A stretch of DNA of 64,000 nt from the IMG/VR virus record IMGVR_UViG_3300030419_007306, positions 1-64,000 of that record. One strand, written 5' to 3'. Under the pieces are notes generated by a model. That model did not search any database and was not told the DNA's origin. It was given only the letters and a program-made list of their open reading frames with translations. Positions within the stretch are counted from its first letter, which is position 1. Every line of letters begins with the position of its first letter. The position numbers and the translations under genes were made by a program. The stretch is from a virus. Shown here piece by piece: positions 1-64,000 of the stretch.

Positions 1-3000
1 TCTAAGCTTATGCTTGGTTATGATAAGCGATGGAGCGGAGAGTCTAGTGCTATTCCATTAACTGATGGCTCAGGCATTATGTTTAAAGAAGGTAATAATA
101 TAACTCTTGATTTTAATAACAGCGATGGTTCTGGTATTATTACCATAAATTCTTACCCTCCCAGCGGAGATAACTTTACAACTATTTCTGCTCGTGGAGA
201 CACTGGTTATACTTGGACAAGTCAGAATGATATTATAGCTGATGGAAACTCAGATACATTATCCATAATTACTGGAACAGGAATCAGATTAGATACCGAC
301 GCAACCAAGGATGCTATTAGGATATCTGTCAGTGGAGAAGTGATTGAAGGCACTGGCACAATGAGTCGCTTAAAGCTAGGTGCTCAAGATGGAGCTGGGC
401 TACAGCAGCTAGGAGACGGCTCTGGCCTGTTCTTTGCCGCTGGCGATAACATGACCATTTCGCTAACAAACAACGATGCTGGTAGCGGTATTCTTACGTT
501 TGCTGCGACACGACCAAGTGGAAATGCAATCACAACAGTTTCTGCAGGGGGCGATGCTGGATACACTTGGACAAGCCAAAATGATATTGTGGCAGACGGA
601 GCTGCAGACACACTGTACGTGGTTGCTGGCACAGGAATTAGATTAGACACCGATGCAACTAACGATGCAATAAGATTTTCTGTTAGCGGAGCGCTTCCTC
701 TTGCTACTCATCCCGCTACTAGTCCAGCTAGTTCTTCTGACAATAGCACTAATACTTTTATTCAAGACATTACGCTTGATGCATATGGACATATAACAGC
801 CATTGGAACTAATGAAGTTGGAAGTGGTAACTTTGCTCCTGCTTCTGCTTCTGGAACTATGAGCCGATTGAAACTTGGTGCTAGCGACGGACTTAATCTG
901 CAACAGCTAGGAGATGGTTCTGGTCTATTCTTCGCTGCTGGCGATAATATGACTATTACGCTAACTAATAACGATGCGGGTAGTGGAATTATTACATTTG
1001 CTTCTAGTGCTACTGGAAGTACAGCAACAAGTGGTAATGCGTTTACAACAATTTCTGCTGGTAGAGACTCTGGTTATACTTGGATAACTACAAACGATGT
1101 AGTTGCCGAAAGTGACGCCGATACTCTGTCTTTAGTAATGGGTACTGGTATCAGGATAGATACGGACGCTAGTAATGATGCTATAAGGGTTTCTATAAGT
1201 GGGGCCCTTCCTTTCGCTACTCATCCGACTATTAGTGCTGCTTCATCATCTACAGGCAATGCTGGAAATACATTTATACATAATATTACTGTAGACACCG
1301 CCGGTCATATCACTGCTATCGGTACTGATGTATTGCCTAGCGGAAATTCATTCAAGAACGTTGTTGTTGAAGGAGATGTGGGCTATACTTGGACTCACAC
1401 AAATACTATTGCTTCTTCTGCGGACGCAGAGAATTTAAAGATTATACATGGTACAGGAATTAGGATAGATACTGATGCAAGTCTTAATGCTATTAGAATA
1501 TCTTCAAGCGGCGATAGTGGTGATGCAAGGTCTGTTTCAGGAGATACCGACGATGCTGTTATTACATGGAAGACTAGCGACGACACTTTTGTTGCTGAAT
1601 CTAACCTAACATACAATGGTACTACATTGAAAGTAGCTGGTTTGCAGGGCAACAACCCAGGTGTTCCATTTATCGAATCTGACGGAATTATATATGGTTC
1701 TGGAATTGCAGCTGGACCTTCTGGTTTAAGAATAGCTGGCGTAGCGGTGACTTCAACAGCAACTGAACTTAACTATGTTGATGGCGTTACGTCTGCAATT
1801 CAAACCCAACTAGACACCAAAGGCTCTGGAACAATGAGTCGTCTGAAGGTTGGTGCAAGCGATGGCCTTCCTCAGCTTCAGCAGCTAGGAGACGGTTCTG
1901 GCTTGTTCTTCGCTGCTGGCAGCAACATGACTATTACCCTAACAAATAATGATGCCGGTAGTGGTATCCTTACATTTGCTTCAACCGCAAGCGGAGGTGG
2001 TACTGCAACCAGTGGAAATGCGTTCACAACAATTGCTGCCGGTGGAGATACTGGTTATACATGGACAAGCCATAACGATGTTGTGGCGGTAAACGATGCA
2101 GATACGCTGAAGTTAGTTGCGGGAAGCGGTTTAAGGTTAGATACTGACGCTAGCAGCAAAGCGATAAGATTTTCAGCGAGTGGAGATTATGCTACGGTAG
2201 CAAGTCCTACATTTACTGGAACGATTACTATAGGTAGTGCTGAAATCAGCGAGACCGAATTAGAAATACTTGATGGTGCTACGCTTACTACAACAGAATT
2301 GAACTATGTTGATGGAGTTACATCAGCCATTCAAACCCAATTGGATGCTAAGGGTTCTGGAACAATGAGTCGCCTTAAGATTGGGGCTAGTGATGGGTTG
2401 CCTCAGCTACAGCAACTGGGCGATGGTTCGGGTATATTCTTTGCTGCTGGAGATAACGTAAGTGTTACTCTTACAAATAGCGATGCTGGTAGTGGTATTG
2501 TAACGATAGCGTCTGCTCATCCAAGTATTAGCGCTGCCAGTACTTCAGATAATGGTGGCAATACGTTTATTCAGGATATTACGCTAGACGGCAATGGGCA
2601 TGTCACCGGAATTGGAACAAATACCATTCCAAGTGGTAATTATCATGCCGTTATTGATGCATCTAATAGACTAGACGCTTCTTTGATTGGGGCAAATGGA
2701 AATGTGTCAAATACCGAATATGGCTACCTTGCAAGTGTAAGCTCTGATATTCAAACTCAATTAGATGCCAAGGGTTCTGGTACGATGAGCAAGTTGCATA
2801 TTGGTTCTACAACTCAGGTTGACCCAACTCAAATCAGCCTTGGGGATGGGTCAGGCCTATTCTTTGCTGCTGGTTCGAATATGACCGTTACCACGACCAA
2901 TACAGATGGCTCTGGTGTGGTGACTTTTGCTTCCACAGGTGGTAGCTCAGTTTCTTTTGGTTCTGACAATCAGATACCTTACATGAACGGTGACGGTGAT

Positions 3001-4152
3001 GATTTCGACTACGAGTCTAATTTAACGTGGGGTCATGCCACCAACACGTTGAAGATAGATGGAGATATCGAAATAGCTGCGAAGGTTTTCCATAAGGATG
3101 ATTCTAATACCTTCCTCCACTTTGTTGGTGCCGACGATTTTCGTATTGTCGCTGGCGGTAAGGAGTATCTCTCAGTAACCCACGGCGACACTGAGGTTTG
3201 TCTCAATGAAGGTGGTGAAGCCCATGATTTTAGAATTGAAGGTGACACTAACCAGAACTTGTTCTTTGTTGATGGCTCCACGGATAGAGTGGGCATCAAT
3301 ACAAATGCTCCGGGTCAGCTTTTCGACATTAGCAATACCCTTACGTATGACGGAACTACATTAAAATTAGCTGGCTTACAAGGCAACAATCCCGGCGTTC
3401 CATTCATTGAGTCTGATGGAATCATCTATGGCTCAGGTATTTCTGCTGGCCCGTCTGGTCTTAGGATTAATGGCACCGCAGTAACAGCAACAGCAGCAGA
3501 ACTTAACATCATGGATGGTGGAGCAACGGTTACTACGCCAACAGTGGCAGGCGCCGATGCCTTTGTCATGAATGATGGCGGAACCATGGCTCAGGTTGAT
3601 ATAGATAATGTAGACACCTATTTATCTGCAACAACCAAAACTTTAACAAATAAAACTTTAACTAGTCCGACGATAACTAGCCCAACTATTACGGGAACTA
3701 CAAATCTTGCCTCTGGTGTTATCATTGGTGTTCCAAGCACTGAAAGTTCGGATGGTTATAGCCTTGAAGTTGCTGGTCAAATTAGAGCATCCGGTGTTGT
3801 TGTTGCTCCTATCACAGCTTCTGATGCAGCTACAGTTACGTTTGACCTTAAACAATCAAACTTCCATATGCTGACTTTAGCTCGTTCTAGTACAACCTTA
3901 GTGTTTGCTGACGCAAAGCCAGGACAAAGATTTTTAACTAGACTGACCCAAGACAGTACTGGAAGTCGTGCTGTGGTTTGGCCCGGTGGAATTTCATGGG
4001 CAAGGGCAGCTGGAGTAGGAACTCCTCCTCCTCTTAGTACCACAGCAGCTCATTCAACTATGTACGGTTTTGTCTGCACAAGTGGTGTGGGTGCTACTAT
4101 GTATTACGACGGATTTATTATTGGTAGTGGTATACAAGGCACTTCAACATAA
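1..4152 (+). CDS. Repeat-built tail fibre or appendage protein (5' end outside window)
   Basis: At least 1380 residues. The frame is open from base 1 with no stop before the first ATG at 10, so the gene probably begins to the left of the window. The protein is made of diverged blocks that each open with a GTMSRLKLGA-like string followed by QQLGDGSGLFFAAGDN and a TLTNNDAGSG turn. Between them lie ELNYVDGVTSAIQTQLD linkers, which are common in phage tail fibres. It is rich in Gly, Ser, Thr and Asp, with no signal peptide or enzymatic motif. The last 120 residues, from about 1260, form a distinct non-repeated domain, as expected for a receptor-binding or trimerising tip. The downstream genes are virion genes. 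A role as tail fibre or side appendage is inferred from composition and context; a capsid-decorating fibre is the alternative. Confidence 0.7.
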   Translation, partial: SKLMLGYDKRWSGESSAIPLTDGSGIMFKEGNNITLDFNNSDGSGIITINSYPPSGDNFTTISARGDTGYTWTSQNDIIADGNSDTLSIITGTGIRLDTDATKDAIRISVSGEVIEGTGTMSRLKLGAQDGAGLQQLGDGSGLFFAAGDNMTISLTNNDAGSGILTFAATRPSGNAITTVSAGGDAGYTWTSQNDIVADGAADTLYVVAGTGIRLDTDATNDAIRFSVSGALPLATHPATSPASSSDNSTNTFIQDITLDAYGHITAIGTNEVGSGNFAPASASGTMSRLKLGASDGLNLQQLGDGSGLFFAAGDNMTITLTNNDAGSGIITFASSATGSTATSGNAFTTISAGRDSGYTWITTNDVVAESDADTLSLVMGTGIRIDTDASNDAIRVSISGALPFATHPTISAASSSTGNAGNTFIHNITVDTAGHITAIGTDVLPSGNSFKNVVVEGDVGYTWTHTNTIASSADAENLKIIHGTGIRIDTDASLNAIRISSSGDSGDARSVSGDTDDAVITWKTSDDTFVAESNLTYNGTTLKVAGLQGNNPGVPFIESDGIIYGSGIAAGPSGLRIAGVAVTSTATELNYVDGVTSAIQTQLDTKGSGTMSRLKVGASDGLPQLQQLGDGSGLFFAAGSNMTITLTNNDAGSGILTFASTASGGGTATSGNAFTTIAAGGDTGYTWTSHNDVVAVNDADTLKLVAGSGLRLDTDASSKAIRFSASGDYATVASPTFTGTITIGSAEISETELEILDGATLTTTELNYVDGVTSAIQTQLDAKGSGTMSRLKIGASDGLPQLQQLGDGSGIFFAAGDNVSVTLTNSDAGSGIVTIASAHPSISAASTSDNGGNTFIQDITLDGNGHVTGIGTNTIPSGNYHAVIDASNRLDASLIGANGNVSNTEYGYLASVSSDIQTQLDAKGSGTMSKLHIGSTTQVDPTQISLGDGSGLFFAAGSNMTVTTTNTDGSGVVTFASTGGSSVSFGSDNQIPYMNGDGDDFDYESNLTWGHATNTLKIDGDIEIAAKVFHKDDSNTFLHFVGADDFRIVAGGKEYLSVTHGDTEVCLNEGGEAHDFRIEGDTNQNLFFVDGSTDRVGINTNAPGQLFDISNTLTYDGTTLKLAGLQGNNPGVPFIESDGIIYGSGISAGPSGLRINGTAVTATAAELNIMDGGATVTTPTVAGADAFVMNDGGTMAQVDIDNVDTYLSATTKTLTNKTLTSPTITSPTITGTTNLASGVIIGVPSTESSDGYSLEVAGQIRASGVVVAPITASDAATVTFDLKQSNFHMLTLARSSTTLVFADAKPGQRFLTRLTQDSTGSRAVVWPGGISWARAAGVGTPPPLSTTAAHSTMYGFVCTSGVGATMYYDGFIIGSGIQGTST
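355..2935 (+). repeat. Five tandem diverged repeat modules in the fibre gene
   Basis: Module starts (GTMSRL or GTMSKL) are seen at 355, 853, 1828, 2359 and 2779. Each is followed by about 35 conserved residues with the core GDGSGLFFAAG. Spacing varies because different linkers are inserted. The copies differ at many synonymous sites, so they are old duplications kept at protein level. Confidence 0.85.
1612..3519 (+). repeat. Long duplicated linker pair in the fibre gene
   Basis: About 58 residues at 1612-1785 recur at 3346-3519 with few changes. Both contain GLQGNNPGVPFIESDGIIYG followed by a PSGLRI string and end in a TELNYVDG- or AELNIMDG-like turn. The coordinates given span from the first copy to the end of the second. 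The copies flank the non-repeated segment 2936-3345. Confidence 0.85.
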
Positions 4153-4167
4153 TAGGATTATAAGTTA

Positions 4168-4725
4168 ATGACACAATACGCAAGACCAGATTCTGATATT
4201 AGTGGCGCTGGTGATTGGAATCCGGGTGATGATAGCGGTGGTTCGCCAGAAGACTTGTATGCAACAATAGATGAATCTTCTGCTGACGATAATGATTATA
4301 TTAGCGCTACAGATGATTCTGGAGAGGGGACAACTTGTGAAGTTGGATTGTCTAATGTAACTGACCCAAGCAACCATTCAAATCACAAGGTAAAAGTTAG
4401 AGCAAAAAGCGACTATGGGAGTGGGGTTTCATTAGTGATTAAGCTAATGATGGGTAGCACTGAAATTAGTAGCGATACAGTCACTTTGAGCGACTCCTAC
4501 CAGCTTTTTGAACCTGCCGCGCTTACTAATGGAGAAGCAACAAACATAGGTGGCCAGTCTGGTTATAATGATTTAAGACTGCGTTTTACTTATACTGATG
4601 ACAACTTCGACGGTGATGAGGTTTTCATTTCACAAGCTTATGTTGAATTTCCAGACGCTGCTGCTGCTGCTCCTGCTGCTGAGCCAGATTTGCCAGGAGC
4701 GGCATTTTTAATGTTTGTCGATTAG
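4168..4725 (+). CDS. Small putative virion appendage protein, unrecognised
   Basis: 185 residues, acidic, rich in Ser, Asp and Gly. The middle looks beta-rich (residues 60-155, with alternating hydrophobics such as VSLVIKLMMGSTEIS). An Ala-Pro run (AAAAAPAAEPD) leads to the short hydrophobic end GAAFLMFVD. That ending resembles the C-terminus of the gene at 6228 (KLKYILFAD), which may point to a shared docking tail. AGGA lies 10 bases before the ATG. It sits between the fibre gene and a connector-like gene, so a virion role is inferred from position only. The beta-sandwich-like centre might be a carbohydrate-binding or decoration fold, but no family was recognised. Confidence 0.5.
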   Translation: MTQYARPDSDISGAGDWNPGDDSGGSPEDLYATIDESSADDNDYISATDDSGEGTTCEVGLSNVTDPSNHSNHKVKVRAKSDYGSGVSLVIKLMMGSTEISSDTVTLSDSYQLFEPAALTNGEATNIGGQSGYNDLRLRFTYTDDNFDGDEVFISQAYVEFPDAAAAAPAAEPDLPGAAFLMFVD

Positions 4726-4769
4726 TTAGGTGTATAACTATCTGGAAAACACCTTAAAAGGAGTTATTT

Positions 4770-5306
4770 ATGGCCTGGCAAACAGACTTACTTACAATGC
4801 TAAGAAACGTCATTTTTGACGTAGACGACACAGATTATACATATACAGACAATAGATTAAAAGAAATGCTGGTAGTAGCGGCTCGCTTGGTTACCCAAGA
4901 GATTGCCTTTGATACTGATTATACAGTCACTATTTCAACTACCGGTATTTCACCTGACCCGACAGATAGCACAGACGCTAACAGCAAAGCATTTGAAAAT
5001 TTTATTGTTTTAAAAGCTGCCTGTTTAACTGACCAAAGTAGCCTAAGAACCAAGGCTCTTGCAGCGGGAGTCTCCGCAAGAATTGGTCCTGCGGCAATTA
5101 CTACCAACCCAAGCGTAAGAGGGTTTGACTTACTTATGAAAGAGGGACCTTGCGCAACATATGAGAAACTTAAATGGGAATATGAGATGGGCGATGCAAA
5201 GGCTATTCGAGCGATATTGTCTCCTTTTGTTGGCAATACTTTCGACCCAAGGTCTTTGGGCGGGGGTACAGCCCGTGGTGGCAAACAACCATATAGAGAA
5301 TCATAA
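4770..5306 (+). CDS. Putative head-tail connector (adaptor-like) protein
   Basis: 178 residues, with AAAGGAG just upstream of the ATG. It starts MAWQTDLLTMLRNVIFD and then has mostly helical segments, one beta pair around residues 50-65, and a C-terminal helix with LLMKEGPCATYEKLKWEYE. Length, helical make-up and position before the neck and tail genes suit a gp6-like head-tail adaptor, but I see no diagnostic motif. The stop overlaps the next start as TAATG (5304-5308), implying translational coupling. An alternative is a short-fibre attachment protein, since the following genes look like appendages. Confidence 0.4.
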   Translation: MAWQTDLLTMLRNVIFDVDDTDYTYTDNRLKEMLVVAARLVTQEIAFDTDYTVTISTTGISPDPTDSTDANSKAFENFIVLKAACLTDQSSLRTKALAAGVSARIGPAAITTNPSVRGFDLLMKEGPCATYEKLKWEYEMGDAKAIRAILSPFVGNTFDPRSLGGGTARGGKQPYRES

Positions 5307-6214
5307 TGGCAATAGATATAATTAATACAAAAAAGGGTGGCACAAACCAACATAATATAAAGGTTGGTACGCCAGTTGTACAAGCTCCCATCAAAACTTT
5401 TGGGACAAATAATTTTGTTGATGAAGACCAATATACTTCTTATACAAGAGAGTCTGGTATTCATCCGTATGCTCATGATAAAATTAACGCCAAATATGAT
5501 ATTAGATTTGATGACCCAGCATATTATGGAGGAGGCGGACTAGTAAGAGATTTGGCAGCTTCCTATAGGCTTGATGAAACTGTTGGCGTAAGGATAGACC
5601 GGTCTGGAAATAAAGTTCATCTGACAGACAATAATACGGTTGGTTATGCCACAGGAAAGGTTGGAATCGCCGCTGACTTTACAGAAGGTAATAGTGAGTA
5701 TCTGAGCGCTGCTAATGCAAGTCTCGGAAGCTTGAGTCCCGGAAGCACAGATTTTTCAATTTCTTTTTGGATTTACTTTAAAAGCTCTGGTTTTACAGGA
5801 CAACAATTTGTTGGCGGAATTTGGAAGCCGACAGATAATCATAGAGAATGGTTGTTGTTATATAACGCAACCGCAGATGGAGACAATAAGCTAGGCTTTT
5901 ATACTTCAGCCAATGGCTCAGCAGAGACAAAGGTGAAAACAGACGCCCTTTCTCACAGCACATGGTATCATATAGTCATTCTTCATAACAAGACGGGTGG
6001 AACAAGAACAATTTATCAAGATACTGTGGCCAAGGGTAGTGATAGCAATATTACAATAAATCAGGGAACTGGAGATTTTCAATTAGGAAATGTTCAAGAA
6101 TCTTCAGATTATTTTAGTGGATATCTAGATGAATTTAATATGTGGAGCAAGGTATTATCAACCGATGAGATTGCCACATTATACCATGGCGGTAACGGAA
6201 AGCACGTCAGATAG
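5306..6214 (+). CDS. LamG/concanavalin-like lectin fused to a phage attachment module
   Basis: 302 residues in two parts. Residues 1-75 are clearly homologous to the whole 76-residue protein at 6804 (shared VVQAP-KTF-TNNF, DEDQYTSYTR and RFDDP-YY strings). Residues 80-300 look like a LamG-like jelly roll: ASYRLDETVG start, a DFSISFWIYF strand, an HSTWYHIVILHNK strand, and the closing SGYLDEFNMWSKVLSTDEI, which is the typical LamG C-terminal signature. LamG domains usually bind sugars or other surface ligands, so this is probably a surface-exposed virion adhesin. The N-terminal module is inferred to be the part that docks onto the particle. Confidence 0.75.
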   Translation: MAIDIINTKKGGTNQHNIKVGTPVVQAPIKTFGTNNFVDEDQYTSYTRESGIHPYAHDKINAKYDIRFDDPAYYGGGGLVRDLAASYRLDETVGVRIDRSGNKVHLTDNNTVGYATGKVGIAADFTEGNSEYLSAANASLGSLSPGSTDFSISFWIYFKSSGFTGQQFVGGIWKPTDNHREWLLLYNATADGDNKLGFYTSANGSAETKVKTDALSHSTWYHIVILHNKTGGTRTIYQDTVAKGSDSNITINQGTGDFQLGNVQESSDYFSGYLDEFNMWSKVLSTDEIATLYHGGNGKHVR

Positions 6215-6227
6215 GAGAAAATTATAA

Positions 6228-6788
6228 ATGGCTAATGAAATAAAAGTAACTATAGGGTGCAGTTATATAAATGGTAGGCTTAGAGAACAATTTGGAACTC
6301 CCTTAGAGCTTCAAAATGTTCCAAGGCTAGCGTCAGATAGTTCTAAACATTTAGACACGCTTTTTGTAGCCAGCGGAGTTGACCAGTCTACGCTGGGAGT
6401 TGATGCTGGTGTAGTTACCGCCGGAACCGGCATTACTGAGCTAGACACTTATAATAACTCAAAGGTTGCAACGGCAGGCTGGTTGTTTATGCAAAACATA
6501 GAGGCTGTTCCGTCAGGAGATTATATAGAATGGGGGCCTCGGGTTACATACAACGCCGCCAATGCTATAAGCATGACTGGTCCAGATGGCGTTGCTATGG
6601 ACCTTCAAAGTAATAATGGAGATGTAGTTATGGTTCCTTTTGGGAGGTTGGAAGCAGGAGAATCCGCTGCAATGAGAGTTACCCCCAGCGGTCTAAATAT
6701 TGGAATTGTAGCTGGTTCAGGATTATCTACTATAGCGACCCCAGGAAATCCAAGCGCTAAATTAAAATATATACTTTTTGCAGACTAA
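6228..6788 (+). CDS. Putative virion appendage or decoration protein, unrecognised
   Basis: 186 residues, preceded by AGGAG. The N-terminus, KVTIGCSYINGRLREQFG, is followed by a beta-rich middle with GTGITELDTYNNSKVATAGW and a jelly-roll-like stretch around residues 100-165 (DYIEWGPRVTYNAANAI, MVPFGRLEAGESAAMRV). The C-terminus KLKYILFAD resembles that of the protein at 4168. It lies between the LamG-fused protein and its short paralogue. The pattern of small beta proteins here suggests a set of capsid- or neck-attached appendages. No enzyme motif is visible. Confidence 0.45.
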   Translation: MANEIKVTIGCSYINGRLREQFGTPLELQNVPRLASDSSKHLDTLFVASGVDQSTLGVDAGVVTAGTGITELDTYNNSKVATAGWLFMQNIEAVPSGDYIEWGPRVTYNAANAISMTGPDGVAMDLQSNNGDVVMVPFGRLEAGESAAMRVTPSGLNIGIVAGSGLSTIATPGNPSAKLKYILFAD

Positions 6789-6803
6789 TGGAGAACAATA
6801 AAA

Positions 6804-7034
6804 ATGGCTAATGACATTAATAATGCTAAATCCGGCGCTACGGATAATACCGGTAACATTAAAATTGGAACCGTTGTTGTTCAGGCTCCTATGAAAACAT
6901 TTACTACTAATAATTTTATAAACGAAGATACATATACAGCTTATACAAGGCCTTCTGGGACACATGTATATGGCATAGACAAGATTCAGGATAAATATGA
7001 TGGTAGATTTGATGACCCAACCTATTACTCATAA
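6804..7034 (+). CDS. Short stand-alone paralogue of the LamG protein's N-terminal module
   Basis: 76 residues, aligning over its full length with residues 1-75 of the LamG-fused protein at 5306 (both begin MA-DI-N and end RFDDP-YY). It carries no extra domain. It is probably the bare particle-binding module, competing with or complementing the lectin-bearing version on the virion. GGAG lies upstream (6790-6793). Confidence 0.6.
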   Translation: MANDINNAKSGATDNTGNIKIGTVVVQAPMKTFTTNNFINEDTYTAYTRPSGTHVYGIDKIQDKYDGRFDDPTYYS

Positions 7035-7043
7035 GGTGCATGA

Positions 7044-7574
7044 ATGGCCACTAATCCATTTTCTGGTACAATAAGTACTAGTTTAAAAGATACATTTGAC
7101 AATGCAATAAAATCTCTCTTGGAGGACGGAGGGGGTTCTACACCTTGTAGATTGATTTATGGGGCCACCAAATTTACCTTATGTAGCAATTGTATATTTG
7201 ATGCCATTGGCAAAAAATCCTCTAATAGGTATTTGAGCGGCGGTCCTGTCCCCTTTACGGACGGACAGATATGTCCTATGTGCAACGGAATTGGAAGAAT
7301 CCCACAAGAAAATACAGAGAATATAAACTTAGTTGTAATTTGGGATTATAAAAGCTGGATAGACCTTGGGGTGAATGTTAACGCACCGGAAGGGTTTGTC
7401 CAAACTATAAGTGAAATGGATACCTTGCCAAAAATCAAAAGAACAAAAGATATAATAATAAATACAGATATAGAAAAGCATGTTCGTCACGCTTTTGTTA
7501 GACATGGAGAACCTGCACCTGCTGGGTTAGGTCGCGATACATTTGTTGTTACTATGTGGAAAAGGTCTTCATAA
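7044..7574 (+). CDS. Neck or tail-completion candidate with a zinc-ribbon insertion
   Basis: 176 residues. Two CxxC pairs, CSNC near residue 49 and CPMC near residue 77, form a probable structural zinc site. The second continues CPMCNGIGRI, recalling the CxxCxGxG zinc motif of DnaJ-type proteins. The rest is beta-rich with NINLVVIWDYKSWID and a C-terminal RDTFVVTMWKR strand. Its place after the connector candidate and before two tail-completion-like genes matches the usual head-closure (stopper) position. That role is positional inference only. The stop overlaps the next start (TAATG at 7572-7576). Confidence 0.4.
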   Translation: MATNPFSGTISTSLKDTFDNAIKSLLEDGGGSTPCRLIYGATKFTLCSNCIFDAIGKKSSNRYLSGGPVPFTDGQICPMCNGIGRIPQENTENINLVVIWDYKSWIDLGVNVNAPEGFVQTISEMDTLPKIKRTKDIIINTDIEKHVRHAFVRHGEPAPAGLGRDTFVVTMWKRSS

Positions 7575-8227
7575 TGAAAGCTAATTTTAAATTATTGGAA
7601 TCGCAGGCTGAAATCAATAAAAAAATTGTTAAGCAGCTCGCAACTTCCTTAAACTCTGCTGTTATGGGAGCCGTGCCGACAATAGCTAGTCAGATTAAAA
7701 ATTTGGTTAGAACCGCGATAACTAGCGCTCCAGAATATAATGAGCTTTCAGGAGGTTCTTTACAAGCTGAACTTGGGGTTCCTTCTAGTGAAAGTAGGCT
7801 CGCAAGAATATTGGATGTTTGGCTGGGAAGTATGCAGATTTCCAAAAAGCCTGTTAGAGCATCTGGAAATAGGATTGTTGGTGGTATAAGCATTAGTATG
7901 ATTAAAGATGATTTCTCGGATGTTTTAGGTACTGCTGAAGCTTCATATACAACAGCAAAAGGAATAAGAATTCCTTGGTTAAGATGGCTTCTTATAGCTG
8001 GAGATGAAACTAAATTGGTTGCAGATTATGTCTTTACAGAAGATACTAGCTTTGGCAATAGTAGAACTGGACTAGGCTTGATGAGAAGTCAAAGGGGTGG
8101 AAGATGGCATGTTCCCAGAGAGTTTGCTGGCACAATAAAAAATAACTTCGTTACTAGGGCATTATCTAAACTTGAGACTCAGGTTATAAATATAATGCAA
8201 ACTGAAATAGCAAAAAGGCTAAAATAG
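7574..8227 (+). CDS. HK97 gp10-like neck/tail-component candidate
   Basis: 217 residues from the ATG at 7574, chosen because it forms a TAATG junction with the previous stop; an in-frame ATG at 7556 would lie inside that gene. It has long N-terminal helices (LLESQAEINKKIVKQLATSL), a middle beta region around residues 95-190, and an amphipathic C-terminal helix (LSKLETQVINIMQTEIAKRL). This layout resembles HK97 gp10-type neck or minor tail proteins that precede the tail terminator, but I see no diagnostic sequence. The stop TAG overlaps the following GTG start. Confidence 0.4.
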   Translation: MKANFKLLESQAEINKKIVKQLATSLNSAVMGAVPTIASQIKNLVRTAITSAPEYNELSGGSLQAELGVPSSESRLARILDVWLGSMQISKKPVRASGNRIVGGISISMIKDDFSDVLGTAEASYTTAKGIRIPWLRWLLIAGDETKLVADYVFTEDTSFGNSRTGLGLMRSQRGGRWHVPREFAGTIKNNFVTRALSKLETQVINIMQTEIAKRLK

Positions 8228-9222
8228 TGGCGATTAAAGATTATACAAAATTCAAGGGTTTAAATAATATTGGCGATAGCCAATTCATGATAATTCTTGA
8301 AAACAATTTAAAAGCTTTTTGCGACTGGAGTTTCTTAGGAGTAGGAGCCTGGTTCGATGTAACCATTCCTACTTCAGGAGCGTTTGGGGGAACTTTCCAT
8401 CAATTAAGACTGGTTGATGACCCCGCTTACGATGCAGGACAAGTTTGGGAAACTCCTCGTAAAGATTTAGTTTGGGAGACTGGGGTTTCGTATCCTAGTG
8501 GATTGGGAACTATACAACCTATACAGATTTCTGGTGTATTTGTAGATGGGACTACTGCGGCTAATTTTTACGGCCCAGGAGACTCAACTTATGGACACCA
8601 TATAGATTATCCTTTGGGCAGAATCGTATTTGACAGTGCTATAGACACCACCAGTACTGTTTATATGAATCATAGCTATCGTTGGGTACAGGTTTATTTA
8701 GCGGACAAGGCTCCGTGGTGGCAGGAACTACAATATAGGTCATTTAGAGTTGATAGTAGCCATATTTCCCAAACCGGCTCGGGAGATTGGTCTATAGGTG
8801 GCCAACATAGGGTCCAGCTTCCTGCTGTCGTAATTGAAGCTGTTCCTCGGAGACATTCTGAGGGATACGAACTTGGCAATGCTAATTTAAGGACTTATCA
8901 GGACGTATTATTTCATGTAGTAGCAGAATCAAAATGGCAAAGGAACCAACTTGTTGACATATTCAGCATGCAGCAGGACAAGTCCATTTATTTGTTTAAT
9001 ACTAATAAAGTGGCAGAAGAAGGAGTATATCCCCTAGATTATAGAGGTATGCTTGCAAGCGGCAATCCCTTAATGTATCCAAATTTAGTAGCTACTTCTG
9101 GTTATCGCTGGAAGGAGTGTAGGTTTGGCCAAACGACCTTATCTGAGGTCCAATCGCCTCATCCTGGGTTACACGAAGGAATTGTTAGGACCACTTTTGA
9201 AGTAATAGTTGGCAATACATAA
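8227..9222 (+). CDS. Putative tail-terminator or tail-completion protein
   Basis: 331 residues, GTG start at 8227 overlapping the previous stop (TAGTG). It is a mixed beta protein rich in Trp and Tyr (FCDWSFLGVGAWFDVTI, SYRWVQVYLADKAPWWQEL). The middle has a QLPAVVIEAVPRR strand and a helix-rich part, DVLFHVVAESKWQRNQLVDI. There is no enzyme motif. It directly precedes the tail-tube candidate, where tail terminators normally lie, but it is longer than typical terminators. Sheath proteins are larger and differently built, so I do not call it one. Confidence 0.35.
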   Translation: MAIKDYTKFKGLNNIGDSQFMIILENNLKAFCDWSFLGVGAWFDVTIPTSGAFGGTFHQLRLVDDPAYDAGQVWETPRKDLVWETGVSYPSGLGTIQPIQISGVFVDGTTAANFYGPGDSTYGHHIDYPLGRIVFDSAIDTTSTVYMNHSYRWVQVYLADKAPWWQELQYRSFRVDSSHISQTGSGDWSIGGQHRVQLPAVVIEAVPRRHSEGYELGNANLRTYQDVLFHVVAESKWQRNQLVDIFSMQQDKSIYLFNTNKVAEEGVYPLDYRGMLASGNPLMYPNLVATSGYRWKECRFGQTTLSEVQSPHPGLHEGIVRTTFEVIVGNT

Positions 9223-9303
9223 TACTATTTGTGTTTTCGGTGTATATATTTGTATACAAGTATATTTTTAATAATGGATAGCATTTAAAAGGAGACTTTT
9301 AAT
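9223..9303 (+). promoter_or_regulatory. AT-rich leader with palindrome and strong RBS before the tail-tube gene
   Basis: An 81-base gap, one of the few on the + strand. It contains the perfect palindrome TTGTATACAA (9250-9259) inside a TATA-rich stretch, then AAAAGGAG (9287-9294), nine bases before the ATG. A dedicated promoter for an abundant structural protein is plausible, but no clean -35/-10 pair is visible. Confidence 0.35.
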
Positions 9304-10518
9304 ATGGCAGCTAATAATAGAATTTTCTATGCCTGTCAACAAGTTGGTTTAAAACCAGATGGTAGTACAGATAACTTTGCTGCGATTCATGGCGTGCAGA
9401 GTGTTGGTATTACCACTAACTTTAATTTAAGCCAAGTGTTTGAACTAGGCCAAATTTCGATTTATGAAAACATTGAAGATATTCCTGACGTGGAAGTTTC
9501 TATGACTAAGGTTCTGGATGGGACGCCGCCGATTTATTTGCTTGCAACTAAAGGTTCGAGTAGCCCAACCCTTTCCGGTCGTCAAAACCAAAAGAGTGTA
9601 TTTGCGCTGGGTATTTGGCCCGATACAAATGACTCTGCCAATGGCAGTCCAAACTCTCAAGTAGAATGCTCTGGGATGTTTGTTTCCTCTTTGGCTTATA
9701 ACTTCCCACTGGAAGATAATTTCACTGAAGATGTTACGCTTGTGGGTAATCATAAAATATGGCATAGGGATACTCGCGTTATCTCTGGTGGTGCTACGGC
9801 AAATGCCTATGGCGCACCACAAACCCCAGACTTTACCGGCGCCTTTACTGACGCTGGCGAAGACCCCAGTGGTTTAACAACTGGCGGTGGCGTCAATAGA
9901 CGTGAAAATCTTAACTTTGGTAATTTCAGAGACGTTGAGTTTACCGATGAGGCCAGTGGTCTCTCTGATAAGAATTATCATCGTGACCCTGATGTTTGTT
10001 GCTTCCCGAAAGAAATTCATGGAATTTCTTCTTCCGGCACAAACAACAAAGATGCCAACGGTAACTTCGGCGCTCATATGAGCAACATCACCGTTTCGGC
10101 TGACTTGGGTAGAGAGCAAATCTTGGAACTGGGTCGTAAGGCTCCGTATCATCGTTATGCTACCTTCCCGATTGAAGTCACGACGGAAATTGAAGTTACG
10201 GCGATTAGTGGTGACTTGATTTCCGCAACCGAAGAAGGTATTCTCAGCGGAACAAGTGATTCATGCACTGCCGATTCTGGTAACTTAACTGATGCCACGA
10301 TTCGCATTGCAAGCTGTGAAGGTACTAGAATTTACTTGGGCAAGAAGAATAAGCTTGCTTCTGTGAACTATGCGGGAGGAGATGCTGGTGGAGGTAATGC
10401 AACCGTCACCTACACATTCACCACGTTTAATGATTTTACTGTCATGCATCAATATGATGTTGATGGTAGTGCATCGACTTGGTGGAGTGAAAGAGGCACC
10501 TATTTAGCTCCTGCCTAA
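9304..10518 (+). CDS. Probable major tail-tube protein
   Basis: 404 residues with a strong ribosome-binding site. The N-terminal part resembles tail-tube proteins that form rings: VQSVGITTNFNLSQVFELG, then an EDIPDVEVSMTKVLDG strand typical of the tube beta-sandwich. Residues 300-380 look like an added beta domain. Codon choice is visibly richer in C-ending codons than in neighbouring genes (for example gaccccag, ggcgcctt, ttcccgatt), as expected for a highly expressed gene. It is framed by a putative promoter region and a hairpin and lies just upstream of the chaperone-position genes and tape measure, which is the canonical place for the tube. A major capsid protein is less likely here. Confidence 0.65.
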   Translation: MAANNRIFYACQQVGLKPDGSTDNFAAIHGVQSVGITTNFNLSQVFELGQISIYENIEDIPDVEVSMTKVLDGTPPIYLLATKGSSSPTLSGRQNQKSVFALGIWPDTNDSANGSPNSQVECSGMFVSSLAYNFPLEDNFTEDVTLVGNHKIWHRDTRVISGGATANAYGAPQTPDFTGAFTDAGEDPSGLTTGGGVNRRENLNFGNFRDVEFTDEASGLSDKNYHRDPDVCCFPKEIHGISSSGTNNKDANGNFGAHMSNITVSADLGREQILELGRKAPYHRYATFPIEVTTEIEVTAISGDLISATEEGILSGTSDSCTADSGNLTDATIRIASCEGTRIYLGKKNKLASVNYAGGDAGGGNATVTYTFTTFNDFTVMHQYDVDGSASTWWSERGTYLAPA

Positions 10519-10526
10519 TTGATTGT

Positions 10527-10575
10527 TGACTGATAAAAAGCGGGGGCGGCAATTTTGTCGCCCCTGCTTCAGTCA
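10527..10575 (+). terminator. Two-tier hairpin after the tail-tube gene
   Basis: Inner stem: 11 bp between GCGGGGGCGGC (10540-10550) and GTCGCCCCTGC (10557-10567), loop AATTTT, with two G-U pairs. Outer stem: TGACTGA (10527-10533) with TCAGTCA (10569-10575). No T-run follows directly, so it may be an RNA-stability or partial terminator element. The rest of the gap to 10664 holds a second weak hairpin (GCCCT-AGGGGC, about 10596-10609) and TCTTTTTAAGG, but no gene. Confidence 0.6.
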
Positions 10576-10664
10576 GTGCGTTTAACCCTGCGATAGCCCT
10601 AATAGGGGCAAGTGGTACGCTCTGACTCTTTTTAAGGAAAAATAGACTGGGAAAGAAAGTATCA

Positions 10665-11714
10665 ATGGATTTAAATACTAAAGAATTTTTATTATATAGA
10701 ATTTTTTCGAGTATAACAGCCATAGGTATAGGCGGCGTTGATTATATTCTCAAGCACCCCAGTAGAATAGATAGATATAAAGCCCAGCAGGTTTATAATA
10801 ATTCTATCTATAAAAACAGATATAACAATTGGTATACAAGACGCAGCATTCAAAAGCTTTTAGAGGAACAGGGAATTTTTTCGCAAGAGGATGATAAAAA
10901 ACTAGAAAAGCTGGAAAAAGATTTAGACAACTTAAAAGTCCAATTGTTTCAATCTGTACTTAATGTTGAAAAATCAAAATTCATTAGAAAAAGTCTTGAC
11001 AGAGTAAAAACTCTTACAGCTATTCTAAATTCTTCTAAACACGCCTTAGACTATCTAACATTAGAAGGCTACGCATCTCTTGAGAAAAGCCAGTATTTAA
11101 TTGCGGCCACACTATGCGACAAAGACGGAAATCGAATATTTTCTGATAACTATAAACAGGAAGATACGTCTGGGCTAGTGGAAGAATGCATCTTGGAGAC
11201 AGCCCGCAATCAAGTAACTGTCGCGCAAAGTAGAGAGTTGGCTAGAAGTGAGCCATGGAGAAATTATTGGGGTTCCGATAAAAGCAATATTTTTGGTAAA
11301 CCAGCAATAGATTTAACAGAAGAACAAAGAAGCTTGGTATTGTATAGCAAAATGTATGATGGGGCCTATGAGCACCCAGACTGCCCCGAAGAAAATGTTA
11401 TAAAAGATGACGATATGTTTGATGGTTGGATGATATTCCAGAGAAGAAAAAGAGAGAAGAAGAAAACTGCAAATCAGGTTGACAGTGTTATTGGGGCTAA
11501 ACAGAGAGACGCTGAGGAATTATTTATACCTAGACAAAATCAAGATTCCGCACAAAAGATACATGAGATGAATACTTATGAATCAAGAATAAAAAGAAAA
11601 CAACGAGACAAAGTTATACAAAAAGTTGGTTCGGCAAGAGATTCTCAATTCCCAGATAGAAAACAACAAATAGTAACGCAGGCGAACAGAGAGTTTGCAG
11701 AGAAGGTTCGATAA
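10665..11714 (+). CDS. Tail-assembly chaperone-position protein, paralogue of the gene at 12081
   Basis: 349 residues, strongly helical and charged. Residues 35-90 (KAQQVYNNSIYKNRYNNW, then QGIFSQEDDKKLEKLEKDL) and the YLIAATLCDKDGNRIF string align with equivalent strings in the protein at 12081, so the two are divergent paralogues. The C-terminal third is lysine- and arginine-rich and disordered-looking. Genes between tube and tape measure usually encode chaperones that coat the tape measure during tail assembly, and these are inferred to do that job. No G/GT-type frameshift site was found. The stop overlaps the next start (TAATG at 11712-11716). Confidence 0.45.
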   Translation: MDLNTKEFLLYRIFSSITAIGIGGVDYILKHPSRIDRYKAQQVYNNSIYKNRYNNWYTRRSIQKLLEEQGIFSQEDDKKLEKLEKDLDNLKVQLFQSVLNVEKSKFIRKSLDRVKTLTAILNSSKHALDYLTLEGYASLEKSQYLIAATLCDKDGNRIFSDNYKQEDTSGLVEECILETARNQVTVAQSRELARSEPWRNYWGSDKSNIFGKPAIDLTEEQRSLVLYSKMYDGAYEHPDCPEENVIKDDDMFDGWMIFQRRKREKKKTANQVDSVIGAKQRDAEELFIPRQNQDSAQKIHEMNTYESRIKRKQRDKVIQKVGSARDSQFPDRKQQIVTQANREFAEKVR

Positions 11715-12088
11715 TGAGTACCTACGAAGAACAGAAAAAATTAAGAGAACAAGTAAAAAAAAGAAATGAGGAGAAATATAGAGAAAGCTCTAAAAAACGC
11801 CTCATAAAAAATGTGGAGAAAAAGTTTAAGACCACTATGATTGGGTCTCTTGCATGTTTTGAAAAATATTTTGGGGACTTATGGGGTCATGATAAAGACG
11901 AACTTACCGAAGAACAATTGAGATTTAAAGAACTTTGGGAACAAGCTAGAACAGAAATATTGAATAATGGAAATAGCCAGCTTAGGATAGCTCAAGAGGA
12001 AATTGCTCAGTATAGTATGACGTGGAATAGGTATCACATAGATTTTCTAGTGACACCACAGGATAACAAGGAGAATAAAGATGAGTAA
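11714..12088 (+). CDS. Small charged helical protein between chaperone-like genes
   Basis: 124 residues, extremely Lys- and Glu-rich at the N-terminus (EEQKKLREQVKKRNEEKYR), then IGSLACFEKYFGDLWGHDKDELTEEQLRFKELW and a final helix. The segment around residues 45-60 resembles small phage proteins that help assemble tails, but I recognise no family. The end overlaps the next gene by 8 bases (ATGAGTAA), so the two are translationally coupled. Confidence 0.45.
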   Translation: MSTYEEQKKLREQVKKRNEEKYRESSKKRLIKNVEKKFKTTMIGSLACFEKYFGDLWGHDKDELTEEQLRFKELWEQARTEILNNGNSQLRIAQEEIAQYSMTWNRYHIDFLVTPQDNKENKDE

Positions 12089-12971
12089 AGATAAAGACAC
12101 TTTTGAATTTGAAGTTGAAGAAAAAGGAAAGCCTGTCAAGAGAGCCTTTAAAATTTCAGAGGCAACTCTTCAGCAGCAAAATGAGGCTACCAAGGTTTAT
12201 AATAGAACATTTAGAGATGCTCTAGAGTCTGGTGCTTTATTGAGAAATAAACTAGAAGACTACATGAGAAATCAAGGGATGTGGAACGATGAGAAACAAG
12301 CAGACCTAGAACTTCTCCAAAAAGAAATTTTAGACAAAGAAAAACAACTGGCCAAAGGCGGCATACGGCTTTCTGTTGCAAAAGATATTGCCATAGAAAT
12401 GGCAGATAAAAGAACGGAAATTAGAAGTATGCTTATGGAGAGAAATAGTCTTGACGGCTCTACGGCGGAGGGACAGGCTGATAATGCCAAATTTGATTAT
12501 TTAGTATCGGCTACTTTGGTGTATAATGATAGTAATAAGCCTTATTTTAAAGACTTAGCAGACTATAGAAATAAAAATACTGACCCTGTTGCTATTGAGG
12601 CTGCTAGAAAACTAGCACAAAAAATGTATGGCTTAGATTCGAATCATGAGCACAACTTGGCTGAAAATAAGTTTTTGCGAGAATTTGAGTTTGTTGACGA
12701 AGAATTAAGACTTGTCAATAAACAAGGTAAATTGATTGACCGAGAAGGTAACTTAATAAATGAAGACGGTCGTTATATTGACGAGAAAGGCAACCTTATA
12801 GATTTAGACGGAAATCCCGTCACTGAAGAAGGTGAATATAAATTTGACAGAAAGCCGTTTTTAGATGATGACGGCAAAGAGATTAAAGCGGAATCTGAAC
12901 CTGAGCCACAAGAAGAGGTAAAGGCTGAAGGTTCTGAAGCCGAGGCTGAAGCTGAAGCTACAAGCGATTAA
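12081..12971 (+). CDS. Second tail-assembly chaperone-position protein
   Basis: 296 residues. Residues 20-95 and the YLVSATLVYNDSNKPYF string match the protein at 10665. A run of short repeats follows around residues 212-252 (GKLIDREGNLINEDGRYIDE and similar, period about 10 residues), then a very acidic tail of Glu-Ala and Glu-Pro ending EAEAEATSD. The acidic tail could interact with the basic tape measure. A strong hairpin terminator follows the stop. Assignment as tape-measure chaperone is inferred from position and paralogy. Confidence 0.45.
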   Translation: MSKDKDTFEFEVEEKGKPVKRAFKISEATLQQQNEATKVYNRTFRDALESGALLRNKLEDYMRNQGMWNDEKQADLELLQKEILDKEKQLAKGGIRLSVAKDIAIEMADKRTEIRSMLMERNSLDGSTAEGQADNAKFDYLVSATLVYNDSNKPYFKDLADYRNKNTDPVAIEAARKLAQKMYGLDSNHEHNLAENKFLREFEFVDEELRLVNKQGKLIDREGNLINEDGRYIDEKGNLIDLDGNPVTEEGEYKFDRKPFLDDDGKEIKAESEPEPQEEVKAEGSEAEAEAEATSD

Positions 12972-12984
12972 ATAAAGTCGGATA

Positions 12985-13036
12985 GTGGTTGTACCGGGAA
13001 ATGTTTTATTACACTACCGGTATAGCCACTTTTTTA
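12985..13036 (+). terminator. Intrinsic terminator before the tape-measure gene
   Basis: A 13-bp stem, GTGGTTGTACCGG (12985-12997) with CCGGTATAGCCAC (13017-13029), two G-U pairs, 19-base loop, followed directly by TTTTTT. It is the best intrinsic terminator in the window and would reduce transcription into the tape measure, which is needed in few copies. Confidence 0.8.
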
Positions 13037-13048
13037 TAGGTACTGACC

Positions 13049-16000
13049 ATGGCAAAGCCATTTAATTTAACAGCACAATTAAATGTAACTGGACCCGTAG
13101 GGCTTAAGCCTGTAATTAGTTCTATTAAAAAACAGCTTACGGGAATTACTACCAATGTAAATGTTAAGATAGACCCCAAAGCAAGTCGAGGAGTAAAAAA
13201 TCTCAATAGAGATGTTGTTCTATTAAACAAAGCTCTTCGCACTGCCTCTAGTCACGCATCTTCTCTTTCTGCGTCAATGAGTAAATTGGGAAGTTCTCTT
13301 AAGACTGTACAAAGCTCTTCTGCTAAAAGTGCTAAAGGGTTATCCTCCGTTGGCAAGAGCGCACAACAGACCGGAAAAGAACTGGCCGTTGCCAAAACCG
13401 AAATGGAAGAATTCGGTAGAATTTCTGGGCTGGCTCTGAGAAGATATGCTGGCTTTACTGTCGCGACTACTTTGACCTTCGGTTTCGTGCGGGCTGTTAG
13501 CACCGCCGTTGGTGAAGCTCTTAAGTTTGAAAGAGAGCTTATAAAAATAGGTCAGGTGACTGGTAAAACCATGGGTGGTTTGAAAAGTCTTACGGACGAA
13601 GTTGGAAGGCTGGCTACTACATGGGGTGTTGCTTCTAGCGAGCTATTAGAAGTTTCTAGAATTCTTGCCCAAACTGGGTTGAATGCCAAAGAAGTTAAAA
13701 CCGCATTAAGTGCTTTGGCAAAATCCAATCTTGCTCCTACCTTTAAGGATATGAAAAGCACAGCTGAGGGCGCTATTGCTGCCATGTCTCAATTTGGTTT
13801 GAGGGCAAAAGATTTAGATGCAGTACTTGGTTCTTTGAATGCTGTTGCTGGTAAGTTTGCCGTTGAGTCTGGCGATTTGATTTCAGTTATTCGAAGAACC
13901 GGTGGTGTGTTTAAGGCTGCTGCTGGTGATATAGGAGCGCCCAAGCGACAACTAAATGAACTAGCTGCTATTTTTACGTCGGTCAGGTCTACTACTCGTG
14001 AGAGCGCAGAAAGTATTGCTACTGGTCTTAGAACTATTTTTACTCGTATACAAAGACCAAGAAGTATTCAATTTCTGAGAGAGCTTGGGGTAGAGGTGCA
14101 AGGACTTGGCGGCAAGTTTGTTGGTCCTTACGAAGCTTTAAATAGACTTAGCAAAGCCCTTAAAACCTTAGACCCAAGAGACGTTCGATTCGCAAAAATT
14201 GTTGAAGAGCTTGGTGGATTTAGACAGGTAGGTAAATTAATTCCTGCTATTCAACAGTTTGGAAAAGCCCAGCAAGTGTTAAAGGTCGCAATGGCAGGGC
14301 AAGATAGCTTGGCTAAAGATGCAGCAGAAGCTCAAAAATCCTTGTTGGTTCAGGCTACTAAGGTTAGGGAGGAGTTCAATAAGCTTTTTCGCACGGTAGC
14401 TCAAAGCACATCCTTCCGTGTTGTTGCTAAATCTGTTTTGCAGTTATCTAGTTCACTTATAAAATTAGCAGAATCTGTTGCTCCAGTTTTGCCTTTTCTA
14501 ACTTTAATAGGTGGAATAAAAGGAGCTGGTCTGGCAAGACAGTTCGGGTCAGGTTTCTTAGGGGGGATTGGAAAAGCAGGAGGAGCTGGTGCTGTTGGCA
14601 AGGGAATGGCAGGTGCTGTAACTGGGCAGGCCAGTCAAGCACAAGGAAAAGCTGCCGTTGCAAATCAGGCTCTTGCCAATGCTCAAAAAGCTCAAACTAC
14701 TGCTACTCTGGCAAATACTAAAGCATTGGCTGCTTTATCTGTTGCTGTCAATCGTATGGCCAACCGACCGATGGGACCAATAGGAGGGGGGAGAAGAGGC
14801 TTTGCTGCTGGCGGCTTAGTTCCCGGCCAAGGTAATCGTGATACCGTTCCTGCTAACTTGACTCCTGGCGAATTTGTTATTAGAAAATCGTCTGTAGCCC
14901 AACTTGGAGTAGATAACTTAAGACGTATGAATAAGATGGCGTCTGGTGGTAGGGTATCAAGAGCGAGACGCGGTTATAATATAAGAACGCCCTTTGGTCC
15001 CTTAAACGCCACAAAAAAAGAGATGGCTAGAGCACTCGGTGTTTCCCCATCGTCCTTGGCGGAAATGAAGTCAGGAAGAGGCCATACTACCTCTGAGATG
15101 ACTTGGGAGCAAGCGCAAGCGAAGTATGTGCAACACAAGGCGGACCAAGGAAATGCAGAAGCACTGGCACTCAAGAAAAAGCAGGCAGGAGCAAAAAAAC
15201 AAGCAGAAAGAACAGGGGTTTCGAGAGCCATTAATCAGGGTGTTCTTAGAATTGGGCAGGAGGGTGTGCCTCTAGTGGGAATGCTTTCTGTTAGACCCGA
15301 AAAGGGAGCGTCAGACATAAAAAGCAAGACCTATTCGTATAATAATGAAGAGGCAATAATAAGAGTATTGCGGACAGCGAATATGGCGGGCAACGAAGAA
15401 CAAGTCAGCAAAATAAGTGCTAAAGGCGGCGTACAAATTCCTATGTCTGTGGGCTATATTGACCCAAAGAAAAGACAGAAGTTCGACACTGTAACTAAGG
15501 AAGGAATTGCAAGTGCGATAGGTAACGTGATGGATATTTTTAGCGTCAGTAAAGGCTCTAAAACACTGGGCAAATCCGACCGAGGCGTCTCCAGAGCGAT
15601 GAAACAAATAGGTATTAAAGATATTCAAGGCAAAACGTTTGAAGCTGCGACTGCTGGATTGACCGGAATTTTTGGCACGGATGATAAGGCTAGATTTGAT
15701 TTTAATATGACGAGCGCCGTCGACATCCAAAAGGACAGAATGCGAGAGCTGTTTGGAGAGAATACAGCAGTAACTGAACGATTTCTTGATGCGAAGATGA
15801 CTGCTTCTAGTACTAATGTAAGTAGTATAAAAGACAAGACTACTTCTGCCAAGGTATTGCCTCATCTTAAAGACCAAATCACGGCCTTTAATAAAGGTGG
15901 TTCTGTTGACTCGGTTCCCGCCCTTCTTACTCCCGGTGAATTTGTCATCAATAAAGGCGCTGCTTCAAAAATAGGTTTAGGAAACCTTGTTAAAATGAAT

Positions 16001-19000
16001 CAGGGACAAATGCCCGCCTTCCATGGTGGCGGCTTTGTGGGCAGAATGAGGGATAGAATAAGCGGATTTGGAGCAGGAATGAAGGAGAGGATGGGGAAAG
16101 CAGGAGCTGGTCAAATTGGAATGGGTATGATGTTTGCGGGACCAATGGCTCAGCAAGCAATAGGAACACGTAGCGCGAGTGCGTCAGGGATTGGAGGTGC
16201 CCTTGGCGGTGCTGCTATGGCGGGCGGTACTGCAGGAATGTTGGGGCTCGGACCCTTGGGCGTTGGCATTGCTGCGGCTACAGGAGCGATTTCGGGGCTC
16301 GCGTCTGGAATAGCCGACTTTACCACAAATCTCAACGCAGATGCTATTAAGTTAGCTTCTGAAAAATTAGAAAAAGCTTTTGACAACTTAAGAAGCGGAG
16401 CCAAGGGAGCAGACGTACAATATGCCCGAGCCTCCAGAGCCGCTGCTAGAGCCGCTCAGGACTCGATGGACCATGCACTGGGACTTGGCCAATTTGCTAA
16501 GAGAGTACAGGGTCTTGGTATGGTTCTTACTCCTATTCTGGAACTTGGTGGTGGCGGCTTTTCAAACAGGGGTGATATGAGGACGGTGCACGCAGAGATG
16601 GGCTTCTTAGGGGTTATGTCACGACTGGTCAGCAGCCCACAAGAGAACGCTAAACAGGTGGAAAAAGCCTATATGCAAATAGGTAGAAGACAGGCTGAGC
16701 AAAATCAAGCAGCAGGTCAGGTGGCATTAGAAGCGTTTGCAGAACGATTTCAAAAAGCAGACATAAGTACGCTTGGAACAGGAACAGCTAGAACCCGAGC
16801 TAATAAGTTAGCGGAAGATGAGAGAAGTGACCTAATAAATATAGCACATGCGGACGCAGAAGCTTCAGCACGATTAGCACAAATTCATAAAAAGAACATC
16901 TCTGAGGTTGAAAAGAGGGCTAAAATCGAGCAAGTTTATCTTGAAGTTTATCAAAAAACAGTTGCTCCTCTTGAGAAGAGAATCGAGTTAGAAAGAGAGT
17001 TGGATGGCATAGCGAGACGTGCGACAAAAGCATTTGATATGATGAATAATCGCTTTGAAACAAGCGTACAAATGATAAATCGTATTGTTGCGGCCATGGG
17101 CAACTGGGAACAGCGACTCAGTAGTAATGTTCGCGCAGCGCAGGGCGCTCCCACAATATCATCTCCTCAAAATGCTCTAACCAACATAGTACAAAATCCT
17201 CGGGCGTTTTCTCTAAGAGAGTCTAGGAATGCCATGAGGAATATGGATAGGCAGGTTGGCGGCACACCACAATTCAGAGAAGCCGCATTGGTTCGACAGA
17301 TGGGCATGCAATTAGAGAGAAGCTTACCTCGCATCATGAAAATAGCAGAGAGTAGGCCTGTTGGGGAACAAACGGAATTTGTTGAAAAGGCAATTAGAAG
17401 AATGGGGGGAACAGGAGGAGGGACCCAGCAAAAATTCTTTAATAATATGGCCGATGTCCTAGCAAGAGAATTGGCTACTGGAGGAAATCGTCAAGGGAAA
17501 ATGACTATACGGTCTCTGGGAGAGGACCCGAGTCAAATTAAAAAAATACAAGGTGCCGGAGAAGCTTTTGAGAAAGCACAAAAGACTGTTCTCGCCTATG
17601 CAAAAGCACTTGACAAAGCAGCGGCAATAGCAGACAAGCTGGCAAATCAACATGTGCAATTAATGTTGGCAGCCAGAGAAGCACAAAGAGATGTTGCGAG
17701 AATAGGGTTTGAAAGAATCGCAGCCTTTGCACAGGTGGCAGGAAGAGAACTAACGACCAGAGAACAGATGGCTCCCTTTGATGCTGAGATTAGAAGCCTT
17801 AGCGGAAAAGGTGTCTTTGGTACTACTACCACAGACCCTCATCAGCTTGCACAAAGAAGGCAAGCTATGGAAGCAGAGAGAAGGGCAATAGAAGACAGAC
17901 GGAACGCAATTCGTCGAGGCGGAGGAGAAGTACCGAAATCTCTTAATAATAGGTACAAGCTGCTTACTGCTTCTATTAGAGAAAACCATATGGCTCTAAA
18001 GAAACTTGCAACAGATACCAGTAGAGTTAGTGCAATCATGAACAAGCTTGCCAAGATTCAAGAAAAGAGAACGAAGTCTCGTGACATCTTGAAAGGCTTG
18101 TTGACCGCTGACCCTGAGCAATTGGCCGAAATGAGAAGGGGGCAGGCGATAGTTGGTGGTGTCATGCGTGGAGGAAATATATCTCAGCTTTCTCCGCAAG
18201 ACAGAGCTTTGTTCTTCCAAACCTTACAACAGATGAAAGAGATAGCACAAGTTAGCGGAGATACTAAGCAAGGACAACTGATACTTAGAAAACTCGACAA
18301 GCTTGAAGCTGATGCGATTAGAAGGGCGTTTGGAGGAGCGGCTGGTGGAAGAGGCGGCAATTTCATGATAAGAAACTTGCTAAGATATGCCGGAACCACA
18401 CGAGGAGGAACCGATATAGAAAAATCGCTAGGTGGAAAATTATCAAAAGTCTTTGGAGAAAGAAAAGATGCCGCACAAGCACTGGCTGGCTTAGCGGGTG
18501 ATATTGCTAGAGAGTTTGGGGACGAGTCGGCTAAACAATATATACTAATGAGACAAGCTTTTATAGCTGGCTTTAAGTCTATAAATAACAATGGTTTCTT
18601 TATCAAAGAAGTCAAGAAACTGCCTACTCCTGTAGCCGTGGTCTTCCCTGCCGCTGGCAGAGGACCTCTTGGTGGCGGAGCAGGCGGTGGTGGCGGATTC
18701 GGTGGCGGTGGTGCAGGCGGTGGCGGCGCAGGCGGCGGTTTTGGTCCTCCTCCTGCACCCTTTGCAGCGGATGCCTTTGCGGACAAAAGATGGGGCCCTT
18801 CTGGTCTAGGTGGTAGATTTGGGAATGAGTGGGCCATGCGAGGCAAGGAGATGCGTACAAGAATGGGAGATGATTGGATAAAAGCCGCTGGGAGACGGGC
18901 TGGTTCTCGTAAGGTAATAGATATATGGAACGATATGCTCAATATGGATTCGCGGAAGAGAATAGCGGAAGCCGTATTGAAAATGGCTAAGGATGAAAAG

Positions 19001-22000
19001 GCTCCGTGGGTGAAGGATACCCGAGAGCGAAAGGATATGATTGCTCGCTATGATGCATTCAAAGATTTTGGTGAACCGCATTGGTTGAAGGCTAATCGTG
19101 GCGCTGTAGTTCCTGGCACTGGAAACAGCGATACTGTTCCTGCTATGTTGACGCCAGGTGAGTTTGTTGTTAATGCCGCTGCCAGTCAAGCTAATCTTGG
19201 TTTGCTTCATGACATTAATACTCATGGTGCAGTTCAGAGATTTAACTCAGGCGGGGAGGTTGCGCCAGGTAGGGTTCAAAGGTTTGCTGGTTTCTTTAGG
19301 AATCGAAGAGTGAAGTCTCGCAAGCCTCGCAGCACCACTGGCTGGAAAATGGGAGAAGGTGTGCCTGACCGCCCCGGTACAAAAACAGCGGCTCAGATTG
19401 ACCAAGAAGCCTATGCGGGCCCCAAGAAACCTAAACTTCATGAAGTTGACCCTAAGAAGCCCTTGGCTGTTGACACTACGAGGTCAGAAGCGGAAGTTCA
19501 AAGAGCAGCCTTTGGGTCGGATAAAAAGTCGTTGACAGAACTGGCGAAAGACCAAGGGAAACCAACTGCTCAAGAAGCAAAGTTTGACGAGCTGGCCAAG
19601 ACGGGAGAATCGCAGCCCGATGCAAAAATTCGGACAAAAGGGAGACAGGAGATTGGAGGGAAGGGAGATGCGCCGGGGTCAACAAGAGGAGCAGTACAGA
19701 GGAGTCAGAGAGTCATAGCGTCCCAAGCTGAAATGCTAGAGGAAATAAATAGGGCTAAGGTACAGATTGAACAACATAAAAGAGTGGGAGGCAAAAAACG
19801 TACTTTAAAGAATCTACAAACAGAGCTAGCAGCACTAGAAGCAGATTACAATGCTCGCTACGGAAAGGCTACGGTTCCATTGGAACAAGGAACAGCTCCC
19901 GCAGGCACAGAAGGAAAGGGGGCTTTAACTCCTGAGGAGACGAGGAGTGGCAGAGCGAAGGTTGCGGCTGACGCTGGGGCTACTAAGACGCCCGATGTCA
20001 CTCGTCAAAGAATCACGGCTGACCAGCCGAAACCTGCTGCGAAACCTGCTCCTGCTCGGCAAGTGGTGATGCAATTAGAAGATGGTACGACTATAACTAA
20101 GCAAGGAAGTATTGGTCCGAAAGGCTGGCATCCCAAAACCGTTGAAATGTTTCCTGACGAAGTTGCTAGATATAACAAAATCCAAAGGGCATTTCCTGCT
20201 CGTTTGAATTCTGAATGGGCAAAACTATGGTTCGGGCACGTTGGAAATGACGCAGCCAAGTTAGATTGGCTGGGTGCTCAATCAACCCAAGAATGGTTGA
20301 GACAATCCGAAGTTCAGGCTCGCCTTAAAAGGACCGACCCTCTAGCAGCCCGAGGTCAGGGTAAATCTCCGGCGGCACAACGGGGTCATCATGAAAAGCC
20401 GACGAAAAGACCCCCTAAGTCAGGCCCTCTGGGTGAAAGAGTACGTCCAGGCGACACGTTTCCAGACGAATATAACAGATTTTCCGACGAAACGGCTATA
20501 GACAGACAGAGAAGACTTAATCAGGCTGAGCTTGACCGTAAGGTTGCAGAAGGAGTAGACAAACAGCAAGCAATAGAGGATGCTAAACATAAATATGGGG
20601 TCGCTAAAAGACAAGCCGATATAGATGAGCTTACGAAGACTGCCGGTAAACGAATGGGCAACAGCGGAGTTTATGACCTAGGAAAACTAGAGATGCCACA
20701 ACCTGATTATCGGGGTTTTGGGGCTAGTAATGATGCTAGGATACGCGGCTACATAGAAAATCTTGATTCAACGCAGTCGATTGAAGCTAGATATAAGCAA
20801 GTTACTGATACACTCTTTGATAAGAGAGCAAGGCTAAGTGACCCCAGTACGAGTCGCCTACCACCGGATGATTTAGTTCGCGCACAGCAGCAGATGGATG
20901 ACTTAGTAAAGATGGAAAGACGCCTCTCGGCTAAACTGGACCTTGCTAGGGCGCGGGATAAATTAGTGTCGGCATATGGAGGAGGAACAACACCCCCAAA
21001 CAAGACGACGCGCGCCGTGACCGGAAAGACGCTGAGAAGCCCAGATTCGATGTTGAAGACCCTAAAAGACCTTGAGGGTCAGCGACATGTTCTTGAGTCG
21101 GTGGGAGACCAAAAAGGTGTTGCCGCAATACAAGAGAGGATAAGAGGCGTAGAGAAAAGCCTGAGCAAACATCCGGCTAACTCTGTACTGAGACATGGAC
21201 AGAAATATGATATGGTTCTTGGTACTGCTGACGACTTAGGTCTACCCGAAACACGCGCGAAGGCCCTGTTCGATAGGGTCGAGGCCAGAGCAAAATTAAA
21301 TAACTTGCTTGATAATGAAGTTAAAAAAACAAAAGTTAACCCAAATAAGGTAAGGCGTAAGATTGTAGCAGATGTCAATAGGGGCGTCAGGCCATCGGAA
21401 GGACTGGAATTGGTTAAACAAGAACCATTTAGAACAGGACCCGACCTAGGTAATATGGAAGCTGATTTAGATAGGATAGCAAAGAACACTAAGCCAACAA
21501 CTGATTCCGTAGAACAGTACACCAAGAAACTTTTTGCCGAAGCAAGTGACAGTGCAGCAGAAGCGGCCCGTCAAAAAGAATTTGCTGCAATACTTGAAGA
21601 AGCAGGGCCTAGCAAAAGCGTTCATGCAAGGTCGCAGTTGGCAAAGAATCGCATGAACAACGCGTTGGGAGCAGGCGACACCTCCATGAGAGGTAGAGTT
21701 TTGGAGGCGGTGGAGGCTGCTAGGTTTGAAAATGCTAAGGCGTTGGCTGCCAAAAACGATGCTCTTCGAAGAATTACTTCCATAGAAAATAGTGGTGCAT
21801 ATCCACGAAGCCATCCGGTTTATCAAGGTCTATTGGAAGAATATAGAGTAGCATCACAAAACCTTGATTCTACCAGAATGCAGCTGACACAAGACCTTAA
21901 TTATAGTGGCACAAAGTTTTTTGGACAAGGATATGGAGCAGGGGCAGATTTGTCTACGGGTCTAACTAAAAGAACTAACTGGCTACCAGACCAAAAAGTA

Positions 22001-25000
22001 ACGGATATTGAAACTGGTTATACAAGAGGAAAGGGTGGGATGAGGCTGGCAGACCAAGGAGCAGGTAGTATGGCCGCTAAGCAGAAAGCGAGAATACGGG
22101 CTTCAAAAGCAGCGGTGAAATCCACCACTAAAGCAGCTTTAGCCAAGAGTCTGCCAGCACTGGCCATCGGAGCGGATTTATGGATGGCTTATGATGCGAT
22201 AAGGTCAGGAGACAAAAAATATCAGGCTTATGCTGCGGGTCGTATTACTGCCGACATTGCAACAAGAGGTGTTTATTCTGGTGTGGATTTGACTTCAACT
22301 CTTATTCAGAAGTTGCAGAAAACACTTAGACCTGACTTAGACGACGGTCGTTTCGACCGCCGCGACGAGTATGATAATATTGTTGGAATTTTCCAGAGTT
22401 CATGGAAGGCGTGGAACATTAGTAGAGATGCTAACGATATGGCGCAGTCAAAAAATATAATTGAACTAGCAGCCCAGCAAATAGCCGAGAGTCGCGGTTA
22501 TAAACCAGAAAAAACGTCTGCATGGCAAGATAAAGTTAGAGGAACAAATTGGGCAAATATTTTAACAGGAAGAAAACAGGGTACTGGAGGAGATGATGGA
22601 AGACGAGCACACATAGCAGACCTCCAAAGACAAGTCAAAGAGACAAAGGGCCTTGCAACGGGGGAAACGCAGCAAAAAAAGGCTCATATAAATCGTTTAA
22701 ATGAAAGAATTAACGCAGCACAGCAGGCAGCGGGCATAGGATTTGATGACCCAAATAAATTCTTCGAACAATATTTAAGAATGAATGTGGGAGGTACTGA
22801 ATTAGAAAAGCTTGGCATGAGCTTACCATCCACTTATGGCATGAGGACTGACAAGTTAGCAGAAATTTGGGACCAATCGAATGGCTGGGCAGGAGAATGG
22901 GCATACAAGAGTGAGGTTTATAAAGCATTACAAAGTCAAGTTAAGGGAATCAACTATGCAGGACCAGACCAGAGCAAGACGGCTCGCAACAGAGCTTTGC
23001 TTTTTTCTGGAATTTCTGGAAGACACGGAACGGGTTACACCAAAACAGACATAGCAAAAATTAACGATAAATTTGATGCAATTTCTGTAAGATGGGGTGC
23101 TCAAAAAAAGGGTCGTGAGTACATTGCTCTCCAAAAAGAAAAATCAAAAGCGAGGCATCAGCAAGAAGTTGATAGAAGAAAGGCTATTGCCGATGAGCAT
23201 GCGGCGGATTATGGGTTATTACCAGGCGACCCCAAGGCCGAGGGTATCGACTTGATGGCTCGTGTTAGTCAAGGGCTCTATGATTATGTTAGTAGTGGAG
23301 GAAAAGGTGGCCCACAGGCCCTTTTGCATGGACTGAACCGTCCATTGAAGAGAGACCTCGTTTTAGATTATCGCAGTAGGTATCCTAATGACGATATAAG
23401 AGGCCCAGAAAGAGCCATTCATCCATTCCAAGATTTTTATGGTCCAGAAGGACTATTTCCTTTTCCTCTTCAAGAGTTCGCCTATGGAGAGGGTATTACG
23501 AAGGAGATGCAAGAACTTCTTGGTCCTTATTATGCCGGTGCCGGTAAATTGACATTTGCTCCACAGGAGGCTGATTTTGGAGGTGATATAAGACACAAAG
23601 AGGATAGAGAGGCTGTTAGCAAGGAAATGTTTGGGTCGATGTTGCGAACAGCAGACAAAAGGATGGGAACGGCCTATGTAGAAAAAGCCAGAGCAGCTTC
23701 CGGAGCGAAGGCTCTTTTTGCTGCTTTGGAATCTGCCTTAGGACTTGACCGGAAGGCTGGACTGGACGCACAACGGAGTGAATTTCATTCAGAGGAAGGT
23801 CAACATGAGTTCAAGACTGGAATGAAAGCTCTTGCAAGCAAATTTGGTTTGTGGGGAAGCGCTGGAACAATGGAGGCTCTTGGTACAGATATAATACCGG
23901 TTGGGAGATGGGCCTATGGATTCCCAAATTTTGATAAAGACATACACGCTGGACAGCATCTTGGCGACGAAAATTTGAAGAAAGTGCTACTGGGCAACTT
24001 CCCAGGTCGTATCGATGTGGGGAGCTACAAAGAGACGCTTCTTTCCATTATAAAAAATATGAACAAACCAACATGGGCTGACAAGGTAAAAATTGGATTT
24101 CCTCCCCTGTCAGAAGTACAGGCGATGATGGCTCAAGGAGACAAAAATTATCAAGACGATAGCTCCTTTGGTTATAAACCGTCTCAGTTTGGTCATAGGT
24201 CTTGGAGTGCTTTGGGTATAAGTGCGTGGACTGACCCGGTCGGCTATCATGGTAGCTTTAGCCAGGATATATCAAAGTTTGCAGAGGACTATGATGGCAA
24301 GAAAGCTGTAAAGAAAAATGCTGGAGGAAGAATTCCCGGCACTGGTACTAGTGATACTGTTCCCGCTATGTTAACTCCGGGCGAGTTTGTCGTAAACGCA
24401 GCAGCTAGTCAAGCAAACCTAGGACTTCTTCAGAGTATTAATACTCATGGTGCTACTCAGAGATTTGCAATGGGAGGTCAGGCTGCCTATAAAGTAAACG
24501 GACTGTGGGTGGCTCCAATAGGTAGTAAACTAACGCCTGCTCAGATTAAAGAGAATAGATTCAATAGGGGTAGAGGCAGAAGACCAAAAACTGAAAAGGA
24601 GAAAAGGGCTCTTCGAGAAGAATTAGAAGAACGACAGGAGAGAATAAGGGACAGGAGACAGCGCGCCGAGAGAGGCATAACAGGGGCAAGTCTTATAGAC
24701 ATTCGTGCCAGCCAAAGAACGCCCGCGGAGAGAAGAAGAAGAACAGCACTAGAAAGAGCAAGGCGTAAACAAAATGAAAGAATCGCGGACAGAAACTTGG
24801 CGGCGGATGATGCAGCCGCAAAAAGAAAGAAAGAGTTTGAAACTCCCGCAGCAGGAGAGGTTATAAGCGCAGACTTGATGCTCCGAGCACAACAATTGCT
24901 TGGATATCTTCAAGACACACCTATTCCAAAACAAATTTCTCTTGGTGATGTTGCGGGCACGACAGCTCAGCAAGTCCAAAAACTTCAAGAACATAACTTT

Positions 25001-25873
25001 TTGTCGGGAGAAGCGGTAAGCACATGGGCAAAAACAAATAAGGATGTCGTAGACCTAACTTCAAAATATGTAGAAGGTAAGCTTGCGGCAAAAGCCACTG
25101 CAGCTAAAAATAAGTATTTTGAAAATCTAGAAAAAGCTTACTACAAAGGTGTTAAGCGACAGCTGCAAATAAACTTAGACCGACAACATCCGGGAACCGA
25201 AGAGAATCCAGATTTATCGCCCATTACGAGAACCACCCGAACAGGGACACAAAATAGTTTAGAGCAAATGAGGAGTAGGAGCAGAACTTATGGAAGCTAT
25301 TCCAGAAGATACTCTACTGGCGGCGGTGTAGATAGTGTTCCAGCTATGTTAACTCCCGGTGAGTTTGTAGTAAATGCTGAAGCAGCACAAAGAAATCTTG
25401 GTTTACTTCATGCTATAAATAATACTCCAGTACAAAAGTTTGCAAAAGGCGGGCCGGTACGAAGATATCGAGACGGAGGAAGAGAAGGAAGAGGAGGGTT
25501 GTTTGGTGGAAACCGTGAGCTTGCTACTGCCATAACCACTTTCAATGCAACGACACCAACTCTGGCTGCTGCTATGAATAATTTTAAGTCTTCTGAATTG
25601 GCTGCTGCTATGAATAGTTTAGCCGCTAGCAGCTCAAAGCTTTATGACGCAGCTGTCAAACTTGCAGACGCCCTTAGTCAAATGCCCAATATTCCAGAGC
25701 AAATAAGCGGTGCTTTTGCGGCCAGTGTAAATCTCTCGAACGAAGCGGGCTTTGGCGAAACTCTGGCGAAGGCAATGGGACGCGAACTGGGAGACACAAT
25801 ATCAGGCGAAGTATCAAAACACACTCAGAAAAGAAATGTAGACGGCACACCATCTGGGCCAGTTACGTCATAG
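13049..25873 (+). CDS. Giant tail tape-measure protein
   Basis: 4274 residues. Residues 110-450 match the TP901-type tape-measure core (GQVTGKTMGGLKSLTDEVGR, SRILAQTGLNAKEVKTALSA, SIATGLRTIFTRIQRP). Hydrophobic Gly/Ala segments lie near residues 135-160, 480-510, 1030-1095 and 3025-3090. A Gly-rich hinge (GGGGGFGGGGAGGGG-like) lies near residues 1870-1905. A cassette with the core DTVPAMLTPGEFVVN recurs five times and cuts the protein into sections. Long helical, Lys/Glu/Ala-rich stretches fill the rest. In siphoviruses about 0.15 nm of tail corresponds to each residue, so a tail of roughly 600 nm is predicted. The protein sits inside the tube during assembly and is ejected at infection. Residues 640-940 form a compact, enzyme-like insert of unknown function. 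Confidence 0.95.
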   Translation: MAKPFNLTAQLNVTGPVGLKPVISSIKKQLTGITTNVNVKIDPKASRGVKNLNRDVVLLNKALRTASSHASSLSASMSKLGSSLKTVQSSSAKSAKGLSSVGKSAQQTGKELAVAKTEMEEFGRISGLALRRYAGFTVATTLTFGFVRAVSTAVGEALKFERELIKIGQVTGKTMGGLKSLTDEVGRLATTWGVASSELLEVSRILAQTGLNAKEVKTALSALAKSNLAPTFKDMKSTAEGAIAAMSQFGLRAKDLDAVLGSLNAVAGKFAVESGDLISVIRRTGGVFKAAAGDIGAPKRQLNELAAIFTSVRSTTRESAESIATGLRTIFTRIQRPRSIQFLRELGVEVQGLGGKFVGPYEALNRLSKALKTLDPRDVRFAKIVEELGGFRQVGKLIPAIQQFGKAQQVLKVAMAGQDSLAKDAAEAQKSLLVQATKVREEFNKLFRTVAQSTSFRVVAKSVLQLSSSLIKLAESVAPVLPFLTLIGGIKGAGLARQFGSGFLGGIGKAGGAGAVGKGMAGAVTGQASQAQGKAAVANQALANAQKAQTTATLANTKALAALSVAVNRMANRPMGPIGGGRRGFAAGGLVPGQGNRDTVPANLTPGEFVIRKSSVAQLGVDNLRRMNKMASGGRVSRARRGYNIRTPFGPLNATKKEMARALGVSPSSLAEMKSGRGHTTSEMTWEQAQAKYVQHKADQGNAEALALKKKQAGAKKQAERTGVSRAINQGVLRIGQEGVPLVGMLSVRPEKGASDIKSKTYSYNNEEAIIRVLRTANMAGNEEQVSKISAKGGVQIPMSVGYIDPKKRQKFDTVTKEGIASAIGNVMDIFSVSKGSKTLGKSDRGVSRAMKQIGIKDIQGKTFEAATAGLTGIFGTDDKARFDFNMTSAVDIQKDRMRELFGENTAVTERFLDAKMTASSTNVSSIKDKTTSAKVLPHLKDQITAFNKGGSVDSVPALLTPGEFVINKGAASKIGLGNLVKMNQGQMPAFHGGGFVGRMRDRISGFGAGMKERMGKAGAGQIGMGMMFAGPMAQQAIGTRSASASGIGGALGGAAMAGGTAGMLGLGPLGVGIAAATGAISGLASGIADFTTNLNADAIKLASEKLEKAFDNLRSGAKGADVQYARASRAAARAAQDSMDHALGLGQFAKRVQGLGMVLTPILELGGGGFSNRGDMRTVHAEMGFLGVMSRLVSSPQENAKQVEKAYMQIGRRQAEQNQAAGQVALEAFAERFQKADISTLGTGTARTRANKLAEDERSDLINIAHADAEASARLAQIHKKNISEVEKRAKIEQVYLEVYQKTVAPLEKRIELERELDGIARRATKAFDMMNNRFETSVQMINRIVAAMGNWEQRLSSNVRAAQGAPTISSPQNALTNIVQNPRAFSLRESRNAMRNMDRQVGGTPQFREAALVRQMGMQLERSLPRIMKIAESRPVGEQTEFVEKAIRRMGGTGGGTQQKFFNNMADVLARELATGGNRQGKMTIRSLGEDPSQIKKIQGAGEAFEKAQKTVLAYAKALDKAAAIADKLANQHVQLMLAAREAQRDVARIGFERIAAFAQVAGRELTTREQMAPFDAEIRSLSGKGVFGTTTTDPHQLAQRRQAMEAERRAIEDRRNAIRRGGGEVPKSLNNRYKLLTASIRENHMALKKLATDTSRVSAIMNKLAKIQEKRTKSRDILKGLLTADPEQLAEMRRGQAIVGGVMRGGNISQLSPQDRALFFQTLQQMKEIAQVSGDTKQGQLILRKLDKLEADAIRRAFGGAAGGRGGNFMIRNLLRYAGTTRGGTDIEKSLGGKLSKVFGERKDAAQALAGLAGDIAREFGDESAKQYILMRQAFIAGFKSINNNGFFIKEVKKLPTPVAVVFPAAGRGPLGGGAGGGGGFGGGGAGGGGAGGGFGPPPAPFAADAFADKRWGPSGLGGRFGNEWAMRGKEMRTRMGDDWIKAAGRRAGSRKVIDIWNDMLNMDSRKRIAEAVLKMAKDEKAPWVKDTRERKDMIARYDAFKDFGEPHWLKANRGAVVPGTGNSDTVPAMLTPGEFVVNAAASQANLGLLHDINTHGAVQRFNSGGEVAPGRVQRFAGFFRNRRVKSRKPRSTTGWKMGEGVPDRPGTKTAAQIDQEAYAGPKKPKLHEVDPKKPLAVDTTRSEAEVQRAAFGSDKKSLTELAKDQGKPTAQEAKFDELAKTGESQPDAKIRTKGRQEIGGKGDAPGSTRGAVQRSQRVIASQAEMLEEINRAKVQIEQHKRVGGKKRTLKNLQTELAALEADYNARYGKATVPLEQGTAPAGTEGKGALTPEETRSGRAKVAADAGATKTPDVTRQRITADQPKPAAKPAPARQVVMQLEDGTTITKQGSIGPKGWHPKTVEMFPDEVARYNKIQRAFPARLNSEWAKLWFGHVGNDAAKLDWLGAQSTQEWLRQSEVQARLKRTDPLAARGQGKSPAAQRGHHEKPTKRPPKSGPLGERVRPGDTFPDEYNRFSDETAIDRQRRLNQAELDRKVAEGVDKQQAIEDAKHKYGVAKRQADIDELTKTAGKRMGNSGVYDLGKLEMPQPDYRGFGASNDARIRGYIENLDSTQSIEARYKQVTDTLFDKRARLSDPSTSRLPPDDLVRAQQQMDDLVKMERRLSAKLDLARARDKLVSAYGGGTTPPNKTTRAVTGKTLRSPDSMLKTLKDLEGQRHVLESVGDQKGVAAIQERIRGVEKSLSKHPANSVLRHGQKYDMVLGTADDLGLPETRAKALFDRVEARAKLNNLLDNEVKKTKVNPNKVRRKIVADVNRGVRPSEGLELVKQEPFRTGPDLGNMEADLDRIAKNTKPTTDSVEQYTKKLFAEASDSAAEAARQKEFAAILEEAGPSKSVHARSQLAKNRMNNALGAGDTSMRGRVLEAVEAARFENAKALAAKNDALRRITSIENSGAYPRSHPVYQGLLEEYRVASQNLDSTRMQLTQDLNYSGTKFFGQGYGAGADLSTGLTKRTNWLPDQKVTDIETGYTRGKGGMRLADQGAGSMAAKQKARIRASKAAVKSTTKAALAKSLPALAIGADLWMAYDAIRSGDKKYQAYAAGRITADIATRGVYSGVDLTSTLIQKLQKTLRPDLDDGRFDRRDEYDNIVGIFQSSWKAWNISRDANDMAQSKNIIELAAQQIAESRGYKPEKTSAWQDKVRGTNWANILTGRKQGTGGDDGRRAHIADLQRQVKETKGLATGETQQKKAHINRLNERINAAQQAAGIGFDDPNKFFEQYLRMNVGGTELEKLGMSLPSTYGMRTDKLAEIWDQSNGWAGEWAYKSEVYKALQSQVKGINYAGPDQSKTARNRALLFSGISGRHGTGYTKTDIAKINDKFDAISVRWGAQKKGREYIALQKEKSKARHQQEVDRRKAIADEHAADYGLLPGDPKAEGIDLMARVSQGLYDYVSSGGKGGPQALLHGLNRPLKRDLVLDYRSRYPNDDIRGPERAIHPFQDFYGPEGLFPFPLQEFAYGEGITKEMQELLGPYYAGAGKLTFAPQEADFGGDIRHKEDREAVSKEMFGSMLRTADKRMGTAYVEKARAASGAKALFAALESALGLDRKAGLDAQRSEFHSEEGQHEFKTGMKALASKFGLWGSAGTMEALGTDIIPVGRWAYGFPNFDKDIHAGQHLGDENLKKVLLGNFPGRIDVGSYKETLLSIIKNMNKPTWADKVKIGFPPLSEVQAMMAQGDKNYQDDSSFGYKPSQFGHRSWSALGISAWTDPVGYHGSFSQDISKFAEDYDGKKAVKKNAGGRIPGTGTSDTVPAMLTPGEFVVNAAASQANLGLLQSINTHGATQRFAMGGQAAYKVNGLWVAPIGSKLTPAQIKENRFNRGRGRRPKTEKEKRALREELEERQERIRDRRQRAERGITGASLIDIRASQRTPAERRRRTALERARRKQNERIADRNLAADDAAAKRKKEFETPAAGEVISADLMLRAQQLLGYLQDTPIPKQISLGDVAGTTAQQVQKLQEHNFLSGEAVSTWAKTNKDVVDLTSKYVEGKLAAKATAAKNKYFENLEKAYYKGVKRQLQINLDRQHPGTEENPDLSPITRTTRTGTQNSLEQMRSRSRTYGSYSRRYSTGGGVDSVPAMLTPGEFVVNAEAAQRNLGLLHAINNTPVQKFAKGGPVRRYRDGGREGRGGLFGGNRELATAITTFNATTPTLAAAMNNFKSSELAAAMNSLAASSSKLYDAAVKLADALSQMPNIPEQISGAFAASVNLSNEAGFGETLAKAMGRELGDTISGEVSKHTQKRNVDGTPSGPVTS
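14809..25455 (+). repeat. Five copies of the TPGEFV cassette in the tape measure
   Basis: Copies lie at about 14809-14940, 15893-16010, 19096-19254, 24319-24480 and 25315-25455. The consensus is GTG-SDTVPAMLTPGEFVVN followed by AAASQANLGLL and an INTHGA-QRF turn with Gly-Gly. Copies 3 and 4 are nearly identical in protein yet differ at many third positions. Such motifs recur in many tape measures; their function is not established. Confidence 0.9.
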
Positions 25874-25882
25874 GAGCATAAA

Positions 25883-27481
25883 ATGGGCGGGTTTTTTAAC
25901 GCATCAGATAAAAATTTAGAAAATAATACCACGATGATGTATGGGGATTATACATTTTCGCCGGTTCCTATTATTAGCATCAATAAAGAAATACAGTCAG
26001 CTGGAGATGGCCAAGCTCTAGGAACTTTATTTGCTCTTTCTCTTGAAGGTTCTCTCGTTCCCGGTGCTACTGGTGTAAATGGAATAGCTAACATAACAGA
26101 AGAACAAGATAGACTAATGGCAGCTTTCGCTGCTTCAGGACAAGGTTATGAATTTAAAGTAAGCTGTGGCGACTCTGATGTCATTAAATGTTTTCCTAGA
26201 ATTAAATCTTTAAACTTTGAAGCTGGCCCTTGGGTAGACGTATCTAAATATACTATTGAACTGGAATATGATAGAGACTTTGCTGCCGATATAGGTGCTC
26301 CTTGGAACGATGAGCATAAATCGGGCTCCGGCAGTCCGGAACCTCTAATTTCTTCTGCAGAAGAATCTTGGAGTATAGAGCCAACGGAACAGAACTTCTT
26401 TCATTTTGAATTGGCCCAGAGCGGAAAGCCAACGTTTATAGAAACGTGTCCTCCAAGCTTTTCAGTAACGCATAATATATCTGCTGTTGGAAAGCCTCTT
26501 ATAGTTAGCGGAGTACTGGCAGATGGCGGATACGCTTGGCAGCAAGCAAGCGGCTATGTTATCCCTAGACTAGGTTTTGACAATGAGAAAGTCACTAAGA
26601 ACGGAGCTATTTGCTTTGACCAGAATGGGGCTCTCGTTGTTTCTAACCATGCTAGAACAGTAAATTTTGGTGAGCTAGACGGAACATATTCTGTTGTTGA
26701 GAGTTGGACTGTTTATAGTAGCGGTATATGGTCTTCTGGAATTAATGCCTTGGGTGCAAATGATTCATGGGATGTTGGGGTTGAATCTAGCCTTGAAAGC
26801 AGTCTAACAACTGTAAATGTTCAAGGCACCATAACTGGACAAGCATCAGGTCTATTTTGTAGCGATAATTCGGCGGGTGGTAGTGACCCTCCAATATATG
26901 AAATAGTTAAAAGTAAATATGCAAATGCTAAGGAATACTTGGATAATATTAGTGACGACATATTTTGGGCTAGAGCACATCATTTTGCTAGTGGCGTTTC
27001 TACAAGAGGCGTTAACCCGATTCCCATTGCAACGTCAATTGGACACAACCCCTCACAGGGAGTTATAACCTATAATTATAGATATGACGATAGACCTAGC
27101 GTATGTCTAACTGGAGCTAGAACAACTGAGATATCCATGTCCGACACAAACGCAACAGATGTTTTTGCAGAACTTACTGTTCTTGGTCGTGCTCCGGGCC
27201 CTGTCATGCAAAGCATAGGTACAGTTACATCAAAGAAAAGAGAGGTGACTTTAGACGCCACGATGGAAGTAAATAGCATAATATGCGATTGCCCCAGTGC
27301 TACCGGACAAATGCCAAGCATCGAAGCTGAAACTATTTTGTTGACATTTAGACCTGACAATTGTGGAGACCCCTCACTAGAGCTTACGATATTTAAACAC
27401 CTTGATTCTGAAAGCTGGAATCCAACAACAGGAAAATACGCAAGACAAATGGGATGGACTTATACTACATGTGGTTCATAG
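25883..27481 (+). CDS. Large tail protein after the tape measure (distal-tail-like position)
   Basis: 532 residues, TAGGAG upstream. It begins MGGFFNASDKNLENNTTMMY, then a compact region with VPIISINKEIQSAGDGQALG and an SLNFEAGPWVDVSKYTIELEY strand pair (residues 20-140) that looks like a tail-tube-type or distal-tail beta-barrel. The remainder is beta-rich with few cysteines and ends in a TLLTFRPDN-like strand pair. In siphoviruses the gene after the tape measure encodes the distal tail protein linking tube and tip; this role is inferred from position. The length exceeds a minimal Dit and suggests added insert domains. Confidence 0.5.
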   Translation: MGGFFNASDKNLENNTTMMYGDYTFSPVPIISINKEIQSAGDGQALGTLFALSLEGSLVPGATGVNGIANITEEQDRLMAAFAASGQGYEFKVSCGDSDVIKCFPRIKSLNFEAGPWVDVSKYTIELEYDRDFAADIGAPWNDEHKSGSGSPEPLISSAEESWSIEPTEQNFFHFELAQSGKPTFIETCPPSFSVTHNISAVGKPLIVSGVLADGGYAWQQASGYVIPRLGFDNEKVTKNGAICFDQNGALVVSNHARTVNFGELDGTYSVVESWTVYSSGIWSSGINALGANDSWDVGVESSLESSLTTVNVQGTITGQASGLFCSDNSAGGSDPPIYEIVKSKYANAKEYLDNISDDIFWARAHHFASGVSTRGVNPIPIATSIGHNPSQGVITYNYRYDDRPSVCLTGARTTEISMSDTNATDVFAELTVLGRAPGPVMQSIGTVTSKKREVTLDATMEVNSIICDCPSATGQMPSIEAETILLTFRPDNCGDPSLELTIFKHLDSESWNPTTGKYARQMGWTYTTCGS

Positions 27482-27489
27482 GATAGAAA

Positions 27490-30400
27490 ATGATATTCGG
27501 ACATTCACCATCGGCAAAACCAATATCGGTTCCCCACTCTTTTGCTTCAAATGGCAAACCGATAAGCGCTACTACTGTTCCAGCAGGACAGAGGGAGCTG
27601 CCAGGCAATAACGGAGCAGGAGACGGAGGGGTCGCCTCTGCCGTAGAACTAAACTATGGTTCTAACAATACTGGCCGAGGAAGATATTTTGGAACCTTAA
27701 ACCCTAACGTAGCTACAACCAGCGCTGTTTTATGCGACGGAGACGATACGTTTACTCAGACGGCGTTTCTAGGGGCTAGCATTATGGATTTTTCCGTAAC
27801 GTTGGGATACGGAGAACAAAGTAGTTCCTTAACGGTTAAGCTGGTAGAAGATTTATGCGAAGGTCATTCTAGAATATATTATCATGGTCATGCAGATTTA
27901 AAGGTCGGTAATTTCTCTACTCTACGAGCAGCTACCCGAACAACTGCCGATTACTTTTTACCCCCAGCTCCCGGCTCTCCTGTTTATTTTAGAATGGGAA
28001 GATTTGAATTTTCGGGCTTACTTCAAAGCTGGACTAAGACAAATTCAACAGGTGGCTATCCAACCTATACGGTAAATATTCAAGACCCCAGAGAACTTTT
28101 GGCTGGGGTTAGTCTTATTATTGGAGAAGAAACTACAATTCCTTCTATCTCAAATATATATAATGTTTTTGGTACGATGGAACAGTACGGAAATGCTTGC
28201 GCTGTTTCTCCCGTAGGAGGCTTTGGTGGGGCAAACGTAAATGGCGAAGGAATGCCTTGGAACAAAATTTTAACTGGACTTCATCTTCTTCAGGCTCAGG
28301 GTAAATATATTAGTTTCGCTGGGGCCACCTACGTTTTAGATTTGACTGATTTGCCTGCGGTTCCCGACGATTTTAGAATTGGCGGGGCTACTGTTACATT
28401 ATCAGATGCGATAAGCAAGGTGTGTGAAGATTCTGGGCGAGATTATTTTGTTGACTTAATTCCAACACCATTATCTCAAGGCGGGTTTACGCCTCTGTTT
28501 TATAGTAATGTTTTAAATATATTAAAAATTAGAACTATTGATAGAACAGCAGTTCCGAGTCTTAATACAATAGCAGCATTTGTTGAAACAACAGACAACT
28601 TGGTAATGGAAAGTTCTCGTGGCCGTGAGCTTAGGAACGAAATTACCAATGCTATGATTATTGGCGCAAGCAAACAAGATATCTATGAGTGTGAGTGTGC
28701 AACCAGTATTTCAGAAGACCGAGACGGAGGAAGAGCTAGCGAATGGCTTGACGGCATTATTCCCTTCTGGGGCGCGAAAAGACCAGATAGTCATGAGATA
28801 ATTCTAACCCGCAAAAAGAAACCTGTGCATGGCGCAGCGGGAGACCCTAAAATTCTGGGCATATGGGCTCCATTTGAAGACGTTCAATTCCAATTAGAAA
28901 AGAAGCTGTTAGAAGATGGAAGCCGATTGAGAAGAGACCCTGTAGATGGAGAAACTCTTGTTTATGATTTAGATGAAGATGAACTGAGGGCAGCTCTTTC
29001 ATCGCAGCAGGACTGGCAGTTCTGGATAACGTCTCAAAAAGACCATCCTGTCAACAGAACATACTTTCCCAAGAGAGATAAAGCTGGAAATATCATTGTC
29101 CCCAGACGCGGTAACGTTGGAGGCATGTCCAACGGTGTTTTTAATGGTTTTTGGGATTTATTTGAAGCCATATTAGGAGGAACCGGAACTCCCAACCCAG
29201 CTGATTTGATGGAATTTAATTCAAATGTCTCTAAACTAGCTTCTGAGAAAATTTCGACAGGCCAAGAGCAAAGAGACCTAGATAAGATTTTTAGATGGGT
29301 CCAAACATATGCCAATAGATATGGAAGAGAATGGCTTGTTCCTTTATATGGAAATTTATGTTGGCAATTGGATACAGACGACCCATATAAAAAGAAGTAC
29401 TCTGTTGAGCCAATTGATTCAGGATGGCCAGAATCATCGGGCAGTGAGGTTATTGGCTTAAGCTTGCCTATAGCTCGAATAATATCTGGAGACGAGACTG
29501 GAAAAGTAGCACCTTTTTTGAGATTTCTTATAAAATCCAAGGATAGTGATTTTGAGCCTTCAATGGCAGGGGCTGGGTTGGCCGGAGGAACTAAGACAGA
29601 TTTTACAGAGTTGTCTCCTGAAGAATATTATATTTCAGAGAGCGCTCTTTCAGGATGGGTAAAAGCCTCTGTAGATAAAAATATTTATTTTTTAAAGGAA
29701 GCTTGGGGCACCGAAGACTACGGTCCCCATGCTCTATTGCAAATGAGCGCCTCTATTAAGGAGCTGCAAGATACGGCGGCAGGAGGTACATATAATTCGG
29801 CTCTTGCGGGTTTTAAGAAAATATTTGAAGAATTGGTTAACGACCCCGTGGGGCCTGGTGGGAATAGTTTGAGAGCCATGTTTCCGGGACGGGTTGATGA
29901 TTTATTTAAAGCCATAATGAATGAGCCAAATTCAAGAATGCTTAATTTTGGAATGGAACATTCAACTCTGTCTCCTGCTGCTGGTGCGGTGCCACTACTA
30001 AATAATATCTTAAACTATGGTCCGTGGCAATCAAGTCCACCTGGCGCTGATGGTAAAACGGCAACAGAAGTAATAGATGGACTTGCTCCATGGGAATACG
30101 GTGGCTTTGATTTAATGAATACAGCTGGTCAAAACTTGGCCAATCAAAGAGTTACCCATATGCAACAAGGAGAGATGGGAAGTATAAAAGTTCCTGGCTT
30201 ACCTAATAATGTAAGAGTTGGTTTTGAGTTAAATGATATAGGAGGAAGCAAGGCTTTAATTGCTACTGACAGAAGTATGAGCAGCGCTGTTCTGATTGGA
30301 GAAGGAACGCTAGAAGATACCAACCAAAGTTATTACTATGTTGCCGCCGGAGGTTTGGATGGCGCCGGAGGTCCAAATATTACTGCCATTAATGTATCAG

Positions 30401-32811
30401 TAGGAGCTGGCGGTGTTACAACCCAATATGATTTTAAAACCTATACTCCTGAGTATGGTAAGTTTAGTAAATTTAATGCTGAACGACTAAAGAGAATGGG
30501 TAAGGCAAGAATAAATGCTGAAAGAGAACGAATAAAAAGAAGCGACCATGTATTATCAGCGTTTGGCTCTAAAAGAGCGGCGACTCTTATTAGGGGCGTA
30601 GGCAGGCGGGCTCGTGGAGTACCACAACCAAGACGAGCGGCAGCGTCTCCTCATCCGTTCTTTATAGGAACTGTAAGTGACTGGTCAGCGCCTAATCTTA
30701 AGAATATAAAATATGCAAGGGTAATTACCGAAAGTTTTCACGAGGGAACCACTGAATTAGATGAGAACTATGGACAAAAAGCTATCATGGACCTCGCCGG
30801 TCTTATAAGACCAGTTTCTATGGCTGGAGATGGGAATCTTCCTCAATACTATAGTAGTCAGAATTTAGTTGACGACCCGCCGTGTACTAATAGTCAACAC
30901 ATTACCTCTAGACCAACTCCTCCTATTAATGGATATAATGCTCCAGAAGGCCTAGCTCAGGGTGATTTTGATATTAATATAAATTATCTTAATCCTTTTA
31001 CTAACCCTAGCAACAAACAAAAGAGTGCCAAGCACATTAGCGATGAGGACGAGAGTACTGCTAAGGAACACGGCCATGATATTGCTATGATAGCAAGGGG
31101 CGAAACTCCTACTGATGGACATTTCAGTATTAGTATGCAAGAATGGAATGAAGGAGAAGATAAAGATGAGGTTGCATACGCAGATGATTATCGTATGTTT
31201 GCATTGAGAGGCCCGCTTCTTATTCATGGCTGGGGATATGATTTACAAGGTAAGCCGATTCCTAATGAAGCTGACCCGGAAGCGGATGCAGCGGTAGGAA
31301 AATTTAAAGAGACTGACCTGAAAGATTATTTCTTGCCCAACTTCTTAAGAAAATCTCATACATGGCCGGTGGCTCCTGTTGATTTGAGATTTGATAGGAA
31401 TAGAGGAGTTTGGACAGTTCCTCCTCCTCCTGCATTTGTTTTGCTTGAATTTACTGAAGCTGTTAGCCCCAATAGCACAAACGAAAAAGCTAAAATAATT
31501 GATGCTGCCGACTCGTCTTCTTCTCCGGGGTTTCCTGCTATTTATGGTAAAGATGGTTCTGTAATAAGTAGCGATAAGTTTGTTAAGTTTGAAGAGGACG
31601 CAGGAGTAAGGTTTGAAGAGGGAATGAAAACTAGAGCTTATTACGATGAAAACGCATGTGTATATAAATCCTTTGGTAGCCCAGACGACTATGTACCTGC
31701 CGCCAGCGAAGCGGATTGCAATGGTTTGGTTATTGGAACAATATATGGCAAGATGATGAAGGCCGATGAGCATGGAGAGGCAACATTAGATGAAGCCTTT
31801 GGCGGCGAAGTAGTTACTGTTATAAATATTTTAAACCAACCAATACTTGAAGGTTCCAAGGTAATTTTATGGAAGAGGTGTGAGAGTCCAGAAACAGAGG
31901 AGGGCGAGTGCTCCGAAGGTACGGAAACATGTGGGGGAGACCCGGATGGCGAACCCTGTGAGGAAGACGCGGATTGTAGTACTACTACACAATCAATACA
32001 ATATCATGTGGTACAGGCTCAGTTTAGACCTATGTGCGTTGTAACTTCAATTGGAATTGATGAAAATTATCCGTATACTCCTCCAGCTAATGTAGCGAGT
32101 GTAGAAATAACTAACAAAAAAATAATAACATCTGTTTATGTAGATGACTTTTCGGAGGGCATGCATTGTTGGGGTCCAAGCGGCCCTCCATTCGAAGCCC
32201 CGTGCGGTCATGGAATTAATGATGCCACCAAAGGCAACTGTGAGTGTAAGGTTACAGTAGACGATTTAACAGATTGTAGTGACCATAGTTATTATTCAAA
32301 CGTGATTCCTCCAGGCGCAATACAAACATGTTTTACTGACTTAGAGAACGAGGGAGAATTTAATCATCGCCACCAACTAGGAAGTTTTGCCCTAGTAGCA
32401 CAAAGCGATTTTGACTTTGACGCATATGTAGCGGTAGACCATCCTTCATATCCTGTTTTACACATTGATATCTGTGAAAGAACAATTTATCTGGAGAGTG
32501 CTTGGAGTAATGCATATTGTAGCGACGAGAGAAGTGAGTCGGCAGGACTGAGTGTCTATGCTGGAGATAATCAGTGGGGCAAGGGAGTTCCTGTGTACGG
32601 AGAAGCCTTGGATGTTGCTATTGATGATTCATTTGATGAAACAACATGTCACGAAGGAGACTCTAATGATAGCACAGGTCTTGCAGAGGGAGGGCTAATT
32701 GATATAGTAGGATTTCATGAAGATGTCAACGTACCCGCTGAAATAGCTGTTGACGATTGCGGCGGTTGTACTGGCGACCAGACCTGTATTGATGGTGAAT
32801 GTGTGGATTAA
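27490..32811 (+). CDS. Tail-tip/baseplate hub-like protein with cysteine-rich C-terminus
   Basis: 1773 residues. The first 400 residues contain hub-like features (MDFSVTLGYGEQSSSLTVKL, VYFRMGRFEFSGLLQSWTK, YTVNIQDPRELLAGVSLIIG), as in tail-associated hub proteins that cap the tube. The middle (500-1150) is helical and Gly-rich. The C-terminal third carries Cys clusters: CSEGTETCGGDPDGEPCEED near residues 1473-1495, several paired cysteines near 1555-1600, and the terminal CGGCTGDQTCIDGECVD, an EGF- or knottin-like string. These could be disulphide-bonded surface modules outside the cell. No peptidase or lysozyme motif was recognised. It is the last large virion gene before the glycosyltransferase-like gene. 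Confidence 0.6.
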   Translation: MIFGHSPSAKPISVPHSFASNGKPISATTVPAGQRELPGNNGAGDGGVASAVELNYGSNNTGRGRYFGTLNPNVATTSAVLCDGDDTFTQTAFLGASIMDFSVTLGYGEQSSSLTVKLVEDLCEGHSRIYYHGHADLKVGNFSTLRAATRTTADYFLPPAPGSPVYFRMGRFEFSGLLQSWTKTNSTGGYPTYTVNIQDPRELLAGVSLIIGEETTIPSISNIYNVFGTMEQYGNACAVSPVGGFGGANVNGEGMPWNKILTGLHLLQAQGKYISFAGATYVLDLTDLPAVPDDFRIGGATVTLSDAISKVCEDSGRDYFVDLIPTPLSQGGFTPLFYSNVLNILKIRTIDRTAVPSLNTIAAFVETTDNLVMESSRGRELRNEITNAMIIGASKQDIYECECATSISEDRDGGRASEWLDGIIPFWGAKRPDSHEIILTRKKKPVHGAAGDPKILGIWAPFEDVQFQLEKKLLEDGSRLRRDPVDGETLVYDLDEDELRAALSSQQDWQFWITSQKDHPVNRTYFPKRDKAGNIIVPRRGNVGGMSNGVFNGFWDLFEAILGGTGTPNPADLMEFNSNVSKLASEKISTGQEQRDLDKIFRWVQTYANRYGREWLVPLYGNLCWQLDTDDPYKKKYSVEPIDSGWPESSGSEVIGLSLPIARIISGDETGKVAPFLRFLIKSKDSDFEPSMAGAGLAGGTKTDFTELSPEEYYISESALSGWVKASVDKNIYFLKEAWGTEDYGPHALLQMSASIKELQDTAAGGTYNSALAGFKKIFEELVNDPVGPGGNSLRAMFPGRVDDLFKAIMNEPNSRMLNFGMEHSTLSPAAGAVPLLNNILNYGPWQSSPPGADGKTATEVIDGLAPWEYGGFDLMNTAGQNLANQRVTHMQQGEMGSIKVPGLPNNVRVGFELNDIGGSKALIATDRSMSSAVLIGEGTLEDTNQSYYYVAAGGLDGAGGPNITAINVSVGAGGVTTQYDFKTYTPEYGKFSKFNAERLKRMGKARINAERERIKRSDHVLSAFGSKRAATLIRGVGRRARGVPQPRRAAASPHPFFIGTVSDWSAPNLKNIKYARVITESFHEGTTELDENYGQKAIMDLAGLIRPVSMAGDGNLPQYYSSQNLVDDPPCTNSQHITSRPTPPINGYNAPEGLAQGDFDININYLNPFTNPSNKQKSAKHISDEDESTAKEHGHDIAMIARGETPTDGHFSISMQEWNEGEDKDEVAYADDYRMFALRGPLLIHGWGYDLQGKPIPNEADPEADAAVGKFKETDLKDYFLPNFLRKSHTWPVAPVDLRFDRNRGVWTVPPPPAFVLLEFTEAVSPNSTNEKAKIIDAADSSSSPGFPAIYGKDGSVISSDKFVKFEEDAGVRFEEGMKTRAYYDENACVYKSFGSPDDYVPAASEADCNGLVIGTIYGKMMKADEHGEATLDEAFGGEVVTVINILNQPILEGSKVILWKRCESPETEEGECSEGTETCGGDPDGEPCEEDADCSTTTQSIQYHVVQAQFRPMCVVTSIGIDENYPYTPPANVASVEITNKKIITSVYVDDFSEGMHCWGPSGPPFEAPCGHGINDATKGNCECKVTVDDLTDCSDHSYYSNVIPPGAIQTCFTDLENEGEFNHRHQLGSFALVAQSDFDFDAYVAVDHPSYPVLHIDICERTIYLESAWSNAYCSDERSESAGLSVYAGDNQWGKGVPVYGEALDVAIDDSFDETTCHEGDSNDSTGLAEGGLIDIVGFHEDVNVPAEIAVDDCGGCTGDQTCIDGECVD

Positions 32812-32815
32812 AAAA

Positions 32816-33598
32816 ATGCCTAAAATTATATTAACAAGGCACCCCAAAACAAAGCAACTGATGTCTCCAAGATTTCCATTGCCTTTGACGGTGAAAAAGT
32901 GGGCAGTTGGTGTTACCGTGGCTCCTAGGAAAAACCCCACTTTTGAGCGGTGCTATGAGAGTTTTTTGAGAGCTGGATTTACCCCTCATATCTTTAAAGA
33001 ACCAGGCGTGTCTATAGACCCTAGATTTTTTAAATACGGCGTCACAGAGCGCGCACAGAGGCTAGGAGCGTGGAAAAATTGGCTGACCAGTCTTTTTGAG
33101 CTTCGTCGTAAAAACCCAAATGCCGACGCCTACGCGATATTCCAAGATGATGTTGTTTTGTGCCGAAATATAAAGACGTACTTAGAACAGGAATTGTGGC
33201 CTTCTCCTTTTACTGGCCTTGTCTCTGTGTTTACGCCAAATCATTACAGGGGAAATTATAATTGGAATGTTGTTGACGAGGGGGCGAATTTGTGGATGGC
33301 TCAGACTTTTATTTTTTCGCCGCTGGCCGTTGATTCAATTTTAAGTCATCCGATAATCAGAAATTGGAAGGGAGATAAAAATATTGATAGTAAGATAGGA
33401 GAATGGGCTCGGGCTATTGGAATGCTCGCATATTATCACTCACCTTCCTTGGGGCAACACGTAGGGCATTCATCTACTCTTTGGGCAAACAAAAACAATC
33501 CTCTCGGATTAGATGAGCTGCCTGCTCTTGGAGATAGGTCAGCAAGCGATTTTGTTGGAGAATCTTTTGACGCAATGCAACTTTTACATGGTGTATAA
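32816..33598 (+). CDS. Glycosyltransferase-like protein with QDDV motif
   Basis: 260 residues from the ATG at 32816, five bases after the preceding stop; upstream in-frame ATGs lie inside the hub gene. The sequence VGVTVAPRKNPTFERCYESF is a GT-A-like first strand and helix. DAYAIFQDDVVLC gives a DxD-like metal site, and MAQTFIFSPLAVDSIL resembles the acceptor side of family-25 or GT2-like enzymes. Such enzymes transfer sugars from nucleotide donors. It lies after the tail-tip gene and could glycosylate virion or host surface components. The donor and acceptor are unknown. Confidence 0.6.
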   Translation: MPKIILTRHPKTKQLMSPRFPLPLTVKKWAVGVTVAPRKNPTFERCYESFLRAGFTPHIFKEPGVSIDPRFFKYGVTERAQRLGAWKNWLTSLFELRRKNPNADAYAIFQDDVVLCRNIKTYLEQELWPSPFTGLVSVFTPNHYRGNYNWNVVDEGANLWMAQTFIFSPLAVDSILSHPIIRNWKGDKNIDSKIGEWARAIGMLAYYHSPSLGQHVGHSSTLWANKNNPLGLDELPALGDRSASDFVGESFDAMQLLHGV

Positions 33599-33641
33599 TT
33601 TTAGTGTGTAGCTTTATTTTATAACCTCATGGAGCATTGTA

Positions 33642-33923
33642 ATGAGAGATATATGGAAAACCTTAGCAATTAGTGCTACCAGCTGTGTTGTTTTAATGGT
33701 TTCTTTTTGGTTGATTGAGATGAAAGATTATGTTACGAGAGACCAGGCCTCTCAAATGATTCAAACACAATCCCCTTATCTTGTAGATAAGCAAGTTGTT
33801 TTAAAAAGCTTAAATGATATGAATGAAGTGCTGAGGAAAAATACTGAGGTAATTTCCGAATTAAATTTAGAAATAGCTAGACTAAGGACGGAGTTAGATA
33901 GGATTGCACATGAAGGTTCCTAA
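33642..33923 (+). CDS. Small membrane-anchored coiled-coil protein
   Basis: 93 residues. One N-terminal membrane segment (LAISATSCVVLMVSFWLI, residues 7-24) is followed by a helical, coiled-coil-prone tail (LNDMNEVLRKNTEVISELNL and onward). This N-anchor plus periplasmic coiled-coil design is typical of inner-membrane spanins and of some holin-associated proteins, so a lysis role is possible. No endolysin or partner spanin is seen nearby, so this stays tentative. It overlaps the next gene by 14 bases. Confidence 0.45.
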   Translation: MRDIWKTLAISATSCVVLMVSFWLIEMKDYVTRDQASQMIQTQSPYLVDKQVVLKSLNDMNEVLRKNTEVISELNLEIARLRTELDRIAHEGS

Positions 33924-34236
33924 AAAGTATAAACAAAAACTCAAACAAAAGAAAAAAAATAAAGAGAAGATTAAATCTCCATCTCTTTCTAAAAGACTTA
34001 AAAATTTTACCGTAAGTGCTATAAAGCATGTGGCCAAAGGAATGCCCACCTGCACCCAAGAAGAGGTTGATGAACGATTAGAAATATGTAAAGGGTGCAA
34101 ATGGTTTAATGGAGAAAGTTGTCGAAAATGTGGTTGTGCGTGCAATAGCAATAAAAAGTTTTTAAACAAGCTTGCGTGGGCAGACCAAGAGTGTCCTATA
34201 GGCAAGTGGGGAAAGATAGAAAAGGAAGAGGAATGA
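33910..34236 (+). CDS. Small basic protein with cysteine (zinc or metal) cluster
   Basis: 108 residues from the ATG at 33910; an in-frame TTG at 33904 is less likely. A very Lys-rich N-terminus precedes ICKGCKWFNGESCRKCGCAC and a later ECPIGKW, giving a CxxC-CxxCxC-C arrangement. Small phage proteins with this C..C..C..CGC..CP..KW pattern are common, but their function is unknown. The stop forms an ATGA overlap with the next gene. Confidence 0.55.
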   Translation: MKVPKKYKQKLKQKKKNKEKIKSPSLSKRLKNFTVSAIKHVAKGMPTCTQEEVDERLEICKGCKWFNGESCRKCGCACNSNKKFLNKLAWADQECPIGKWGKIEKEEE

Positions 34237-34391
34237 TACTTTATATATTAGGCGGAATTTATTTACTAACCTCGCTCTTTCTTATCATTAGATGGGCGAT
34301 AAAAAGAGTTCGAAGAAATAGAATATTAAAAGAGATAGAAGAGGTTGAAAAACAAGACCCGTTTTTTGATAAGTTTTACCCACACTTTTAA
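34233..34391 (+). CDS. Tiny single-span membrane protein
   Basis: 52 residues from the ATG at 34233, which overlaps the previous stop (ATGA) and has GAAGAGG upstream. MILYILGGIYLLTSLFLIIR is a clear membrane segment, followed by a basic then acidic tail ending FFDKFYPHF. It could be holin-like, but nothing diagnostic is present. Its stop overlaps the stop of the convergent gene (34388-34391). Confidence 0.5.
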   Translation: MILYILGGIYLLTSLFLIIRWAIKRVRRNRILKEIEEVEKQDPFFDKFYPHF

Positions 34392-35203
34392 AGCAACTCA
34401 TTTTCTTTTATAAAAGAATAGAGCTTATCGGCCCATAGTTTAGACCCCAGTGGATTGGGGTGTCCATCTGTTTCGCTCAAGGTCAACATTTCTTTCTCTA
34501 CATAATCCATATGGCTTTCTCCATCGAACTGAAAGAATCTTTGCTTGTCTACCTTGTCTGCAAGCCCATCGAGTCCCTCCGTATGACCATAGGGGATGAG
34601 GGGGGGCAGCGCATTATACATACAATAGTTAATACTGTTCAATTTGAAAAAGTCCTGCAGACTTAGAACCTGTTCCAGATATTTAAGTCTACAGGTTCTG
34701 CTTATATCATAGTCAACCACCTTGAAACATTTGTGCCTTTCGCCTCCGTTCAGGAAAGCAAACCATTCCTTCTCTTTCTTTTGCTTCTCTTCACTGCTGT
34801 CCTCAGTGTTTCGCCAGGGGTAAACCCAGTTAAACGCCCCCCAGCCAACGAGAGACCCGTTGTATTTCAGGGGCCCGGACGGTCTTCCTATCGGTGATTT
34901 ATCTGGGTCGAAACCCTCTTTAGGAGAGTGGTTTAATAAACGAGCCGAGGTTTTAAGATAATCCTGCCTAACAACAGAGGACCACCCTATTAAAACAAAC
35001 GTATCTTTTATTAATTCAGGGTTATCATAAAAGAATAGCTTTGTTGTGGCAATGATTCGGTCATTACCTCGTGCTGAAGCAGCATATCCAATAGGATTAA
35101 GTTTAAGTTTTTCGGCCAAGCAGTGGCCCGCTGGTGCTCTGGCTCTATCGACATCGTATACCTCCAAGAAAGAGCATCCGTTGATGAATAGATTTTCTAA
35201 CAC
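34388..35203 (-). CDS. SGNH-hydrolase-like protein, copy 1
   Basis: 271 residues. The N-terminal LFINGCSFLEVYD is a phage form of the GDS/SGNH block I with Ser as candidate nucleophile. ARGNDRI supplies the Asn block, and DGHPNPLGSKLWADKL near the end matches the DxxH block V. It is paralogous to the upstream neighbour at 35197 and carries an extra stretch of about 45 residues around 103-150. SGNH enzymes remove acyl groups from sugars or lipids. Here it may deacylate a surface glycan or act on products of the adjacent glycan cluster; the substrate is not evident. Confidence 0.55.
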   Translation of the reverse strand: MLENLFINGCSFLEVYDVDRARAPAGHCLAEKLKLNPIGYAASARGNDRIIATTKLFFYDNPELIKDTFVLIGWSSVVRQDYLKTSARLLNHSPKEGFDPDKSPIGRPSGPLKYNGSLVGWGAFNWVYPWRNTEDSSEEKQKKEKEWFAFLNGGERHKCFKVVDYDISRTCRLKYLEQVLSLQDFFKLNSINYCMYNALPPLIPYGHTEGLDGLADKVDKQRFFQFDGESHMDYVEKEMLTLSETDGHPNPLGSKLWADKLYSFIKENELL

Positions 35204-35928
35204 AGGCTATTTGTCCTTATAAAGTCGTAAAGTTTATCCGCCCAAAGCTTGTGCCCTTTATAGTTTGGGTGTACGTCTGTCTCGCTCACGGTTAACATTT
35301 CTTTCTTTGAATCGCACACAAAACTAAGATGGCTTTCTCCATTAAACTGAAAGAATCTCTGCTTGTCTATCTTGTCTGTAAGCCTATCGAGTCCTGTGCA
35401 TGTGTTCGTATTATAGGCAGTAAGAGCATTGTACATGCAATAATTGATATCGTTTAACTTAAAAAAATCCTGCAGGGTAAGAACTTGCTCTAGGTATCTA
35501 AGCCTCATGGTTTTATTTATATCATAGTCATTCAACTTAAAACATTCGTGTTCTTCGTCTTCGTTCAAGAGAGCCAGCCATTTTTCCATTTTTACTGGGT
35601 CTGTAATTTTCCAAGTCCCCCAGTCTTGGATAGGAGACGGTCCCTTTTTGGGGGAGTGGCTTAAACAAGCTGAGGTTTTAAGATAATCCTGCCTAATAAC
35701 ACCAGACCATCCTATTAAAACAAACGTATCTTTCATCAACTCAGGATTGTCATAAAAGAATAATTTTGTTGTGGAGATGATTCGGTCATTGCCTCTTCCT
35801 GAAGCAGCGTATCCGATTGGATTTAAGCCCATGGTTTCAGCTAACTTATGACCAGCTGTTGTACTGCAGATGTCTTTGTCGTATATGTCCAAGAAAGAGC
35901 ATCCATTAATAAATAGATTTTTTACCAT
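35197..35928 (-). CDS. SGNH-hydrolase-like protein, copy 2
   Basis: 243 residues, about two-thirds identical by eye to the gene at 34388 over N- and C-terminal parts. It keeps NLFINGCSFLDIYD, SGRGNDRI and DVHPNYKGHKLWADKL, so all candidate catalytic blocks are intact, and it lacks the central insert. The tandem arrangement with a 7-base overlap indicates a local duplication. It lies downstream of the recombination-like pair at 35922-37308 on the same transcript. Confidence 0.55.
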   Translation of the reverse strand: MVKNLFINGCSFLDIYDKDICSTTAGHKLAETMGLNPIGYAASGRGNDRIISTTKLFFYDNPELMKDTFVLIGWSGVIRQDYLKTSACLSHSPKKGPSPIQDWGTWKITDPVKMEKWLALLNEDEEHECFKLNDYDINKTMRLRYLEQVLTLQDFFKLNDINYCMYNALTAYNTNTCTGLDRLTDKIDKQRFFQFNGESHLSFVCDSKKEMLTVSETDVHPNYKGHKLWADKLYDFIRTNSLC

Positions 35929-36434
35929 TGATACTTTTCTATAACAGCCCTCTCCAATAAGACCTTAAGAATTTGAGCTTCCCCAAACGAAAGCGTGTGC
36001 TTGACCTCCGTTAGCTCTCCTCCGTTTGGCTTTTTTGCAAGCCTTATATAATATCCTTTTCCCTCGGCTTTCTTAAACGAAAAGGTGGTGCTGCCGCTTT
36101 GATTCTGATGGTAGATACCGGGAAACTTTCCTCCAGTTTGCCCCGCTTCAGGCTTTTCATTATTAAGAACTGCCAGTAATTCTCCGACATCGGCCTCTCC
36201 TAGTTTTAGAGTAACCGACTTTTTGTCATCCTTCTCTCTCCACGCAAAAGCAGCCTGTCCTTTTTCATCAGTTCCTGTTTGAGGAGATGCAACCCAGAAC
36301 AGTTGAACATCACGGATTTCCGCATCACCTCTTTCGGTAATCACGGTTTTCATTTCTAGTCTGCTGGCAGCGCCAGTGTTACTTTTATTTGGCTTATATA
36401 CTCGCCACTGTGTTTGCTTACGAATCGTTGACAT
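35922..36434 (-). CDS. Putative ssDNA-binding protein (PC4/Whirly-like appearance)
   Basis: 170 residues, beta-rich and basic. Strands around residues 64-75 (KKSVTLKLGEADVGELL) and 110-150 (STTFSFKKAEGKGYYIRLAK, then a VKHTLSFGEAQILKVLLERA helix) give a strand-strand-helix arrangement that recalls PC4/Whirly-type single-stranded nucleic-acid binders. It overlaps the putative annealing protein upstream by 17 bases, which supports a DNA-handling job. No family was firmly recognised. Confidence 0.35.
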   Translation of the reverse strand: MSTIRKQTQWRVYKPNKSNTGAASRLEMKTVITERGDAEIRDVQLFWVASPQTGTDEKGQAAFAWREKDDKKSVTLKLGEADVGELLAVLNNEKPEAGQTGGKFPGIYHQNQSGSTTFSFKKAEGKGYYIRLAKKPNGGELTEVKHTLSFGEAQILKVLLERAVIEKYQW

Positions 36435-37308
36435 CGAACTTTAGCCTCCAATTATCTTTATAGGTTTTTATAGCTGCAGGTATACTTTCCATATTCTGTT
36501 GGTAATGAGATAACATTTGTATTAAATCTGCAGCTTCGTTATGGGTAACATTTCTAATAGACTTGCACTGAGGATGCTTCGACTTAACCATTGCTTCTAC
36601 GTTTATATCTAAACCTCGGCCAACAGATTTACACATAACATCAATAAAATTAATTTGATTATCACTTATTTCCGTGCTATAATCCTGCTCTTCTTTATTT
36701 GCCGTTGTAGATAATTCCTCAGCCGCTACAACCTTCCTTAATTGCAGTAACCTTCTCAGCGCTCGTCCTTCCGCTCTAGTCTCTGCCATTGCAACAGGGA
36801 ACTTACTATAAGGCATATCGGTATTTTTATGCCATGCGTCTCCTGAGCCCGTTGCGCTTCTTTCGTGCCCAGCATATACAGTTACTTTACATGTGGCGGT
36901 TGCGCGACCTTCATTTTCTTTTGTTGGTATTTGAAGTATGTCTATTTTGGTTTCAATTATTGGGCCTAAAACAAGTTCGGTAATACGTCGTAGCCCATCA
37001 ACAGTAGGATTGCCATCCATAATTTCGTCATGCTCAAACTGAGACAAAACATACTCGCTCCACTCTGGAGAAGACATTGCGGGAGAAGCGGGGCGTGTCT
37101 GTAACTGGGTAGGGTTCATATGAGTCTCTTCTTCTGTTTCGGCGGTAAAGTCTTTGGTTCCATCTTCAAAGTCTAGGTTTTCAATTTGTTGAAGGCCTCT
37201 CTCCTCTTCTAGAAGACTTTCAAGCTCTGTTTTTTTTGCTGTTTTAATTTGTTCTGTCTTGTATCCATGAACTTTTACAAGTTCCTCACGCATTTCTGCT
37301 ACTTTCAT
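36418..37308 (-). CDS. Putative ssDNA-annealing recombination protein with SAP-like N-terminus
   Basis: 296 residues. Residues 1-35 look like a SAP/HeH-type DNA-binding helix pair (MREELVKVHGYK, then TAKKTELESLLEEE). Residues 95-205 resemble the Rad52/ERF-like annealing core: GLRRITELVLGPIIETK, an ATCKVTVYAGHER strand, and PYSKFPVAMAETRAEGRALR, a helix typical of these proteins. The C-terminal helical region after residue 215 (ISDNQINFIDVMCKSVGRGL) matches the extension often seen there. It probably anneals ssDNA during phage recombination together with the RecA-like protein at 59356. The family assignment is by eye. Confidence 0.5.
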   Translation of the reverse strand: MKVAEMREELVKVHGYKTEQIKTAKKTELESLLEEERGLQQIENLDFEDGTKDFTAETEEETHMNPTQLQTRPASPAMSSPEWSEYVLSQFEHDEIMDGNPTVDGLRRITELVLGPIIETKIDILQIPTKENEGRATATCKVTVYAGHERSATGSGDAWHKNTDMPYSKFPVAMAETRAEGRALRRLLQLRKVVAAEELSTTANKEEQDYSTEISDNQINFIDVMCKSVGRGLDINVEAMVKSKHPQCKSIRNVTHNEAADLIQMLSHYQQNMESIPAAIKTYKDNWRLKFDVNDS

Positions 37309-37310
37309 TT

Positions 37311-38084
37311 TTAGTCTCCTATTTCAATATAACGATTTTCACGAGAAGGATATTTTTTCTTTATCTCATCAAGAGTTTCTGTAAGGCTAGATAAAATTTC
37401 TCTTTTATATTTTTCCGACAATCCTTTTTGCTGTTTGACCCGTATCAAAACAAACCCATTTGAAAGTAACAACCCTGTTTTTTGCTGGTCTGCTTTTTGG
37501 GTTCTTAGCAATGCCTCTTCTCCCCATACCGGTTCAAAATGAGAGGGTCCATCTACTTCTATTGCCGTAGCCATATCGGGTAAAAATAAATCAATGTGCA
37601 GTCGTTCATTTAAGAGCATGTGCTCCTTATGAAAATCGACTCTGAACCCACTGTTTGTCAAGGACTCGAACAAATATTTTTCAAGCTTAGAACCTTCTTT
37701 GCTTGCTTTTCTTATAGCTTCTCCAGATAGTTGATGGATATTTTTTTTCTGCTCCTCTGTTAGAGACTCCCAATGCTTTTTGCCTAGCTCCGACCTTCTA
37801 TCTCTTTCGTTCTCATCCATTTTTTGCCAATAGTCATGTGTGGTATTACTAATTTTTTCCTTTGTCTTTGCGCTGTGTCCCTTGCCTTTTGTTGGGTGTT
37901 TGTGTCTTCCAGATGCTAAAGCATTCTTTTGGGCCTTTGCCTTATCTCTGGGTTGTATTCCCATCGCTATAGCAGCTCTTCTAATTTTATTAGGATATGT
38001 TCCCAGCTGTTTTGCTATACTGGAAAAACTTCTCTTATTTTTTACGTACTCTTCAACAATAAATTCTTTTGATAAATTACTCAT
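37311..38084 (-). CDS. Free-standing homing-type endonuclease (HTH + NUMOD3-like + DUF559/Vsr-like fold)
   Basis: 257 residues. The N-terminal HTH (SFSSIAKQLGTYPNKIRRAA) is followed by a NUMOD3-like DNA-binding string (KGKGHSAKTKEKIS). The C-terminal nuclease has HIDLFLPDMATAIEVDGPSH, the D...E-V-D-G..H arrangement of DUF559/Vsr-like PD-(D/E)XK enzymes, then GFVLIRVKQ. Such genes are mobile and cut unoccupied sites. It sits between a glycan gene and the annealing gene with 8-base coupling to its neighbour. It probably arrived by homing. Confidence 0.65.
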   Translation of the reverse strand: MSNLSKEFIVEEYVKNKRSFSSIAKQLGTYPNKIRRAAIAMGIQPRDKAKAQKNALASGRHKHPTKGKGHSAKTKEKISNTTHDYWQKMDENERDRRSELGKKHWESLTEEQKKNIHQLSGEAIRKASKEGSKLEKYLFESLTNSGFRVDFHKEHMLLNERLHIDLFLPDMATAIEVDGPSHFEPVWGEEALLRTQKADQQKTGLLLSNGFVLIRVKQQKGLSEKYKREILSSLTETLDEIKKKYPSRENRYIEIGD

Positions 38085-38541
38085 TATTTATTATCCTAAT
38101 TAAATCTTTATGGTTGAAATCATCCATGACATGAGAAGGATATCTCCAACATTGGCCTATTATACGCTGATGTCTCTTACTTCTTGATATTAATTGTATA
38201 TCTTCGTGATTGTATATCTTTGAAAGCTCTTTATGCATAAAGCCCTCTAGCCTCATCCATTCTAAATCCCAAAGATAAAAGTATTTTTTTGTAGGTCCTA
38301 CTGTATCTATCAGAGTGGATGCTGTCTCTAGGCTTGTCGAAATTATTGGTGCATTAAAGCCCCACATTTCAACTTCCGACATGATAGAAAATAGTGGCGT
38401 AACGGGAGGAACAGATGGTTCTCTTGTAAAAACTATGATATCCACATTTACCATATTTTCTGAAATATGATTTATGCATTTGGTTATATTGAAACCCAGC
38501 TGAGAGCCGTCTATTCTGTTTACTAAAATTCCGGCTTTCAT
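38077..38541 (-). CDS. Small Rossmann-like protein of the glycan cluster
   Basis: 154 residues. It begins KAGILVNRIDGSQLGFNITK and alternates strands and helices (VDIIVFTREPSVPPVTPLFS, FNAPIISTSLETASTLI, KKYFYLWDLEWMRL). It resembles half of a GT-B glycosyltransferase, but no donor-binding motif is present. The ATGA overlap with the upstream gene shows it belongs to the same unit. It may be an accessory or non-catalytic partner; function unknown. Confidence 0.4.
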   Translation of the reverse strand: MKAGILVNRIDGSQLGFNITKCINHISENMVNVDIIVFTREPSVPPVTPLFSIMSEVEMWGFNAPIISTSLETASTLIDTVGPTKKYFYLWDLEWMRLEGFMHKELSKIYNHEDIQLISRSKRHQRIIGQCWRYPSHVMDDFNHKDLIRIINNE

Positions 38542-39383
38542 ACATACTCCTCTAATTTATTTAGGCAGCTTTTTGAATATTCTTTGTATCCTAGTAGCGA
38601 AAGCATATCGGATGCCCTATGGAAATAGGTATGTTTTTCCATTACAAATTGATAGCATTTTTCGACATGTTCTTCTCTAAAAGATTTCTTTAATACTATA
38701 GCCTTTATACAAGCTGTTAACTCCTCAAGACTGGCAGCTTTTGGCATATAATCTACGCTTAAAACAGTCTCGTTTGCAGACAGACATGGGCAGCTATTTG
38801 CCATTGCTGAAAGCAGCAGGTCGTTGTGTCCGTCCGTATCTAAATATAAGTTACAAGATGAAAATATGCTTGGTATTTCATTTGGCAATATTTTTCCTAC
38901 ATAGTTAGGGTATCTTAATTTTCTAGTATAGCTGAAAGATTTTAAAGAAAAGCTTGACAAGCTATTAATGACTGGGCTTTCATTGTCTGATATAGTAGAT
39001 ATTTCTGATTTATATTTATCCTTGGCCGGAGACGGAGCATAGTCAATCAGATTAGCGGCAGGTTGTAAGTCATATAATTTCTCTCCCGATGCCCCTGGAT
39101 AACATGTTAAGTCTGGTTCAAAATAATCTGGTACTTCAGGACCAATTGCTATTACCTTAGTGTCTTTGTATTCCTGCAGAACATTAGACAGGGAGCTATC
39201 TATAGTTTTATCCATACAGATTAATATCTCTGGTTGGCATTCATAAAATACATCGTATGTAGGTTTTTTTGCGTCCCAGATGTAAATGCCATCATTTACT
39301 GAAGAAAACGCAGAGCACACTCCCTCTAAGGTTGGAATATATCCTATAGAGGAATCTACTTTAATCAATATTTTTGTTTTCAT
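38538..39383 (-). CDS. GT-B glycosyltransferase-like protein
   Basis: 281 residues. The N-terminal half has KTKILIKVDSSIGYIPTLEG and a PEILICMDKTIDSS strand. The C-terminal half has SSCNLYLDTDGHNDLLLSAM, then ANSCPCLSANETVLSVDYMP and EELTACIKAIVLKKSFREEH. This matches the donor-side end of CgeB/GT4-like enzymes (a polar residue, about eight residues, then a small-residue turn). The classical EX7E pair is not complete, so catalysis is uncertain. The start overlaps the previous stop as TAATG. Confidence 0.5.
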   Translation of the reverse strand: MKTKILIKVDSSIGYIPTLEGVCSAFSSVNDGIYIWDAKKPTYDVFYECQPEILICMDKTIDSSLSNVLQEYKDTKVIAIGPEVPDYFEPDLTCYPGASGEKLYDLQPAANLIDYAPSPAKDKYKSEISTISDNESPVINSLSSFSLKSFSYTRKLRYPNYVGKILPNEIPSIFSSCNLYLDTDGHNDLLLSAMANSCPCLSANETVLSVDYMPKAASLEELTACIKAIVLKKSFREEHVEKCYQFVMEKHTYFHRASDMLSLLGYKEYSKSCLNKLEEYV

Positions 39384-40099
39384 TATATAATTTTTCTCGC
39401 AGCAATCAAATCTTTAGAAGAATCTATGTCGATGACCTTGGCCCCTTCGGGGGAGACAGCCTTAAAATTCCCTCCTCTGTCTATAATTTCATTAATCGCT
39501 TCAAAGCCAAAATAATGACTTTTGTTTTTATCCCAGGCTATTTTCTTTAACAAGCTAAGTTCTTTGTCTATAAAAAAAGATATTTGACCCCATTTGTTAG
39601 GCATGTCTGGCAGCATTTGTTCAACTGACCCATCGCAGATATTGCAACCCACCTCTTCTTCTCCCATGGTTTCTGACTCATCTATCATAATGCAAGATTG
39701 TTCAAATTTAAAATTTGATATAGCCTCTTCATTGAAAACTAAATCCCCATACATTATTACTATTTTATCTGTAGTTGCTGCTCTAAGAGCCATTCCTATA
39801 CTTCTAACCACATTATTTTTTTCGTAACTTTCATTTTCTACTTTTATTAAAAAATCTGGTGTGTTTTTCATCAGCTTATCTGACTCGAAGCCGGTAACCA
39901 ATACTATTTCGTAATTAGTGAAGTTATTCTGTATTATCTTAATTTGTCTTTGTATTATATTTTGGCTTGCGTCTAGTCTTATAAGAGGCTTTGGTCCATA
40001 CGACCGCATGCGATAACCCATACCAGCAGCTGGTATTATTATGCTGTACTTGTCGGTTTTTTTGCCATGTATATTAAGCGTGTTGCGGCTGCGTGACAT
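39383..40099 (-). CDS. Sugar-nucleotide (NTP) nucleotidyltransferase
   Basis: 238 residues. Residues 20-40 carry the NTP-transferase signature IIPAAGMGYRMRSYGPKPLI, and DKIVIMYGDLVF near residue 115 supplies the metal-binding Asp after the sheet. A terminal SPEGAKVIDIDSSKDLIAA matches the end of small CMP/CDP/GlmU-type enzymes. Family members activate a sugar or phospho-alcohol by joining it to a nucleotide, providing donors for the neighbouring glycosyltransferases. The sugar cannot be read from sequence. It overlaps the upstream gene by 26 bases. Confidence 0.75.
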   Translation of the reverse strand: MSRSRNTLNIHGKKTDKYSIIIPAAGMGYRMRSYGPKPLIRLDASQNIIQRQIKIIQNNFTNYEIVLVTGFESDKLMKNTPDFLIKVENESYEKNNVVRSIGMALRAATTDKIVIMYGDLVFNEEAISNFKFEQSCIMIDESETMGEEEVGCNICDGSVEQMLPDMPNKWGQISFFIDKELSLLKKIAWDKNKSHYFGFEAINEIIDRGGNFKAVSPEGAKVIDIDSSKDLIAARKII

Positions 40100-40676
40100 T
40101 TTTTAAATAATTAATATCTTCTTGTACATCAATTTGCCTTGAAACCAAATGAAATAACAATTGGGGAATATGTGAAACGATAAAACTATTTGAAATCTTA
40201 ACTAAGATGTCATGTCCATAAAGATGTTTTAAATTTTCATCTAACGACTTGTCCTGCACCGCTTCCGAATTAAAGAATACAGGAAATATTCCAATTAGCT
40301 TGGAAAATGTTTGATGGTCATGAGGGGGAAAATAAAATTCCTGACTAATCTCTCCGCTTTTTACACAAGCATCTGCATATATACCACCTATAAATTTTTC
40401 AGATAATTTATTAACTAGGACCTGCAAAGAATCTTTAGAGGCAAATGTGTCCCCAGGATTCATAAGGCCATAAATTTCATATTCCTCAGATAGATTATTG
40501 AAAAAGTGAGGAGCAGGCTGTTCTGCATTTTGAATAACTACCACATTTTTATATGATTGCTCTTCAACACTTTTTTGTGTTTTTTCTATGGCTTTTAAAT
40601 TTTTGCCCGTTAAAATAATAGCTACTCTGGGAAGCTTGGGCAAATCGTTGTTACCGGTATTATGTTCTCTAAGCAT
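40074..40676 (-). CDS. Short GT2-like glycosyltransferase or relative
   Basis: 200 residues. LPRVAIILTGKNLKAIEKTQ followed by SVEEQSYKNVVVIQNAEQPA is the GT2 N-terminal beta-alpha-beta start. Then YEIYGLMNPGDTFASKDSLQ has NPGD where active enzymes have a D-D/DxD-like metal motif. It is shorter than most GT2 enzymes and lacks an obvious catalytic-base region, so activity is doubtful. It overlaps the upstream gene by 55 bases. Confidence 0.5.
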   Translation of the reverse strand: MLREHNTGNNDLPKLPRVAIILTGKNLKAIEKTQKSVEEQSYKNVVVIQNAEQPAPHFFNNLSEEYEIYGLMNPGDTFASKDSLQVLVNKLSEKFIGGIYADACVKSGEISQEFYFPPHDHQTFSKLIGIFPVFFNSEAVQDKSLDENLKHLYGHDILVKISNSFIVSHIPQLLFHLVSRQIDVQEDINYLKNVTQPQHA

Positions 40677-41389
40677 CCGTCCTCTTCTATTTTCTTTTCT
40701 AATTTTTTGTCAGAATTTCCACTATAATATTTATGAATTAAGCTTGAGACTACCATGCCGTCTCCAGAAGAATTTGGAGAAATCATAGCAAACTGAAGCA
40801 TCAATTCATTAACGGCATAATTAATTATCTCAAAAAAATCAGATGGAACCACACAGCCAGCATAAAATATGGAGTAAAATTGTTTCGGATTTATGTCTTG
40901 AACTATGTCTATACAATCCCCGTCTTTCATCTTTGGGTGGAGTATGTTTTGTATTTTCCATTCTACGCCCAAAGAATCCATATATTCTACTAGTTTTTCT
41001 GGCGGTTGTACACAATCAGGCTTTCTAATAACAACGATTCTTTTGGGTATATGCGATTGACTAATTAAGGAATTAATGGTTTGCTTTAAGTCAGATTCTT
41101 CTTTGTCGTGAAAAACAATAGCCTGAAATTGCAGGGCCATTTCTTCTCGGACAGTCTCTTCCCATTTTTTTTCTTCTACTTTTTCTCCCCAGTCTCTATT
41201 TCTGCAGGCCAAGCAGTATCTATTATCTATTACAAAGGACTTAGCTCCTGTTTCTGTGTCCTTAGCTTCCACCACGCAGTCCAATGACCGATATTTTTCT
41301 AGCCTGTCTAATTTGCACCCAATTTGAACAAGAGGGTCTTTATCGTTCTCGTGAGTTGCAAATATACAGTTTTTACACAGGGTTCGCAT
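40622..41389 (-). CDS. GT2-like protein with N-terminal cysteine cluster
   Basis: 255 residues. Residues 1-68 hold six cysteines: CKNC at 5-8, single Cys near 25 and 38, and CLAC near 59-62, with IDNRYCLACRNRDW at the end; this is a probable metal-binding module. From residue 85 a GT2-type fold starts (MALQFQAIVFHDKEESDLKQ, LISQSHIPKRIVVIRKPDCV, then FYSIFYAGCVVPSDFF). A DxD motif is not evident. The fusion of a Cys domain to a GT2-like fold is unusual and may anchor the enzyme in a complex. It overlaps the upstream gene by 17 bases. Confidence 0.5.
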   Translation of the reverse strand: MRTLCKNCIFATHENDKDPLVQIGCKLDRLEKYRSLDCVVEAKDTETGAKSFVIDNRYCLACRNRDWGEKVEEKKWEETVREEMALQFQAIVFHDKEESDLKQTINSLISQSHIPKRIVVIRKPDCVQPPEKLVEYMDSLGVEWKIQNILHPKMKDGDCIDIVQDINPKQFYSIFYAGCVVPSDFFEIINYAVNELMLQFAMISPNSSGDGMVVSSLIHKYYSGNSDKKLEKKIEEDGCLENIIPVTTICPSFPE

Positions 41390-41801
41390 TTGGGGCTGGT
41401 CTTTCCGCTATTATTGTATACTTAAAATCGTTAACTCTTTTATGCAGAACCTTCAACCCTAGCTGCTGGAGCTTAGCGACCATATCTAGTACGCTACTAA
41501 TAGAGTATCTGCCGTCATAAATAATCGAATTGGCTTCTTCTAAACCTATGGTTTTGCTTACCATAGCCCTAGAAATTTCGTACATGTCTGAGCCGGATAT
41601 AATTATTTGTCCTTTATATCTTATTTTTTTTACTAGCTCTTTAGTAAAATCATCTCTTTGTTCAATAAAATCTAGACAGCTATCTACAAATATTTCTTCA
41701 TAGGCTCCGTCATCTAGCCCTCCTATCTCTGAAAGGTCTACGTGTTCATACCCATCCGTCTTTGTTTCAAATAGACCAGGCAAATAGATTGCAATTTTCA
41801 T
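41373..41801 (-). CDS. Methyltransferase-like fragment or relative in the glycan cluster
   Basis: 142 residues. KIAIYLPGLF, then EIFVDSCLDFIEQRDDFTKE, KKIRYKGQIIISGSDMYEIS and a final LKVLHKRVNDFKYTIIAERP resemble the second half of class I SAM-dependent methyltransferases found in O-antigen-type clusters. The glycine-rich SAM-binding loop is missing. It could be a degenerate or accessory subunit rather than an enzyme. It sits inside the glycan unit with tight spacing on both sides. Confidence 0.4.
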   Translation of the reverse strand: MKIAIYLPGLFETKTDGYEHVDLSEIGGLDDGAYEEIFVDSCLDFIEQRDDFTKELVKKIRYKGQIIISGSDMYEISRAMVSKTIGLEEANSIIYDGRYSISSVLDMVAKLQQLGLKVLHKRVNDFKYTIIAERPAPNANPV

Positions 41802-41802
41802 T

Positions 41803-42342
41803 TTACATCCTCGTGTATACTAAGCTACAGGACTCTTGAAGCACATTGTTCCAAGAGTCACAGAAGTTATCTCCGTCTTTTGGAATTACATAACCCAACT
41901 GCTCCCATTCATCTCTCGCTTCATTTGAGACAAATACATTTATGTCTCCTTCGTATTGTTTTGTCATCAACCATTCTTGTTGATTAAATTGCTTATATTC
42001 ATCTGTTGGTATTTGAGATTCCAACAATACAATGGGAATATGCCAAAAGTCTGAGATATTTTTGCAGAACTGAAAGAAGCCTCTATTAGGACACAAAACA
42101 ACATCAAAGTCTAAATGCTCTGGCATTGACTGTCCTTTTATACTGGAAAAATTATCAGGCTTCATTACGATAGTGTCGTTCCATTTTGTGTCGTTAACAG
42201 ATTCCCAGAAATAAAATTTATTTCCGGTCTCAGATAGCTTAGCCATATAAGGAAAGATATTTTCATCTAGTAACGTAATAATATTATATGGCTCATTCTC
42301 TTTTTTTGTTGCGGCCCTTATAATAGTTCTCATTGCAGTCAT
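41803..42342 (-). CDS. Half-size GT-B-like protein (acceptor-side domain)
   Basis: 179 residues. PYNIITLLDENIFPYMAKLS and HLDFDVVLCPNRGFFQFCKN followed by FWHIPIVLLESQIPTDEY, plus DINVFVSNEARDEW, match the N-terminal (acceptor-side) domain of GT4-like enzymes. That domain's usual end, a V-N-S-A-R or V-P-S-E-A string, is present, but the donor domain is absent. It may pair with a neighbouring GT4 or be a pseudo-enzyme. The start overlaps the previous stop (ATGA). Confidence 0.45.
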   Translation of the reverse strand: MTAMRTIIRAATKKENEPYNIITLLDENIFPYMAKLSETGNKFYFWESVNDTKWNDTIVMKPDNFSSIKGQSMPEHLDFDVVLCPNRGFFQFCKNISDFWHIPIVLLESQIPTDEYKQFNQQEWLMTKQYEGDINVFVSNEARDEWEQLGYVIPKDGDNFCDSWNNVLQESCSLVYTRM

Positions 42343-43448
42343 GAAAGAACCTCGCTAATTTTTTCTGCTATTTTTTTGTACGAATATTGTTTTGAACTTT
42401 TTATGCCTTTTTCAGACTTGTTAGAGTAAACCTCTTTGTTCTCATACGCCTCTCTCATGCTTCGTCTTAATTCCATAACATCTATTTGCCTCCAAGTTTC
42501 TCTTGCTGTATATATATCGCTTAGAGGAGCCTCTTTTGTAGTCGTAGGTTGCTCGTAGCTTTTTACAGCCCATCCGTTTTCCTCTGCGAAGTCTGCGGCC
42601 CCAATGTCTTTTGTGGCTATAACAGGATTTCCCATAGCCATTGCGTCAAAAGCTGGGATACACCAAGATTCTCCCTGTGATGGCATCACAAAACAATCAC
42701 ATGCAGCGTGCAAGGACATTAATTGTTCTTCGGGTAAATAGCTTGTTATCAAGACATCTGATTTATAGTCTGCCATATCCGGATACATTCTCAGACGTGA
42801 CTTTACATTTGATATTTTCTGAGACACCTCATTAGAAAGCTGGGCTGGGTTAGCTCCTGTTTTGTTTGTTTTTATAACTAATTTAGTATTTTCATTAAAT
42901 TCAAATTCAGAATGAAATGCAGTTATCAAAGAAACTAAATTTTTTCTTTGTATATATTCTCCAATAAAGTAAAATACAAAATCCTCTTCTTCTACAGTAG
43001 GTAGCTTGAAGGGCCTGTATTCTTTTTCAAATTTTGTTATATCAGAGGGTATCGGAATTACTTTTATTTTTTCTTCTTTTACTCCACTAACAATAAGACT
43101 ATTTTTATTAGCTTCGCTAGGAACCCATATCTCATCCATAAGATTAGCTCTACTTGGCCACGACGTATATTGTAGGTGGCTGGTTTCTAGGTGGCACAAA
43201 AGAACATTCTTGTAATTTCCATTATAATCGGCAAAGTGTGGGAGACAGTTTTGAACAATGACATCGTAATCTTTCAAATCATTAAATTCATATTCCAATA
43301 AATCTTCGTCAAGCTCACAATAGGAGCTGCCTAAATAAATTGGTCTTATTGCTAAGTCTCCAACGTTGGCAAGAGCTTTTATATAATGCTTTGCCGCCTC
43401 TCCCCATCCATCTGCTTGTCTGTATGGGCCTACAAATAATATGTTCAC
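42339..43448 (-). CDS. GT4-family glycosyltransferase
   Basis: 369 residues. MNILFVGPYRQADGWGEAAK is the GT-B N-terminal glycine loop. DEIWVPSEANKNSLIVSGV and VIPIPSDITKF lead to the donor domain, with DFVFYFIGEYIQRKNLVSLI and the EX7E-type motif GESWCIPAFDAMAMGNPVIA. These features place it in retaining family GT4, which transfers sugars from NDP-sugar donors. It is a full-length member and probably active. It is coupled by ATGA to the larger GT4 gene upstream. Confidence 0.8.
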   Translation of the reverse strand: MNILFVGPYRQADGWGEAAKHYIKALANVGDLAIRPIYLGSSYCELDEDLLEYEFNDLKDYDVIVQNCLPHFADYNGNYKNVLLCHLETSHLQYTSWPSRANLMDEIWVPSEANKNSLIVSGVKEEKIKVIPIPSDITKFEKEYRPFKLPTVEEEDFVFYFIGEYIQRKNLVSLITAFHSEFEFNENTKLVIKTNKTGANPAQLSNEVSQKISNVKSRLRMYPDMADYKSDVLITSYLPEEQLMSLHAACDCFVMPSQGESWCIPAFDAMAMGNPVIATKDIGAADFAEENGWAVKSYEQPTTTKEAPLSDIYTARETWRQIDVMELRRSMREAYENKEVYSNKSEKGIKSSKQYSYKKIAEKISEVLS

Positions 43449-45109
43449 ATTGATTTCCTTGCGTGCGCGTATTGAATAAAGTCTGGTATCTCATGGGTTG
43501 TTAGTCCACACCTAGCCTTTTCACATTCATTTATATTGTTGGCTAATATTTTCATCGTTTTTAGAACATCTTCTCTGCCAAAAGGAATCCATGTTTTTCC
43601 AGTAAATCTTGCTCCGTAGTTTAAGTCCCTTATCATTTCACTTTTTTGATGGGTTCTCATTCTTCCATGAAGTATTTGTTTCAAGGCAATTTCTACAAAA
43701 TCCTTGTGGCTTATAATATTTTCAGGAACTTCTGCTGCCTCGTTCACAAGCCTAGGAGACGAACCCCATTGCCCCTGCAATTTTTTCAGCTCTATAGAAT
43801 CAAAATAATTTTCCCATGCCTTAGCAGTATGGTCCCAAGTGTAGTTATTAACTGCCGCTTCTCTGGCTTTAAACCCTTTCCTTTGTCTTATTGGCTCAGG
43901 AGAAGAAAAGAAGGCCAGCAAGGTTTGAGCTAAGTCATCGTTGTCTGGCATTGCTCTATATGCGCCAGTTTCTAGTTCTCTGAATAATCTTTTGACTTTG
44001 ATTGGTTGTCCGTTTAAGTTTCTAACAACGTCTTCCATTGCGCTGTAGTCTACAGACATTATTGGAACGCCACAGGCTGCAGCTTCAACCTGAGGCATAC
44101 CAAATCCCTCACAAATACTATATTGAACATACACATCAAATAGACACATTATATTTCTAAGCTGTTGGTCTGAAATTCCCTGCACTACGCTCGGAAACAC
44201 GGCTGTATGCTGTTTCGTAAAGGGCGACATCATGCTTGCGCCTTGAAAAAAAGACGGGAAGCATTGCCCTGTTTGCTTGCACAAGTATGTGAAAATAACC
44301 TTATTGCCTAGGCCAAACTCTTTGAGTAAAACTGGGATATCCCAGCCTACGTCCGGATAGCTAGTATGTAAATATAAAAATGTTTTTTTTGCCAGCTCCG
44401 TTTTTCCTTGCTGTTCGCATTGGTCTAGAAACTTTCTGAAAGCTTGGAATAAGTCTGGAAAAAGCTTTCTTTTTTGGTTTCTCATTACGGTGCCTATAAT
44501 TTTAATATCACCTAACAACCCAGACTGTTCTTTATGAGTGGATTTATTTGCCACTGGCTTAAAAACTTCTATGTCTACACCCGGAGAAGCTATACCTACT
44601 GGATTTATAGCGCCCCCGCTTTCTTTCGCTAGAACTTTTGCGCTCCAATCAGTGTATGTGAAAACTCCATCTGCACCAGAAAATACATCAATCCAGTCTG
44701 GTTGTTGAGGAGCAGAATCTACTGTTGGCATAATTGCCCAGTGATAATAATCCCTGAGAGGAGACCAAGACTGATAGCCCAACATCCAAAAATCTCTGAT
44801 GTCGAAAACTATATCTGGCTTAAAATCCAGCAAAACCCTTTCAAATCTCCATCCTCCGAATTGATTGGTTGCGTTGCTATTGTATTCTTGCAACCTAGGG
44901 TCTTTATCGTTTGGCGCATTCGCGTAGTAAGTCCAAGGAATTCCTCTGTCTCTTGGGTCGTTCACTCTTCCGTAAGTAGCAAATTCGGCTAATTCATACT
45001 TGCCGGTATTATGTAGCCTAGACATTACTTCCTTACCGTACTTACCATAACCACTAAATAAGAACGAGGCTTCATTGCAGAGAAGTATTTTATGTTTCTT
45101 GGTTGGCAT
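43445..45109 (-). CDS. Large GT4-family glycosyltransferase
   Basis: 554 residues. HKILLCNEASFLFSGYGKYG opens the GT-B fold, GVDIEVFKPVA is the typical interdomain string, and CEGFGMPQVEAAACGVPIMS is the EX7E donor-site motif. A C-terminal helical extension of about 110 residues (after 440) is additional to the core. It overlaps the sigma-factor gene by 20 bases and leads the glycan block, so it is transcribed from the promoter at 46076. Sugar and acceptor are unknown; virion protein, host lipopolysaccharide or modified DNA are all possible. Confidence 0.8.
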   Translation of the reverse strand: MPTKKHKILLCNEASFLFSGYGKYGKEVMSRLHNTGKYELAEFATYGRVNDPRDRGIPWTYYANAPNDKDPRLQEYNSNATNQFGGWRFERVLLDFKPDIVFDIRDFWMLGYQSWSPLRDYYHWAIMPTVDSAPQQPDWIDVFSGADGVFTYTDWSAKVLAKESGGAINPVGIASPGVDIEVFKPVANKSTHKEQSGLLGDIKIIGTVMRNQKRKLFPDLFQAFRKFLDQCEQQGKTELAKKTFLYLHTSYPDVGWDIPVLLKEFGLGNKVIFTYLCKQTGQCFPSFFQGASMMSPFTKQHTAVFPSVVQGISDQQLRNIMCLFDVYVQYSICEGFGMPQVEAAACGVPIMSVDYSAMEDVVRNLNGQPIKVKRLFRELETGAYRAMPDNDDLAQTLLAFFSSPEPIRQRKGFKAREAAVNNYTWDHTAKAWENYFDSIELKKLQGQWGSSPRLVNEAAEVPENIISHKDFVEIALKQILHGRMRTHQKSEMIRDLNYGARFTGKTWIPFGREDVLKTMKILANNINECEKARCGLTTHEIPDFIQYAHARKSM

Positions 45110-45602
45110 CTTTAACTTTCTTTATAGCTGACTTAAATGCTTCGTTAGCCCACCCTCTTGAATGTCCAAAATGATGGCCTATTTCTTGCATCGTATAACC
45201 ACAGACACGCAATCTCAAAATTTTTCTTTCCTTAGAAGTAAGATTGCTTGGTTCTAATTCGTTAAAAATGGTTTCGTACTTTTTGTCTTCTGTCATCTTT
45301 GGTAACGAGTAGGGCAGGTCACTAAAGTTTACAAACTTTAATTCTTGCTCTTTGGTCCTAGTCTTTGGCATGTTCCTTATTATTTCCCATCGAATATAAT
45401 ACCATGCTATAGTAGACAGAGCGCCTCTTTTTGGGTTGTGCTTTTGTATGGCTTTCCATAGACCAATACGGCCCGATTGTATATAATCATCAAGCTCTAA
45501 AGCAGTTTTAGGTTTAAAAGAACGGGCAAGAGAAACAACCAACCCCATATTATCTGAGATTAGTTGCTCCTCTTTCTCCCGTATTTTGGAATCCGCTGTC
45601 AT
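45090..45602 (-). CDS. Phage RNA polymerase sigma factor (sigma-70 family)
   Basis: 170 residues. Region 2 is at residues 18-80: MGLVVSLARSFKPKTALELD with DDYIQSGRIGLWKAI, the core-binding and -10 reading helix, then LSTIAWYYIRWEIIRN. Region 4 is at 118-165: LTSKERKILRLRVCGYTMQE and an HTH with GHHFGHSRGWANEAFKSAIK. Regions 1 and 3 are absent or minimal, as in small alternative sigma factors. It would redirect host RNA polymerase to a class of phage promoters, perhaps the late virion genes. It lies directly after an SSB gene under a host-like promoter. Confidence 0.75.
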   Translation of the reverse strand: MTADSKIREKEEQLISDNMGLVVSLARSFKPKTALELDDYIQSGRIGLWKAIQKHNPKRGALSTIAWYYIRWEIIRNMPKTRTKEQELKFVNFSDLPYSLPKMTEDKKYETIFNELEPSNLTSKERKILRLRVCGYTMQEIGHHFGHSRGWANEAFKSAIKKVKDANQET

Positions 45603-45611
45603 AAAATCCTT

Positions 45612-46040
45612 TTAAAACGGCACAGATTCTTCGGTGCTTGTAGACGAAGAACCTTGTCCTTCTGCGGCTGAGGCTTCAGAAGAGTCGCTTGTTTCCTGAG
45701 ATGATTTTTTTCCACGAGGAGGAAACTCAAAACTACTTACCCTAATCTTATCACGAGAGCGCTTATTTCCCTCTTTATCTTCCCATTTTTCATTTTTAAG
45801 AGAACCATTAATAATTATTTGGTCTCCTTTACTAAACCACTTGGCTATTGTTTCTGCTCCGCTGTCCCAAGCTTCACAATTAACAAAAGTCGTTTCTTCG
45901 TCCGAAGTCCCATCTTTCTTTCTGAACCTTCTAGAAGAGGCTAAAACAAAGTTAACAACCTTAGTACCTCTTTCTCCCACTGTAATCTCTTTTAGTTCAG
46001 GGTCTCTTGTAAAAGCTCCGCTGAGATGCACAATATTCAT
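45612..46040 (-). CDS. ssb: Single-stranded DNA-binding protein, copy 1
   Basis: 142 residues. An OB-fold from residue 1 to about 108 has NIVHLSGAFTRDPELKEI, a VVNFVLASSRRFR strand, TTFVNCEAWDSGAETIAKWF and GDQIIINGSLKNEKWEDKEG, all classic bacterial-type SSB strings. The disordered Ser/Glu-rich tail ends ESVPF, equivalent to the acidic PF tip that recruits partners. It differs clearly from the second SSB at 61957. GGAGG sits six bases before the ATG, and it is the first gene after the promoter at 46076-46103. Confidence 0.9.
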   Translation of the reverse strand: MNIVHLSGAFTRDPELKEITVGERGTKVVNFVLASSRRFRKKDGTSDEETTFVNCEAWDSGAETIAKWFSKGDQIIINGSLKNEKWEDKEGNKRSRDKIRVSSFEFPPRGKKSSQETSDSSEASAAEGQGSSSTSTEESVPF

Positions 46041-46075
46041 ACTAGTCCTCCATAAGAAAATAATTACATACTAAC

Positions 46076-46103
46076 AATATATTCACAACTAAAGTTTTGT
46101 CAA
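46076..46103 (-). promoter_or_regulatory. Sigma70-type promoter for the SSB-sigma-glycan unit
   Basis: On the - strand: TTGACA (46098-46103), a 16-base spacer, then TATATT (46076-46081). GGAGG (46047-46051) stands six bases before the SSB ATG. It lies in a 71-base gap, the only real intergenic space in the - strand block that I found. Confidence 0.8.
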
Positions 46104-46111
46104 GGCAAAAG

Positions 46112-47755
46112 CTATATTTGCCAGACTTTTTGTACAATAAAACTTTCTTTCTTTTTATCTAAAGTACCACTTATCATTAAGGTGTTACCCTCTGTTAGCA
46201 AATCTTTATATGACCTCCAACTCTCTGGAAATATAACGCAATCTAAAGCACATGTGCTATCGCTTACATTAAGAAAAGCCATCTCTTCTCCTCTGCTTGG
46301 GCCATTCTTAACTTGAATTTGTCTAATAGAATCTAATTGAACCGCAACCAAGGGAGTTTCTCCTGCGTTTCTGTTTGCTATATCTCGGCAGGTGGCGTTT
46401 GCTGAGCTTGTATCACACGCATCTATTTTTGTGCATGTTACTGGTATTCCTAGTAAAAATTCTTCTTTATTAGCAACCCACTCTGGAGTGTCTTCTAGTG
46501 CGTAAGGAGGCTTTTCAAGAGACTGAGCTATGCTTTTAAATGATTCAAATCTTTTTTTGTTTGCTATAGCACCCGCCCTACCAATGGGCTGTTCCATCAT
46601 TAGGTTCATAGCGTCTATCACAGCAATATGATTTTGATTTTTGTTATCCAAAACAAATTTACGAATCCACCCCAGTTCCTTATTTGTAAAGTTTGATACA
46701 ACATCATACTCATATAACATTTTTGTTCGATTGGAATTTATAAAAGACAAGGCCCCAACGGATACCATGGCTTTAACTGCTGTGCTATTTATTTTTGTGC
46801 AGAAAAACAACAGAGATTCTAGCCAAGACCAGTTCTCCAAAGGTCTTCCTAGAACGTCAGACGTTTCTTCTATTTCCTTTTTTATTTTTTTAATTACGGC
46901 TAGCCCAACCCCCTTGATGTCGGAAATCCCAAAATAAATGTTATCTTCACTAAGTTTAAAATTAGAATTCAACTTTCTAAGGTCTGGAGGATAAATATCT
47001 ATGTTCATAAGCCTTGCATTATTTACCAGCTCATTTATTTCTTCGTGTGGTTTTTGTTTCTCTTTAGAGAAGTACAAGTAGGATGTAAAAAATTCCTTGC
47101 TAAAGTGAGCTTTTGAATACGCTGACAAATAAGCATTTATTGCATAGCTGACAGCATGAGATTTATTAAATGAATATCTCTGAGATTTTTCCACCCAGCT
47201 AAAAATTTCTTCTGCCTGCTCTTTATTTACTATATTGAGTTCGCTAGTTCCTTCTAAGAACATCTTCTTTACTCTTGACATTTCATCGGTCTTTTTTTTG
47301 CCGATTGCTTTACGGAGAATATCTGCTTTTTGGAGATTAAAATTTGCTATCTTTTGAGCTATTTGCATACTCTGTTCTTGAAATACCAGAATACCATAAG
47401 TTTCTTTTAAGATTTCTTCCAGAGACGGATGGAAATAATCTATAGGCTCTTTTCCATGCTTACGGTCTATATAATGATTGGTGAGGCTTTTGCCTTCCAC
47501 CATAGCTTCCATACAGCCCGGTCTCATGATAGAAATGAGAGCGGCTAATTCATCTATGTTTCTTGGTTTAGCTCTTTTTGCCAAGCTTTGCCCCAACCGA
47601 CTTTCTAGCTGAAAGCAGCCTTTGGTATTTCCGTTGCCTATGATGTCCCAAGTGTTAGAACAATCTAGAGGCAAGGATTCTATGTTGGGGTTGAAACAAA
47701 TTTTATTGTCTACTAGCGGGAATTTACACCCGCAAGAAAATTCCAAATGAGACAT
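46112..47755 (-). CDS. DNA polymerase III alpha (DnaE), C-terminal part of a split gene
   Basis: 547 residues. After an unusual Cys-containing N-terminus (LEFSCGCKFPLVDNKICF) it continues exactly where DnaE should: GCFQLESRLGQSLAKRAK, IMRPG, YGILVFQEQSMQIAQKIANF, ADILRKAIGKKK and YSFNKSHAVSYAINAYLSAY (fingers). It then has a helix-hairpin-helix region (ISDIKGVGLAVIKKI) and a C-terminal OB-fold (AVQLDSIRQIQVKNG, then LMISGTLDKKKESFIVQKVW). The PHP and palm parts are in the separate gene at 51542. Together the two parts total 1186 residues, close to a full DnaE. They presumably assemble in trans. Confidence 0.9.
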   Translation of the reverse strand: MSHLEFSCGCKFPLVDNKICFNPNIESLPLDCSNTWDIIGNGNTKGCFQLESRLGQSLAKRAKPRNIDELAALISIMRPGCMEAMVEGKSLTNHYIDRKHGKEPIDYFHPSLEEILKETYGILVFQEQSMQIAQKIANFNLQKADILRKAIGKKKTDEMSRVKKMFLEGTSELNIVNKEQAEEIFSWVEKSQRYSFNKSHAVSYAINAYLSAYSKAHFSKEFFTSYLYFSKEKQKPHEEINELVNNARLMNIDIYPPDLRKLNSNFKLSEDNIYFGISDIKGVGLAVIKKIKKEIEETSDVLGRPLENWSWLESLLFFCTKINSTAVKAMVSVGALSFINSNRTKMLYEYDVVSNFTNKELGWIRKFVLDNKNQNHIAVIDAMNLMMEQPIGRAGAIANKKRFESFKSIAQSLEKPPYALEDTPEWVANKEEFLLGIPVTCTKIDACDTSSANATCRDIANRNAGETPLVAVQLDSIRQIQVKNGPSRGEEMAFLNVSDSTCALDCVIFPESWRSYKDLLTEGNTLMISGTLDKKKESFIVQKVWQI

Positions 47756-47757
47756 GA

Positions 47758-48435
47758 TTACCCTGCGTTTGCAAATGAGTTCCTAAATTTTACCGTCTTT
47801 GCCGTCCTACGATGAAGCCGCAAAAACCTACAAAGTAAATTGGCTGCGTCCTTAACATCTTGAAGGGCGTCGTGAGCATTGGCCACACTCATCCCAAAAT
47901 ATTCTCTCATATTATCCATGCTGTAGCTAGTGACTTCTGTTGAGTTTTCAAACCAAGGAAACATCCAGTGCATCAAATCTATCTTATCCCTTGGGTGAAA
48001 TATTTCTTTCGATTTAGAATGCTTTGCGCACATTCTTTCTACTATGGGCAAATCAAAATTATGTATATTATAACCACACGCTATGGGAGCGGAGAATTTT
48101 GTTTTTCTTTGGCCTACCTTATGAAATTTACTCAAGAACTCTATAAAATTTCCCCAGACAATTTTTTGAGGAGGAGCGCTTTTCCATAATTCCAATATTT
48201 CATCTACGCTGCATCCTCTAATATTTGCATGCCATTCTATGGTTGCTCTATTTTTATCTACATAGTTTTTATTATCAATTCCTTCTGGCCTTATAAAGGA
48301 GTTGAATTCTGCCTTATTAACCAACTCTAGCTTTCTAGGGTCTACAATGACAGCAGCCAGCTGCACTGGATTCAAGGTCTTTACATCTCTGCCATCTGTT
48401 TCAAAATCGAATACGCAAATTTTATTTTTATTCAT
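47758..48435 (-). CDS. DnaQ-type 3'-5' exonuclease
   Basis: 225 residues. All DEDDh residues are visible: D10 and E12 in FDFETDG, D128 in GYNIHNFDLP, H188 and D193 in NAHDALQDV. It probably proofreads for the split DnaE polymerase, whose C-terminal part lies two bases downstream. It could alternatively act in recombination or RNA turnover. The start is coupled by ATGA to the GMP reductase gene. Confidence 0.85.
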   Translation of the reverse strand: MNKNKICVFDFETDGRDVKTLNPVQLAAVIVDPRKLELVNKAEFNSFIRPEGIDNKNYVDKNRATIEWHANIRGCSVDEILELWKSAPPQKIVWGNFIEFLSKFHKVGQRKTKFSAPIACGYNIHNFDLPIVERMCAKHSKSKEIFHPRDKIDLMHWMFPWFENSTEVTSYSMDNMREYFGMSVANAHDALQDVKDAANLLCRFLRLHRRTAKTVKFRNSFANAG

Positions 48436-49511
48436 TTTATTCTACTAACCCTCACAAAAGTAGTTCTTTTACTTAAATCTTTCAGTCTCTTTGCCCCAAC
48501 ATAGGCGCAGGCGCTCCTAATACCACCTAGTATTTGATGTACTACATCATCAACAGGGCCTTTGTATGCAATTTTTTTAACCTCACCCTCTGATGCTCGG
48601 TATTCTGCTACTCCTCCGCTGTGTTTTTTCATTGCCGTTGAACTTGACATACCATAAAATTTAAGAGATTTCTTTTTTTGTCCGTTTACTTTTCCAGATG
48701 TAAATGTGTCTTTTTCCTTAACCCCCCATTCTATGTCTGCTCCGTACTCCCATTCTCCATCGCATTCGTCTGTCCCAGCAAACATTCCGCCTAGCATTAC
48801 AAAATCTGCACCGCCACCAAAAGCCTTGGATACATCAGAGGGAGTCTGGCATCCTCCATCGGCGCATATGTGCGCCCCTAGTCCATGTGCAGCGTCAGAG
48901 CATTCTATTACAGCAGAAAGCTGCGGATATCCTACTCCAGCGACTAGCCTAGTTGTGCAAACACTGCCTGGCCCAATGCCTATTTTGACTATATCTACTC
49001 CGGCTTGTAAGACAAGCTCTTGTACCATTTCTGGAGTGCATACATTTCCAGCCATTAAAATTGATTTAGGAAACTGACTTCTAATCTCAGCAACTCTTTC
49101 CACAAAATAATCCGTATAACCATTAGCTACATCAATACAAATGCTGTTAATAGGAACTCTGTTTGATACTTCGTTTAATTTCGCTCTGTCTTTTTTGCCT
49201 GTTCCTAATGTATAGAAGGTTAAGTCTGACATCAGAGAATTGGATTTTATGAAATCGCAAATAGAATCTATTTCATAATGTTTATGTAGGCATGTAGGCA
49301 TATTGTGTTGATAGAGAGCCTTTGCCATCGCAAAGGTTCCCGTTGTGTCCATATTGGCCGCAAAAATTGGAATCCCTTCCCATCCTTGCCTTGACCCCCT
49401 AAATTTAAAAAACCTTCGTAGGTCAACCTCTTTTCTGCTAGCCGTGGCAGACCTTTGTGGTCGTATTAAAACGTCTTTGAAGTCAAGCTTTGTATCATGT
49501 AGTATTTGCAT
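48432..49511 (-). CDS. guaC: GMP reductase
   Basis: 359 residues, close to the roughly 347 of the E. coli enzyme. GIGPGSVCTTR (catalytic Cys185), VGYPQLSAVIECSDAAHGLG, ADGGCQTPSDVSKAFGGGAD, YGMSSSTAMKKHSGGVAEYR and the closing VGAKRLKDLSKRTTF all match GuaC rather than IMP dehydrogenase; no CBS domains are present. It reduces GMP to IMP with NADPH, shifting purines toward the AMP branch and freeing ammonia. It could rebalance dNTP precursors for AT-rich phage DNA. No intein is seen at the Cys loop. Confidence 0.9.
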   Translation of the reverse strand: MQILHDTKLDFKDVLIRPQRSATASRKEVDLRRFFKFRGSRQGWEGIPIFAANMDTTGTFAMAKALYQHNMPTCLHKHYEIDSICDFIKSNSLMSDLTFYTLGTGKKDRAKLNEVSNRVPINSICIDVANGYTDYFVERVAEIRSQFPKSILMAGNVCTPEMVQELVLQAGVDIVKIGIGPGSVCTTRLVAGVGYPQLSAVIECSDAAHGLGAHICADGGCQTPSDVSKAFGGGADFVMLGGMFAGTDECDGEWEYGADIEWGVKEKDTFTSGKVNGQKKKSLKFYGMSSSTAMKKHSGGVAEYRASEGEVKKIAYKGPVDDVVHQILGGIRSACAYVGAKRLKDLSKRTTFVRVSRIK

Positions 49512-49820
49512 TTAATTTTCACTTGGTTCTGAAAAATTTCTACGTAGATTTATAATATACTGCTGTAGCGCATTTCTTTGAGCTTTTAACTTATCTATTT
49601 CATTACAGAGTAGGTCTTGATTAATTTGATGGGCGTATTTTTCGAAACTGTTATATTGATTATATTTCAAAACCTCGTTTTCTTTTTTAAAGCGTCGAAT
49701 CGCAAGGCTTGCAGAATAAATAGCATCAGCAATTAAGTCTGGTCCCGACAACATAGGGTCACAAAAATCTTTTAGCCAAACATCTACGGCGTCTTCTAGG
49801 TCTTCATAACTAAATTGCAT
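49512..49820 (-). CDS. Small helical protein, unrecognised
   Basis: 102 residues, almost all helical: SYEDLEDAVDVWLKDFCDP, then IADAIYSASLAIRRFKKENE and a coiled-coil-like NEIDKLKAQRNALQQYIINL. It abuts guaC and overlaps the glycosylase gene by 11 bases. It might be a small subunit or regulator of one of those enzymes, but nothing in the sequence says so. Confidence 0.45.
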   Translation of the reverse strand: MQFSYEDLEDAVDVWLKDFCDPMLSGPDLIADAIYSASLAIRRFKKENEVLKYNQYNSFEKYAHQINQDLLCNEIDKLKAQRNALQQYIINLRRNFSEPSEN

Positions 49821-50352
49821 TTTTTGCCAACCTTATACATTCTAAAGCTATATCCATTTTGTTTCTGCCGGTTTGCATTAGATAAGAGGGGTGATAGCAC
49901 GGCACGACTAACGACGGCAGATATTCGAGCTGATGTTCTTTATTTATATAGTCGGCTAATTTGAAAGTCTTTTTTAATCTCAATAATAAGCCAGTGGGAG
50001 TTTTGCCAAGTGTTAAAATTACCTTTGGATTTATGCTTTTCATCTCAGTCCAGAGCCATCTTTTACATGTCGCAATTTCTTCGGAGGTAGGAGCGCGATT
50101 CTTTTTGCCTGCGACTGGCCGACATTTGACAACGTTGGTTATATAGATATTATCTCTGTCGATTCCACATTCGTCAAGCATCTTTGTTAGAAGGTCTCCG
50201 CATCTGCCAATAAACGGTTCCGCCAACAAGTCTTCGTCTGCGCCGGGAGCCTCTCCGATAATCATTAAACTAGAGGGGACTGGACCCTTTCCGACTACTA
50301 CATTTGTTCTTGTCTCACACAACCCACACAACATGCAATTAATATCAGTCAT
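49810..50352 (-). CDS. Family-4-type uracil-DNA glycosylase
   Basis: 180 residues. GEAPGADED (33-41) and CYHPSYLM (152-159) are the two active-site motifs. Cysteines at 6, 9, 77 and 96 give the spacing of the 4Fe-4S cluster in family 4. It excises uracil from DNA. A phage carrying it may be protecting its DNA from deaminated or misincorporated uracil, or destroying host DNA containing uracil. It is coupled to the glutamate dehydrogenase gene by ATGA. Confidence 0.85.
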   Translation of the reverse strand: MTDINCMLCGLCETRTNVVVGKGPVPSSLMIIGEAPGADEDLLAEPFIGRCGDLLTKMLDECGIDRDNIYITNVVKCRPVAGKKNRAPTSEEIATCKRWLWTEMKSINPKVILTLGKTPTGLLLRLKKTFKLADYINKEHQLEYLPSLVVPCYHPSYLMQTGRNKMDIALECIRLAKNAI

Positions 50353-51551
50353 TTTTGAAAATATCCTTTATTTCCTAAACATTCATTAGCTTCTCCAATT
50401 CTTTTAAGAGCAAGCGAGTATGCTGCTGCGCGCATGGAAATACCATGTTCTATACATCTCTCAAAAACTTTTTGAGTTGCTTGTCTTATTTTATTTCTTA
50501 ATTGTAGATTAACTTCATCTTCCTGCCACTCTTGGGCCTGTCTGTTCTGGAGCCATTCAAAATATGAAACTATAACACCGCCAGAATTTGCCAATATATC
50601 TGGAACAACAAATACATTTTTATTTTCTAGGATTAAATCTGCTTCATGGCTTGTTGGACTATTTGCCAACTCAAGAACAATCTTGGCTTTTATTTTATCT
50701 GCATTGCTTTCAGTTATAACATTTTCTATGGCTGCTGGTACTAATATTTCTACGGGAAGTTCTAGTAGCTCTTCGTTTGTTATTTTTTCACCCTTGATAT
50801 TGTTAGGGTCGATTCCTTCTGGGTTATACACTCCCCCTGCGACATCAGAAACAGCAACGATTTTAAGACCTTCTTGTTGGCATTTGCTGGCAAAGTGATA
50901 GCCAACATTTCCAAGTCCTTGAATTGCTATAGAAGCCTGCTTATTAGATTGGAGTCTGTTCAAAATATAATTTAAAACGTAATATCCTCCATATCCAGTT
51001 GCTGTTGTTCTTCCTTTTATGCCCCCCAGAGGAACTGGTTTTCCTGTAATTATATCTTTAGGATTTCCTCTCTTGATTCTTTTGTATTCAGAATACATCC
51101 ATCCCATCACTATTTCGTCAGTTCCCATGTCGGGAGCAGGAACATCGGTGTCTGGTCCGATAAAATCACAGAAGGTTGCTATATATGCCTTGCTTAACCT
51201 TTCTAATTCTCTATGGGATAATTTGCTAGGGTCAACCGCAACTCCTCCCTTAGCTCCTCCAAATGGAACTTTGGCAACTGCGCATTTGAATGTCATAAGA
51301 AAAGCTAAGGTTTCTGCGTGCTCCCTGTCTACGGAAGGGTGGTATCTTATACCTCCTTTTGTTGGTCCTAAAGTATCATCGTACTGACAACGATATGCCC
51401 TATATGTTTTAAGAGTTCCGTCGTCGTGTCTCATAGGCAGAGTGGCTTCCATTGTTTTGTGGGGATACTGTAATTTTTCCCAACTTTCTGGGTCTATGTC
51501 GGCATATGGTAGCGCAAGATTTAAATACTTCTTTACTGAACTTAAAAGCAT
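50349..51551 (-). CDS. Glutamate dehydrogenase (Glu/Leu/Phe/Val superfamily)
   Basis: 400 residues, typical length. TLGPTKGGIRYHP, FKCAVAKVPFGGAKGGV (Lys89 and Lys101) and VPAPDMGTDEIVMGW (Asp141) form the substrate site. IQGLGNVGYHFA (210-221) is the NAD(P) loop, and ANSPTSHEAD plus VPDILANSGGVIVSYFEW complete the family pattern. Every key residue is present, so it is likely active. It interconverts glutamate with 2-oxoglutarate and ammonia. This is a rare cargo for a phage. It sits between the two polymerase parts with tight coupling on both sides. Confidence 0.9.
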   Translation of the reverse strand: MLLSSVKKYLNLALPYADIDPESWEKLQYPHKTMEATLPMRHDDGTLKTYRAYRCQYDDTLGPTKGGIRYHPSVDREHAETLAFLMTFKCAVAKVPFGGAKGGVAVDPSKLSHRELERLSKAYIATFCDFIGPDTDVPAPDMGTDEIVMGWMYSEYKRIKRGNPKDIITGKPVPLGGIKGRTTATGYGGYYVLNYILNRLQSNKQASIAIQGLGNVGYHFASKCQQEGLKIVAVSDVAGGVYNPEGIDPNNIKGEKITNEELLELPVEILVPAAIENVITESNADKIKAKIVLELANSPTSHEADLILENKNVFVVPDILANSGGVIVSYFEWLQNRQAQEWQEDEVNLQLRNKIRQATQKVFERCIEHGISMRAAAYSLALKRIGEANECLGNKGYFQK

Positions 51552-53461
51552 TCTACATCACCTTCTTTCAGTATACTTTTTACTCCCATAATCTTATCCA
51601 ACATGGCCACTCCCAAGACATCAAATTTAATCATACCGATGTCCTCCATGTCCTGCATCTCTAAACCGCCTACAAGCTGCTTTGCTTTAGTGTCTAAGAC
51701 CATTGGGCAGATTTCGTGTAGTGGATGAGGAGATATTACAACCCCTGCAGCGTGCTTGCTTTGTGCTCTCTTGGTGCCCTCTAACCGTATTGCCTGCTCA
51801 AATCTTTTAGCCAGTCTTCCTTGCAAATTTCCTTGTTCATCAATATAACACCATTCTCTAAGTTGTTCGGGTTTATTTTCTAGAGCCCATTTTATAACAG
51901 AAGACTCCCCTGTTTCTTCTAGCATTTCTTGTAATTCATCAGCAACTGCTGCTTTATCTGGAATGTGTTGGGTTATCAAATTCATTTCATCAAAAGATAT
52001 GCCACCATAAGCCCTTAAGACATCTTTAATCGCCCCACGACCCATCATGGTTTGGAACGTAATCATTTGTCCCACTTTATCATGACCATATTTTTCTTTG
52101 ATGTAGTCAATTATTTCATCTCTTTTTGAAACTGGAACGTCCATATCTATATCCGGCATAGAAACCCTACCGTCAGTGTTTCTTCCGGCATTATAAAATC
52201 TTTCAAAAATAAGACCGTATTTGATAGGGTCTATTGAAGTGATACCTATAAGATATGACACAAGACAGCCTGCTGCTGAGCCTCTGCCAGGACCAGGCAG
52301 CCAGCCATTTTTTCTAACATAGTCAATTATATCTGCAACTATTAAAAAATAACTAGACAAACCAGCACCCTGAAGAACTTCTAATTCATGCTTTACTCTT
52401 TCTGAATAAGCCTCGGTTTTTTCTTTTTCAACCTTTCCTGCTATTTTGTCTTGCCATCCTTGTCTGCATAGGTCTCTCAGGTGTTCGTCTGGCCCTTTGT
52501 CACAAAAGAACGGAGGCAAGATTGGTGCGTGCAAGATATTATATTCTTCGCACATATTTGCTATTTCAAGAGTGTTGGCTAACTCTTCTTCTGTATGAAT
52601 TTCGACCATCTCTTCATAAGAAGGTATGTGGTATTTATCAGAGCGAAAGAATCCAGACAGAGGAACCTTTTCGTTTTTTGTCATCTTCTGTTTAATAGCT
52701 GGAACCGTAGTCTCCAGCATATTGCAGATTAATATCCGTTGGTCATCCGCATTTTCTGGGGCTGGGTAATGAGCATCAGGAGTAGCCACACAGGGAATAC
52801 CTGTCTTCTTAGAAATATATCTCAGTCCCTCTGCTAGTATTTGTTGAATTGGTAAAATCTCTTTATCTATTAACTGAATCTCGATATAGAAATTTCCTTT
52901 TCCAAATACTTCTTGATGTTTAAGGGCCAGTTGGCTAGTGTGCTCGACCCAATCTGGTCTAATTAGTGTTTTAACTTCTTCATAAGATAGGCCATCCATT
53001 TCCTTTATGGCTCCGTCTATGAATAGTGCTTCGGCTAAATCAGAGCCTAGATGACCACTGAACGAAACGAGATTTCCATCACAAAATTCTGATAGCTGTT
53101 CTAAGCTAAGCCTTGGTTTTCTATAGAAGAAGTCTGGCTTGTTAGATTCTGAAGTTATCCTGATTAACTGTTTCCATCCAGCTAAATTCTTGGCTAAGAT
53201 AACAAGATGATTTAATTTAGCATTCTCTTTATTTCTTTCGCTCGCATGTTCTTTGCATATGTATAATTCACACCCTAGTATTGGCTTAAGATTATTCTTT
53301 TTCATCTCTTTGGTGAAAGCAACACTTCCAGAGATATTGCCATGGTCTGTAAGAGCGCAGCCAGCCAACCCTAGGCTTTTAATACGACCAGCAATTTGAG
53401 ACGGACTACTTAGCCCATCCAGCAAACTATAATGACTATGACAATGCAATGGAAAATACAT
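51542..53461 (-). CDS. DNA polymerase III alpha (DnaE), N-terminal part of a split gene
   Basis: 639 residues. The PHP domain (1-270) has HCHSHYSLLDG, LTDHGNISG, ILGCELYI and ATPDAHY, so the metal site looks nearly intact. The palm has GPGRGSAAGCLVSYLIGI and the catalytic MPDIDMD (Asp437, Asp439), and the third Asp lies in MIKFDVLGV (about 613). The gene stops shortly afterwards at GDVECF, before the fingers. The rest of the polymerase is the gene at 46112, five genes downstream. No intein sequence occurs at this end. It is preceded by an unrecognised small gene and overlaps the dehydrogenase gene by 10 bases. Confidence 0.9.
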   Translation of the reverse strand: MYFPLHCHSHYSLLDGLSSPSQIAGRIKSLGLAGCALTDHGNISGSVAFTKEMKKNNLKPILGCELYICKEHASERNKENAKLNHLVILAKNLAGWKQLIRITSESNKPDFFYRKPRLSLEQLSEFCDGNLVSFSGHLGSDLAEALFIDGAIKEMDGLSYEEVKTLIRPDWVEHTSQLALKHQEVFGKGNFYIEIQLIDKEILPIQQILAEGLRYISKKTGIPCVATPDAHYPAPENADDQRILICNMLETTVPAIKQKMTKNEKVPLSGFFRSDKYHIPSYEEMVEIHTEEELANTLEIANMCEEYNILHAPILPPFFCDKGPDEHLRDLCRQGWQDKIAGKVEKEKTEAYSERVKHELEVLQGAGLSSYFLIVADIIDYVRKNGWLPGPGRGSAAGCLVSYLIGITSIDPIKYGLIFERFYNAGRNTDGRVSMPDIDMDVPVSKRDEIIDYIKEKYGHDKVGQMITFQTMMGRGAIKDVLRAYGGISFDEMNLITQHIPDKAAVADELQEMLEETGESSVIKWALENKPEQLREWCYIDEQGNLQGRLAKRFEQAIRLEGTKRAQSKHAAGVVISPHPLHEICPMVLDTKAKQLVGGLEMQDMEDIGMIKFDVLGVAMLDKIMGVKSILKEGDVECF

Positions 53462-53462
53462 A

Positions 53463-53678
53463 TTAATCTTCCCTAAATCTAGCGAACCAATTTGAAACTG
53501 CCTTTTGATTTTCGGACTTTACAGCCTCTACTATATAGATAATGTCCTGAAGAGACTCTATATACATATTTAATATTTTTATATATGAAGACTTGTCTAT
53601 ATATTCATTTGGGTCGTTTAATACCTTGGCCTTTGCTGCTATTAGCTGCTTTACTCTTTGTTTTATTTCAGATTTCAT
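53463..53678 (-). CDS. Small helical protein upstream of the polymerase
   Basis: 71 residues, helical and charged: KQRVKQLIAAKAKVLNDPNE, then YIKILNMYIESLQDIIYIVE and a final SNWFARFRED. It is coupled by ATGA to the upstream nuclease gene and lies two bases before the polymerase start. It may be a small replication accessory; no family was recognised. Confidence 0.4.
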   Translation of the reverse strand: MKSEIKQRVKQLIAAKAKVLNDPNEYIDKSSYIKILNMYIESLQDIIYIVEAVKSENQKAVSNWFARFRED

Positions 53679-54718
53679 TCTATACTGCCAGGTGCTTTAT
53701 ATTTTGCAACGTCATGATTAGGTGCCGTATAATCTTCCACAACCTTCTGCATGCCCTTGCTTTCTATTTCGTATCTAACCTGCTCACATTTGCTCATCGT
53801 TTGGCCATACGGGGTTACTTTCCCATGTCTTGTTTCTAACATCGGGTGTACGTCTGTGTCCTCAAAGGTAGTCATACCTTGGTGGCAAATTTTTGAACAT
53901 TTCCAAGACCTTTTAAGCCTAGGAATTCTAGTGCTCTTAATGTCTTCGAATTTTTTTCTTATCATTGCCTTAGTTTCTGGCATATCTTTTTTGGTAAAGC
54001 AGATGGAAAAAGGACCTCCGTCATTTATAAAATAAATAGTAACCATTATTTGCTCTGCTTCTGGGTAAAGCTGAGATGCGGCATAATGATAAATTCTCAA
54101 CTGAGGGTCCTTGGTAAGCTTGGCAAAAGTTTTTTCTTCACCTGTCGCCCAGTCAAGCCTGCGTCCGGTTTTCCAGTCTACTATTTCGTAAAACCCATCG
54201 TCTACTTTGGTTATAAGGTCTATGGTCCCTTTCATGGATAATGTACCACGGATTTTTTCACCGTTCAAGTCATATTCATACTTGGCCCAAGGTTCGTCAA
54301 TCTCAAAATCAAAGTGAGGCTCAGCTTCTACTACATGTCTTTTTCTGGGGTCAAACATTCCATCGTTAAATTTTACAGCTTTCCAAGTCCAGTTTATACA
54401 GTCTTTTAAGTCTCTGGGCTTCCAGTCATGATAGCTAAAAGCTGTAGAATAATATGTGTATATTCGTTCCGTAATTTCATTCAGGTCGTAACGACTGGAT
54501 GACACCTCTCCGAGTATGTCGTCTGTGTAGAAACTAAGGCCATCTTGCTTGGCCTTTTTCGCAAGAGCCATGACCTCAAGTGCCTTATGAACTATGGTCC
54601 CCTTGTCTGCCTTTAGCCCACCCTTTCCTCTCCACCCAAGCACATATTCCATAAAATATTGCTGAGGACACATCGAGTGACAATTGAAACTTGAAGAACG
54701 AAAATATGTGATTATAAT
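53675..54718 (-). CDS. PD-(D/E)XK nuclease (RecB/Cas4-like), probable ATT start
   Basis: 332 residues from the first ATG (54673), but about 15 more with a likely ATT start at 54718. The extension reads TYFRSSSFNCHSMCPQQYF, the conserved N-terminus of this family, and AAGGA lies about eight bases upstream of the ATT, whereas the ATG has no Shine-Dalgarno. Catalytic residues (ATG numbering): His29, Asp152 in GTIDLI, Asp166-x-Lys168 in EIVDWKTG, and Gln191/Tyr195. These match 5'-3' exonucleases that resect DNA for recombination. Cysteines in SWKCSKICHQ may help bind a metal or Fe-S cluster. Confidence 0.8.
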   Translation of the reverse strand: MIITYFRSSSFNCHSMCPQQYFMEYVLGWRGKGGLKADKGTIVHKALEVMALAKKAKQDGLSFYTDDILGEVSSSRYDLNEITERIYTYYSTAFSYHDWKPRDLKDCINWTWKAVKFNDGMFDPRKRHVVEAEPHFDFEIDEPWAKYEYDLNGEKIRGTLSMKGTIDLITKVDDGFYEIVDWKTGRRLDWATGEEKTFAKLTKDPQLRIYHYAASQLYPEAEQIMVTIYFINDGGPFSICFTKKDMPETKAMIRKKFEDIKSTRIPRLKRSWKCSKICHQGMTTFEDTDVHPMLETRHGKVTPYGQTMSKCEQVRYEIESKGMQKVVEDYTAPNHDVAKYKAPGSIE

Positions 54719-54720
54719 GA

Positions 54721-55479
54721 TTAGGTTCCTTCTGATATATTAAGAGCTAACCAATCCCAGCTCTTTAGTGTTTTGTACAACAGTTTGTTCTGGTCTTGTA
54801 TATCTATATTTTTGTTGTCTAAAATCAAGTCAAATTTATCCCAATCAAAATTGTCTTTATCTAGCGCCGTTTCGCTCTCATGCACATCGGGGCTTTCGTC
54901 GTTTCTTGTTAATCTAATAGTCTTGCCGCCAGCCTTTTTTATACCATCTACTTCATTTGGAAATCTGCAATCACAAATTATAGCTAGCTCAGGACTCTCT
55001 TCTTTAATCTTTCTTATCGTAGCATCGACCCATACATTTGGGTATATACTACGGAAAAAATCTGTACCGACGAATTGCATAACTTCTCTCGCAGTTGCCC
55101 TCTTTCCTGTTTCTGGAGAAACAATATCGGTCATAGTGTTTTTATTTTCGTCTGTTCCATAGCATTGTTCATAGGACAGTCCAAGAACATCCATGCATAC
55201 GCCCTTTTTGAGAAGGTCGGCAAAGGAGTATAGCTTAACAAATGGATTTAGATGTTCCTCCAAAAATCTTTTCATCGACTCTCCCTTGTTCATCACATCA
55301 AAGATTCCTTGGTTGTTTTCAGAATCTCCAAATATATCGGCAACCCAAAGCTGACCTTTGTTATTAATCTTAAAATTCGATGTTATCCCTAGGCTTAGCA
55401 TCTCCCATCCTATAATGAGGTTTGCGCAGGTGTTTTTGCCGCTTTGCTTCCTTCCGGAAAAGCCTAGTATATTCATCAC
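54721..55479 (-). CDS. Deoxynucleoside monophosphate kinase
   Basis: 252 residues. The P-loop GFSGRKQSGKNT is at residues 6-17. KLYSFADLLKKG, TAREVMQFVGTDFFRSIYPN and AIICDCRFPNEVDGIKKAGG match T4 gp1-like phage dNMP kinases, which phosphorylate several dNMPs to dNDPs. It works with the B12-type reductase and GMP reductase to supply dNTPs. It is coupled to the primase gene by ATGA. Confidence 0.85.
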   Translation of the reverse strand: MMNILGFSGRKQSGKNTCANLIIGWEMLSLGITSNFKINNKGQLWVADIFGDSENNQGIFDVMNKGESMKRFLEEHLNPFVKLYSFADLLKKGVCMDVLGLSYEQCYGTDENKNTMTDIVSPETGKRATAREVMQFVGTDFFRSIYPNVWVDATIRKIKEESPELAIICDCRFPNEVDGIKKAGGKTIRLTRNDESPDVHESETALDKDNFDWDKFDLILDNKNIDIQDQNKLLYKTLKSWDWLALNISEGT

Positions 55480-56588
55480 ATATTCCTTATTTGTTCTATG
55501 ATTGGTTTAATGTCAGACGTTATTGCGTCTTTATCCATATCCCCAATATCGTTAAAATTAGAATGCTTGGGAAAATATATTCTATAAGTTTTATTGCACT
55601 GTTGAAAGATAGCGTCTGCCCCAGTTTTTCCGGCGTCATCATTATCAGTTAATACAACCAATGACATTGCGCCCAGAATATCCAATAAATCTTTTTGTGA
55701 TTCGCTTAAATAGGTCCCAAATATTGCGACAGAATTATGTATTCCATTCTCTTCTAGTTTCCAGACATCTCCTGGTCCTTCTACTAGTATAACCGTACCA
55801 CTTTCCTTTATATAATCCTTTGCTTTCCAATAATTATATAGATAGCTATCCGCATCAAAGCCCTTGCTGTGCAACCACTTGGGGGTCTGTCCTTCTACTG
55901 TCGCCCTTGCCGTGCAGCCAACCATGTACTTATGATTTTCATCGTATATTGGAACCACTATTCTATTGTACATAGGGGCTCCTGCTCTGGTACAAAGACC
56001 AACATCATATTCCTCTAGAATAGAGCGGGTATATCCTCTATCTATATAATATTTCGCTGGTATTTCTAGTGAGCCTATAACTTTTTCTCTACTGATTAAA
56101 GAATTGTTATTTTTCCTGCCGTTAGAAAAAACACTATTTATCTTTGATTCAAACCTTCTTTTTTCTATGGATTGATAATCAGTATTTATATCTTCGTAAT
56201 CTTTTTTTATAAATGAAAGTAAATACTTTATTGTGTCGGGAAAGGTTGTGTATTTGTCACCAATCTCCGACCATCCGTATGTGTTGTGTGATAAAACGCC
56301 TCTAACAAAACCGATAAGAGTTGGTTTAAAAAACTTTTCGCAGTGATGCGTATTACACACCCAATGCCCCGCTCTAGTGTGTCCGGTTAGATATAGGTTT
56401 AGTGCCGTTGCATTATCCCCACCATGTACTGGGCATGGCCCATCTATTCTTCTGTGGCCTACGTCATATTCTACCCCAAGCAATTCTAGCAGCTCTTCTA
56501 TATTTTCCAATACGGAAGCTTCTATCTCTGCCAGTTTCCAAGGGTCGAATTTCTCAACTGAACGGGATTTCTTCTTCGTCATTATCAA
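55476..56588 (-). CDS. DNA primase (CHC2 zinc finger + Toprim)
   Basis: 370 residues. The zinc site is Cys52, His55, Cys78 and Cys83. Toprim residues are Glu270 in ILVEGPGDVWKL, and Asp315 and Asp317 in VVLTDNDDAGK. ATALNLYLTGHTRAGHWVCN and APMYNRIVVPIYDENHKYMV are typical primase core strings. It makes RNA primers at the fork and probably pairs with the helicase just upstream, whose end overlaps its start by 35 bases. A second in-frame ATG at 56582 is possible. Confidence 0.85.
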   Translation of the reverse strand: MIMTKKKSRSVEKFDPWKLAEIEASVLENIEELLELLGVEYDVGHRRIDGPCPVHGGDNATALNLYLTGHTRAGHWVCNTHHCEKFFKPTLIGFVRGVLSHNTYGWSEIGDKYTTFPDTIKYLLSFIKKDYEDINTDYQSIEKRRFESKINSVFSNGRKNNNSLISREKVIGSLEIPAKYYIDRGYTRSILEEYDVGLCTRAGAPMYNRIVVPIYDENHKYMVGCTARATVEGQTPKWLHSKGFDADSYLYNYWKAKDYIKESGTVILVEGPGDVWKLEENGIHNSVAIFGTYLSESQKDLLDILGAMSLVVLTDNDDAGKTGADAIFQQCNKTYRIYFPKHSNFNDIGDMDKDAITSDIKPIIEQIRNM

Positions 56589-58017
56589 CTACAAAACCCT
56601 CCTCAATCTGAGTGTTGTTTGCACGAATTTCTGAGGCTGTTTTTCCTTCATTTATTTTACCGCACCAGCCCTTCATTTCCATATTAATATAATCACCGTC
56701 GTCAATGCCTCCTCCGTGTCTAGCTACGAGGGGAACAAGCTTTCTGTTGCCATTAGATATTCCATCTTCTGCAATTTCTTCATCGGACTTGCGTTTGAAT
56801 ATACTAAAATTACTACAAAGCCAGATGATTCTATCTGAGCCACTGGCTGTATCGGTAGATTCTCTTGTAATACCGTCTCTATTTAATTGAATAAAAGCAA
56901 GGATGGGAACCTTATATCTTAACGCAAAATTATGAAGCCCCGTCATCATAAAACCTAGAACTTGGAACTCAGCCATCTGATTTGAAATTGAATCGGAAGA
57001 CATCAGTTTAACATAATCATAAATCAAAACACACTCTTTGGCCGTACCGTCCGCATTTAACCCTACTTCTTTAGCCAACCATCTTCTCATAACAGAAAGC
57101 TGTTCTTCAAAAGGCATCCCTCCAATAGAATAATGAAAATACGGAACTTTGTCAAGCTTTTCAGCAGCTCTGTATATTTTATCTCTTTTGTCTGGTGTTT
57201 TTGCAAACTGCCCCGTTTCTATGTCGTCAATAGAAACCTCGCTCATCATAGCTAGACTGCGATGTCTGTGGTCATCAAGTACCATTTCGGTATCTAAATT
57301 CAAGACGGGAATATTAATTTCAGAGGATATGTGTAAACCAATATTATCTGCTAGTAATGTTTTACCGGTTTTTGGCCTAGCGCCTATAACATTTACAGTA
57401 CCTCTTCTTAGGCCTCCTCCAATAGCACTATCATAGACTGGATAGCCTGTTGATATACCCATTTGTTCGCACGGGTTTTCTTCAAGGAATTTTATGTATT
57501 CTTGAATTCCGTCTCCGACTATTACAGGAGCATCTCCTTTGTCATTAAGAAGAGAGCTAAAATCAAAAATAGCATCTTCCGCTATACCCAGTATATGGGA
57601 TAGGTTTTCATCTCCGTTGAGCGTTTTAATTTTGTCTTGCGCTTCGCCAAGCTGACCATTTAGAAGACGTGCTATTTCTAGCTTTCGTATTTTTGCTGCA
57701 AATTTTCTAACGTTTCCGGAATTAACGGGAAATTTTGTTACAGCATCTAAATGTTTTACTTCTTCTCTTTTATCGAATACATGGCTTAAGCCAAGCTCTG
57801 AAGAAGCTGAAAAAATACTTGGAATGTCTACTGATTCATTTTTATTATTCTCTAAAACATGTTTTAAACATTTGAAAATTACAGCATTAGAATCTACCGT
57901 AAAGGTGTTTTCATTCACTATGTCTGCGACATCAAAATATGCACTATTGCCGTGGTTAAATATTCCAGACAACACAGCTCTTTCTGCGGCAGGGTCTGTT
58001 AAAAGCATCTCTGACAC
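56554..58017 (-). CDS. Replicative DnaB-like helicase
   Basis: 487 residues. The N-terminal helical domain (DPAAERAVLSGIFNHGNSAY) is that of DnaB. The RecA-like motor has Walker A GARPKTGKT (212-220), LNLDTEMVLDDHRHRSLAMM and ILAFIQLNRDG, and an arginine- and Gly-rich end. The C-terminal acidic EEEIPFS resembles SSB-type partner-binding tips. It is uninterrupted, with no intein at the P-loop, although helicases of this class in environmental phages can carry split inteins. It forms a unit with the primase. Confidence 0.9.
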   Translation of the reverse strand: MSEMLLTDPAAERAVLSGIFNHGNSAYFDVADIVNENTFTVDSNAVIFKCLKHVLENNKNESVDIPSIFSASSELGLSHVFDKREEVKHLDAVTKFPVNSGNVRKFAAKIRKLEIARLLNGQLGEAQDKIKTLNGDENLSHILGIAEDAIFDFSSLLNDKGDAPVIVGDGIQEYIKFLEENPCEQMGISTGYPVYDSAIGGGLRRGTVNVIGARPKTGKTLLADNIGLHISSEINIPVLNLDTEMVLDDHRHRSLAMMSEVSIDDIETGQFAKTPDKRDKIYRAAEKLDKVPYFHYSIGGMPFEEQLSVMRRWLAKEVGLNADGTAKECVLIYDYVKLMSSDSISNQMAEFQVLGFMMTGLHNFALRYKVPILAFIQLNRDGITRESTDTASGSDRIIWLCSNFSIFKRKSDEEIAEDGISNGNRKLVPLVARHGGGIDDGDYINMEMKGWCGKINEGKTASEIRANNTQIEEGFVVDNDEEEIPFS

Positions 58018-58469
58018 TATTTTTTAAACCCCCTGACTTGACAACGATTACAAATATATCTTTCAATTTCTTGAGGCACTAGAGAAGCTGAGATTGCTTC
58101 GCTTTTATTACAAGCGCGACATCTCACATCTATTAAGTTTGACTTTCTACTTCTATCAGAAGGTGGGTGTATAGCCAGCTTTTTATCAATCTCAACATCT
58201 TCTTTATGATGGTTTTTTTCTGGCATTTTATCAAAGAGATTAGCCCTTTTTCCTTCTGTAGGAACAGGCTCTCCTCTTCCTTCCTCAGTCTTGGACTCTA
58301 TCTTATGCAGAAACTTGAAATCGGCGTTCTCTTCTTTTTTTTGCTGGGTTTTCTTAGCGGTTTTTCGAGAAGTCTTTTTGTTGGCTAGTTTTTGTATCAT
58401 CTTACTAACCTTAAACAAGTCTTCTTGATTTAATTTGGACAGTGCTTTTTCAGTTTTTTTGTCAAACAT
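58017..58469 (-). CDS. Lysine-rich protein with C-terminal zinc ribbon
   Basis: 150 residues. A very basic helical N-terminal half (LSKLNQEDLFKVSKMIQKLA, then Lys/Thr runs) leads to a C-terminal ribbon with CRACNKSEAISASLV and YICNRCQVRG (CxxC...CxxC). It is one base from the helicase start (overlapping ATG and stop) and may load or regulate the helicase, or bind nucleic acid. No family was recognised. Confidence 0.5.
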   Translation of the reverse strand: MFDKKTEKALSKLNQEDLFKVSKMIQKLANKKTSRKTAKKTQQKKEENADFKFLHKIESKTEEGRGEPVPTEGKRANLFDKMPEKNHHKEDVEIDKKLAIHPPSDRSRKSNLIDVRCRACNKSEAISASLVPQEIERYICNRCQVRGFKK

Positions 58470-58980
58470 TATTTACCCTCTTAGACCTCTGTACTGCTAA
58501 GAAAATATCTGCGCGATTGTTTATATTTGAAGAAAGGAAATTCAATCTATCTGAGCGTTGTTTGGCATACACTTTAATTTTTTTTAGCTTCATAGCATAT
58601 GTATTATTTTTTATAGCTTGTTCGAGCCTTTCAGCATAAGAGTAGCCTTTATAATTATGAACCTCATGAGCGACAAGAGTTTTAATGGTATCTTCGGCCC
58701 AGTTCACACGGGCCATTTCTCTATTATACGCCCTTTGGACATGAAATGATAGTTCATTTAGTATGAGGGCTGCGGAAGCACAATCTTGGGGACTGAGCTT
58801 TTCTATGTGCCCTCTATTTATATGCATGTATTCAGAGGCCTCAGGGTTTTTATACGCCACAAGAAAAGGAGGGAGGCCTGTTGAGGATTCGTATTCGTCT
58901 AGAATTTTATCCCACTTTTCAAGCTCTTCCTTGGCTGGATTGGAGACCTTATTTGTTTTCGATTCTTCGTTTCCACTCAT
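58462..58980 (-). CDS. Conserved-looking helical phage protein, unrecognised
   Basis: 172 residues from the ATG at 58980, which has GAGG six bases upstream; earlier in-frame ATGs at 59010, 58992 and 58986 are less well placed. The protein is helical throughout, with EELEKWDKILDEYESSTGLP, a middle SAALILNELSFHVQRAYN, and basic ends. It is overlapped by the endonuclease-like gene upstream. It may be a replication or recombination mediator given its neighbours; function unknown. Confidence 0.45.
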   Translation of the reverse strand: MSGNEESKTNKVSNPAKEELEKWDKILDEYESSTGLPPFLVAYKNPEASEYMHINRGHIEKLSPQDCASAALILNELSFHVQRAYNREMARVNWAEDTIKTLVAHEVHNYKGYSYAERLEQAIKNNTYAMKLKKIKVYAKQRSDRLNFLSSNINNRADIFLAVQRSKRVNNV

Positions 58981-59359
58981 TGTCATCCTCATTATATGGA
59001 AGCTGGACAACTTCTATTCCGTTTTTTTCACACCACTCGACTTTTTCTTCATCTCTTTTTTTAGACTTTGCAAACCCAAAGGTCGAACCATGATAAAAAG
59101 GAATAAATTTGTAATGCTGTTCTCCGTGAACTTCTATACATAAATTATGCAGCGGGAGAAAAAAGTCAAGGTATAGTACCTGCCCCTTTCTTAACGGAAT
59201 AGATACTTCTTCGAGCACCTGACAAGTGGGGAATATCTCTTTAAGTAAGGCTCTAGCTCTTAAATGATATTCAGAACGACCTCGTCCAGCATTGTTCTTG
59301 GGAATGTGGCCAGTAATCTTCCAAGTATGATATTCATTATCTAAGTCTACTATCCTCAT
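58949..59359 (-). CDS. EDxHD-type (Vsr/DUF559-like) endonuclease
   Basis: 136 residues. GRGRSEYHLRARALLKEIF (Glu30), VLYLDFFLPLHNLCIEVHGE (Asp65, Glu76) and QHYKF (His82) reproduce the E...D...E-V-x-G..H arrangement of Vsr-related phage nucleases, including a free-standing family described from fractured phage genes. It sits between recA and a helical gene with ATGA coupling. It could be a mobile homing enzyme or have a fixed role. Confidence 0.65.
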   Translation of the reverse strand: MRIVDLDNEYHTWKITGHIPKNNAGRGRSEYHLRARALLKEIFPTCQVLEEVSIPLRKGQVLYLDFFLPLHNLCIEVHGEQHYKFIPFYHGSTFGFAKSKKRDEEKVEWCEKNGIEVVQLPYNEDDNEWKRRIENK

Positions 59360-60369
59360 ATCCCCAAAAAGCCTTTAATACTATTTTGTAATGATTCTCT
59401 AAACTGAGGGTTCTCTAATAAGGCGATTCTACATTTTTCGATGCCTTGAAACTTTGGCTTTTCTTCCTCTTCTACGAAAGAAAGTGTCATCCAGGCACCC
59501 GCTTTTTGAATTATGCCTAGGTCTGTACCAAGTACTATAAGCTCTGTAAGCTCATCTATTCCTTCTCCATATCTTAAATAGCTTTCAATCCTACCTCCGG
59601 GAGGGCCTAGCGCAGATGTAATGACTTGCCATTCTATGGTCTGTCCTATTTGAGTTCCAGAAATTTCCCATGGAGAAAACCTTCTAGCCCGCAGTTTCAC
59701 ATCGACTTGATACGCAACAGCTTGACCAGACTTTTCTTTGAATTCTGCTCCATATCCAGTAGGATTCCCCATCAAGTGGGTGATGCCAATAACTACGTTT
59801 TTGTTAACAGGAACTACATTAGCAACTTTTCTACAAAACTTTGCCAATAACTTAGCCCCATCTGCTCTTTGCATTTTATCCATACCAGATGTAATTTCTG
59901 CTTCTGTACATAAAGCCGAATAAGAATCTAGTATGACCACTGAGCCGGGAACATTGTTGATAGTCTTTTCTGCTATAGAAAGGTAGTCTTCTGCCGACAA
60001 AATCTTTCCTGGCTCGGAACCTATGACATGAAATCTATCTAAATCTAATCCCGGTATTCCTTCTAGGTCTCTTTTTTTTAACCTGCCTTCTATATTGAAA
60101 AAATATACGTCACGACCATCCTTACAAAGCTCGCCGTTATATTTGGCTTCTTGGCACCTTGCGGCAAAGTGAAGAGACAGAGTTGTCTTGCCGCATTTTG
60201 GTTGACCCGTTAACACGACAAAACTTCCTTCTGGTATTCCTCCTCCTAGAACAACATCTAAAGAAGGAGATATTGGAATTGTGAGTAACTCTGAGTCAAC
60301 AACAGAAGAACCTGACCGTATGACACCCTCTCCAAATTCCTTCAAAATATCTTTTTCTATACTAATCAT
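59356..60369 (-). CDS. RecA/UvsX-like recombinase
   Basis: 337 residues. LDVVLGGGIPEGSFVVLTG leads to Walker A GQPKCGKTT (55-63), VVILDSYSALCTEAE is Walker B, and GITHLMGNPTGYGAEFKEKS is the DNA-binding-loop region. Length and layout match RecA-type recombinases. It drives strand exchange during phage recombination and repair, with the putative annealing protein at 36418 and the nuclease at 53675 as likely partners. Confidence 0.9.
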   Translation of the reverse strand: MISIEKDILKEFGEGVIRSGSSVVDSELLTIPISPSLDVVLGGGIPEGSFVVLTGQPKCGKTTLSLHFAARCQEAKYNGELCKDGRDVYFFNIEGRLKKRDLEGIPGLDLDRFHVIGSEPGKILSAEDYLSIAEKTINNVPGSVVILDSYSALCTEAEITSGMDKMQRADGAKLLAKFCRKVANVVPVNKNVVIGITHLMGNPTGYGAEFKEKSGQAVAYQVDVKLRARRFSPWEISGTQIGQTIEWQVITSALGPPGGRIESYLRYGEGIDELTELIVLGTDLGIIQKAGAWMTLSFVEEEEKPKFQGIEKCRIALLENPQFRESLQNSIKGFLGI

Positions 60370-60794
60370 ATATCTAACTCGCTAAGCCTTCCAAGTATAT
60401 TGTCTTTGACTCGGTGTTGTCTGGGTTTGGTCGTAGTGTCTTTTCGAATTATGTCCGCTTCTTTACTTTTTGCTTTATCTAGCTCCAAGTTGTGCTTGCA
60501 TTCTTTTATAATATCATCTAATGTAGGAGCGCGTAAAGAATATATGTATTGCGCTTTTTTAGATTTTATTGCTTTTATGACAACCACCTCATCATATAGC
60601 TTCAATAAACCACGGGCGGCAAACAGCTGAGATGTAAACCTTTTCTTCCAATGAGGAAGGTTCCAGAACTGCTTCGGTAATTCTTTTTTGTCCTTTTGGG
60701 CCTGTCTCTCACAGACCACTTCAGCCAGATACTGGGCGGCAGTTACTTTTTTATCGCCGTGTGTATATCTAGAAGGATATTTGCTGCTGCTCAT
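60366..60794 (-). CDS. Basic conserved-looking phage protein, unrecognised
   Basis: 142 residues: KVTAAQYLAEVVCERQAQKD, LPKQFWNLPHWKKRFTSQLF and RGLLKLYDEVVVIKAIKSKK. The compact, tryptophan-rich helical middle is reminiscent of small phage DNA-binding or adaptor proteins, but no family is recognised. ATGA coupling to recA suggests a recombination or replication accessory job. Confidence 0.45.
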   Translation of the reverse strand: MSSSKYPSRYTHGDKKVTAAQYLAEVVCERQAQKDKKELPKQFWNLPHWKKRFTSQLFAARGLLKLYDEVVVIKAIKSKKAQYIYSLRAPTLDDIIKECKHNLELDKAKSKEADIIRKDTTTKPRQHRVKDNILGRLSELDI

Positions 60795-61156
60795 TCATCA
60801 GAACCATCTATCTTGTAAATAGCGCCTTGGGACATTCTGGAGGGTGTTAGCTCCTGATTTCCATCTCCTCTAGCAGAAGCTGCTTCTGTCATTACAGATA
60901 CTCCCCTTTCCTTTTTGGCCAGTGTTTTATTGACCATTAAATCCTTAGCCCTTAAAGGCTGTGACTTAGCTTCTTTTGCTTTTTGTGCCTTCTTTGTTTT
61001 TTGCTTAGTCGCTTTTCTTTTAATTTCGCTTCGGTAGTTTTCAACTGTTTTCTTGGTTCTACCAAGCTCCTTGGCAATTTCTTCTGGCGTATGTTTATCT
61101 TTAAGCATACCCTCTATAATATATTTTTCGTTTTGTGTTAATTTTCCTCTGGCCAT
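60791..61156 (-). CDS. Helix-turn-helix DNA-binding protein with basic tail
   Basis: 121 residues from the ATG at 61156, which overlaps the preceding stop as TAATG; an upstream in-frame ATG at 61189 is inside that gene. Residues 1-45 form an HTH: KLTQNEKYIIEGMLKDKHTP followed by EEIAKELGRTKKTVENYRSE. A Lys/Ala linker and a Ser-rich tail follow. It is probably a transcription regulator of the replication block; its operator is not identified. Confidence 0.6.
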   Translation of the reverse strand: MARGKLTQNEKYIIEGMLKDKHTPEEIAKELGRTKKTVENYRSEIKRKATKQKTKKAQKAKEAKSQPLRAKDLMVNKTLAKKERGVSVMTEAASARGDGNQELTPSRMSQGAIYKIDGSDE

Positions 61157-61545
61157 TATACCAACTCTCTTTCTGCATTGTTCAGCCATGCTTCATTTTT
61201 GGTTTCTAAAAACTTAAGATAATAATCAAAAACTTTTTTATTAACATCTCTAAAAACCCAGTTCGGCCTGCCAGCGTGTCGAAGCTGCTTCGATTCATTT
61301 CCTTCAGAATACATTCCGCTAGGATTGTACAAACGACCATATTTATTTTGCTTTACGTAATAGGTTGCTTTGCCATTTACTCGGATGACTTTCGCATAGG
61401 CCGCAGCAGCATCTTCTTCTATCTCTTCCAAGAGGGTTGTGTATGCAACAACATCTCTCTCATCTTCGTTTTGGATTTCGTTGCTGTCAAGAGATGAGGG
61501 CTTATAAACCGCGCCATCTAATTCTTCATTAGATATTCTAGCCAT
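61156..61545 (-). CDS. Acidic small protein, unrecognised
   Basis: 129 residues. The acidic N-terminal half includes TTLLEEIEEDAAAAYAKVIR, then KATYYVKQNKYGRLYNPSGM and NWVFRDVNKKVFDYYLKFLE. No catalytic motif. It overlaps the zinc-ribbon gene by 8 bases. Function unknown. Confidence 0.45.
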   Translation of the reverse strand: MARISNEELDGAVYKPSSLDSNEIQNEDERDVVAYTTLLEEIEEDAAAAYAKVIRVNGKATYYVKQNKYGRLYNPSGMYSEGNESKQLRHAGRPNWVFRDVNKKVFDYYLKFLETKNEAWLNNAERELV

Positions 61546-61954
61546 TTTTCTTTCCTGTTCTTATATAGTTTTTTTGTTGGGTGGGAGTCATGCCCTGTAC
61601 ATCATTATTGGTTTTATACCAAGGTTTTGTCTTAGATTTTTTAATTCTTTCTCCCTTTACTGGAAGTTCGTCTTTGTTTTCTCTATAAGCATTATGGTGT
61701 TTTTTAAGCCTATCTTTTTGGTCTCCACTTAGACGACTAGAATTTAATTCTGCTAAATGACCAAGTGTTTTGGCCCCATCAGAAACCTTGACAGAACAAG
61801 AAATATTATCTGAACTGAGGTCCCTGATTAGCTTGTGCTTTTTGCACTCAGGGCACCTTTTTAATTCTTTGTATTCAGACACTCTCTGGAATACTGTAAA
61901 AAAATAACCGCAACCCCCGTTCTGGGGGTCACAGCTATATGAATATTCAGGCAT
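61538..61954 (-). CDS. FmdB-like zinc-ribbon protein
   Basis: 138 residues. It starts MPEYSYSCDPQNGGCGYFF, then FQRVSEYKELKRCPECKK: two pairs of cysteines in the FmdB-type ribbon (with an expanded first CxxC pair). A disordered basic tail follows. FmdB-like ribbons are frequent in phages and often considered regulatory; the exact role is unknown. It sits two bases from the SSB gene. Confidence 0.6.
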   Translation of the reverse strand: MPEYSYSCDPQNGGCGYFFTVFQRVSEYKELKRCPECKKHKLIRDLSSDNISCSVKVSDGAKTLGHLAELNSSRLSGDQKDRLKKHHNAYRENKDELPVKGERIKKSKTKPWYKTNNDVQGMTPTQQKNYIRTGKKNG

Positions 61955-61956
61955 TG

Positions 61957-62322
61957 TTAAAAAGGAACCTTTTCTTTTTCTGTGGTTTTTGCAGCTCCGG
62001 TTTCTTCGTCTTTTTTACCGCCGCCAAGGAAATTAAAATTGTCTGCTACTATTGAATAGCTAGTCCGTTTATTTCCCTCTTTGTCTTGCCACTCGTCCTG
62101 TTCCATTCTGCCACTAAGAGAAATCCACCTACCCTTTTCAGCATATTCTACAAGAGTTTCTGCAGGCTTTCCCCATAGGCTAACATCAAAAAAATTAGTT
62201 TTCTTCAATGTATTATTAGCAATTCTAAACGAAGCTACACTCTTGCCATTGGAAGTAGTCTTAAGCTCAGGGTCTCGGACAAGCCTTCCAGAAACAGTCA
62301 CAACATTAATATCAGCCATCAC
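61957..62322 (-). CDS. ssb: Single-stranded DNA-binding protein, copy 2
   Basis: 121 residues (start at the first ATG of ATGATG; the second is also possible). NVVTVSGRLVRDPELKTTSN, VASFRIANNTLKKTNFFDVS and GRWISLSGRMEQDEWQDKEG are SSB OB-fold strings, and the tail ends EKVPF. It lies in the replication unit between the ribbon protein and phoH. It is clearly diverged from the SSB at 45612, which has its own promoter. Confidence 0.9.
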   Translation of the reverse strand: MMADINVVTVSGRLVRDPELKTTSNGKSVASFRIANNTLKKTNFFDVSLWGKPAETLVEYAEKGRWISLSGRMEQDEWQDKEGNKRTSYSIVADNFNFLGGGKKDEETGAAKTTEKEKVPF

Positions 62323-63023
62323 AAACCTCCTTCGTTATCATCGTTAAGTTTATCTAAAATTATTGGAATCAATGGATTTCGGACAATATCTTCCTTTTTT
62401 AGATACATTACGCCGAGGTTGTCCACCCCATCCAATCTCGTCAAACACTTGGAGAACGCCCCTCTTTGTCTGTAGGGAAGGTCGGACTGGGTATCGTCTC
62501 CTGTTATTACTAATTTAGACTCCATGCCCATTCTTGTCAAGAGCATTTTGAGTTGTTTCATGGAAAGGTTTTGACATTCGTCGGCTATTATAAAACAGTT
62601 GTGAAAATTACGGCCTCTCATAAGACCAATAGGAGCCACAACCAGCTTACCTTGGTTCTTCCAGTTATTTATTTGTTCGTGAGAAACGAAATAGTTTAAC
62701 TCATCAAAAACCGGAAGAAGATAAGGATGAAGTTTTTTGTCTGCGTCTCCGGGTAGATAGCCAATTTTTTCACCTGCCTCTACGACAGGCCTAGTGATTA
62801 TTATTCTATCTACCTGCCCAGAAACCAGCGCTTCAATAGCACAACCAACAGCTATGTGCGTTTTGCCGCTTCCAGCAGGACCATCACAAAATGTTAGAAT
62901 ATTATTCTTTATAGATTTAATATATTTTTTTTGATTAGGACTTCTTGCCGATAGCTTTTTCTTGAGATAAACACCTTCTTCTTGCTTCTCTTTTGTTTGA
63001 TATTTAGGTTTTCTTCTTGCCAT
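62319..63023 (-). CDS. phoH: PhoH-like ATPase
   Basis: 234 residues from the ATG at 63023; an upstream ATG at 63056 would extend further into the reductase gene. A basic N-terminal tail, then CDGPAGSGKTHIAVGCAIEA (Walker A), DRIIITRPVVEAGEKIGYLP, NCFIIADECQNLS (Walker B) and LVITGDDTQSDLP. These are the PhoH hallmarks; related proteins have RNA-helicase-like or ATPase activity. PhoH is common in phages, especially marine ones, and its role there is not settled. Confidence 0.9.
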   Translation of the reverse strand: MARRKPKYQTKEKQEEGVYLKKKLSARSPNQKKYIKSIKNNILTFCDGPAGSGKTHIAVGCAIEALVSGQVDRIIITRPVVEAGEKIGYLPGDADKKLHPYLLPVFDELNYFVSHEQINNWKNQGKLVVAPIGLMRGRNFHNCFIIADECQNLSMKQLKMLLTRMGMESKLVITGDDTQSDLPYRQRGAFSKCLTRLDGVDNLGVMYLKKEDIVRNPLIPIILDKLNDDNEGGL

Positions 63024-64000
63024 TTTTCGGTACGCTAAAATCGACTTCGCAAGCACCGCCGCTGCATGCCCATTCCTGTTCAGCAGACGTGTTGTCTTCA
63101 GCCTCGGTTACATCGGTGTAGTCTACTTTCCTAAACGTTCTGATTAAATCCGAATATATTTTCCAATTATACACATCCTTTAGGCAGTGAGACAATTTTT
63201 TATAGTCTCCCTCAAAGTATTTTTCTGCAAACCTTCTGCATCTTGCTATAAAAGATTTCTTTCTTTTGTTTTCTTCTAACTCAGGGTCGTTTAAAATTGC
63301 GTCACAAGCGTCCCAAAGATTGTCTTTATAGTTTTGGAGACCAACGGTTATCAGTCCTGAGCACCATATAGCAGCATCGCCATACTCCCTGACTATTTCT
63401 CTGCTTGTATGAATAGTCACCATTGGTGCCTGCTGATAGTCCTTGTCTCCGCTTTGTGGAATAAGCGAAATCCCACAAAAGTATTTTCTATTTTTATAGA
63501 TAAAATTTGAAACCTCTGCCCATTCATCCGGCCTAACATTGATTGTATTAGATACATTGTGATTTAGCCAAGGCTTAGTACATCTATCGTTATTCTTTCC
63601 AGCCATGACCCAGTTTTGCTGAGTGCTTTTTACAATTTTAAGTAGTTCAAGAGCAGGCAGTTGGTTTTTTGTTTTTGCCCCATCAGGAACTTCAATTGGA
63701 AAGGTTATTACGTCGTCGGTATTATTTGCCGACCAAACAGATGCTTCACAGGCTTCTGGGTTTATTGATTTAAAATATTTATAAGGAGCCTCGTCTGTAT
63801 TTGCTTGAACTCTTCTTAAATATCTTTTGGCATGATGAGGATGAATGCCCGAAGAAGTTCCCAGCATACAGCTAGACGAGCCCTCTGGCTTGAGGCATGT
63901 TGTTCTTGCCGCAGGTTTTATCTTTATTTTCTTGGACAGTTGTTCATTCGTTTTATTGACAATCTTAGCACCCCTTTTTTGCGTGGAAGGGTTTAAAACT
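63004..64000 (-). CDS. nrdJ: B12-dependent (class II) ribonucleoside-triphosphate reductase, C-terminal part
   Basis: The frame stays open to the right edge, so the 5' part is outside the window. TTCLKPEGSSSCMLGTSSG is the class II active-site loop and is continued by IHPHHAKRYLRRVQ. The C-terminus carries CSGGACEVDF, the redox CxGGxC pair that reduces the active site. It converts NTPs to dNTPs using adenosylcobalamin, independent of oxygen. It heads the replication unit in the window. The internal methionine at 63867 is not a start, because conserved residues precede it. Confidence 0.9.
   Translation of the reverse strand, partial: VLNPSTQKRGAKIVNKTNEQLSKKIKIKPAARTTCLKPEGSSSCMLGTSSGIHPHHAKRYLRRVQANTDEAPYKYFKSINPEACEASVWSANNTDDVITFPIEVPDGAKTKNQLPALELLKIVKSTQQNWVMAGKNNDRCTKPWLNHNVSNTINVRPDEWAEVSNFIYKNRKYFCGISLIPQSGDKDYQQAPMVTIHTSREIVREYGDAAIWCSGLITVGLQNYKDNLWDACDAILNDPELEENKRKKSFIARCRRFAEKYFEGDYKKLSHCLKDVYNWKIYSDLIRTFRKVDYTDVTEAEDNTSAEQEWACSGGACEVDFSVPKNGKKKT

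Follow-up and report, generated by a model that had tools for sequence, protein, structure and literature searches.

Complete absence of GATC from a marine phage genome fragment and its association with a putative phage-encoded nuclease

The window analyzed here is a stretch of 64,000 bp, positions 1 to 64,000 of IMG/VR record IMGVR_UViG_3300030419_007306, which is a 69,206 bp genome fragment of a marine tailed phage. The record encodes a tail module, a split DNA polymerase III alpha, a DnaB-like helicase, a primase, RecA, SSB, PhoH and a ribonucleotide reductase. The tail module includes a 4,274-amino acid tape-measure-like protein (PhageMin_Tail) and a 404-amino acid protein (bp 9304–10518, plus strand) whose position suggests a tail-tube-like role. 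The latter was our marker for finding relatives and building a tree; searches of IMG/VR gave first 17 and then at least 80 viral contigs with a relative of it, and a search of 50,697 cultured-phage records returned no match to it. A conserved structural protein of the relative G009 is likewise unmatched in cultured phages.

The DNA polymerase III alpha-like gene lies in two halves between bp 46112 and 53461. Its N-terminal half (bp 51542–53461, minus strand) matches phrog_405 (E = 1.6e-162), and the homologue carries PHP and DNA_pol3_alpha domains. The intervening genes encode a proofreading-type exonuclease, a GMP reductase (bp 48432–49511), a family-4 uracil-DNA glycosylase (bp 49810–50352) and an archaeal/halophile-type glutamate dehydrogenase (bp 50349–51551). 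Adjoining the N-terminal half is a 71-amino acid ORF (bp 53463–53678, minus strand), followed by a PD-(D/E)XK exonuclease (bp 53675–54673, minus strand; PF12705, E = 2.8e-18; phrog_69). Comparison of gene order places the short ORF in a polymerase/exonuclease slot that holds a 181-amino acid restriction-fold protein in a CCWGG-less sister clade and a GATC-linked protein in pelagiphages (both below).

A PhoH-like gene (bp 62319–63056, minus strand) was the synteny anchor for comparison with the relative G025. An adenosylcobalamin-dependent ribonucleotide reductase is encoded at record bp 63004–65223, where the close relatives G002 and G004 carry genes of class I type at about the same position. 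Near the record end are genes for two secreted-type proteases, which are odd in a phage: one is a metzincin-like metalloprotease that has a twin-arginine-like leader, the other is trypsin-like (L001 bp 7659–8303 and 5887–6891, where L001 bp 3004 is record bp 63004). A tandem pair of DUF6071-like proteins (bp 34388–35928) occurs in none of the relatives read.

By direct count the window contains no GATC in its 64,000 bases, as a first-pass annotation made from the letters alone had claimed, and the remaining 5.2 kb of the record has none either. The window is expected to hold 233 sites from base composition and 154 from a second-order model, a figure that the missing sites themselves pull down; a first-order model gives 225 for the whole record. 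Our definition of site elimination is a count below 0.1 of expectation where at least 15 sites are expected, and GATC is eliminated in this phage (0 vs. about 225). Shuffling synonymous codons within genes, which preserves all proteins and per-gene codon use, restores 164 ± 9 sites to the window (minimum 137 in 400 shuffles). The loss affects all three reading frames of the window genes. Aspartate before C is always GAC (134 GAC, 0 GAT), again as had been noted, compared with 804 GAT and 451 GAC before other bases; none of the 185 isoleucine codons after G is ATC, which is used 153 times elsewhere; and the third frame, xGA-TCx, is also empty. The other four-base palindromes had been described as present, and all fifteen stand at 0.60–1.02 of expectation (CGCG is lowest), so composition is not the cause of the absence. 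Two features that the first-pass annotation did not mention are a halving of CCWGG in the window (40 observed, 84 expected) and the absence of GAGCTC (12 expected).

The same annotation had suggested examining related genomes, and there the absence recurs. Our family sample comprises 44 phage records, the larger of which were read whole. Sixteen contigs are GATC-less, with a summed 6 sites observed against 3,199 expected (a few of these, or of the carriers described below, retain 1–4 sites), and the other 27 contigs with enough expected sites all have GATC at 0.60 of expectation or higher, with none intermediate. Some members that keep GATC are without another motif, singly or in combination: CCWGG (0 of 98 expected in G022), GCGC (0 of 219 in G029), CCGG (0 of 139 in G009), GGCC (0 of 266 in G031) and GGWCC (0 of 73 in G013). 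On the tail-protein tree the GATC state takes 4 changes, compared with a mean of 11.4 when labels are shuffled. A CCGG-less group is nested within the GATC-less phages, and in it GATC has returned to normal frequency. With other motifs lost in GATC-normal sister phages, neither composition nor mismatch repair can be the general cause, which leaves two readings, host restriction or a phage-borne nuclease. An extreme case of palindrome loss is G038 (IMGVR_UViG_3300005613_000006; 172,878 bp), which has 0 of 595 expected GATC sites and is nearly free of about 30 six-base palindromes.

Comparing gene content within the family alone singled out no gene that every GATC-less contig has and every other contig lacks, most contigs being fragments. 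Two window genes were considered and set aside. The core nuclease at bp 37311–38084 (minus strand), with HTH, NUMOD3-like and DUF559/Vsr-like parts, was dropped as a specificity determinant since it occurs in relatives whichever motif they have lost. A 170-amino acid protein (bp 35922–36434, minus strand) is found only in GATC-less members (7 contigs), but its predicted fold is a single-strand nucleic-acid-binding one rather than that of a nuclease (best structural match MRP1/MRP2, E = 2.3e-5).

A small endonuclease-like protein is encoded by each of the three largest GATC-less members, G025, G028 and G038 (all at least 111 kb). Of the family contigs that reach 110 kb, 3 of 3 GATC-less and 0 of 5 GATC-normal ones have its gene, and a profile search of the other family contigs, which include five GATC-normal ones at least 126 kb long, did not find it. 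The protein has the conserved pattern FTTEVK-(H/Y)D...SGNIAIE...PSG..T.A; sequence searches gave no relative of solved structure, and its assignment as a putative nuclease rests on the conserved E-x-K and neighboring residues. Its activity, its GATC target and its purpose are inferred, and it may or may not prefer methylated DNA, as DpnI, Eco15I and NhoI do.

Remote homologues (28–55% identity) occur in unrelated phages, namely HMO-2011 (gp19), many pelagiphages, roseophage CRP-143, C75C1, C72C1 and Xanthomonas phage XacN1; the homologue in HTVC019P, gp20, sits between DNA polymerase and exonuclease. Every one of the carriers counted individually is without GATC: HMO-2011 (0 of 119 expected), C75C1 (0 of 110), C72C1 (0 of 118), S35-C6 (0 of 89), HTVC019P (0 of 53), HTVC011P (0 of 52), HTVC109P (0 of 59), CRP-143 (0 of 71) and, in the part read, XacN1 (0 of 122). 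Six IMG/VR loci with closer relatives of the gene also have none, and 78 of 80 further marine IMG/VR carriers have zero GATC (3 observed and 1,838 expected in sum over the 80). CTAG, AGCT, GTAC and TGCA are at zero in none of those 80. Carriers were found by similarity and related ones are not independent of each other, although the named carriers come from several phage groups and range in GC content from 0.32 to 0.52. A literature search found no paper that ties GATC loss in pelagiphages to a phage gene.

Phages without the gene keep GATC, and some of them share host strains with carriers. Six such phages, each read in part, have GATC at 0.50–1.6 of expectation (observed/expected: HTVC010P, 90/59; HTVC119P, 75/47; HTVC200P, 31/33; S28-C10, 69/48; CRP-125, 48/96; CRP-118, 110/86), and a profile search of the parts read found no homologue of the GATC-linked gene. 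Strain FZCC0023 is host to the carrier CRP-143 and to the non-carriers CRP-125 and CRP-118, HTCC7211 to the carrier HTVC109P and the non-carrier HTVC119P, and HTCC1062 to the carriers HTVC019P and HTVC011P and the non-carrier HTVC010P; in each case the non-carriers keep GATC. A phage-encoded GATC endonuclease predicts this contrast and host restriction does not. In HTVC119P, HTVC200P and S28-C10 the polymerase/exonuclease slot has an unrelated endonuclease-like gene, and none of the motifs is eliminated. In Votkovvirus pelagiphages an HNH-like endonuclease takes this slot instead (L350 bp 13053–13526, L433 bp 3877–4350 and L434 bp 16193–16705), and their genomes have lost no four- or five-base palindrome.

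A second gene shows a parallel association with CCWGG. In six CCWGG-less contigs a 181-amino acid protein with an invariant D65-x9-E75-x-K77 is encoded between exonuclease and polymerase. It matched no solved structure by sequence, but the fold predicted for it is that of a restriction endonuclease, almost all of the top-ranking Foldseek hits to its model being enzymes of this class (Eco15I, NhoI, BglI, PvuII, EcoRV and SfiI), although the matches are modest (best E = 4.4e-3, modest TM-scores, model pLDDT 74). The predicted fold and D-x9-E-x-K spacing would be shared with PvuII/EcoRV/BglI-type enzymes, from which the protein differs in having no detected sequence relationship to them, in being without a methyltransferase partner and in lying within a phage replication operon. 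All 47 IMG/VR loci that have this gene contain no CCWGG (639 expected in sum). Remote homologues (24–35% identity) are encoded by unrelated phages, Ruegeria phage RpAliso, ctYwJ313 and ctXG6705, and these too have no CCWGG (0 of 361 expected in the 140 kb of RpAliso read, at 61% GC; 0 of 72; and 0 of 31, respectively). A gene of this type was not found in some other CCWGG-less contigs (G001–G004, G029 and G030), so it is not the sole route to CCWGG loss.

The GATC-linked gene was not found in the window's 69,206 bp record, nor in the 13 of the 16 GATC-less contigs that are fragments. The distance from PhoH to the gene is about 10 kb in G025, whereas the window record stops about 6 kb beyond PhoH, which by synteny puts the expected locus about 4 kb past the record's end. 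G002 and G004 extend further than the window record and stop no more than about 2 kb from that locus; the remaining GATC-less fragments end before it. An attempt to bridge the missing locus through its ClpP-like neighbor recovered only the contig already known. From kinship and synteny we infer that the gene lies in the unsequenced part of the window phage's genome.

Profiles PF02086, PF00145 and PF01555 have no match in the window record or its GATC-less relatives, C5 or N4/N6 methyltransferase matches were found in only 1 of the 43 phage contigs searched (G031), and no Dam-type methyltransferase was found among the phage contigs tested. The GGCC-less G031 has one C5 and two N4/N6 methyltransferases together (C1:78482-84709). 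Among the carriers outside the family, the annotations of C75C1 and C72C1 list a DNA methyltransferase.

We think it probable that this phage lineage carries a site-specific endonuclease that cuts GATC, has no partner methyltransferase, and has been accommodated by purging the sites from the phage's own genome. The enzyme would cut GATC in host DNA, most likely starting its breakdown (or in the DNA of rival phages), and the gene neighborhood suggests that the fragments would feed the phage's exonuclease and nucleotide-recycling genes. The phage would be immune to its own cutter because no GATC remains in its DNA, and a protective methyltransferase would be unneeded. Relatives would carry like enzymes of other specificities, for CCWGG judging by the association above and for GCGC, CCGG and GGCC by analogy; with different enzymes in different relatives, the eliminated motif would switch as a whole along the tree. 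The association itself has no fixed direction: the gene could have forced the loss, or only phages already free of GATC could have kept it.

Virus-encoded endonucleases that break host DNA are familiar from T4-type phages and from the restriction enzymes of chloroviruses, which protect themselves by modified cytosine and by methyltransferases, respectively, whereas the protection proposed here is absence of the site. More broadly, we consider it rather more plausible than otherwise that phages widely carry stand-alone restriction-type endonucleases of at least two unrelated families (GATC- and CCWGG-linked), often in the same polymerase/exonuclease slot and needing no methyltransferase because the sites have been purged, such that a gene swap switches the lost palindrome and a missing motif tells of the phage's weapon, not of host defense.

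The main alternative is that host Type II restriction of GATC (MboI/DpnII/Sau3AI type) drove the loss and that the relatives tracked hosts with CCWGG, GCGC, CCGG or GGCC enzymes; we judge this possible but unlikely. Each eliminated short motif corresponds to a known Type II specificity, and several relatives are also without dozens of six-base palindromes, both of which are consistent with it. Host restriction specificities usually vary by strain, however, yet the GATC state persists across deep divergence in the tail-protein tree, and phages of a single strain differ completely in GATC, depending on which of them have the gene. There is precedent in non-temperate dsDNA phages, where elimination of Type II sites is established and the agent is the host enzyme (PMC6286503); the near-total removal of a Type II site is alike here, but in our case the absence tracks a phage gene instead of the host strain, and to this is added the all-or-none switching of motifs inside a single phage family. 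Haloviruses PH1, SH1 and HHIV-2 are likewise a related group completely without GATC, ascribed to host restriction (PMC3622292), but unlike here no viral nuclease is implicated. The first-pass annotation had read the absence as strong selection by a GATC-recognizing process and as a clue to the host. Strong selection stands, but a host restriction or DpnI-like system that gives away the host is not the best-fitting agent, given that the absence tracks a phage gene across unrelated phages and varies among phages of one strain; for the window phage itself host restriction may still apply. Host restriction probably acts on carriers as well, since many pelagiphage carriers are also without CCWGG, GCGC or GGCC.

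A Verrucomicrobiales metagenome-assembled genome (MAG), PBAL01, might be read as the signature of such a host: it encodes a methyltransferase that is Dcm-like, also in its target-recognition region, next to an HNH endonuclease (L251 bp 1405–3521), and it also holds the family contig L082, which is without CCWGG and GCGC. The binning of phage contigs is unreliable, however. L082, L078, L083 and L080 are placed in Verrucomicrobiales and SAR202 MAGs and a Heimdallarchaeota chromosome assembly, which is probably binning and possibly a hint of hosts. Comparison of the phage GMP reductase with Verrucomicrobiota genomes was uninformative on the host.

Another proposal, made for enterobacteriophages and phiX174, is that GATC is selected against by mismatch repair (Dam/MutH) or by Dam-linked regulation; here it is very improbable. 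GATC-free phages of Dam-positive hosts provide a precedent, and GATC counterselection in phiX174 and enterobacteriophages is linked to mismatch repair (PMC5014478, citing Deschavanne and Radman 1991). Absence or depletion of GATC is alike, but no other motifs are similarly lost there; Dam/MutH would affect only GATC, and it explains neither the complete loss of CCWGG, GCGC, CCGG or GGCC in GATC-normal sisters nor the normal GATC of same-host phages. A gene of the MutH/Sau3AI family (PF02976) was found in 0 of 40 phage records. An artefact of composition, assembly or library, for which we found no support, can practically be dismissed given the codon-shuffle control, the normal counts of other palindromes and the recurrence of the absence across many independent metagenomes and cultured isolates.

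It is usual to take missing restriction sites in phages for traces of host restriction and to guess the hosts from them. Should the phages' own cutters be responsible, such inference would fail for many marine phages, including pelagiphages; host DNA cutting by such phages without a methyltransferase would be explained; hypothetical proteins such as HTVC019P gp20 and HMO-2011 gp19 would gain a function; and matching absent palindromes to orphan genes would be a route to new restriction-type enzymes. CTNAG is fully absent from ctXG6705 (0 of 171 expected) and HTVC010P (0 of 98) and is a candidate motif for another phage-encoded enzyme.
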